A stretch of 29,270 bases of DNA from a virus, in the IMG/VR virus record IMGVR_UViG_3300037189_017202, positions 1-29,270 of that record. One strand, written 5' to 3'. Below are positions 1 to 29,270 of the stretch, in pieces; the first letter of the stretch is position 1, and every line of letters begins with the position of its first letter. Under the pieces are notes generated by a model that was given only the letters and a program-made list of their open reading frames with translations, did not search any database and was not told where the DNA came from. The position numbers were made by a program, and so were the translations under genes.

Positions 1-204
1 CAGACCGACGAGATCCCCGACGAGTCCATCCCGCCGCCGACCGAGGTGTGCGAGGCGATCTCGCTCGCCGACCCGGGCACATCGTCGTGCCAGAGCGATC
101 TTATTGGGTGCGCCGTGCGAGGTGACGAGGGAATCTGCTGCCACGTGACAGCTGGGATCTGCTGCTCGTGGTCCGGTTCCTCACACGGATGCGTGACCTG
201 GTAG
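1..204 (+). CDS. Cysteine-rich protein, 3' end only (8-Cys module)
   Basis: The frame is open from the window edge to TAG at 202-204, giving the last 67 residues of a protein whose start lies outside. It contains one module with eight cysteines: three spaced single Cys, a CC pair, six residues, a second CC pair followed by SW, and a final Cys near the C-terminus (GCVTW). The same order occurs three times in the next gene, 39 bases downstream, so the two are paralogues from a tandem duplication. A cysteine pattern of this kind usually means a disulfide-rich exported protein. I do not recognise the family and no function can be assigned. Confidence 0.7.
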   Translation, partial: QTDEIPDESIPPPTEVCEAISLADPGTSSCQSDLIGCAVRGDEGICCHVTAGICCSWSGSSHGCVTW

Positions 205-243
205 ACGATTCTCTAGACAACCATTTTCCCAGGAGTGTGATTG

Positions 244-957
244 ATGCGTATTGCAATGCTGATGTGGATTGCCGCGGCCCTCACCATCGGGTGCGCCGCC
301 GACTCGAGACCGCCCATCGCCGAGCGGGCGCATGCAGCGCACATCGACGACGCAGGGACCATCCCGCCATACGTGTGCGAGGCACTGGTAGGTGAGCAGA
401 CCTGCACCGAGAGCGCAGACATGATCTGCGCCTACGGATCCGGCATCGGCTTTTGCTGCCACGGCGGTTACTGCTGCCGCTGGTCGCATCAGATCGGCGG
501 TGGGTCTGGCATGGTGTGCGGAGAGGACTCCGACGTAGTCGAGTCGCTGGTGGAGTCGCCGAGTCCAGAGCTGTGCGCTGAACTTGGCGAGGGCGCATGC
601 GATCCAGGCAGCGATCTGCGATGCCAGGATTGGGGCGGGGGATGGGGGATGTGTTGCCACGCAGGGTACTGCTGCCAGTGGCAACCTCCGGGCGACATGG
701 CATGCGGATACCCGGAGGAGGTTTTCGCGCCGACAGGCGAGGCTTGCAGCTCGTGCCACATAGACGAGGTCGCGAGCTCGCCGCCGCCGGGTGACGTGTG
801 TAACGCGCTCGTTGGAAACGCGCAGTGCGAGCTGTCGAGCGAGCTGATGAACATCCGGTGTGGATACGGGGGCGGCGGCGGGCGTTGCTGCCTATACGTA
901 GACGGTCGCGTTAACTACTGCTGCGATTGGGACGCGAGCGGAACGAGCTGCCTGTAG
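244..957 (+). CDS. Exported cysteine-rich protein with three 8-Cys repeats, probable lipoprotein
   Basis: This encodes 237 residues. The ATG at 244 is chosen because AGGAG lies 8 bases upstream; an in-frame TTG at 241 is less likely. The N-terminus is a short basic and hydrophobic signal (MRIAMLMWIAAALTIGC). Cys17 could be lipidated, but the lipobox is imperfect (T at -3). Three repeats follow, at about residues 45-92, 111-154 and 186-236, each with the order C, C, C, CC, CC, C. The first two share a GYCC(R/Q)W signature; the third is looser. A separate CSSCH sits at 168-172, between repeats 2 and 3. The repeats match the partial upstream gene. The product is probably a disulfide-stabilised surface or secreted protein. 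Its place beyond the endolysin and on the opposite strand means it could be a phage cargo gene or the first host gene past the prophage. Confidence 0.75.
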   Translation: MRIAMLMWIAAALTIGCAADSRPPIAERAHAAHIDDAGTIPPYVCEALVGEQTCTESADMICAYGSGIGFCCHGGYCCRWSHQIGGGSGMVCGEDSDVVESLVESPSPELCAELGEGACDPGSDLRCQDWGGGWGMCCHAGYCCQWQPPGDMACGYPEEVFAPTGEACSSCHIDEVASSPPPGDVCNALVGNAQCELSSELMNIRCGYGGGGGRCCLYVDGRVNYCCDWDASGTSCL

Positions 958-984
958 TGTCGGAGGTGGCGGTGGCTGCGACAA

Positions 985-1632
985 CTAACCTGTGGCGCGG
1001 ATAAATAGCTCGGGATCGAGCCACTCGCCGCCGAGCTCGCGCACGCCGAAATGCAGATGCCTCGCGTCGCCGTCGCGTGGATTGTCCCCGACGCGCCCGA
1101 CTGTGAATCCGGTCATGACCCACTCACCGACGCTAACCGCCGTGTCCATGAGGTGGTTGTAGATCGACTGCAGCCCGTTGCTGTGGTTGATCGACACCTG
1201 GTGCCCGGTCGGCGTCGCGCCAGCGAACGAGACCCGGCCGTCGGCGCCCGCGATCGCCGACACGCCAATCGGTACCACCCAGCGCGGCCGGCCGTCCGGC
1301 CCGCGCCCGGCGGCGCCGCCGTTGCCGGTGAAAGACGGCTCGTCGCCGGCCGCGAACGGGTAGAAGTAATCCACTCCGTCGTGGTCGGGACGCGACGGAT
1401 TGCGCGTTTTGAAACCGCTGGTGATCACCGCGCGGCGCCCGTCCGGCAGCACCGGCATCGGACAGCGCAGGAACCGCCGGGACGCGTCGATCGAGTTGCG
1501 CGTCATCGTTCCCGGCCGCCCGTCGACAGTCAGCGCCGCGCTGAGTTGGAACATCCGCACGACCCACGCGACATCCTCCGCGGTGAGCCGGCCCGCAGCG
1601 AGCTCGGCCGCCACGTACTCGGCTGCCGTCAT
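985..1632 (-). CDS. M23-family peptidase endolysin
   Basis: This 215-residue protein is a candidate lytic enzyme that cuts peptide cross-links in peptidoglycan. The zinc-peptidase M23 (LytM/lysostaphin-type) motifs are visible: HDGVD with His84 and Asp88, His160 in a YNHL context, and HLH at 192-194. Residues 15-50 (VVRMFQL...LTVDGRPGTMTRNSI) resemble a PG_binding_1 repeat, so the order is wall binding first, catalysis second. There is no signal peptide, so export would need a holin or a similar route. The start overlaps the end of the upstream membrane gene by 4 bases (ATGA). It is the last gene of the minus-strand block and converges with the cysteine-rich gene 27 bases away. Confidence 0.85.
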   Translation of the reverse strand: MTAAEYVAAELAAGRLTAEDVAWVVRMFQLSAALTVDGRPGTMTRNSIDASRRFLRCPMPVLPDGRRAVITSGFKTRNPSRPDHDGVDYFYPFAAGDEPSFTGNGGAAGRGPDGRPRWVVPIGVSAIAGADGRVSFAGATPTGHQVSINHSNGLQSIYNHLMDTAVSVGEWVMTGFTVGRVGDNPRDGDARHLHFGVRELGGEWLDPELFIRATG

Positions 1633-2066
1633 CGCAGCTCGCCGCTCGGCAGGCGGAATGCCGCTCCGCCGGCGTAGGCGCGGCGGTACTCCTCGAGCAC
1701 AGCGCGGCCCTCGTGACGCGGATCGATGAGCGACTCGGTGCGGCGCGCGACTGGCTCCGTCTCCTCACCGGCCACCACGATCGCCAGCGCGCATCCGCCG
1801 ATCGTGACGCCCGCCGCGATCGCTTTCGCCTTGATCGAATCCCAGTTCGGCCGGTCGCCGGAGAGCAGCACCTTGAATTCGTCGACCAGCGCGCCCAGCG
1901 CCGGAGCGCTCGCTTGCGTGCAGTCGACGACTGCGCCGGCCGCCCGCGTAGCGGCGCCGCACCCCGTCGATAGCCACCCAAGCCCGAGCGCGATCCCGAC
2001 CACGAACAGCGCGATCGTCAACGTACCTGCAACGTCGTGTTCCTTTTGGATATCCGTCTTCATCAT
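1629..2066 (-). CDS. Small membrane protein / possible lipoprotein of the lysis cassette
   Basis: The product has 145 residues, starting at tandem ATG codons (2066 or 2063) without a strong Shine-Dalgarno. Residues 14-32 are strongly hydrophobic and end in LSTGC, so Cys36 could be a lipidation site or the segment could be a simple anchor. A second hydrophobic stretch lies at 84-100, and the C-terminus is charged. It sits between a membrane coiled-coil protein and the M23 endolysin, overlapping the latter by 4 bases. From position, a holin, antiholin or outer-membrane spanin role is possible, but I see no family-specific motif. The function is unassigned; the gene itself is well supported by coupling and codon use. 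Confidence 0.65.
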   Translation of the reverse strand: MMKTDIQKEHDVAGTLTIALFVVGIALGLGWLSTGCGAATRAAGAVVDCTQASAPALGALVDEFKVLLSGDRPNWDSIKAKAIAAGVTIGGCALAIVVAGEETEPVARRTESLIDPRHEGRAVLEEYRRAYAGGAAFRLPSGELR

Positions 2067-2098
2067 CTGACTCTGACTTTCTGGCCACGTGGGCCCGG

Positions 2099-2503
2099 TT
2101 ACTCATCATCGTGATCCCCGTTGCCCGGGTCGCCGTCAAGTTCGTTCCGCTCCGTCGGTGCCGGGGTTCGCCTCCGGCGCTGCACCGACGCCGGCACCGA
2201 CGGCTGCACCGACGGCATCCGCTTAGTCTCGATGGCGCGCGTCTCTGTGATCGCGACGGGCACAGATGCGCCGTTGATTTTGAGCAGCGTGTCGACCTTG
2301 CTGTCGAGGCGCGTTGTTGCCTCGGCGGATGCGGCCTGCGCCGCCGCGAGCGCCTTGAGCGCCTCCGAGTACCGATCCTGCGACCGGCTTAGCCTGCTCA
2401 CGGCCCACTTGATCGCGCCGGCGAGCGCACCACCGACGATCGTGATCGCGCTCATCAGCCCCGCGAGCTGGCCGTTGTCCATCGTCGGCGGCGTGTCGGG
2501 CAC
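2099..2503 (-). CDS. Membrane-anchored coiled-coil protein, holin or spanin candidate
   Basis: I choose the GTG at 2503, giving 134 residues, because GGGAGG lies 9 bases upstream and the stop of the preceding gene is 2 bases away, so the two are coupled. An ATG at 2482 is the alternative start. After a short N-terminus there is one transmembrane segment (about residues 13-33, AGLMSAITIVGGALAGAIKW). A long helix rich in Ala, Gln, Glu and Arg follows (about 35-75) and is a probable coiled coil. The tail is basic, then very acidic (DGDPGNGDHDDE). One membrane pass with a coiled coil just upstream of an endolysin fits a holin accessory or inner-membrane spanin. This is inference from layout, not from a recognised family. 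Confidence 0.6.
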   Translation of the reverse strand: MPDTPPTMDNGQLAGLMSAITIVGGALAGAIKWAVSRLSRSQDRYSEALKALAAAQAASAEATTRLDSKVDTLLKINGASVPVAITETRAIETKRMPSVQPSVPASVQRRRRTPAPTERNELDGDPGNGDHDDE

Positions 2504-2505
2504 TG

Positions 2506-2703
2506 CTACTCGCCTCCCTCGCCGCGCATCGGGCACACCTGAGGCATGGACGACTGGCCGCTCGTCGATGGGAATCCCGACGTGCAGTCGACCACGCAGC
2601 TGTATATGAACGACTCGTTGCGCTCGCCGCCGGCAGCGCGCTCGAGCTCCATGGCGCCGAGCTGCCGGATCGTTTCGCGGGTCACACGTAGCTGTCTCTT
2701 CAT
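2506..2703 (-). CDS. RiPP-precursor-like small protein (class I lanthipeptide-type leader)
   Basis: This encodes 65 residues from ATG 2703, with GGAGG 6 bases upstream. The N-terminal part, TRETIRQLGAMELERAAGG, matches the leader pattern of many class I lanthipeptide precursors (L-x-R/K-E-T-I/L-R-x-L-x-x-x-E-L-x-x-V/A-x-GG). A double-glycine cleavage site would follow residue 26. The putative core of about 39 residues holds three cysteines (SCVVDC and VCPM) and many Ser/Thr (TSGFPSTSGQSS), as needed for thioether rings. No lanthionine synthetase, transporter or protease is in the window, so modification would have to occur in trans. The last codons double as the ribosome binding site of the next gene. 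The alternative is a phage lysis-cassette protein whose helix only resembles this leader. Confidence 0.6.
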   Translation of the reverse strand: MKRQLRVTRETIRQLGAMELERAAGGERNESFIYSCVVDCTSGFPSTSGQSSMPQVCPMRGEGGE

Positions 2704-2724
2704 CGCAAACCTCCGATCGTCGTC

Positions 2725-2751
2725 GTGTTCACGCGATCACCGCCACGTCAA
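2725..2751 (-). promoter_or_regulatory. Possible promoter of the RiPP/lysis cassette (variant of the repeated element)
   Basis: On the minus strand TTGACG is followed after 14 bases by TGAACACGACG. This is a weak match to the TTGACA-N14-TGATCCT(G/C)ACG element seen four times elsewhere in the window. Here it lies 42 bases from the first base of the leader before the start codon, and a normal Shine-Dalgarno is present, so the transcript would have a leader. Confidence is low because TGATCCT is only partly conserved. Confidence 0.35.
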
Positions 2752-2754
2752 GCC

Positions 2755-2770
2755 CCGCAGCATTATGCGG
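2755..2770. repeat. Inverted repeat in a divergent intergenic gap (operator candidate)
   Basis: CCGCA and TGCGG flank a 6-base spacer in the 96-base gap between the divergent RiPP-like (minus) and small plus-strand genes. This gap is the only place in the left half where both strands need a promoter, so a dyad here could be an operator. The arms are only 5 bases and could arise by chance in GC-rich DNA. Confidence 0.25.
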
Positions 2771-2799
2771 CATTGTACCTACACCCGACCACGCGCACG

Positions 2800-2982
2800 A
2801 TGCCACCCATGACGAACTACACCGCCACGCTCCGCCAAAAGAACGCCGACGGGTCGAATCGCCGCGTCGCGTACATCGGCGTCCCTGATCATCATACGGA
2901 CGAGCTCGAGCGCGTGCTCATGGCCGATGACGACGTGCTCGCGTTCACCGAGTACGCGCGCAAAACCGACGATCACGTGTAG
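2800..2982 (+). CDS. Small hypothetical protein
   Basis: This encodes 60 residues from ATG 2800, or 57 from ATG 2809 (MTNYTATLRQKNADG...). Neither start has a good Shine-Dalgarno. The protein is short, polar and without cysteines, a signal peptide or a membrane segment. The middle (HHTDELERVLMADDDVLAFTEYA) reads like a helix-rich acidic domain. It lies on the plus strand, 11 bases before a lipoprotein gene, in an island within the minus-strand phage block. I do not recognise it. Support comes from the tight spacing and from residue composition that looks like real protein. Confidence 0.5.
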   Translation: MPPMTNYTATLRQKNADGSNRRVAYIGVPDHHTDELERVLMADDDVLAFTEYARKTDDHV

Positions 2983-2993
2983 AGGGGACCACC

Positions 2994-3560
2994 ATGAAAA
3001 CGGCTCTCTCGATTTTCAGTCTGGTCATCATGGCGTGCGCCGACGGCGGATCGGCGCCTCCGAGCTCCGTCATCGAAGACCTCGCCGCCGCCGGCCTCGC
3101 TCCACGGGTGATCAAGTTGAGCCCGCTCAGCGGCCAGGCGCTCACCAACGGCTCGAGCGGCGGGTTCCAGATCAGCGACGGACGGTTGACCGGTGGCTGG
3201 TCGCCCGACGACGACCGCGACTTTTTGGCTGTGCCCGTTCATCTGGTCGCCGGCGAGCGGATCGAGGCTGCCTATGCGTCGGTCTACGGCGCGCGGGGGA
3301 TCCGCGTGCTGATGTCGCTCGTCGCGCACAGCGACGCCTTCCACGTCGGTGGCCAGCTCGTCGTGGCGCAGTCGGAGCTCGAGCGCCGGCTGCAGACGGT
3401 CGAACTGAACCTCGACCGCGAGGGGCTGTCAGACGAGTGGCGCGTTGTGAGCGCCGGGCCGCGTAGCTACTGGCTCGCGTTCTCTGCGCGGGTGCTCAAG
3501 ACCGGCGAGGAGGGCGCCCCCATCGTCGGGCCGATCGTCTTCGTGACGTCGACCCGCTAG
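2994..3560 (+). CDS. Predicted lipoprotein, phage-borne cargo (moron)
   Basis: This encodes 188 residues from ATG 2994, with GAGGGG 6 bases upstream. The N-terminus MKTALSIFSLVIMAC is a signal peptide with a lipobox-like IMAC, so Cys15 is the likely lipidated residue. The mature part is a single domain of alternating beta-type segments (GWSPDDDRDFLAVPVHLVAGERI..., ...WLAFSARVLKTGEEG...) without a motif I recognise. It is transcribed against the surrounding tail and lysis genes, and its stop overlaps the fibre gene's stop on a shared palindromic CTAG. A lipoprotein has no obvious role in a virion. Envelope modification during lysogeny, such as superinfection exclusion, is a reasonable but untested guess. 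Confidence 0.65.
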   Translation: MKTALSIFSLVIMACADGGSAPPSSVIEDLAAAGLAPRVIKLSPLSGQALTNGSSGGFQISDGRLTGGWSPDDDRDFLAVPVHLVAGERIEAAYASVYGARGIRVLMSLVAHSDAFHVGGQLVVAQSELERRLQTVELNLDREGLSDEWRVVSAGPRSYWLAFSARVLKTGEEGAPIVGPIVFVTSTR

Positions 3561-4681
3561 CCACGCGGCGAGCGGGTCCGCGAGAACACCGGGCGAATCG
3601 TGCTGACGTACAGCCCTGTAGCATTCGGGTCAAACTGGATCTCGATCCGGCCCGTGGACATCAGGACTCTATCCGTTGGCATGATCGAAAACTTAGTCCA
3701 CGTCGCCGGAGGATTGGTAATCAGGTTAGATCCGCCCAACGCATCACCGATGATCACGGACGTTATGTTCGCGGCCGGCTGGTACAACACCTTGCACAAT
3801 AGGTCGGTCGTACCGTTGCCGTAGATCTCGACGATGACATCTTCGAGCACGTCGCCGTCCTCTACGATCAGCGGGAGAAAGAAGGACGCCGCGGCGGTAA
3901 ACTGCGTCACGAACATCGCCGACGCGTTCGCCGGGTTCGCGGCCTGCGCTACGGTCGCGCCCGATCCGAGCAGCAGCGCGGACGGAAGAAGGCCAATGAC
4001 CACCTCGCGCGGACGTCGTGCGGAGCCGACTTCGGCATCGAAGATCATATTAAAGTCGTCGCTGAAGATGTTCGATCCCTGCGCGTACGATCGCGGACGT
4101 CCGTACGGCAGTCCGATGCCGATGTAGCTCCGACCGGTTCCGTTCGTGGTGAGGTTGATCGCCGTGCCAGCCACAGCGAGCGCACTCGATGTAGCGAGCC
4201 GGATCGCATCGGCGCTGTCGCGGATCACCCAATAGTTGGTGTCGGGTGCGAGCGGCGCAGGGAGTCCGCTGTGTGCCGCCCCGGTCCCGTAACCAAAGAC
4301 ATTAACCGGACCGTCGCCTGTCACGAGACCGTGGCCTGCGATCGTAAGCCGATCGGTTCCCGAGTCGGCGCTGAACCTGTAGAACGGGAACGGCGGTCCG
4401 TTCGCCGCCTGGTAGAGAAAGCGGGTGAGGAGGTATCGCGGCCCGGTGCCGTCGACCGTGATGTTGATCGCCGTCGTAGCATTCGCGTTCGCCTGCGACG
4501 TGGCCAGCCGGATCGTGTTCGCGTCGATGCGGATCACCCAATAGTTCGTCGCGGATAGTAGTGGCGCGGTGTGGCTACCCGAGTAGAGGATCTGCACGGG
4601 GCCATCGCCCGTGACGAACGGGTGACCGGTAATGGTGATGTTGTCGGTCGCGGAGTCGGCGGTGAACGAGAAGATCGTCAT
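3557..4681 (-). CDS. Tail fibre / receptor-binding protein candidate with a duplicated N-terminal domain
   Basis: This encodes 374 residues. The ATG at 4681 is chosen because GAGG lies 7 bases upstream and it overlaps the gp46-like stop by 4 bases. Residues about 4-85 and 102-187 are two copies of one beta-rich unit, with shared blocks TD..TI.GH..VTGDGPV, TNYWVIR, IRLATS and a closing GTG. The C-terminal half (190-374) is a different beta-rich, Ala/Ser/Asn-rich domain. It is the last tail gene after the baseplate, where fibres usually lie in Mu-like phages. The N-terminal repeats could be the virion attachment or shaft and the C-terminal part the receptor binder. No chaperone gene follows. 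Confidence 0.6.
   Translation of the reverse strand: MTIFSFTADSATDNITITGHPFVTGDGPVQILYSGSHTAPLLSATNYWVIRIDANTIRLATSQANANATTAINITVDGTGPRYLLTRFLYQAANGPPFPFYRFSADSGTDRLTIAGHGLVTGDGPVNVFGYGTGAAHSGLPAPLAPDTNYWVIRDSADAIRLATSSALAVAGTAINLTTNGTGRSYIGIGLPYGRPRSYAQGSNIFSDDFNMIFDAEVGSARRPREVVIGLLPSALLLGSGATVAQAANPANASAMFVTQFTAAASFFLPLIVEDGDVLEDVIVEIYGNGTTDLLCKVLYQPAANITSVIIGDALGGSNLITNPPATWTKFSIMPTDRVLMSTGRIEIQFDPNATGLYVSTIRPVFSRTRSPRG
4121..4672 (-). repeat. Intragenic tandem domain duplication in the fibre gene
   Basis: Two coding units, 4427-4672 and 4121-4378, encode the repeated VTGDGPV...TNYWVIR...IRLATS domain of the fibre protein. They are clearly diverged in DNA but conserved in protein, indicating an old duplication under selection. 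Confidence 0.75.
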
Positions 4682-5172
4682 CGGAGGTCCTCGGCAATGG
4701 TTGCGTCCCACGCGTGGGAGAATCGAAGCGCGATCGGGTCGCGGCCGGGTCGGTACGCGGTGACCTGGATCAGCTGCACGCCTACCGTGAGCTCGGCCTC
4801 GATGTCGAGTCGCTCCACAGCGCGATCGACGATCGCCCATTGCAGCGACTCGCGCGAGTACTCGACTGCGAGACCTTGGTTCTCGGCTGTGCGCTTCGAT
4901 CGATCAAGCAGCCACAGCCGCGAACCGATCAGGTCGCCCTCGACGGCCGCGAACTCGTCAGCCCACCAGCCGCGTCTATCCGTAACGTCACCGCTCGGTG
5001 GAACGTCGTCGTCGCCCGCGCGGCGATCGAGGTATAGCGAGAGCAAGATCGCCGTGACGAGCCCGACGTCCGACGCAAGGTCGTCGTCGATCTTGACCAG
5101 GTCGGCGGAGACCGCCACATTGCTCCACACCAATCCGAGGTCGCCGAGCGTGAGCGCTGATGATGTCGCCAT
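4678..5172 (-). CDS. Baseplate protein, Mu gp46-like (GP46 family)
   Basis: This encodes 164 residues from ATG 5172, 4 bases after the gp48-like stop, with GGGAGC upstream. The family signature is clear: an early acidic segment (VKIDDDLASDVGLVTAILLSLYLDRRA) then DRRGWWADEF at about residues 65-74, followed by SRLWLLDRSK. In Mu, gp46 is a wedge component homologous to T4 gp25 and joins the inner baseplate to the sheath. Its position is unusual: in Mu the order is gp45, gp46, gp47, gp48, whereas here it lies after gp48. It overlaps the fibre gene by 4 bases. Confidence 0.85.
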   Translation of the reverse strand: MATSSALTLGDLGLVWSNVAVSADLVKIDDDLASDVGLVTAILLSLYLDRRAGDDDVPPSGDVTDRRGWWADEFAAVEGDLIGSRLWLLDRSKRTAENQGLAVEYSRESLQWAIVDRAVERLDIEAELTVGVQLIQVTAYRPGRDPIALRFSHAWDATIAEDLR

Positions 5173-5176
5173 TGGT

Positions 5177-5767
5177 TCAGCTCCCAATGATATCGCGGTC
5201 GGTGCGCGAGAACGCGTGATCGGTCTTTGCGGCGATCGACTCGACGACATATCCGCGCTCGTGCGAGTGCGTGATCGTGTCGAGCTCCTCCTGCGCGGCG
5301 TCGATGTAGTAGGTTCCCGGCAGCGACGGATCGCGGTAGACGAAGAACCGGTAGATCTCTCGCTGATCTGCCAGCACCGTGTCATCGCTCGGCGTGCGCT
5401 CGATGATGACCACGTCATCGGCATCCTGCGCGAGCAGCGGAGCGAGCGCGCGGCGGATGTCCTCTGGACGCACGCCTTGCTGGCGCACGGTCGCGGCGAG
5501 CGCGCGAGTCTGACGCTCCTCCTCGGTCGCGGCTGCCGAGATCGCGAATTGCTCCTCGTACTCGGGCAGAAGCTCTACCGCGGTGGCAGGGTCCGACTCG
5601 CGTAGCAGGTCGCGCGCACGCTCGTCCACGCGCGCGAGCTCGTCGGCCGCGCCAAGCAGCAGCTTGTAGACCAGGGACTCCGGAACCAGCTGCCACAGCC
5701 GGCCCGGCGGCAGCAGCAGAGCTTGCATCCGCGCGTAGGCCTCCGCCGCGAGGACCGCTAGACCCAC
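5177..5767 (-). CDS. Baseplate/tail protein, Mu gp48-like (YmfQ/DUF2313 family)
   Basis: The N-terminal signature YARMQALLLPPGRLW, followed by a helix with DELARVDERARDLLRESDPATA.ELLPEYE, is typical of the DUF2313/YmfQ family (Mu gp48), a baseplate wedge component. I choose GTG 5767, which overlaps the end of the J gene by 10 bases and keeps residues before the LPPG..W motif as in relatives (196 residues). ATG 5728 would be a shorter alternative. The reading frame continues upstream inside the J gene, but that part is an antisense-like shadow with biased Arg composition. It precedes gp46 by 4 bases. Confidence 0.8.
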   Translation of the reverse strand: MGLAVLAAEAYARMQALLLPPGRLWQLVPESLVYKLLLGAADELARVDERARDLLRESDPATAVELLPEYEEQFAISAAATEEERQTRALAATVRQQGVRPEDIRRALAPLLAQDADDVVIIERTPSDDTVLADQREIYRFFVYRDPSLPGTYYIDAAQEELDTITHSHERGYVVESIAAKTDHAFSRTDRDIIGS

Positions 5768-6837
5768 GTGATCGTCCCCACCGTCGGTAGCGCGCCGGTG
5801 CCCGGTACGACGTTCGCGGACGGGACGGTGATCGTGTAGTCGGTGACACCGGCCGCGTTGCCCACTGCGGTCCGAATCTGCGAGAGCAACACGGTTCCGC
5901 GGCCCGCTCCGTCGCCCGGCTCGGCGACGCGCCGGAGTAGGTCGTCGAGCTCGGACGTCGCCGCCGCGCGCGTGTCCGCCGTGTTGGGCACAAGCGAGAT
6001 CGTGAACGGCACCGGGAGATCGGTCGGTGCCACGACCTCGACATAGGCCGTCGTGGGACGCTCCGCCGCGATGATCGCAGCCACGGCGGAGATGTCGCCG
6101 CCGCTCGGGAACCCGACCTCGCCGGTGTCGGGGTCGTCGAGGACGAATCTCACTACCACGGTACCGAGCCCGAGCTCGTGGCGGTAGACCCACGCGCGCG
6201 TGACACCCGGCGCGCGCAGCGTCCACCCGATGTAGTCCTGATCCGACCCGCCGGTCGGAGGCTGGCGCAGCCGCAGCAGCAGCCGCTCGCGGACCTCCTC
6301 GGTGTTTTCCTCGGAGGCACCGCCGGTCATGCCGCCGGTGGCGACCACGCCGGTCGCCGCCACGCCGAGCACCGGTGACTCGAAGGTGAGTGTGGTGCCG
6401 GCGGGGATGTTCGCTGTGGTGCCGGCGATCAACGCGATCAGTGGGAGCGTCGCCGTTCCGCCGCCGCTGATCGTCTGCCCGGTCACCACCCGGTACGCGG
6501 TGGCTTCGTCGAGCCGGATGATCGTACCGGCCGGGATCAGGGTTCCGTTGGTGCCCGTCGCGGTGAAGTTGCCAGTGGCGAACGCCGCCGGCGTCGGCGT
6601 GATCCCGAACATCGCCGCAATGCGCAGTAGAAACTCGCGCTCTGCGGTCTGTGCGAAGAGCTGCAGGGCCAGCCATCGGAGATAGCCGTGCAATTCGTGG
6701 ACTGCACCGGCCCATACGGCGCCGAGCACGTCGACCATGGCGCGGCGCAGGAGCGGGCCTGCGATCGAGAGCCGGCCGCGCAGGTCGGCACGGATCCGCG
6801 TCACCAGCTCGCTGAGTGTGGGTCGGGCGAACGGCAC
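5758..6837 (-). CDS. Baseplate J-like protein (Mu gp47 family)
   Basis: This encodes 359 residues from GTG 6837 (MPFARPTLSELVTRIRADL...). The features of the baseplate J family are present: a helical N-terminus, the middle segment with FTATGTNGTLIPAGTII and TANIPAGTTLTF, then TGGASEENTEEVRERLLLRLRQPPTGGS and D.DYIGWTLRAPGVTRAWV. In contractile tails J/gp47 is the wedge protein related to T4 gp6. The start has only a G-run next to it and no spaced Shine-Dalgarno. It lies 8 bases after a conserved TGATCCT element, suggesting leaderless or near-leaderless expression. The gp48-like gene overlaps its end. Confidence 0.9.
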   Translation of the reverse strand: MPFARPTLSELVTRIRADLRGRLSIAGPLLRRAMVDVLGAVWAGAVHELHGYLRWLALQLFAQTAEREFLLRIAAMFGITPTPAAFATGNFTATGTNGTLIPAGTIIRLDEATAYRVVTGQTISGGGTATLPLIALIAGTTANIPAGTTLTFESPVLGVAATGVVATGGMTGGASEENTEEVRERLLLRLRQPPTGGSDQDYIGWTLRAPGVTRAWVYRHELGLGTVVVRFVLDDPDTGEVGFPSGGDISAVAAIIAAERPTTAYVEVVAPTDLPVPFTISLVPNTADTRAAATSELDDLLRRVAEPGDGAGRGTVLLSQIRTAVGNAAGVTDYTITVPSANVVPGTGALPTVGTITWV

Positions 6838-6873
6838 ACCCCGTCAGGATCACGCGGGGGCTCGCGTGGTCAA
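6838..6873 (-). promoter_or_regulatory. Repeated promoter-like element upstream of baseplate J
   Basis: Reading the minus strand: TTGACC at 6873-6868, 15 bases, TGATCCT at 6852-6846, GACGGGGT, then the GTG start. It fills the 43-base gap after the beta-helix gene's stop. Three other gaps carry the same element with 14-base spacing. A sigma-70-type -10 at 17-18 bases from TTGACC would be TCCTGA, a poor match to TATAAT, and would put the start of transcription next to the start codon. Confidence 0.6.
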
Positions 6874-6880
6874 GCTGCCG

Positions 6881-8266
6881 CTACGGCGCGACGGCGCAGC
6901 CGACCGGCGCGGGTCCCACGTTGCCCTCGATCACCAGCGGGCCGAGCGGGCTGTCATGGCAGCGCACCGGCGCTGAGCTTGAGCTGTGGCGGTACGTGGT
7001 CCGGCCCGCGCCGATGTACGCGCCCGAGATCTCGAGGCTCGAGTGCAGCGGCCCGGTCGTGCGCAGGTCGCTCACCGTCGTGTCGGAGATCAGCGCGCCG
7101 ATCCCCTCGATCGTGACGGCCGCCATCCCCGCGCCGCCGGTGTACTCGAGATCGACGTCGGATATCGTCGTGTCCGCCACGCCGCGCAGCTGGATCGCGT
7201 GGTAGGTGCCGTGCTGCTGGATCGTGACGCCATCGATCCGAATGCCGGTCGGTCCGGTCTCTCGTCGCTCGATAGAGATGACCGGTCCGCCATTGCTGTA
7301 TCGCCGGATGATGCCACCGCTGATGACCGTCTGGGTCGACGCTTTCCGCACCATGATCACCGGGTCGCCGCCGGGGATGTCGAAGTCAAAGTTGTTGTTC
7401 CGCAGCGCGAGGTTCGAGACCTCGGCAAGGTCGACGCCCCGACCCTCGAAGTGGTTGAGTTCGAACGTCACGCCATGCCCGCGCACAACCTGGACGTTGA
7501 GCTCGCCTTCCTCGGCGATGCCGCAGCGGATGAACCGGTTTCCGCGGACGACCAGATTCCGGACGAGCCACGGCGCGCCCACCTGGTCGCCCTCACCATC
7601 GAGAGCCTGGTCGCCGGCGCAGATCTCGTTGCCCTCGACGAACGCGTCCTCGGTGCCCGAGTGCCACGTCCAGCCGCTGCGCGCGCACACCATTCGGTTG
7701 CCGATGAGCACGGTCCCCGTGCTGATCAGGTCTGGGGTGTAGCCAACGCCATGGATGCAGTCACCTCGCTTCTCGCCGACGCGCGGCGGGAAGTTGAAGC
7801 GCGACCGCTCGATCCGCACGCGGTCGGCACCGACCCAGAACAGCAGCCGGCTGTGCTCGTTCGTGCTGCGGAACCCGTCGCCGTCGAGCTCGACGCGATC
7901 AAGCGCGAACCCGTCGCCAACACACAGCCCGCTGATGTCGTCGCGGCCGGCGTCGCCGCGGAACGCCACGCGCGCGCCCGGCATCCCGTAGACGCGGAAC
8001 TCGCCAGCGCCGCCGGGCATGGTCAACAGGCAGTTGCCGCGCGGCCCGGTGGGGACGTCTACGTGGTAGACGCCCGGAGCCTCGCGCAGGTTGACGCAGC
8101 CGGCCTCGGTCATCGAGCGCTGTAGCGCGGCGCGGTCGTCGAGCCCGTCGTCCGGGATGCCGCCGAACGCGGTGATCGACGGACACGTGGTCGCCGCCTC
8201 GGCGGTGAGAGGGTGGTACAGCATTGCAGCGGCCAGGACCGCCAGCGATGTGGTGAGGGTGCGCAT
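6881..8266 (-). CDS. Secreted right-handed beta-helix protein (pectate-lyase-like fold)
   Basis: This encodes 461 residues from ATG 8266. The N-terminus (MRTLTTSLAVLAAAMLYHPL, ending TAEA) is a classical Sec signal peptide with cleavage predicted after AEA near residue 24. The start of the mature part (FGGIPDDGLDDRAALQRSM.EAGCVNLREAPGVYHV) is the usual entry of a beta-helix of the pectate-lyase/polygalacturonase type. Many short turns follow, such as LVVRGNRFIRCGI, LALRNNNFDF and TTISDVDLEYTGG. Such folds occur in polysaccharide lyases, hydrolases and phage tailspikes. The gene lies inside the baseplate operon between gp45 and gp47, yet a virion spike should not have a signal peptide. It may therefore be a cargo enzyme or adhesin. 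Catalytic residues cannot be assigned by eye. Confidence 0.7.
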   Translation of the reverse strand: MRTLTTSLAVLAAAMLYHPLTAEAATTCPSITAFGGIPDDGLDDRAALQRSMTEAGCVNLREAPGVYHVDVPTGPRGNCLLTMPGGAGEFRVYGMPGARVAFRGDAGRDDISGLCVGDGFALDRVELDGDGFRSTNEHSRLLFWVGADRVRIERSRFNFPPRVGEKRGDCIHGVGYTPDLISTGTVLIGNRMVCARSGWTWHSGTEDAFVEGNEICAGDQALDGEGDQVGAPWLVRNLVVRGNRFIRCGIAEEGELNVQVVRGHGVTFELNHFEGRGVDLAEVSNLALRNNNFDFDIPGGDPVIMVRKASTQTVISGGIIRRYSNGGPVISIERRETGPTGIRIDGVTIQQHGTYHAIQLRGVADTTISDVDLEYTGGAGMAAVTIEGIGALISDTTVSDLRTTGPLHSSLEISGAYIGAGRTTYRHSSSSAPVRCHDSPLGPLVIEGNVGPAPVGCAVAP

Positions 8267-8304
8267 CGGCGCCCATGCTGGTGTGCGCCCACGATGCGTG
8301 TCAA
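8267..8304 (-). promoter_or_regulatory. Possible promoter of the beta-helix gene
   Basis: A perfect TTGACA (8304-8299) lies 32 bases before the ATG at 8266. That is nearly the same distance (29-31 bases) as in the four genes with the conserved element. The TGATCCT part is absent here, so this may be a related promoter with separate regulation or a chance hexamer. ATG 8314 upstream would place TTGACA inside the reading frame, but it would also bury the signal peptide, so 8266 is preferred. Confidence 0.35.
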
Positions 8305-8340
8305 CAAAGCTCACTGAGGCTACATCGCCCGCGGTGTGCG

Positions 8341-8901
8341 TCAGCCGCGCAGCGACGGCGTGCCCGACACCGCCGGCGCGCCGCCGCTCAGCCCAGTAAC
8401 CGGCCCGCCGCCGCCGCCGCCGGGCGCGACGAACGTTCCCGGCCCGTGCGTGTGCCCGTCGTACTCGCTCTTGCGCACGAGCGGCGAGAGGGTGCCGCCG
8501 GGCTCGCGCACGTTCACCGCCTTACCCGCCGCCGGCTGCACCTCGATGGTGCCGTCTGGGAGCATGATGATCTTGGCCGAGCTCGTCGGGCTGTAGACGG
8601 TAACCGTCCCGGGCTCACCGCCGGTCGGCGCGCCGCGGCGGTCCGACACCGCGATCACGAGACCGAGCCCGCGGTAGCCGTTGGGGAACACCACGACGGC
8701 CTCAGCGCCGACCGCGGGGACGGCGCGAAAGCCGACCGGCTGGAAGTGCTCAAGCCCGTCTTCGCCCTCGACGGGCTCGCCGGACATCACGCTGAGCTGG
8801 ACCTTTTGCATGTCGAGCGCGTTGTTGACGAGCGTGACGGTGCCGCGCGCCACAAGGTTCGCGATCCGGTTCCGCAGCGGACGGAGAAAGGCTTCGAGCA
8901 T
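8341..8901 (-). CDS. Baseplate spike assembly protein, Mu gp45-like
   Basis: This encodes 186 residues from ATG 8901, sharing one base with the gpP-like stop (TGATG) and preceded by GGAGG. The sequence follows the Mu gp45/P2 gpV-type spike pattern: an N-terminal helix (FLRPLRNRIANLVARG), a QLSVMSGEPVEGEDGLEHFQPVGF OB-like domain, and a beta-helix segment (SSAKIIMLPDGTIEV). Near the C-terminus GHTHG at 149-153 gives an H-x-H pair of the kind that binds metal at membrane-piercing spike tips. A glycine run (161-166) and a flexible tail end the protein. The beta-helix gene follows 75 bases downstream, with nothing else recognisable in that gap. Confidence 0.85.
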   Translation of the reverse strand: MLEAFLRPLRNRIANLVARGTVTLVNNALDMQKVQLSVMSGEPVEGEDGLEHFQPVGFRAVPAVGAEAVVVFPNGYRGLGLVIAVSDRRGAPTGGEPGTVTVYSPTSSAKIIMLPDGTIEVQPAAGKAVNVREPGGTLSPLVRKSEYDGHTHGPGTFVAPGGGGGGPVTGLSGGAPAVSGTPSLRG

Positions 8902-9971
8902 CAGCGGCCTCCGCCGGCGAGCTCTTTCCACTGACCGGCTCCGGTCGCCGACTTGACCGTTGCCGTCGGCTCTGGCGCGAACGCGTCGGGCCGCACGAGC
9001 GCCAACGTTGTCACCTCGCCAGCGTCGTCGACAGAATAGTCGACTTGGGAGATCAGCATGTCGCCGTCGATGCCGATGTAGGGGATCCGCGCGAGCGTGA
9101 TCAGGTTCGGCGCCCAGAGCGCGCGCCCGCCGATTGGCTGCCTCCAGCCGCGGACGATCGCGGTGACCCGCTCAGACCGCGCGGCGCGGATGCGCGCCTC
9201 CCAATCCGCTCGCCGGCGAGCATCAGCGTTGCTCAGTCCGTCGCCGCGCAGGTATTGCACGCGGTTGGTACGGCGCACGCCGAGATCGCGCGCTACCGCC
9301 CTGGTGCTCGTCGCCGCCCCGGACGCCTCATCCGTGCCCGCGACCTGAGACAGCATCACGTATCGGCTGTAACGCTGCGAGGCGTCGTAGTCGATCTCTG
9401 CGTCGACCAGGTTCTCCCCCTCGATCAGGGACGCCGCGCGCGCAGAGCCCGAGCGCGTGATCAACACGTCGCCCCGTCCGTCGGACACCAGCAACACCTC
9501 TTGGTCGCGCGCGACCGCGCTGATCGCCTCGAACACGGTGTCGCCGGGGGCGACGGAGATCCTTGCGATCTTCGGCAGCGTGATCCCCGCATCGACCCTC
9601 ACCCCGACGCCGAACGGCGCTGCTAGCCGGCGCGCGAAATCGTCGAGCGTGATGTTGCGGTACGTCCACTCCGTCAGGTCGGCGCTGTTCGCGACCAGCT
9701 CGCCGGCGCGATCAATCCCGGTGTATGGGAGGTCCGGCGCGCTGAGTCGCTTGCGGCGCTTCTCGACGAACCCCGTGATGACGGGCTCGCCGTCGATCTC
9801 GATGCGGCACTCATCCTCCTCGGCGATCGCCCACGGGATCTCCTGCTGCGCCCATCGATCGTTGGCGAGCAGCGCGAAGGAACCGGCGAGCGTCTCGATC
9901 GAGCGCGTCACTTGGATGCTCCGCCAGCCGCCATAGCGCCGGCCGTTCGCGATCAGCTGCAGATCAGCCAT
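8901..9971 (-). CDS. Baseplate hub protein, Mu gpP-like (gp44)
   Basis: This encodes 356 residues from ATG 9971, overlapping the upstream gene by 8 bases. It starts with LQLIANGRRYGGWRSIQVTRSIETLAGSFAL, the usual opening of the Mu gpP family of contractile-tail hub proteins. EIDGEPVITGFVEK then matches the beta-barrel, and SVAPGDTVFEAISAVARDQEVLLVSDGRGDVLIT the central domain. These proteins form the trimeric hub that holds the spike (gp45), whose gene follows directly with TGATG coupling. Length and order agree with Mu-type tails. Confidence 0.85.
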   Translation of the reverse strand: MADLQLIANGRRYGGWRSIQVTRSIETLAGSFALLANDRWAQQEIPWAIAEEDECRIEIDGEPVITGFVEKRRKRLSAPDLPYTGIDRAGELVANSADLTEWTYRNITLDDFARRLAAPFGVGVRVDAGITLPKIARISVAPGDTVFEAISAVARDQEVLLVSDGRGDVLITRSGSARAASLIEGENLVDAEIDYDASQRYSRYVMLSQVAGTDEASGAATSTRAVARDLGVRRTNRVQYLRGDGLSNADARRRADWEARIRAARSERVTAIVRGWRQPIGGRALWAPNLITLARIPYIGIDGDMLISQVDYSVDDAGEVTTLALVRPDAFAPEPTATVKSATGAGQWKELAGGGR

Positions 9972-11184
9972 CGCTCAAGACCTTGAAGGTGCCGGCCATA
10001 AACCCAGGATGCCGCACCCCGTTGCGCGCGATCACATCCTCCTCGGCATCCACCGCGCCGTACAGCTGGTAGGCGAGCAGCAATGACGGTACCTGCGTCC
10101 GCCGCTCGACCTCGACGACGCGCGCGAAGATCGCGTTCCCGGGAACCTGACGCAGGAGCTCGGCGCGCAGCATGACGAGCTGCGGATAGGTGGCGTCGTC
10201 GGCGCCATCGATCTGCTCGTCGAGCTGGCCGACTACGACGTCGCGCGCCGACGTCGCCGCCTCGATCGAGGCGAACGTAGCGAGAGGCAGCAGCCGGGCC
10301 GCCTCGGTCGCGAACGTCTGCCGGATCGCGCCGGTGAGCGCCACCTGGTTGACGCGCTCGCGCGAGCGCGTCGCGGTAACGCCGATCACCGCGACCCCGA
10401 GGCTCACGGCGTACGACGCGGACAGCGCCGCGGCGACCGCCCCCGGCGTGTCCTGGATGGCGCCGAGCATCCCGGTGATCGCATCCCGGATCGCGTCGAC
10501 CGCGCCGTTCGGCGTGCGCGCTAGAACGTCGGCGTCGTCCGTGATCGTGCGGAGCTTGCCGCCCAGCTCGGCGAGCTCCTGCGCGGTCGTCGCCAGCGGG
10601 GACAGCGCCGCCTCGAGGGCCGCCGCCGCGGACGTGATCGCCGTCGACGCGCTCTCCAGGGCGAACGACGGCATCCCTGACACGTCGTAGCGCTCGGCGA
10701 GCGCGGCGGATGAGGCCGTCGTGGCCTCATCCGCCGCCGCCGCGACCGCGCCCACGGGATCCGCCACGATCTCCGGCACCGGCCGCTGCGACGGCGCCTC
10801 GGCGAAGTCGAGGGTAAACCTCGCCATCCCGCCGTCCGCCGTCGATGTCGAGACGGTGTACGGCCCGCTCACCGCGGTTTTGGTCCCGTACTGTGGATGT
10901 CGCAGCTCGCCGGGCCCCGCCGCCTCGAGGGCGTCGCACAGCGCGTCTCGCTGCGCGAGGTAGTTGTCTCCGATAACGTAGGCCGAGAACGTGAACGAGC
11001 GCGGGAGCTTCCCCTGCGCGTCGTCGACAAACGGGTCATCCCGGAATGGGAACGTGATCACGTTGCGGCGGCGCCCACCGGTGCGCTCGTCGCCATCGAC
11101 GAAAAACGGCACCCCGCGGAATGATCCGCCGATGAACTGCCGGCCGTTGATCGTAACCCTTCCAAGTTTGCCGCGCCACGTCAT
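9964..11184 (-). CDS. Tail/DNA-circularisation protein N family (Mu gpN/gp43-like)
   Basis: This encodes 406 residues from ATG 11184, overlapping the tape-measure stop by 4 bases. Residues about 10-135 (RQFIGGSFRGVPFFVDG.....NVITFPFRDDPFVDDAQGK.P..FTFSAYVIGDNYLAQRDAL..ALEAAGPGEL.HPQYGT) match the DNA_circ_N family. Mu gpN is named for a DNA-circularisation activity but acts structurally near the tail tip. The remainder is Ala-rich and helical (ITSAAAALEAALSPLATTAQELAELGGKL...). Position between tape measure and gpP hub is conserved in Mu-like phages. Confidence 0.85.
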   Translation of the reverse strand: MTWRGKLGRVTINGRQFIGGSFRGVPFFVDGDERTGGRRRNVITFPFRDDPFVDDAQGKLPRSFTFSAYVIGDNYLAQRDALCDALEAAGPGELRHPQYGTKTAVSGPYTVSTSTADGGMARFTLDFAEAPSQRPVPEIVADPVGAVAAAADEATTASSAALAERYDVSGMPSFALESASTAITSAAAALEAALSPLATTAQELAELGGKLRTITDDADVLARTPNGAVDAIRDAITGMLGAIQDTPGAVAAALSASYAVSLGVAVIGVTATRSRERVNQVALTGAIRQTFATEAARLLPLATFASIEAATSARDVVVGQLDEQIDGADDATYPQLVMLRAELLRQVPGNAIFARVVEVERRTQVPSLLLAYQLYGAVDAEEDVIARNGVRHPGFMAGTFKVLSDG

Positions 11185-12668
11185 GGCATGTTACCCAGCT
11201 GGTGACCGAGGTTGAGGTTGACGATCGTCTCGCCGATCGTCGGCGTCGCCGACGCCCGCATCCCCTTCGGAGCGTTGGCGAAATTGACGTCGATCATCGT
11301 GCGCGAATCCCGCGCGCGCTGCGCCGCCGCGACGAACTGCGACGGAGAGAACACCGTGCCGCCACCCTCCCCGAGCTTCCGCAGCTGGTTGAGGGGGTTG
11401 ATGAAGTCGAGCACGTCACCCGCCAGATCATTGATCGTCGAGACCGCATTTACCACCTTCGACACGATCGGCCCGATGGTGTCCCACGCCGCCTCGAACA
11501 CGCGGACGATGCCATCCCATAGACCCGTGAAGAACGCGCCGAGTGGCTCCCACCCGCCAGCGATCTCCTTCGCGGCCAGCACGAGCGCGGCGAGACCGGC
11601 GAGGATCCAACCGATCGGCGTCGTGAGGATGGCAACGCCGAGCGCGACGACCGCGCTGATCAGCGGTCCGGCGATGATTGCAGCAAGCGCGATCGCCACG
11701 ACCTTCACGCCGCCGATCGATTCGACGAACTCCCCGACGTCGTCGAGCGCGCCGTTGAACACATCGGCCATCTTTTCGATCGCCGCCGGGAGCTTGCTGC
11801 CCAGGTCCGAGGCCCACTCTGCGATCCGTTCGCGATTCTCGGCGAACCACCCACGCAGTTGCTCGAGCAACTTGGCCAGCGCCGGGCCGAGCCCCTTTAC
11901 TAGCGCACCCTTGGCGCCGAGGATGGCCGCGTCGAGGTCGTCCATCGCGTCAGCAGCCTCACCGGCGGCAGAAGCGGCCCCCTCAAGCGACCCAGCGTTT
12001 GCTCTGAAGCCTTCCGTGAGTTCTCCGATACCCTTCGACCCCTTGCCGAGGAGCGGAGCGAGCGCCGCGGTTCCAACGGTTTTGGCTGCCAGGGCCGCGC
12101 GCTTCGCGGGATCTTGGATTTTGGCCATCGCGTCGGCGAGCAGGAGAAACGCTTCCTCGTTCGACTTGGTCGCCAGTAGCTGCCGCAGCAGCGCCGGCGA
12201 GACCTTCTCCAGGAAGCCCCTCATCTTGCCGGTGCCCGCGCGCGCCTGGCCGAGCGCCTGGCTGAACGCGAGCATCCCGCTATCCAGATCGGCGAACTCC
12301 GCACCGCTGCGCTTCGCCGCGAACCGCAAACCGGCGAGCGCGTCGACGCCTACGCCGAGCTTCTCGGCGGTGTCGCCGAGGTCGTCGAATTCGTCGACCA
12401 TCGATTTAAGCGCGAGCACCGCCGCGCCGATCGCGCCGGCGATCAGCAACACCTTGCCGAGCGCGTCGCCGATCGCAGAGCCGATCCCGCCGAACGCGGT
12501 GCGCATCTTGTCGAGCCCCGCGCCCTGGTCGAGCTTGCCGAACGCCTCGCGCAGATCGTCGAACGGCTTCGAGGCTGCTTTGAGCTGCTTCGCTACCGCG
12601 CTGATCCCCGCCGACGCGCGGTCGACGGTGCGCAACACGATGCTGAGAGGGACCTTCTTTTCCGCCAT
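11181..12668 (-). CDS. Tail tape measure protein
   Basis: This encodes 495 residues from ATG 12668, whose A is shared with the TGA that ends the frameshifted chaperone. The sequence is Ala/Gly/Leu-rich and helical with two strongly hydrophobic regions (about 73-90 and 322-370) flanked by amphipathic helices, as in tape measure proteins. The N-terminus (VPLSIVLRTVDRASAGISAVAKQLKAA) is typical of the family. It fixes tail length and is ejected with DNA. At roughly 0.15 nm per residue it would specify a tail of about 70-75 nm. This figure rests on a general rule, not on data from this phage. Confidence 0.9.
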   Translation of the reverse strand: MAEKKVPLSIVLRTVDRASAGISAVAKQLKAASKPFDDLREAFGKLDQGAGLDKMRTAFGGIGSAIGDALGKVLLIAGAIGAAVLALKSMVDEFDDLGDTAEKLGVGVDALAGLRFAAKRSGAEFADLDSGMLAFSQALGQARAGTGKMRGFLEKVSPALLRQLLATKSNEEAFLLLADAMAKIQDPAKRAALAAKTVGTAALAPLLGKGSKGIGELTEGFRANAGSLEGAASAAGEAADAMDDLDAAILGAKGALVKGLGPALAKLLEQLRGWFAENRERIAEWASDLGSKLPAAIEKMADVFNGALDDVGEFVESIGGVKVVAIALAAIIAGPLISAVVALGVAILTTPIGWILAGLAALVLAAKEIAGGWEPLGAFFTGLWDGIVRVFEAAWDTIGPIVSKVVNAVSTINDLAGDVLDFINPLNQLRKLGEGGGTVFSPSQFVAAAQRARDSRTMIDVNFANAPKGMRASATPTIGETIVNLNLGHQLGNMP

Positions 12669-13224
12669 CAGCGTGCTCCTGCGATCTTCACGGCCTGATC
12701 GTACCAGCGCATCAGCTCACGGGGCTCGAGCGCCCACAGCTCGGCGAGCGACCAGTGGAGCACATGGGCGATCGTCGCTATCGCGGTCTCGACTTGCTCC
12801 TGCCCCCCAGGCAGCGACCCAAAAAACCCACGGCGATCGCATTCACCTCCCCGGCGTCTTCGCCGTCGAGCTTGTCGATGATGTGCGATTCGCAGCCCGC
12901 GAGCCGCGAGGCGATCCTAAGGATCAGGTCGGCGCTGATGTCGTCCGCCTTCGCCGGCAAACGCAGACCGCGGATGTCGGCCGCGACGCCACGGCGGACC
13001 ATCAGCCGCGTGATGACCTCTCCGTCGGAGACCTTGATCGGGTAGGCGAGTTTGACCTCGCGCGGCCAGACCTCGAGGGTCTTTGGGTCCTCGCCCACGA
13101 GCTCGTGCGCGAGCGCGGCAGCGTCCGCCACCTCGGTGAGCCACTGCGCCAGCGGCTTGTCGCCGGCCGCGCGCGTCCACGCCTCGATCTGGTCGGGGTC
13201 AAGCTCCATGTCGAGCGACGACAT
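12668..13224 (-). CDS. Tail assembly chaperone, long form made by programmed -1 frameshift (GT-like)
   Basis: This is the joined reading of about 185 residues: frame 0 from ATG 13224 to the slippery run at 12820-12829, then the -1 frame to TGA at 12670-12668. The -1 extension has no start of its own and encodes about 50 residues, including HWSLAELWALEPRELMRW and ending DQAVKIAGAR. That matches the C-terminal part usual for frameshifted chaperones (E'/T), with a Trp-Ser..E...L pattern. It ends exactly on the tape-measure start with a TGATG junction. As in lambda G/GT or P2 E/E', the minor long product probably recruits the tape measure while the short one is in excess. This extension is not a stand-alone ORF and would be missed by routine calling. 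Confidence 0.8.
12778..13224 (-). CDS. Tail assembly chaperone, short form (G-like)
   Basis: This encodes 148 residues from ATG 13224, sharing one base with the tube stop (TGATG). The block KLAYPIKVSDGEVITRLMVRRGVAADIRGL matches the Phage_TAC family of Mu/P2-type tail chaperones. It lies between tube and tape measure as expected. Frame 0 ends at TAG 12780-12778 after a low-complexity basic end (GGRSKSRPR), which is what remains when ribosomes do not shift. See the long form for the -1 extension. Confidence 0.85.
   Translation of the reverse strand: MSSLDMELDPDQIEAWTRAAGDKPLAQWLTEVADAAALAHELVGEDPKTLEVWPREVKLAYPIKVSDGEVITRLMVRRGVAADIRGLRLPAKADDISADLILRIASRLAGCESHIIDKLDGEDAGEVNAIAVGFLGRCLGGRSKSRPR
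12820..12829 (-). promoter_or_regulatory. Programmed -1 ribosomal frameshift site
   Basis: On the minus strand the frame-0 codons are GTG GGT TTT TTG. Two overlapping heptamers of the X-XXY-YYZ type exist: G-GGT-TTT (12829-12823) and T-TTT-TTG (12826-12820). Shifting back one base opens a frame that continues for about 50 codons and ends on the next gene's start. A G6 run follows closely and may help or form part of a stimulatory structure, which I could not fold. Confidence 0.8.
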
Positions 13225-13592
13225 CAGGTGATCTCCTTAGCCGGGCTGGCGCCCTCGAAGCGGACGGTGATCTCTGCTTCCTCGGTGGATACGTTGCCGT
13301 CGCCCGCGTAGTAGGCCTCACGCAGGGAGATCATCTTGCCGTTACCGGCCCGCAGGGTGACGGTCGCGTTTTGCAGCGTCACCAGCGCCGCGAGATCGAG
13401 GTTGCTGCGGTCGGTGATCACGCCCTCGATGAATGCGACCTGGGGCGTCTCCTTGAATCCGTGCGTTCCGTCCGCTCCGATGATCGGCTCGCGGAGCGGG
13501 TAACCGAGGTTGTAGGTGAATGCGCCCTTGGCATCCTGAACCGTGCCGTTCGTCTTGAGCTCGATGAGCCCCGCGCGCCGTTGGTTGGCCAT
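13224..13592 (-). CDS. Tail tube protein (Mu gpM-like)
   Basis: This encodes 122 residues from ATG 13592. The segments ANQRRAGLIELKTNGTVQDAKGAFTYNLGYPLREPIIGADG and FIEGVITDRSNLDLAALVTLQNATVTLRAGNGK.ISLREAYYAGDG...EEAEITVRFEG match the Mu-type tail tube family closely, and the length is normal (about 115-120 residues). It forms the inner tube inside the contractile sheath. It follows the sheath gene after 15 bases and shares one base with the chaperone start. Confidence 0.9.
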   Translation of the reverse strand: MANQRRAGLIELKTNGTVQDAKGAFTYNLGYPLREPIIGADGTHGFKETPQVAFIEGVITDRSNLDLAALVTLQNATVTLRAGNGKMISLREAYYAGDGNVSTEEAEITVRFEGASPAKEIT

Positions 13593-13607
13593 GATCGTGC
13601 GTCCTTT

Positions 13608-15089
13608 CTAGATCCGGAACTGGAACTTCGTGGCTTGGCCGATCAGCTGATTGATCAGGTCCGGCTGCATCAGCCAATTGAGCCGGTTGCGGTTCGCGAC
13701 GTCGCGCTCGACGACGAGATCGCGCGCGAACCGCGCTGCGTTCTCGGCGAGTCCGAGCTCGACCATGTCGTCGAACCAGTTGATCGCCTCCGCCTTGCCG
13801 AGCTGCGGCGTCATCACGTCCTGGCCCGGGCCGAACTTCGTGCCGTCGTCGGCGAGTTTGTGGCGCGGGAATTTCTGCTGCATCCGCACCCGCCAGCTGT
13901 ACCGGTAGTACATCAGCGTGAGCGGCGTGTTGACGTCGAGATACGACGTGTCGTCGGCGCCCGATGGGCTCGTCTGGTAGGTCGTGATCATCCGGTCGAG
14001 CTGGATGGCGCCGCCGGCCACCGCCACGCTCGTGCTAATTCCGTCGAACAGGAACAGGTTCCGCTCCGACGCGTCCCATCGATCGGTTTCCGGCGTCTGC
14101 ACGATGCGGCTGATAGCGAGCGTCTGGACCGGCCGCGCCGGATCGACCGCGCCGTTTTTCGAGACGACGGCCGCGACCGCCGCCGCGAACTCCCACGGCG
14201 GGGTGAGCGGCGATGCGCCCGGCTGCACGATGATGCTCGAGTGCTGGCTGTTGCGCCCGCCGCCGAGCGCGGTGATCGTCCCGAAGCTCCCGACCGTCGA
14301 CGTGATGGCCACGCCGTCGATCGACCGCTGCGGACCGAACCGCGACGCGAGATCGGTCTCGATCGCCGTGAGGCTCGTCGAGTCCGTGTATGGGTGAGAC
14401 CAGATGTTGAGCCACAGATCGGAGATCGCCGAGATCAGCGTGGTGAGCACCGGGTTCAGCGTGCCCGCGACGACGCCGCCCATCGCGGTGATCGTCAGCG
14501 TGACGCCAGTCGGCAGAGCCTCGCCCGAGAGGAAGCTGTGCCTGATGTCGTAGCTGTTTCCCGCGAGCCCCTTGTGGCGGAACGCGACCGTGACCGTCGC
14601 CGTGCTGACGGTCGACGTCACCGGGAGATCGAGCGTCGCGTTGATCGCCGCGCTGATCGCCGTCGCGATCGCCGTCGCCGCGTCGCCGCTGGTCACGCCG
14701 ACCGTCACGCGCTCGCCGCCGAGGTAGAGCACGATCGTTCCGGTCGCCGTCGCCGGTCCCGCGACGAGGATCGTTCCGGTCGCCGCAACGCCCGACGCGT
14801 TGTCGTCGAGCACGCCGATCCACAACTCGGTCTCGGTGTTGTTGCTGAACCGCGCGAGCGCCATGCGATGGATCAGCGAGCCGCGCCCGCCGCCCGTGAT
14901 CGCCTGATCGATGCTGGTGCAGCGATTGACGGTGTTCGCCGTCCATGTCCCCGTCGACAGTCGCTGGCCGACAAGGAACTCCTTGTAGGACAGCAGCGCC
15001 GGCCCCTGTGTCGCTTGCGAGTTGTCGAACTCCGCGAACACGAACGGGATGCGGAGCGAGGACGGGATGTTGTTGAACGTGATCGCCAT
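13608..15089 (-). CDS. Contractile tail sheath protein (Mu gpL-like)
   Basis: This encodes 493 residues from ATG 15089 with GAGGTAAC directly upstream. N-terminal ITFNNIPSSLRIPFVFAEFDNSQA matches the sheath family opening. The middle has alternating A/T/V-rich beta domains (residues about 100-230), and the C-terminus carries the conserved core (LDRMITTYQTSPSG..DTSYLDVNTPLTLMYYRYSWRVRMQQKFPRHKLADDGT). Length, neighbours (DUF2635 before, tube after) and the terminal domain agree with Mu gpL. It shows the virion is a contractile-tailed phage. Confidence 0.93.
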   Translation of the reverse strand: MAITFNNIPSSLRIPFVFAEFDNSQATQGPALLSYKEFLVGQRLSTGTWTANTVNRCTSIDQAITGGGRGSLIHRMALARFSNNTETELWIGVLDDNASGVAATGTILVAGPATATGTIVLYLGGERVTVGVTSGDAATAIATAISAAINATLDLPVTSTVSTATVTVAFRHKGLAGNSYDIRHSFLSGEALPTGVTLTITAMGGVVAGTLNPVLTTLISAISDLWLNIWSHPYTDSTSLTAIETDLASRFGPQRSIDGVAITSTVGSFGTITALGGGRNSQHSSIIVQPGASPLTPPWEFAAAVAAVVSKNGAVDPARPVQTLAISRIVQTPETDRWDASERNLFLFDGISTSVAVAGGAIQLDRMITTYQTSPSGADDTSYLDVNTPLTLMYYRYSWRVRMQQKFPRHKLADDGTKFGPGQDVMTPQLGKAEAINWFDDMVELGLAENAARFARDLVVERDVANRNRLNWLMQPDLINQLIGQATKFQFRI

Positions 15090-15090
15090 G

Positions 15091-15294
15091 TTACCTCACA
15101 GTCAGCGGAGCGACGGGCTCGCGTCCGGTCGGGGTGTGGTCGTCGTCGGTGACGAGCTCGACTTCGCGGCTGCTGAGCCGTCGATGCCAAAAAATCGAAT
15201 CGTCTGGCACGTTGCCGCCCTCGACCGGCAGCACGCGTCTCGGGTCGTTCGGATAGCGCAGCACCGCTTTAGGATCTGTCGGCCTGACCTTCAT
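15091..15294 (-). CDS. DUF2635 protein (Mu gp38-like)
   Basis: This encodes 67 residues. The pattern is the short DUF2635 type: MKVRPTDPKAVLRYPNDPRRVLPVEG, then VPDDSIFWHRRLSSREVEL. Such a gene almost always sits just before the sheath in Mu-like phages; its function is unknown. It overlaps the upstream terminator-like gene by 4 bases and ends 1 base before the sheath start. Confidence 0.85.
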   Translation of the reverse strand: MKVRPTDPKAVLRYPNDPRRVLPVEGGNVPDDSIFWHRRLSSREVELVTDDDHTPTGREPVAPLTVR

Positions 15295-15839
15295 GTTGGC
15301 TCCTGAACGTTGAATAGATCCTGCATATCGTTGTCGACCGTCATCTCCGGCGGACGGAACCGCTCGCCGGCGGTGACGAAGGTGTCCGCGGCGCCATCGA
15401 CCGGCGACGTGTAATAGATTACCGAGTAGGTCAGCACAGCGATCCCGATGAGCGGATCGGGGCCGCCATCGTCTGGGATCTCGATGTCGGTCGACTCGAG
15501 CGAGCTATCGGCCGCGGCGCCTGCGAAAGTCTCGTCGAGCGACATCGCGTTTTCGATCTCCTCGGCGATGTCGTCGAGCGCGTCCGCCGCCGGTAGGCCA
15601 TCGGTGTGGCGGACCTTCGCGACAACCTCAAAACGCGCGTTGCGCACGATTTCGCGGATCGACGAGTCGCTCGCTCTCGAGGTTACCGGCTCGGTGAGGC
15701 AGTACACGCTGATCGCCGGCAGCCGCGTCTTTTTGATCGGGTCGATGCGGGTCGAGCTCACGCGATCGCCGGCAGCCGTGTTCGCGGCGAGCAGCCGCGC
15801 CACGATGGCCTGACGGATGAGCTTGCGCTGATGCGCCAC
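15291..15839 (-). CDS. Tail terminator / minor tail protein candidate
   Basis: This encodes 182 residues from GTG 15839 (VAHQRKLIRQAIVARLL...). Longer TTG-initiated readings would run into the promoter element. The pattern IRQAIVARLLAA....DRV..TRI.P.....LPAISVY...E, then ARFEVVAKV..., ADALDDIAEEIENAM and a final beta strand IAVLTYSVIYYTS is typical of gpU-like tail terminator proteins, which cap the tail before head joining. Identification is by pattern and position, not by an exact motif. The start follows the conserved TGATCCT element by 9 bases. Confidence 0.6.
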   Translation of the reverse strand: MAHQRKLIRQAIVARLLAANTAAGDRVSSTRIDPIKKTRLPAISVYCLTEPVTSRASDSSIREIVRNARFEVVAKVRHTDGLPAADALDDIAEEIENAMSLDETFAGAAADSSLESTDIEIPDDGGPDPLIGIAVLTYSVIYYTSPVDGAADTFVTAGERFRPPEMTVDNDMQDLFNVQEPT

Positions 15840-15875
15840 CCGCCCGTGAGGATCACGCGGCGCAGAGTCTGTCAA
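15840..15875 (-). promoter_or_regulatory. Repeated promoter-like element upstream of the tail module
   Basis: Minus strand: TTGACA at 15875-15870, 14 bases, TGATCCT at 15855-15849, CACGGGCGG, then GTG. It lies just downstream of an intrinsic terminator, so it is well placed to restart transcription for the tail genes. This is the best contextual support for the promoter reading of the four-copy element. Confidence 0.7.
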
Positions 15876-15884
15876 CGAGCGCCG

Positions 15885-15924
15885 AAAAGGCCACAGCCCC
15901 GGCGGAGTAGTACCGGGGCTGTGG
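15885..15924 (-). terminator. Intrinsic (rho-independent) terminator between head and tail modules
   Basis: CCACAGCCCCGG pairs perfectly with CCGGGGCTGTGG around a 10-base loop (stem 15891-15902 with 15913-15924). On the minus strand the stem is followed by CC and then TTTT. The 12-bp GC-rich stem is strong; the T-tract is short. It ends the transcript coming from the head genes and is followed within 10 bases by a promoter-like element. Confidence 0.8.
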
Positions 15925-15985
15925 CGCGACGGCGCGAAAGGACTAACTGCCGCCGCAAGACGGGCCGCGCCCGCCGGACGTCAGG

Positions 15986-16303
15986 CTAGCACGGCTGCGC
16001 CGGCTCGGTCCCCGGCATCTCGGCAGTCGGCGCCGAGCTCGGGTCGACCAGGCACTGCCGGGCGTTGCGGATGTCGTCGAGCTTCGCGTGGTAGCCCGTG
16101 ACGATCGGATCCTGCGGTCGGATGACCAGTTCGCGACGCAGCCGGATCGCTTCCTCGAGGTCGCTCATCTTCGGTTCGAGCGGTGACTCGAGCTCCTGGA
16201 TCGCGACCGCCGCCGCGTCGCCCCCGGTCGTGCTATCCGGGAAGCGTGCGCGCAGATCGTTGCACACCAACGCGATGACATCGGCTCTCGTGATCAGCTC
16301 CAT
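15986..16303 (-). CDS. Hypothetical phage protein
   Basis: This encodes 105 residues from ATG 16303 with GGAGG 4 bases upstream. It is mostly helical and charged (TRADVIALVCNDLRARF; PKMSDLEEAIRLRRELVI; TGYHAKLDDIRNARQCL), with a Pro/Thr/Glu-rich tail. It has no signal, membrane segment or motif I recognise. It lies after the adaptor-fusion gene and before the terminator, the last gene of the head transcript. By position it could be a head-completion or tail-joining protein, but there is no direct evidence. Confidence 0.6.
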   Translation of the reverse strand: MELITRADVIALVCNDLRARFPDSTTGGDAAAVAIQELESPLEPKMSDLEEAIRLRRELVIRPQDPIVTGYHAKLDDIRNARQCLVDPSSAPTAEMPGTEPAQPC

Positions 16304-16327
16304 GTTGCCTCCGTGCCCGCCCCTCGA

Positions 16328-18637
16328 TCAGGTGATCGAGCGCTTCGCGAGCCGGAACACCATACCCCCAACGCTGTCAGGCTTGCACTCGACCACGCTG
16401 TAGTTGACACCTCGGATCGTGAGGACCGGGTCGTCGAGCTCGGGGTCGGTCGGGAGGTCGCCGCGCCGCACAAACACCGCCGGCGCAAGGGTCTCGACAC
16501 CGCCGTGCGCCGGGTCGCCCTCGACAAACAAGTAGTTCTCGTCGAACATCCCCGTAACGGGAACCGGGCCACCGCCGTCCGGGGTGTAGACGAACGTGAT
16601 CCCGCCGAGCAGAGCCATCACGTCGCGGTCCATCTCGAGGACCTGCAGCTCGAAGTCGGTGAGATCCTTGGTGACGCCGCCGCCGGATCCGACGCTCACC
16701 GCGACGCCCGAACTCGCAACCCCACCGACCGCGGCGGCGCCGACCGCGAGCGCATCGGGCGACGCCGATCCGGTCGACGCAATGCCACCGACCGTGGACG
16801 CCCCACTTGCCGTGCCGGCGGTGACTGCCTGGCCGGAGCTGGCGATGCCGCCGACCTGCGCGGTGCCGCTCGCAAACGTGGTCAGTACCGCAGCGCCGGC
16901 GGACGTGATGCCGCCGACGGATGCCGCGCCGAACGCCGCTACCGCCGCCGCGCCAGCACCGGTGATGCCGCCGACCGGTCCGCCGCCGCCGACCGTGGGC
17001 GCCGCCGGGGCCGCGCTCGTCGATCCCGTGCTCGTGATGCCACCGACGTTCGCCGCCCCGCTCGCGACCGAGCCCTCGATCTGCTGGATCGCGACGAGGT
17101 AGAGTTGCGCGCCCTCGGCGGTCCCGGTCCACGTTGCGGTGTACGTGCCCGGGTTGACCTGGTACGCCCACGCGGTCTTGCCTTGAATGTAGCCGTTGTT
17201 GTGGATCGCGACGCTTGTGTCCGCGTTCGGCAGCGCCTGGAATGGGAGCGCGGGAGATCCGGGGTGCTGCGATCCGACGCTCACCACGCCGCCGGTGCCG
17301 AGCCAGAACGCGACGAGCATCGCCGGTCCCGTCGTCGTGACGCTCGCGCTCTGCACCGTGGTCGCGCTCGCGACCTCGACGAACGAGACCTGTTTGACAA
17401 AGCTCGTCGCTCGGGTCGTCGGAACCTCGACGACGAGGAGCGACACCTCCGCGCCCGTGACGTTTTTCTGTGGCCACGTCGCGCTGATGATGTGGCCCGA
17501 TCCGCCCGGCGCGTTCGTCATCGCGAACAGCGCGGTCGCCGCCGACGGAAACCCGCCGTAGAAGCGCGGCACGCCTTGGAGCGCGAAGGTGCCGCCTTTG
17601 TTCGAGGTCGGCGCCGACGGATCACTCGACCAGTTTTCGCGCATTACCATCGCGAGCAGCACGCTGTTCGCGATGGTGGTTGTCATCGTGAACGCGGTGT
17701 CCGTCGACACCATTGCGACGAGCTGTGCGGTGCCGTCGGTCTGCAGGCCGGATCCGGTCGGACCCGAACCACCACTCAGCGTGCCGGCGGTGTTGACGAT
17801 CCAGCGCCGGCCGTTGAACGCGAGCCGATCGTTGATCGCGACCGCCGCGCCCGGCGTGCGCGCCGAAAACTGCGTGGTCATCGTGCCCGTCGTGTTGCCC
17901 GTCTGATCCGCGCGCGAGCTCGCGGTCGACTGGCCGATCGTGCCGAACACCGCGGCGCCGACAGAACTCGCCACGCCGGAACTCGAAATCCCTCCGACTG
18001 TGCTCGAGCCCGACGCGATGCCAGGGCTCGTCGCCGATCCGGTGCTCGTGATGCCGCCGACCGTGCTCGATCCGCTCGCGAGCGCCGGCGTCATCGCTCG
18101 CCCTGCGCCGGTGATGCCGCCGACGTTGGCAGAGCCCGACGCGCCCGTCGGTGCATCGTCGTCGATGTTGGACATCGTGCCGACGAGCACGAAACTTCCG
18201 CTGTTCGTGAACTGACCGACGCCGAGCGTCGATGCCGTGAAATACGTGCCGGCCGATGTGAAGCTGGTCGTCCCGTTGCCGGTCGTGCAGCCGGCCACGA
18301 CCAGGCTCGATGCGTTCGCCCCGACCGCGAGATTGACGTCGAGCGTCCACGCCTGCCCGGCCGAGAACGTCAGGTTGCTGCTGTTCGCGACCAGCGTCCC
18401 CCCGCCCGCGCCGTTGTAGAGCTCGACGCGGACGTTGCCCCCGGATCCGACGAGCCACAGCCCACCGTCATCGTTGGTGGCCAAAAACGCGTGGAATCCG
18501 ATGTACGCCGAGTGGTTGTAAGCCTGCGTCGGCGTGAACGTGAATTTGTACGACGGCCCGCTCTGCAGGATCGTGAGCGGAAAGTTGCCGCTCGCGAATG
18601 AGCTCGGCGTCGTCGTGACCGTCAGGATTACGGCCAC
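16328..18637 (-). CDS. Fibre-like repeat protein fused to a C-terminal FII-like head-tail adaptor domain
   Basis: This encodes 769 residues from GTG 18637 with AAAGGGG upstream. The order is as follows. Residues 1-160 form a beta-sandwich-like domain. Residues 165-235 hold three 21-residue repeats centred on VGGI(T/S)S.G. Residues 236-522 form a second beta-rich globular domain. Residues 525-655 hold six more VGGI repeats. Residues 656-769 (FELQVLEMDRDVMALLGGITFVY, FDENYLFV, VFVRRGDLP, DDPVLTIRGVNYSVVECKPD) match the small head-tail joining family related to lambda gpFII, normally about 110 residues and free-standing. The gene lies where FII is expected. I infer a neck protein carrying its own fibre or decoration. 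The frame is continuous, with no sign of a frameshift. Confidence 0.7.
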   Translation of the reverse strand: MAVILTVTTTPSSFASGNFPLTILQSGPSYKFTFTPTQAYNHSAYIGFHAFLATNDDGGLWLVGSGGNVRVELYNGAGGGTLVANSSNLTFSAGQAWTLDVNLAVGANASSLVVAGCTTGNGTTSFTSAGTYFTASTLGVGQFTNSGSFVLVGTMSNIDDDAPTGASGSANVGGITGAGRAMTPALASGSSTVGGITSTGSATSPGIASGSSTVGGISSSGVASSVGAAVFGTIGQSTASSRADQTGNTTGTMTTQFSARTPGAAVAINDRLAFNGRRWIVNTAGTLSGGSGPTGSGLQTDGTAQLVAMVSTDTAFTMTTTIANSVLLAMVMRENWSSDPSAPTSNKGGTFALQGVPRFYGGFPSAATALFAMTNAPGGSGHIISATWPQKNVTGAEVSLLVVEVPTTRATSFVKQVSFVEVASATTVQSASVTTTGPAMLVAFWLGTGGVVSVGSQHPGSPALPFQALPNADTSVAIHNNGYIQGKTAWAYQVNPGTYTATWTGTAEGAQLYLVAIQQIEGSVASGAANVGGITSTGSTSAAPAAPTVGGGGPVGGITGAGAAAVAAFGAASVGGITSAGAAVLTTFASGTAQVGGIASSGQAVTAGTASGASTVGGIASTGSASPDALAVGAAAVGGVASSGVAVSVGSGGGVTKDLTDFELQVLEMDRDVMALLGGITFVYTPDGGGPVPVTGMFDENYLFVEGDPAHGGVETLAPAVFVRRGDLPTDPELDDPVLTIRGVNYSVVECKPDSVGGMVFRLAKRSIT
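16673..17065 (-). repeat. VGGI repeat block 2 (six 21-codon units)
   Basis: VGG(I/V) recurs at residues 531, 555, 574, 595, 616 and 637 of the fusion protein, with spacing of 24, 19, 21, 21 and 21 residues, and (S/A)S.G(S/Q/V)A after it. On the plus strand this shows as recurring GTGATGCCGCCGAC-like words about 63 bases apart. It links the second globular domain to the FII-like domain. Confidence 0.8.
17933..18145 (-). repeat. VGGI repeat block 1 (three 21-codon units)
   Basis: VGGI occurs at residues 172, 193 and 214 of the fusion protein, exactly 21 residues apart, within SGS(S/A)(T/N)VGGI. It links the N-terminal and central globular domains and matches repeat block 2, so both linkers come from the same unit. 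Confidence 0.8.
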
Positions 18638-18652
18638 GGCTGGCCCCTTTCG

Positions 18653-19027
18653 CTAGGCGAACGTCAGGACGTAGGACGTGACGGTGTACGTGTCGCCGTT
18701 GGTGGCGACGGCCGCGGCGCTGATGTCGGTGCCGACCTGCCCTTGCCGCACGACGGTGCCGCCGGCATTGACGAACCGGAAGTAGGTCGGGGTTCCCGCG
18801 AGGGTCACCGTGGTTGACCACGTGTTCTGTTTCGCCGCCTGACCGTTCGTCGCGACGTCCCATGGCGACGTCGGGAGGGTGATGTCCGCGATCAGCGTGC
18901 CGGTCGCCGTCGCCGTCGCTAGCGGCACCGAGCCGTTGTAGAACTGCAAGCGCGCGGTCGCCGGGAACGCCGCCACGAATCGGTCGCGGTCGGCGTTGCG
19001 GTCGGCGGTGTTTCCTACGAGGGCCAT
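18653..19027 (-). CDS. Small beta-rich phage structural protein
   Basis: This encodes 124 residues from ATG 19027 with GGAG 8 bases upstream. The stretch RLQFYNGSVPLATATATGTLIADITLP, the P.YFRFVNAGGTVVRQGQVGTD strand pair and the closing TYTVTSYVLTFA form a compact beta-sandwich pattern. It is found in small head-associated proteins next to DUF2190 genes. It may be a capsid decoration or head-fibre protein. I cannot name a family. It precedes the fusion gene by 15 bases. Confidence 0.6.
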   Translation of the reverse strand: MALVGNTADRNADRDRFVAAFPATARLQFYNGSVPLATATATGTLIADITLPTSPWDVATNGQAAKQNTWSTTVTLAGTPTYFRFVNAGGTVVRQGQVGTDISAAAVATNGDTYTVTSYVLTFA

Positions 19028-19055
19028 GTCATGCTCTCCGGCTTGGGGTCAGGGA

Positions 19056-19412
19056 TCAGGCGACGTTGACGACGGCGCCGATGTTGAGCAGCCGGACCGA
19101 CCCGGTCGTGTCGCCCAACGCCGCCGCGGCTGCTGCGTGACCGGCTCGGCACGCCGTCGCCGACTGCGCCGTGACGAAGTTGTTGTTTGCTGTGTCGAAG
19201 TAGAGGGTCGCGCCCTCGGTCCACGCGGTGCCGGTCGCTTTTGCCAGGGTGTGCACTCCGGCGAGATCCGCGTCGAACGGGAGGGTCTGCGCGACCGTGG
19301 TCCGCGGAACCACGATGAGCGAGCCGATCTTGAGCGCAGTGCCGGCGGTGACGCCGCCGGACGGCGCGGTGAGCTGGATGACGTCGCCGGGCTGGATGAA
19401 CGTTCTGGACAT
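19056..19412 (-). CDS. DUF2190 capsid-associated protein
   Basis: This encodes 118 residues from ATG 19412 with GGAG upstream. The opening SRTFIQPGDVIQLTAPSGGVTAGTALKIGSLIVVP, then GVHTLAKATGTAWTEGATLYFD and AGHAAAAAALGDTTGSVRLL, is the standard DUF2190 pattern. These proteins are coded next to the major capsid gene and are thought to decorate the capsid, possibly as a recombination-infused fibre head. It follows the protease/capsid gene after 42 bases that hold nothing else recognisable. Confidence 0.85.
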   Translation of the reverse strand: MSRTFIQPGDVIQLTAPSGGVTAGTALKIGSLIVVPRTTVAQTLPFDADLAGVHTLAKATGTAWTEGATLYFDTANNNFVTAQSATACRAGHAAAAAALGDTTGSVRLLNIGAVVNVA

Positions 19413-19454
19413 GTCGATCTCCGTGTTGTGTTACGCGCCGAACTTGGTTGCTGA

Positions 19455-21503
19455 TTACGAGCCCGCGCAGGTAACGGCGCCGCGGAAGTCGAGCGCCGCC
19501 ACGCCGTAATCGAGGATCACCTTCATCTGCACGCCGTCGAATCCGAACGACTGTTCGGACTCGATGCGCGGCGCTTCCTGTCCGTCGAGGAACCCGACGG
19601 CAAACACGGGGAACATCGTCGGATCCGCGAGCAGGTAGTGCCGCGTCGCCGACTGCGCCGACAGGTACGGCGAATCGACGATCTCGCGGAAGAGGTTCAG
19701 CACCCTGTTCGAAACGCCCTGCGCCTTGTTGTCGGTCGGGTCGGTCGTCGAGCTGTTGAACTGCTTCGCGATGCCGCCGAGCTCGACAGGGCCGAGCCAG
19801 ATCGCGGGGCGCAACGCGAGGAACTGATTCGCGCTGGGGTCTTTTTGCTTCGCCATGATGGCGCGCGCTCCGTCGAGCGTCGCCGCGCTCATCGCGCCAG
19901 TGGGGCCGATGTTGATGCGGCTCGGATGGAACAGCGGGTTGGCGTCGTAGGTTACGCCGAGTCCGCTGTTCGCGGTGACCATGGCGAACGCGTCCGCCTC
20001 GACGGTGAACGCCGCGGCCATGCCGAGCCCAGACGCCAAATTCTGAAACGCGCCGAGATCATCGTTCGCGAGCGCCCTCCGCGTGATGCCGATGATGTTC
20101 CCCTTCGTGCCGGGGGCCATCGTCCTTTTTTCGCCGTCCGGGATGTTCTTGTGCTTGATCTCGCCGCTCTCGCCCACCGAGTCGAGCACGCCGAACGTGC
20201 CCGGCCGGTAGAACGTCGACGTGCGGAAATCCTGGACCGACTTGCGGCCACACCACATCGGCCACGTCACTGGCACCATCGCGTACGAGCCGATGAAGAT
20301 CTTGTTGACCGCCGTCTCGAGGAGGATCGCGAAATCGCTCGTCGTGTTGAAGCCCTGATCGCCGCGCGATTCGAGGGCCTTGCGGATCAGGATCTCGCCA
20401 TGCAGCCCCTTGCAGGAACGGCCGCGCATCTCGAGCGCGTAGCGAGCGAGGTCGTGCATCCTCATGCCACCGAACTCGCCCGAGTCCGTAGCGATGCCAG
20501 AGAAGTGCTTTGCGAGACGCGGCACGGTCTTCGCGTGGGCGATCGTCTCGAGATGGCCGGTCCGTTCGAGGATTGAGGCGAGCGCGCCGCGAACGAACTT
20601 CTCACTCTTGTCGTCGCCGGCCTCGAAGCGGAGGATCGCATCCGTGTTCGTCTCGCGGTCGCGAGTCGCGAGGTGGTTGAGCACGTGCTCGCGGACCTTG
20701 TCGATCGGCGTGTTCGCGGCGATGAAGCGCTCGGCAAGCGCCTCGCCGAGATCCGTCCGTCCGACGATGCGGCGGATCTCGATGCCGCGCTCGCGCTCGG
20801 CCGCCATGGCGCGATCGGCAGCTTCCTGCGCTGCCTGATTATCGGCCGCGCGTTGCTGGTCACGTTGCTTGCGAGCGCTCTCCACTAGCAGATCAGTCGG
20901 ATCCACCGCGGCGGGCTTCGGGTTGGTTTCGTCGTCACGCATTGATCGCTCCTCGAATACGCAGGGGTTCGTCTCACGCTGATCACTTGCTCGCACCGCG
21001 CCGCCAGAATCGGCGCCGATCGGCACGACCGAGATCTCATATGGTTCCCAATCGACCGCGCGGTAGACCGGGACCGCGCCCTCGCCATCCTCGGTCTTCT
21101 TCAACTTGTGGATTCGGTATCCGACGGAGATATTGCCGAGGATGCCATCGGCGACCTTTTGAAAGATCGCATCGGACCGGGCGTCTTTTGCGAAGCGCAC
21201 GGTCGCCGTGCCCGCTTTGTCGCCGAGCTCGGCGCTCGCGACAACGCCGATCACGTGGTCATTGCTCCAGCTCGAGTGAGCATCGAGCAGCGGGGCGCGG
21301 CCGGATTTCAAGCGGCCCATGCGCACGTGCTTCTTTTCGAGGCTCAGTTCTTCCCAGAACTGGTCAAAGTAGCCTCGGAGCACTCGCTCGCCGGTCGTCC
21401 ACGTGATGTCCACCGTGCGCGCGTCGACGTTGATCGACTTCGGCACGACGGCCGCGCGCATTTCCAGCGGTCCGATATCGCGGGTCACGGTACGCATCGC
21501 CAT
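19455..21503 (-). CDS. Prohead protease / major capsid protein fusion
   Basis: This encodes 682 residues from ATG 21503; ATG 21497 (MRTV) is a close alternative. Residues about 15-170 form an HK97-type prohead serine protease: PLLDAHSSWSNDHVIGVV gives catalytic His76, ILGNISVGYRI gives Ser126, followed by the conserved WEPYEISVVPIGAD. Residues 200-250 are a charged coiled coil (KQRDQQRAADNQAAQEAADRAMAAERER) that would act as scaffold. The rest is an HK97-fold major capsid domain (for example RKSVQDFRTSTFYRPG, NDDLGAFQNLASGLGMAAAF). One polypeptide therefore carries protease, scaffold and shell, and capsid must be released by self-cleavage. It begins 10 bases after a conserved promoter-like element. 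Confidence 0.9.
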   Translation of the reverse strand: MAMRTVTRDIGPLEMRAAVVPKSINVDARTVDITWTTGERVLRGYFDQFWEELSLEKKHVRMGRLKSGRAPLLDAHSSWSNDHVIGVVASAELGDKAGTATVRFAKDARSDAIFQKVADGILGNISVGYRIHKLKKTEDGEGAVPVYRAVDWEPYEISVVPIGADSGGAVRASDQRETNPCVFEERSMRDDETNPKPAAVDPTDLLVESARKQRDQQRAADNQAAQEAADRAMAAERERGIEIRRIVGRTDLGEALAERFIAANTPIDKVREHVLNHLATRDRETNTDAILRFEAGDDKSEKFVRGALASILERTGHLETIAHAKTVPRLAKHFSGIATDSGEFGGMRMHDLARYALEMRGRSCKGLHGEILIRKALESRGDQGFNTTSDFAILLETAVNKIFIGSYAMVPVTWPMWCGRKSVQDFRTSTFYRPGTFGVLDSVGESGEIKHKNIPDGEKRTMAPGTKGNIIGITRRALANDDLGAFQNLASGLGMAAAFTVEADAFAMVTANSGLGVTYDANPLFHPSRINIGPTGAMSAATLDGARAIMAKQKDPSANQFLALRPAIWLGPVELGGIAKQFNSSTTDPTDNKAQGVSNRVLNLFREIVDSPYLSAQSATRHYLLADPTMFPVFAVGFLDGQEAPRIESEQSFGFDGVQMKVILDYGVAALDFRGAVTCAGS

Positions 21504-21540
21504 CCCCCGCGTGAGGATCAGCGGGCCCCGCGCGTGTCAA
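21504..21540 (-). promoter_or_regulatory. Repeated promoter-like element upstream of the protease/capsid gene
   Basis: Minus strand: TTGACA at 21540-21535, 14 bases, TGATCCT at 21520-21514, CACGCGGGGG, then ATG. It fills the 48-base gap after the portal stop. The only purine-rich motif is the G-run touching the ATG, which is too close to serve as a Shine-Dalgarno. Confidence 0.65.
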
Positions 21541-21551
21541 GCCCACCGCGA

Positions 21552-23117
21552 TCAGGCGGGCGGCGCTGGGTCGGTGTCGTCGGGCGGATCCGACTCAAAA
21601 TCGACGTTATCGTTCGCCGCCGGCGCGGCAGCCGGGGCCGCCGGCTTGGGCGCCGCCGCCGCGGCTGCCGCCCTGCCCTGTAGCTGTCCGCTCGTGGTCA
21701 TGTTGCGGGGGTCGCCGTCGAGCACGATCCCGAGCTTGTCGATCGCCGCATTGAACGCCGCGATCTCCTTGAGCTGCGTTGCCGGGTCGTAACCGAGCGA
21801 GCGCACCATCTGATCCCACGTGATCGCGCCGATGCGCTGCAGCCGCATGTACGCGAGCCCCTCTTTGTCGGGCTCGAGCATCGGCATCGGGGGCGGCGCC
21901 CACTCGGCCGACGTGCCCGCGACCTCCTCGCCGGCGAGCTGGGAGATGTCCATCACCGCATCCCACACCGGCGTGCAGAACTGCGACACCATGAGGTGCC
22001 AAACCCACTGTTCGATGTTGCGCTCGTAGGCGAGCCGGGCCATCCGCGCCGACGAAAAGCTCGTCTTGCTGTAGTCGCCGGACAGCCGCTCGTACGGGAT
22101 GCCGAGCCCGGCCGCCACCGCGCGGAGCTGCGTCACGGTGTACGACTCGTGGTCGCTCGATTGCGGCGGGTTGGTGACGGTCGCGCTCTTGCCCGGCGGC
22201 ATCGTGAGGATCATGCCCGGCTGCAGCTCGTCGGTCGGGTGGCCGGTCGTCGAGTCCACTCCGGCGATGCCGCTCGCCGACGCCCCGCCCTCGGGATCCG
22301 TCAGGATTACCGCCATGCAGGCGGCAATTTTCTGCTTCATCAACGTCGCATCCTCGTAGTCCGCGAAGTCGTGCAGCCGAACATCGACGCTCGCGAACCA
22401 CGACGGGCCGCGCAACTGCCCCGGCCGCTCCATCACGTACACGTGCAGGATCTGATCGGCGGGGATCCGGTTCGAGACCGGGTTGAAAAGGATGCTGTTG
22501 GCGCCCGGATGCCGGTCGAACAGCCAATACGCGGCACGTCGGCCGATGGCGTCGAGCTCGATGCCCTGAACGATCGAGCCGCCGTTCGGCAGCTGGATCC
22601 CGTCGCGCTCGGTGTCGAGAAGATCAGGCTCCATCACCTGCAGCTGCAGCGGGATCGCGAGCCCGTCGTCCGGCCGTCTGGCGCGCATGCGGATCAGGCA
22701 CTCGCCGGATTCCGCCACGCAGCGCATCACCAACGCCTGCAGGCCGTAGAAATCGACGCGGCCGGCCGCATCGCACTGGCGGGTCTCGCCCCATTGCCGC
22801 CAGAGCTCCGCCGCGCGCGCGGCGCCGCGGCCGGACGGTCGCGGCCGAATGCCCCAGCCAACGACGTCGGCGACGATCCCGCGGAGGCCGTTGCGCGCCC
22901 ATGCGTTGTTGCGCACGAGGTCGCGCGCCTGCGCGCGCAGCAGCCGCAGGGTAGGGCCGCTCGCCGCCGCGTTGGCGTCGCTCTGCCGCCGCGACCAGCC
23001 ATCGGTGCGTCGGCCGAACGACGCCGACTCGTAGTGCCGTGCGGCCAGCCGCGCCCGCGCGCGCTTCGCACCCCACTGCGGCGCAATGTACGAGATCGCC
23101 TTGTCGATGATGTTCAT
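21552..23117 (-). CDS. Portal protein, lambda gpB family
   Basis: This encodes 521 residues from ATG 23117, which overlaps the gpW-like stop by 4 bases (ATGA). The start MNIIDKAISYIAPQWGAKRARARLAARHYESA and LRAQARDLVRNNAWARNGLRGIVADVVGWGIRP are typical of lambda-type portals. PADQILHVYVMERPGQLRGPSWFASV, LMKQKIAACMAVILTDP and the core GLGIPYERLSGDYSKTSFSSARMARLAYERNIE also match. It forms the dodecameric DNA entry ring. The C-terminus is a disordered Ala/Pro/Asp tail. Upstream in-frame codons reach 23372 but are a shadow of the gpW-like gene. Confidence 0.93.
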   Translation of the reverse strand: MNIIDKAISYIAPQWGAKRARARLAARHYESASFGRRTDGWSRRQSDANAAASGPTLRLLRAQARDLVRNNAWARNGLRGIVADVVGWGIRPRPSGRGAARAAELWRQWGETRQCDAAGRVDFYGLQALVMRCVAESGECLIRMRARRPDDGLAIPLQLQVMEPDLLDTERDGIQLPNGGSIVQGIELDAIGRRAAYWLFDRHPGANSILFNPVSNRIPADQILHVYVMERPGQLRGPSWFASVDVRLHDFADYEDATLMKQKIAACMAVILTDPEGGASASGIAGVDSTTGHPTDELQPGMILTMPPGKSATVTNPPQSSDHESYTVTQLRAVAAGLGIPYERLSGDYSKTSFSSARMARLAYERNIEQWVWHLMVSQFCTPVWDAVMDISQLAGEEVAGTSAEWAPPPMPMLEPDKEGLAYMRLQRIGAITWDQMVRSLGYDPATQLKEIAAFNAAIDKLGIVLDGDPRNMTTSGQLQGRAAAAAAAPKPAAPAAAPAANDNVDFESDPPDDTDPAPPA

Positions 23118-23350
23118 CGGCCGAGCCCCTTGTTCACCGTGCCGAGCCGGAACCCGCCGGTACCGCGCACGGCTTGCTCCGCCGACGCGAGCAGCGCACG
23201 CAGCTCGCCGATTTGTACGATGCCGTAGCTCTGCGTTCGCGCCGGCGGTCCGGCATACGACACGCTCACCACCCGCTGGCCGGTGGCGAGCTTCATCACC
23301 GCCGCCCGCAGCGCCGCGACATCCTCGGCTGTCCAGGTCACATCGGCCAT
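23114..23350 (-). CDS. Head-tail joining protein, gpW-like
   Basis: This encodes 78 residues from ATG 23350: W(T/S)AEDVAALRAAVMKLATGQRVVSVSYA....QSYG..QIGELRALLASAE. This is the gpW pattern of two helices and a beta hairpin, at the usual length of about 70-80 residues. gpW stabilises packaged DNA and prepares the head for tail joining. It sits between large terminase and portal, as in lambda. The start lies 8 bases after the conserved TGATCCT element, with only a G-run in between and no spaced ribosome binding site. Confidence 0.85.
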   Translation of the reverse strand: MADVTWTAEDVAALRAAVMKLATGQRVVSVSYAGPPARTQSYGIVQIGELRALLASAEQAVRGTGGFRLGTVNKGLGR

Positions 23351-23385
23351 GCCCCGTCAGGATCAGGCACATCGCGACGTGTCAA
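23351..23385 (-). promoter_or_regulatory. Repeated promoter-like element upstream of the gpW/portal genes
   Basis: Minus strand: TTGACA at 23385-23380, 14 bases, TGATCCT at 23365-23359, GACGGGGC, then ATG at 23350. A -10 hexamer 17 bases from TTGACA would be TCCTGA (23362-23357), placing the predicted +1 at about the A of the start codon. It sits in the 56-base gap after the large terminase. Confidence 0.65.
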
Positions 23386-23406
23386 CGCGCGCGCGGGGCG
23401 CCGACG

Positions 23407-25392
23407 TCAGCGCCGCCGCCAGTATCCGCCCGGCCGCGCCGCCGATCGGCGGCCCTGGAGCCAGCTGCCCGCCGGTCGCGCGGCGCCCGGGCCATCCGTT
23501 TGACGAGCTGCCGGCGCGACGGGCGTATTCGGCGCGGGCTGGCGCGGCGGCAAACGGTCGAGCCCGAGCAGCGCCACCGCCGCGCGGCCGTACACTCGCT
23601 GATCGAGATAGTGGTTGTCCTGGTTCGGCGCGTTCTCGAATCGCAACGTGACCTGGTTCGTCTGCCGGTTAACGACCTTGACCAGGCTCTCGGCGGTGAG
23701 CTGTTGGAAAAAATCCTCCCCATACTCGGGAAAGTGGCAATAGCCGGGAGGGTAGTCGCCGCCATCGCCGCGCCGCAGCTTGAGCCACGCGTAGAGCTCC
23801 TGTTTGATCACGTTGGCGCCGACGGGGAACATCCGGGCGCCGCGCTGGATCCTCCGCCCATTCACTGTCACATCGACGTAGACGGCCGCTCCGATCATAG
23901 GCCCCCATCCCGGGGTGCCGCGGACCGCGATCACGCGCGGGGTATCGTGCTGGCGAGCGAAGTTGTAGACGGTTTGCGTGTTGTAGTTGCAATCGATCGC
24001 CGTCGATCTGATCGTCAGCACCCCACCATCCGGCGTCGGGAACTCGCGATTGATCACATCGGACTCGAACTTCTCCCATGTCTTCTCGAGCGCGGTGTCT
24101 CCATACAGCTCGCCGGCGTCGATCGACCAGTTCTCTTTGTTCCGAGCCCAGCCGACGATCTCCCAAACGATCCGATCTTTCTGCACGTCGGTCCCGCACG
24201 TGAGCGCGATGATCCGCGAGCTCGGGATCGTTCCGGTCGCGTAGGTCTCGCGGCGATCGTAGAGCGCTCTCCACTCGGGCGCCTCGCCTCGCTCCTTCCA
24301 GGTCTCGCCGAACAGCGTGTTAACGACGGTCTGTAGTTGCTGTGGCTTGCCGCTCGCCACAGCGGTCAAGAACGCCTCGACGATGTCGGACCATCGCGCG
24401 TTAGGGCTCATGGAGTACGCAGCCCAGATGTGGAATGACGCGTGTCGCTTGAACTCCCCCTCCGCGATCCACTTCCCGCGCTCGAGCATGTCGAGCTTGT
24501 CGCGCTCCTCGATCGCACACCCGTTCGCCGAGCACTGAAAGCAAGCCGTGCTTGGATCGTCGTCGTACCAGCGCATGCGGTGCCCGCGCTGATCCGGGTC
24601 GTCGTCCTTCACCGTGAAGCGCAGGAAATCCATGTGGCCGCACGTCGGACACGGCACGTGGTAGCGGCGGCGGTCCCCCGCCTCGAACATCTGCTCAATG
24701 CGGCTTGCGCCGGCGATCAGCGGAGTCGATCCGGCCAGGATCTTGCGGTTGTGGTAGTACTCGGCGCGCCGCTCGGCGAGCATGACGGGATCGCCCTCGT
24801 TGCCCGCGCTCGGCGGGTAGCTCTCAACCTCATCGAGCGCGACCACGCGACGCGAGACACGGCGGAATCCGCGCGCGCTGTTCGCGCCGCACATCGAAAG
24901 CAGCCCCCCTGGGAAGTGCTTTTCCAGGATCGTGCTCTTGCTCGTGCGCGCCGAGTCGCTGACGAGTCCAGCGAGCACGGGCACATCGCGCAGCATCGGT
25001 GCGATCTCTTCCTTCGAGTAGCCCTCCGCGTCCTCGACGGTTTCCTGAACGAGCATGATCGGGCATGGGTCGGCCACCATGTGGTAGGCGATCGTGATGT
25101 TGAGCAGCTTGGTCCAGCCGACGCGCGCCGACTTCATGACCGACACGCGCTCGACGGCCGGATCGCTGATCGCGTCAAGGATGCCGCGCTGATACGGCAG
25201 GCACTTCCAGCGCCCCGGCGATGCCGCGCTCTCGGCGGAGAGCACGAAGTTGCCTTTGGTGTCCGCCCACTCGGACAGCGAGAGGCGCGGCGGCGGACGG
25301 AGCGCGGCCCACGTCCCATCGAGTACCTCCGCCGGCGTCGCCCCGCGCGCTCGCCGCTCGAACGCCGAGTCAGCCGGCGCTGGCGCCGCCAC
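23407..25392 (-). CDS. terL: Terminase large subunit, GpA family
   Basis: This encodes 661 residues from GTG 25392 with GGAGG 9 bases upstream, overlapping the small subunit by 23 bases. LSLSEWADTKGNFVLSAESAASPGRWKCLPYQRGILDAISDP is the GpA opening. The ATPase motifs are KSARVGWTK (87-95, Walker A) and VVALDE (183-188, Walker B). Zinc-binding CPTC (248-251) and CFQC (284-287) follow, and a nuclease region starts at TCGTDVQKDRI. The protein packages DNA into the prohead; GpA-type enzymes of lambda cut at cos sites, so cohesive-end packaging is likely. The C-terminus is a low-complexity Pro/Arg tail. Confidence 0.95.
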   Translation of the reverse strand: MAAPAPADSAFERRARGATPAEVLDGTWAALRPPPRLSLSEWADTKGNFVLSAESAASPGRWKCLPYQRGILDAISDPAVERVSVMKSARVGWTKLLNITIAYHMVADPCPIMLVQETVEDAEGYSKEEIAPMLRDVPVLAGLVSDSARTSKSTILEKHFPGGLLSMCGANSARGFRRVSRRVVALDEVESYPPSAGNEGDPVMLAERRAEYYHNRKILAGSTPLIAGASRIEQMFEAGDRRRYHVPCPTCGHMDFLRFTVKDDDPDQRGHRMRWYDDDPSTACFQCSANGCAIEERDKLDMLERGKWIAEGEFKRHASFHIWAAYSMSPNARWSDIVEAFLTAVASGKPQQLQTVVNTLFGETWKERGEAPEWRALYDRRETYATGTIPSSRIIALTCGTDVQKDRIVWEIVGWARNKENWSIDAGELYGDTALEKTWEKFESDVINREFPTPDGGVLTIRSTAIDCNYNTQTVYNFARQHDTPRVIAVRGTPGWGPMIGAAVYVDVTVNGRRIQRGARMFPVGANVIKQELYAWLKLRRGDGGDYPPGYCHFPEYGEDFFQQLTAESLVKVVNRQTNQVTLRFENAPNQDNHYLDQRVYGRAAVALLGLDRLPPRQPAPNTPVAPAARQTDGPGAARPAGSWLQGRRSAARPGGYWRRR

Positions 25393-25897
25393 TCGAGAGT
25401 TCCTCCAGAGCTTCCCGGATCAGCTCGTCGATCACGGGCTCGATCTCTTTTGCTAGGTGCGGCATCCGCTGGGCCACCTGCGACGGTACCGCGAGCAGCT
25501 TGGTCTTGACCATCGAGTACCGCGCGAGGACCTCTTCGCGCACCTCGGCTGCATCGGTCAGTCCCATCCGCTTAGCCTCAAGGTCGAGCTCGGCGCTGTC
25601 GGCGAGCGCCTGTTCGCGCCGCGCCGCAGCTGCTGCGCGCACAGCTTGGCTTACCTGGTACGGTGGGGTGCCCGCGGGTAGGCCGATCACCGCAGCGCGG
25701 ACCTCCGGGGCAATGGGATCGGATACCGACTGCCGGGTGTTGGCGTCCATCTCCTGATCGGCCAGCTCGGGATCGGTGATGAACGGATGCCCCTCGGCGG
25801 TCCGCCCCACCGACCGGGATAGCCGGCCGACCTTGACGGCCTTGGAGATCGCCTGCAGGGACTTGCCCCGCCGCTTCGCATACTCGGTAAGCGTCAT
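25370..25897 (-). CDS. terS: Terminase small subunit candidate (Nu1/DUF1441-like)
   Basis: This encodes 175 residues from ATG 25897, overlapping the methyltransferase stop by 4 bases. Residues 4-25 (TEYAKRRGKSLQAISKAVKVGR) form a helix-turn-helix of the type that binds pac or cos DNA, then DPELADQEMDANT. A helical middle (AARREQALADSAELDLEAKRMGL) follows. The C-terminal RYSMVKTKLLAVPSQVAQRMPHLAKEIEPVIDELIREALEEL resembles the part that contacts the large subunit. Position directly before GpA supports the call. An upstream in-frame extension is a shadow of the methyltransferase. Confidence 0.8.
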   Translation of the reverse strand: MTLTEYAKRRGKSLQAISKAVKVGRLSRSVGRTAEGHPFITDPELADQEMDANTRQSVSDPIAPEVRAAVIGLPAGTPPYQVSQAVRAAAAARREQALADSAELDLEAKRMGLTDAAEVREEVLARYSMVKTKLLAVPSQVAQRMPHLAKEIEPVIDELIREALEELSSGGASAG

Positions 25898-26574
25898 GTT
25901 CTGCCCTTCGGTTGGTCGCGGCTCTCGGCTGTGATGTTGCGGTGCGCCAACTCGAGGGCCGCCGGCGCGATGTCGCCGCCGAGGAACGAGCGGCCGAGCC
26001 GGACCGCCGCGCGCCCGGTCGAGCCCGATCCCATGAACGGGTCGACCACGAGCTCGCCGGGTTCCGTGCTCTGCCGGATCAGGACCTCGAGCAGCGCGAC
26101 GGGTTTCTCCGTCGGGTAACCGCCCTGCACGCGCTCGAACCGCAGCACGTCGGAGACGCCGAGGTCGTTGAGCTTGCGCGATCCCTTCTCGAAAAACAGG
26201 ATGTTCTCGTGCTGGCCTCGGTAGTGGTAGCCCATGCCGATCTTCACCTTGTCCCAGATGACGCGCTTCCAGTACGTGAACCCCGCGGCCTCCGCGATCG
26301 GCTTGACTACGTAGCTCGTTGGGTCGTCGCACATCACGTAGGCGTGCGTGTCCGGGCGCAGCGCGCGGAACATCGCCGCGAACAGCGCCGTGTACCGAGC
26401 GTCGGGAAAGATGTCGAACCAGCCGCCGGCTTTGAGCCGGGTGGTTGTGCCCCGCTTACGGTGTTTCTCCAGGGACTGGTAGGCCGGATCGGTCGCGATC
26501 AGGTCGACGCTCCGCGCCGGCAGCGAGAGCAGCAGCTCGACCGCGTCTGCCTGGCGCAGCTCGAACGCCGTCAT
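25894..26574 (-). CDS. DNA N4-cytosine or N6-adenine methyltransferase
   Basis: This encodes 226 residues from ATG 26574. Motif IV is DPAY at 29-32, near the N-terminus, and the SAM-binding motif I is DPFMGSGSTG at 178-187, near the C-terminus. That is the IV-before-I order of beta-class enzymes. YWKRVIWDK and HENILFFEK are further conserved segments. No restriction partner is next to it, so it is a solitary phage methyltransferase, probably protecting phage DNA or affecting packaging. The target site cannot be told from sequence alone. It overlaps both neighbours by 4 bases. Confidence 0.88.
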   Translation of the reverse strand: MTAFELRQADAVELLLSLPARSVDLIATDPAYQSLEKHRKRGTTTRLKAGGWFDIFPDARYTALFAAMFRALRPDTHAYVMCDDPTSYVVKPIAEAAGFTYWKRVIWDKVKIGMGYHYRGQHENILFFEKGSRKLNDLGVSDVLRFERVQGGYPTEKPVALLEVLIRQSTEPGELVVDPFMGSGSTGRAAVRLGRSFLGGDIAPAALELAHRNITAESRDQPKGRT

Positions 26575-26810
26575 GCGACCCCCTCGATCGGCGCCGCTGG
26601 CATCGGCAGCGGCATCGGGATCGGGCCGACCTTCCCACCGCGCTCCCACTCGGCGAGCGCGGCCTGATGTGCCTCGCGCGCGCGTTGCTCGCGCACGCCG
26701 CCGACCTGCCAGCGCTCCCACTCGCGCTGCGCCGCGCGACCGGTCTCGAGGCCAGCCTTCGCGGCCAGCGCGCCGCCGATCGCGCACAGGGCGATGACCT
26801 CGGCGATCAT
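26571..26810 (-). CDS. Small hypothetical protein with an N-terminal hydrophobic helix
   Basis: This encodes 79 residues from ATG 26810, overlapping the previous gene by 4 bases. The N-terminus IAEVIALCAIGGALAAKAGLE is a single hydrophobic helix. A charged helix with many Glu, Arg and Trp follows (REWERWQVGGVREQRAREAHQAALAEWERGG), then a Pro/Met-rich end (PIPMPLPMPAAP). It could be a small membrane-anchored coiled-coil protein. I do not recognise it. Confidence 0.6.
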   Translation of the reverse strand: MIAEVIALCAIGGALAAKAGLETGRAAQREWERWQVGGVREQRAREAHQAALAEWERGGKVGPIPMPLPMPAAPIEGVA

Positions 26811-27112
26811 CGGCGTGCCTGCAGCTCCTGCAGCTCCTGCAGCTCCTGCAGCTGATCGCGCTCCCAGATGTTCGCCTCGTTCGTGATCATCTTGATGTGC
26901 TTCGTGTCCTCGGCGACATGCTCCGGGCAGAGGTGGCGCCGAATCCTGAGTTCCTGCCCGTTTTTCGCGATGCGATTGATACCCACTTCGCGCCACCCAA
27001 GCCGGACATGGCTCGGTAGGCCGTCATCCCAGCGCGACAGACGTTGACCGCAGCGCGGCTCGTCGCACGCGATCAGTGATGCCCTTCCGTCCCTGTCGAA
27101 TGACATCGTCAT
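26807..27112 (-). CDS. Small putative zinc-binding protein
   Basis: This encodes 101 residues from ATG 27112 (MTMSFDRDG...). IACDEPRCGQ and later RRHLCPEHV supply a C-x4-C and a HLCPEH set, a plausible zinc site (C, C, C, H). The C-terminus is QLQELQELQELQARR, coded by a 9-base tandem repeat. It overlaps both neighbours by 4 bases. Similar small zinc-binding proteins are common in phage accessory operons. The role is unknown. Confidence 0.6.
   Translation of the reverse strand: MTMSFDRDGRASLIACDEPRCGQRLSRWDDGLPSHVRLGWREVGINRIAKNGQELRIRRHLCPEHVAEDTKHIKMITNEANIWERDQLQELQELQELQARR
26818..26853. repeat. Perfect 9-bp tandem repeat, four copies
   Basis: CCTGCAGCT is repeated four times without error. 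On the minus strand it encodes the LQE repeat at the C-terminus of the small zinc-binding-like protein. Copy number change would add or remove three residues without a frameshift. Confidence 0.9.
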
Positions 27113-27351
27113 CGGCGCGCCCCGACGGTGATCTCGATCGCCGCCGCGCGCTGCGATGCTCGGCGCCGCATGCGGCGGAACTGCGCCAGCGCGCTCACCA
27201 GCGCGCGGTGATCGCTCGGACCCACCTCCGCCGGTCGCGAGCGCGCGAGCATCCACTCGGCATCCACGATCATGCGATCGAGCGCCGCCACGGTCGCGGC
27301 CAATCGCGTGCGCTCCGCGATCAGATCGAGCTTGTACTGGTCGACGCTCAT
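27109..27351 (-). CDS. Small hypothetical protein (MSVDQYKL family start)
   Basis: This encodes 80 residues from ATG 27351. After the shared MSVDQYKL start, the protein is a helical, Arg/Ala-rich chain (LIAERTRLAATVAALDRMIVDAEWMLARS...) that looks like a coiled coil. Its first eight codons and the bases upstream are identical to those of the next gene to the right (27381-27650), though the rest of the proteins is unrelated. It overlaps the downstream gene by 4 bases. The 29 bases before it hold only the duplicated initiation region. No function is assigned. Confidence 0.6.
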   Translation of the reverse strand: MSVDQYKLDLIAERTRLAATVAALDRMIVDAEWMLARSRPAEVGPSDHRALVSALAQFRRMRRRASQRAAAIEITVGARR

Positions 27352-27357
27352 TCGTCC
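27327..27357 (-). repeat. 31-bp direct repeat, copy A (ribosome binding site plus eight codons)
   Basis: This is identical to 27626-27656. On the minus strand it runs from the purine-rich GGACGA just before ATG through the MSVDQYKL codons and one extra base. Confidence 0.9.
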
Positions 27358-27380
27358 GCACTCGGCGCGGTCGAACCTGC

Positions 27381-27650
27381 TCACGAGCCGACTCCGGTCC
27401 CCGGCGCGGACGGCAGCGGCATCCAGTGCGAGAACGTGCATGGTCCGCCCGCGTCGATCGAGTACCAGTAGGCCGGCTTGTCCTCGTACGGATACGGGTC
27501 GTGCCAGTACGCGATGAACACCCGCCACGGCTCACGGAGCTCGACTCTGTAAGCGAGGAACCACGAGCCGTCGCGCGGCGCGCTGTCCGCCGTCCGCCAA
27601 CCCGGTCCCCGCCGCTCGATCTCCCCGAGCTTGTACTGGTCGACGCTCAT
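27381..27650 (-). CDS. DUF551-like protein
   Basis: This encodes 89 residues from ATG 27650. After MSVDQYKLGEIERRG, the sequence GWRTADSAPRDGSWFLAYRVELREPWRVFIAYW.........YWYSIDAGGPCTFSHWMPLPSAP follows the DUF551 pattern (W...S.PP.dG..vL.y......  then THWMPLP). These are small proteins of unknown function frequent in phage accessory regions. It overlaps the upstream gene by 4 bases and shares its first 8 codons with the gene downstream. Confidence 0.7.
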   Translation of the reverse strand: MSVDQYKLGEIERRGPGWRTADSAPRDGSWFLAYRVELREPWRVFIAYWHDPYPYEDKPAYWYSIDAGGPCTFSHWMPLPSAPGTGVGS

Positions 27651-27656
27651 TCGTCC
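27626..27656 (-). repeat. 31-bp direct repeat, copy B (ribosome binding site plus eight codons)
   Basis: This is identical to 27327-27357 and covers the start of the DUF551-like gene. A gene-start duplication followed by replacement of the rest of the gene would explain it. Confidence 0.9.
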
Positions 27657-28018
27657 CTCCAGCTTCGCCCGGTCAGTTCGCGCCACGCAGCATCGCGCTC
27701 CCTCTCGACCACGCCACGCGCAGCATGTCGCTCCTCGGCCCACGCGCGGTCGGCCCACGCGCGGTCGATGCTCTCACTGTCGGCCTTTCCCGGCGCGATC
27801 GCGACTGGGATCGAGGCAAGCTCGAGCGCGGCTGCGAGATGACGAATCCTCCCCGCCGCCCTGGTCGCGAGCACGACCGGATCGAGAAGCTCCTCGTAGC
27901 CAAGGTGGATGTCGGGTTGCTCGGCGAGAGCGCCGGCGAGCACGCGCAGGACCTCGGTCCGCTCGTCCGCCAGATCGTGCGCGAGCTCGGCGTCGAACTT
28001 GCGGCCCTTGATGTTCAT
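27647..28018 (-). CDS. Hypothetical helical protein
   Basis: This encodes 123 residues from ATG 28018, overlapping both neighbours by 4 bases. It is almost entirely helical and charged (FDAELAHDLADERTEVLRVLAGALAEQPDIHLGYEELLDPVVLATRAAGRIRHLAAALE...). The C-terminal third contains a near-perfect short repeat (RAWADRAWAE) coded by a 15-base DNA duplication at about 27742-27771. No domain is recognised. Confidence 0.6.
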   Translation of the reverse strand: MNIKGRKFDAELAHDLADERTEVLRVLAGALAEQPDIHLGYEELLDPVVLATRAAGRIRHLAAALELASIPVAIAPGKADSESIDRAWADRAWAEERHAARGVVERERDAAWRELTGRSWRDE

Positions 28019-28179
28019 CGTCCCCCGCTTTCCAGCATCACCGCGATCAGGTCGCGCTGAGCTGCGTTGATAAGTAGGCAGTCGCGAATCGACGCGTCGC
28101 CGGTCGACTCGTAGGTCGTCCCGTCGATGAGCCCCTCGATCGCGTTGTAGAGCGCCACCGCCGCGAACCAGGTGATCAT
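28015..28179 (-). CDS. Small hypothetical protein
   Basis: This encodes 54 residues from ATG 28179, chosen because it gives a 4-base ATGA overlap like its neighbours; ATG 28194 is possible. It starts with MITWFAAVALYNAIEGLIDGTTYESTGD and ends with a short helix. The N-terminal hydrophobic run might touch a membrane. Function unknown. Confidence 0.5.
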   Translation of the reverse strand: MITWFAAVALYNAIEGLIDGTTYESTGDASIRDCLLINAAQRDLIAVMLESGGR

Positions 28180-28340
28180 CGCGCGCACCGCCATCCGCCG
28201 TCGGCGCCAAGGTCCGCCGCGCGCATGGCCTTGCCCGCACCGAAGATCTCCGGCCAGATCTCCGGCCAGTGCGCCCACACCTTACCAAGCTCGTACAGCT
28301 CGCTTTCGTCGTCGGTGATGAGCCAGTAGCAGGTACCCAT
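28176..28340 (-). CDS. Small hypothetical protein
   Basis: This encodes 54 residues from ATG 28340 with GGAGG 6 bases upstream, sharing one base with the previous stop (TGATG). It is short and rich in Trp and Glu (CYWLITDDESELYELGKVWAHWPEIWPEIFGAG), with a basic end. Function unknown; the gene is supported by its ribosome binding site and coupling. Confidence 0.55.
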   Translation of the reverse strand: MGTCYWLITDDESELYELGKVWAHWPEIWPEIFGAGKAMRAADLGADGGWRCAR

Positions 28341-28657
28341 CACAGACCTCCGTTTCTGCGCCACGTATCGTTGGCGTCGTCTGAGTTGCAGTCGCCGGGA
28401 TACCACTTCCCTTTGTGGATTTCCTTGCCGTCAAGATCGATGTGGCCGCCCCACGTCCGGCGCGCGAACGCATCGACGTTTTGGCCCTCGGCGGGATGCT
28501 GGAAATTGAACGATGCGCCGACGACCGGCTTGTCACCCTCGTCGTCCTCACACAGCTGGTACCCACAGCATCCTGTCTCGCAGCCGTACATCCCGTGGCA
28601 CACGTAGAGAACCGATGGCAGCGGGGGCCTTGCGATCGGGCAGGAGCGGTCGCTCAT
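28340..28657 (-). CDS. Small cysteine-containing hypothetical protein
   Basis: This encodes 105 residues from ATG 28657, overlapping its upstream gene by 4 bases. Residues about 19-35 (VCHGMYGCETGCCGYQLC) hold five closely spaced cysteines, which suggests a metal site or disulfide loop. The C-terminal half (TWGGHIDLDGKEIHKGKWYPGDCNSDD) is polar and Gly/Asp-rich. Proteins of this shape are seen in phage accessory operons, but I cannot name the family. Confidence 0.55.
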   Translation of the reverse strand: MSDRSCPIARPPLPSVLYVCHGMYGCETGCCGYQLCEDDEGDKPVVGASFNFQHPAEGQNVDAFARRTWGGHIDLDGKEIHKGKWYPGDCNSDDANDTWRRNGGL

Positions 28658-28896
28658 GGTCGCCTCGCGATCGCCCGCGGAACGTAGGCGCACGGACGGA
28701 AGTCGAGGGCGCGGGTGATCAGTCGCTGGTGCTTCATCTCACATAGCCGCTTGCGCGACACAACCGCGCGCCAGCCGTGGTCGCGCCACTCGAGCTCGAC
28801 GACGGTCTCGCGTGCGCCGAACAGCCGGCCGAGCCAACCCGGGGTGAGCACCACGGTCGCGCGCTCCGCGGCGACCTCGATCGCGATCGCCTTCAC
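28654..28896 (-). CDS. Small hypothetical protein
   Basis: This encodes 80 residues from GTG 28896, overlapping its upstream gene by 4 bases (GTGA). The N-terminal two thirds (KAIAIEVAAERATVVLTPGWLGRLFGARETVVELEW) look like a small beta-alpha domain, and the C-terminus is basic. Its last residues, RAIARRP, are identical to those of the next gene upstream because both ends come from a 21-bp direct repeat. Function unknown. Confidence 0.55.
   Translation of the reverse strand: MKAIAIEVAAERATVVLTPGWLGRLFGARETVVELEWRDHGWRAVVSRKRLCEMKHQRLITRALDFRPCAYVPRAIARRP
28659..28679 (-). repeat. 21-bp direct repeat, copy A (gene-end junction)
   Basis: This is identical to 28897-28917. It encodes the RAIARRP end of the 80-residue gene and runs up to the overlap with the next start. 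Confidence 0.85.
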
Positions 28897-29270
28897 GGTC
28901 GCCTCGCGATCGCCCGCCGCAAATCGCCACCGCCGCTACTCCGCGGATACCCGATCCATCGGAACCGCGACCACCAGCCGGTCATCGGCCAGACCCACCG
29001 GCACCATCCCCAGGTGACGCGGCCGTCCGGGTAGTCGGACGACCACCATCGCCCGCGCGGTGCCGCCGCCAGCTCGGCGATCGAGGGCCCTTCGACGGTA
29101 GCGACGAGCCGCACGAAGAACCACTGCAGAACGACGAAGTTGAGCATCCCGAGCGGCGTGCGCCCGAACCACGACGCGGCCAACACGATCGGAGCGCAAG
29201 CCCACGTTACCGTGTCATTCGCGACGTGCGAGACCAGAAACAGCAGCCAGCCGATCACGATCGGAGCGCA
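28893..29270 (-). CDS. Membrane protein, probably continuing beyond the window edge
   Basis: GTG 29258 would give 121 residues, but the frame stays open to the window edge (CAPIV just before it), so the real start may lie outside. The N-terminal part has two or three hydrophobic segments (WLLFLVSHVA, CAPIVLAASWFG, LGMLNFVVLQWFFVRLVATV). A Trp-rich soluble part follows (GWCRWVWPMTGWWSRFRWIGY), and it ends in RAIARRP. An in-frame 15-base repeat (29184-29198 and 29256-29270) encodes CAPIV twice, 24 residues apart. Function unknown. Confidence 0.5.
   Translation of the reverse strand, partial: CAPIVIGWLLFLVSHVANDTVTWACAPIVLAASWFGRTPLGMLNFVVLQWFFVRLVATVEGPSIAELAAAPRGRWWSSDYPDGRVTWGWCRWVWPMTGWWSRFRWIGYPRSSGGGDLRRAIARRP
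28897..28917 (-). repeat. 21-bp direct repeat, copy B (gene-end junction)
   Basis: This is identical to 28659-28679 and codes the RAIARRP end of the membrane protein gene. Confidence 0.85.
29184..29270 (-). repeat. 15-bp direct repeat in frame, 72 bp apart
   Basis: CACGATCGGAGCGCA occurs at 29184-29198 and 29256-29270. The distance is a multiple of three, and both copies read CAPIV in the membrane protein frame. The right copy touches the window edge and could extend further. Confidence 0.7.

Follow-up and report, generated by a model that had tools for sequence, protein, structure and literature searches.

Four short gaps in a 29,270-nucleotide stretch of viral DNA (IMG/VR record IMGVR_UViG_3300037189_017202; hereafter the window) carry the same minus-strand element just ahead of a start codon, which raises the question of what this element does and which molecule reads it. 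It is likely to be a leaderless late promoter in which the -10 hexamer is replaced by CGTGATCC, a block that a phage factor probably reads. All four copies lie where the earlier note had placed them (Table 1), with 14 bases between TTGAC[AC] and TGATCCT[G/C]ACG in elements 1-3 and 15 in element 4; as described there, the start codon follows the -35 hexamer after 29-31 bases and TGATCCT after 8-10 bases. The extra spacer base of element 4 recurs in the putative baseplate J promoters of contigs G019 and G020. The combination TTGAC[AC]-N14/15-TGATCCT occurs four times in the window whereas 300 dinucleotide shuffles of it average 0.003. Moreover, a scan with a matrix built from other contigs only, the window copies being left out, returned elements 1-4 as the top four sites (23-31 bits; next best, 9). 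A lone TGATCCTCACG at 22213-22203, within the portal gene, is not preceded by TTGAC and seems to have arisen by chance.

Table 1. Element blocks, unit-heading genes and other features located in the window
Feature	Position	Strand	Basis or remark
-35 block TTGACA, element 1 (gpW-portal unit)	23380..23385	-	sequence, matrix scan
Second block CCTGATCC, element 1	23360..23367	-	ATG 23350 is 9 nt downstream (+1, sigma-70 numbering)
gpW-like head-tail adaptor Ad1, first gene of unit 1	23114..23350	-	PHROG 75
Portal, after the gpW-like gene in unit 1	21552-23117	-	PHROG 21
-35 block TTGACA, element 2 (capsid unit)	21535..21540	-	sequence, matrix scan
Second block GCTGATCC, element 2	21515..21522	-	ATG 21503 is 11 nt downstream (+3)
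Major head and protease fusion protein, first gene of unit 2	19455..21503	-	PHROG 4523
Strong hairpin and TTTT, immediately upstream of element 3	15885..15925	-	14 bp stem, -35 kcal/mol, z -5
-35 block TTGACA, element 3 (tail unit)	15870..15875	-	sequence, matrix scan
Second block CGTGATCC, element 3	15850..15857	-	GTG 15839 is 10 nt downstream (+2)
Tail terminator, first gene of unit 3	15291..15839	-	PHROG 4204
-35 block TTGACC, element 4 (baseplate unit)	6868..6873	-	sequence, matrix scan
Second block CGTGATCC, element 4	6847..6854	-	GTG 6837 is 9 nt downstream (+1)
Baseplate J-like protein, first gene of unit 4	5758..6837	-	PHROG 6

PHROG matches bear out the roles first assigned to these genes, namely gpW-portal, capsid-protease fusion, tail terminator and baseplate J; in unit 3, the tail terminator is followed by sheath, tube, tape measure and hub. 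The hairpin ahead of element 3 is intrinsic-terminator-like and parts the head unit from the tail unit. A terminator ahead of every element was considered and rejected: among 84 sites only one, element 3 of the window, has such a terminator-like structure.

The same element is found in about 30 related GC-rich phage contigs, at 85 distinct sites that follow the pattern TTGAC[A/G/C]-N12-CGTGATCC, with the start codon 9-12 nt downstream of the second block in 80 of the 85. The sixth base of the -35 block is A, G or C, in that order of frequency. Of the sequence TGATCCTSACG given originally, the part kept in relatives is refined to CGTGATCC(T), while the SACG part varies. Most contigs were chosen because they carry one or more copies, and in the second scan RTGGC was required downstream; in the contigs of the first scan, where the start codon was no search criterion, genes start 9-15 nt past the block. 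A gene start follows 74 of the 77 exact sites at 8-15 nt, and control searches for the exact pattern gave 0 matches when it was reversed and a mean of 0.1 when its letters were permuted. A reading of CGTGATCCTCACG as a palindrome or hairpin was dropped because its right arm is not conserved.

In a junction survey that allowed at most one mismatch, the element was found at gpW in 22/23 cases, at the capsid gene in 24/27, at the tail terminator in 14/22 and at baseplate J in 8/11. One copy each was found at the tube gene and at one other baseplate gene, and none at portal, decoration, sheath, tape measure, terL or hub. The element is kept at the same junctions and is almost absent inside genes, as the original reading predicts, even where the proteins themselves have diverged to 37-53% (gpW) and 38-67% (capsid) identity. 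Asymmetric, directional repeats near gene starts also resemble the stoperators of mycobacteriophages, and CI/Cro-like regulators are present in these phages, so that the element might instead be an operator or stoperator bound by a repressor or another DNA-binding protein, with the real promoters elsewhere. This is very unlikely, given the tight coupling to start codons of unit-heading genes only, and strong sites are lacking in the early region, which is where action of a repressor would be expected. Moreover, the -35 consensus is exact and sigma-70-spaced, the site logo shows no further promoter signal upstream of the element, and the roughly 10 nt between the terminator-like hairpin and element 3 leave no room for another promoter.

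The promoter reading draws on the geometry of the sites. TTGAC is near-invariant, each base being present in 80-81 of 81 sites, and the -10 position (-12) lies 17 bp away in 81/85 sites and 18 bp away in 4/85, as for a sigma-70 promoter. The extended -10 TGn is present as well (T-15 in 79/81, G-14 in 80/81), which is insufficient by itself, and so is T-12. A TATAAT-like -10 with A-11 is absent: as the earlier note had remarked for the window, this position is unlike TATAAT, and across the 81 sites it has C-11 (81/81) and C-10 (76/81) instead. The predicted +1 falls on or near the start codon, also as proposed there; by this prediction, 80 of the 85 sites have their start codon at +1 to +4. In alignment, the TTGAC block is 100% and CGTGATCC 93% identical, the identity of the spacer between them is 0.35 versus 0.28 expected, and the block spacing is constant in 81/85 sites. 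Such rigid identity of two blocks around a near-random spacer points to a two-site footprint at the DNA level with sigma-70 spacing.

These data also bear on a possible action of the element on mRNA. The 16S rRNA contains GGAUCAC just upstream of the anti-Shine-Dalgarno sequence, and GTGATCC is exactly complementary to this adjoining stretch; pairing between the two, or an RNA-binding protein that reads the element, could account for the fixed distance to the start codon. Moreover, repeats of cluster K mycobacteriophages have been described as start-associated sequences (SAS; PMC3203893). Shine-Dalgarno-like pairing was rejected, however, since its geometry is wrong: the anti-Shine-Dalgarno slot would sit 15-18 nt from the start codon, which is too far. 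Action on mRNA in general is highly improbable, as the motif has no Shine-Dalgarno core, the rigidly spaced TTGAC block would be left unexplained, the spacer is not conserved, and early promoters of the same geometry carry TAnnnn in place of the second block.

These early promoters are canonical. In early genes of the same phages, seven sites of the form TTGACR-N17/18-TAnnnn-N5-7-ATG were found, compared with none in about 60 controls with a permuted -35, and their distance to the start codon is the same as that of the late element. For this reason, the late class resembles leaderless sigma-70 promoters in which another sequence has taken the place of the -10, and the case for leaderless transcripts, which is built from sequence, is strengthened. 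The Shine-Dalgarno argument for leaderless transcripts is modest: cores precede 13% of the genes with the element, compared with 28% of the remaining genes and 8% of random stretches, and over the last 11 nt upstream of the start codon the two gene groups show no difference in duplex energy (p 0.19).

According to the proposed mechanism, the element would be the late promoter of a temperate, contractile-tailed phage clade. Sigma region 4 would position RNA polymerase on TTGACR at -35, and CGTGATCC, extending over -17 to -10, would stand in place of the -10 hexamer. A DNA-binding factor made by the phage would probably read this block, because the housekeeping sigma alone should not open C-11/C-10. 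Transcription would start at, or 0-5 nt ahead of, the ATG or GTG; the mRNAs of the structural units would then be leaderless or nearly so, and translation would be initiated without a Shine-Dalgarno sequence.

Several known systems share part of this arrangement. As with P2 Ogr (a zinc protein) and Mu C, several late operons carry one motif and a small DNA-binding candidate activator is encoded near the late block; those activators bind at or upstream of -35 and the sigma-70 -10 is kept, whereas here it is the -10 region that is replaced and the -35 that stays. Lambda Q binds between the -35 and -10 of pR', which would resemble the phage protein proposed here within the spacer and -10 region, but Q acts at a single promoter in each genome, which has a long leader and a pause site, while the element forms several putative promoters whose start codons lie at +1 to +4. 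Leaderless housekeeping promoters of Deinococcus-Thermus have the -10 hallmark TANNNT next to the open reading frame (PMC12340547), and leaderless promoters of mycobacteria use both ATG and GTG (PMC4633059). The element likewise abuts the start codon, perhaps also without use of a Shine-Dalgarno sequence, and its ATG/GTG usage is as in mycobacteria; unlike in Deinococcus-Thermus, the late class keeps the -35 and has CGTGATCC for a -10, whereas the early promoters of these phages do match. In cluster K phages, the SAS (GGGATAGGAGCCC, with a Shine-Dalgarno core) lies in the genome half with non-structural genes, and the ESAS (extended SAS) comprises inverted repeats with SigA-like -35/-10 sequences that are putative promoters (PMC3203893, PMC11373665). 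These are also short, directional repeats a few nucleotides before many phage start codons, kept among relatives; the element differs from the SAS in sequence, has no Shine-Dalgarno core, inverted repeat or -10, and precedes late genes only.

Which protein reads the second block is a separate matter. A phage-encoded sigma factor, one of the two readers suggested at the outset, did not hold up: region 2 was found in 0/7 records and a region-4-like protein above the family cut-off in G005 only, so that no sigma is shared by the phages of these records. A split sigma, made of the region-4-like protein and a zinc-finger protein (neighbours in L210, both present in G005), was also discarded, as the other three of the largest contigs lack the region-4-like protein. 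The lack of a common phage sigma would fit a host alternative sigma that recognizes TTGAC at -35 and GATCC at -10 and needs no phage factor, as would the observation that, besides CI/Cro-like regulators, the only regulator seen common to the largest contigs is a zinc-finger and MerR-type protein. Such a host sigma is nevertheless unlikely: no sigma family is known to pair TTGAC with GATCC, and a constitutive one would switch late genes on in the lysogen. The PF00940 profile for T7-type RNA polymerase gave no match, but its control was silent everywhere, so that this search is uninformative.

For a phage factor, the zinc-finger and MerR-type protein (about 115 amino acids) is the candidate late activator, a weaker step of the mechanism, linked to the element by co-occurrence only. 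In relatives, its gene lies directly upstream of the terminase genes and late block. It was found in eight contigs in an IMG/VR scan independent of the element, and the seven of these with structural genes all carry the element. It is present in all five contigs that extend more than 5 kb beyond terL on the upstream side, and also in L042 and in the circular reading of G005. Among contigs with 2.3 kb or more upstream of terL, 7/11 encode it, and among those with more than 5 kb or circular, 6/6 do; it was not found upstream of terL in the window (3.9 kb there) or G014 (4.9 kb there). The signs of a winged helix of the MerR/excisionase type are weak: PHROG 2474 matches 7/7 members (best E 9e-5), Pfam MerR_1 does not match significantly, and the AlphaFold2 model resembles BldC/SoxR (Foldseek probability about 0.9-0.96, E 0.1-0.3). 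It is conceivable, if doubtful, that this protein takes over host RNA polymerase by reading CGTGATCC instead of a -10, with sigma region 4 on TTGACR, and so has the virion proteins, the major capsid protein among them, made from leaderless mRNAs.

Phage late activators that use host sigma-70 usually keep the -10 and make contact at or above -35. In the present phages, early and late genes share the -35 and the start-codon geometry and differ in the -10 only; if the proposal is true, a phage protein converts leaderless housekeeping promoters into late ones. In addition, very abundant phage proteins would come from leaderless mRNAs, which are often thought of as a weak or special mode. In the literature, nothing relevant was found on the motif or on MerR-type late activators with leaderless mRNAs. 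The motif provides a genome-only marker for an uncultured phage clade, makes it easier to call start codons and points to a candidate regulator that can be tested. As for a host, the zinc-finger protein gave weak, mostly partial matches or none in 379 Myxococcota and 398 Pseudomonadota genomes. The capsid was found in 11 of 284 Myxococcota genomes, with no close copy of the element in the 2-5 kb stretches examined there, and a scan of 379 Myxococcota genomes for the element motif gave one match.

The window (29,270 bases, 67.7% GC, an IMG/VR record) carries on its minus strand the structural genes of a contractile-tailed phage: terS, terL, gpW, portal, capsid-protease, decoration, tail terminator, sheath, tube, tape measure, hub, and baseplate J. 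On rechecking its sequence, the coordinates, spacings, and start codons of the four copies of the putative late promoter, in which a TTGAC block is followed by CGTGATCC just before a start codon, proved to be as first noted. The pattern matches four times in the window vs. a shuffle mean of 0.003, and in a scan using a matrix trained on other contigs only, these copies rank as the top four (23-31 bits; next, 9). Element 3 is preceded, approx. 10 nt away, by a hairpin resembling a terminator (14 bp, -35 kcal/mol, z -5, then TTTT), and the tail unit therefore needs a promoter exactly at that spot.

A first IMG/VR scan (TTGACM-N14/15-TGATCCTSACG) returned 42 stretches, among which the relatives of the window are those that exceed ~60% GC and have a gene starting shortly after the match. 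Scanning again with a relaxed core plus start codon added ~28 new stretches. All collected relatives pooled, 85 distinct sites with a gene start were obtained, from contigs mostly picked for carrying the motif and in some cases pieces of one and the same phage. L048 and L049, two relatives picked up through their capsid protein and not through the motif, both carry the element. The 85 sites give the consensus S-TTGAC[A>G>C]-N12-CGTGATCC-T, with ATG or GTG 9-12 nt after the second block in 80. Between-site identity is 100% for TTGAC, 93% for CGTGATCC, and 35% for the N12 spacer (28% expected by chance). A gene starts 8-15 nt downstream of 74 of the 77 exact sites, which never occur on both strands of one contig; the backward-read pattern gives 0 sites and letter-permuted patterns a mean of 0.1. 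Two weaker opposite-strand copies (1-2 mismatches), each back to back with a main element, suggest occasional divergent late promoters. An exact copy in contig G004 (~60% GC) has no ORF of at least 60 aa just downstream; this contig, of doubtful kinship to the clade, also has one early-class promoter (see below).

In a survey of gene junctions, the element was found at gpW (22/23), capsid (24/27), tail terminator (14/22), and baseplate J (8/11), which bears out the proposal that it heads separate structural units. One tube junction and one of a further baseplate gene also carry it; portal, decoration, sheath, tape measure, hub, and terL junctions have none. As anticipated, the element is kept at matching junctions in related phages even though gpW and capsid proteins share only 37-53% and 38-67% identity with those of the window. 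The four largest contigs (G005, G009, G019, and G020; 44-51 kb) have 5-7 strong copies each, within or adjoining the late block, and none in the early region; G005 and G009 also have some of theirs in front of genes that follow the tail block.

In sigma-70 numbering, with the first T at -35, TG occupies -15/-14 and T -12. The start codon falls at +1 to +4, in line with the earlier note, and the departure from TATAAT described there is evident in C-11 and C-10, where sigma-70 prefers A and T. A calibration search for canonical promoters with the same start distance (TTGACR-N16/18-TAnnnn-N5-8-start) found seven sites, and none with ~60 permuted -35 hexamers. Five belong to the four largest contigs, where they lie within early operons or the CI/Cro region, one to G014, and one to G004. 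These early-class genes, with TTGACR-N17/18-TAnnnn-like promoters, have their start codon at about +1 to +3 and a near-normal -10; for the CI-like gene on L134 (a stretch of G005), a GTG 5' of the predicted ATG is the probable start. As these sites share the element's start distance, the phages appear to use two promoter classes of leaderless geometry, an early one whose -10 is AT-rich and a late one in which CGTGATCC is substituted there. This finding, the chief new one, also gives the leaderless reading its strongest backing. Judged from sequence, the element is real and clade-wide and probably forms a late promoter class with a substituted -10, and its predicted transcripts are probably leaderless. 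The apparent lack of Shine-Dalgarno sequences lends weaker support: cores were found before 13% of element genes, compared with 28% of the other genes and 8% of random stretches, but duplex energies over the last 11 nt do not differ between element and other genes.

The candidate reader of the element is a zinc-finger and MerR-type protein (~115 aa; C26/C29/H41/C46 plus winged helix), whose gene, recognized by filling gaps between predicted genes, lies immediately 5' of a MinorTailZ-like gene, terS, and terL. It occurs in all contigs with >5 kb upstream of terL (G009, G015, G019, G020, and G024), in L042, and in G005, where, the contig being treated as circular, it was reached by reading on from the other end; it is absent from four contigs with 2.4-4.9 kb upstream of terL, including the window. 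An independent protein-based IMG/VR scan yielded eight contigs, and all seven with structural genes carry the element. In the predicted model (pLDDT 78, 7 sequences), a beta-beta-alpha finger is combined with a wing resembling BldC/SoxR, but at weak Foldseek E-values (0.1-0.3), and PHROG 2474 ('MerR-like') weakly matches all members. MerR proteins work within the promoter spacer, which would suit the element site. The other proposed reader, a phage-encoded sigma factor, is disfavored: in seven records tested, sigma-70 region 2 was not detected and region 4 exceeded the cut-off in G005 only. The region-4 proteins of G005 and L210 lack region 2; in L210, the gene is directly 5' of that of the MerR-type protein, and the product is a possible sigma-4-like co-factor in some members.

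Two adjoining small ORFs of the window, each with GGACGA in front, share their first 24 bases (MSVDQYKL) and thus represent a duplicated gene start. Upstream of the terminase genes, a short in-frame repeat closes a small ORF.

Promoter-associated genes, element copies, and minor features in the window and in stretches (L) of other contigs; early class, genes with promoters of leaderless geometry
Feature	Stretch	Position	Strand	Remark
Early-class gene	L132	19598-19822	-	TTGACR / TAnnnn-like
Early-class gene	L133	1561-1728	+	TTGACR / TAnnnn-like
Early-class gene	L134 (G005)	10901-11068	-	TTGACR / TAnnnn-like
Early-class gene	L134 (G005)	11839	+	TTGACR / TAnnnn-like
Early-class gene	L188	5875-6117	+	TTGACR / TAnnnn-like
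Early-class gene	L193	3987-4361	+	TTGACR / TAnnnn-like
Early-class gene	L142	12159-12320	-	TTGACR / TAnnnn-like
Region-4 protein	L134 (G005)	14707-14961	+	C-terminal sigma-70 region 4, recognition helix LTRERIRQVE / LTRERVRQIE
Region-4 protein	L210	about 4752-4994	+	C-terminal sigma-70 region 4, recognition helix LTRERIRQVE / LTRERVRQIE
Opposite-strand copy	L139	18030-18060	+
Opposite-strand copy	L201	9898-9923	+
Exact copy	L141 (G004)	7538-7568	-
Small ORF	window	27351-27109	-
Small ORF	window	27650-27381	-
In-frame repeat	window	26807-26860	-	LQELQELQELQ
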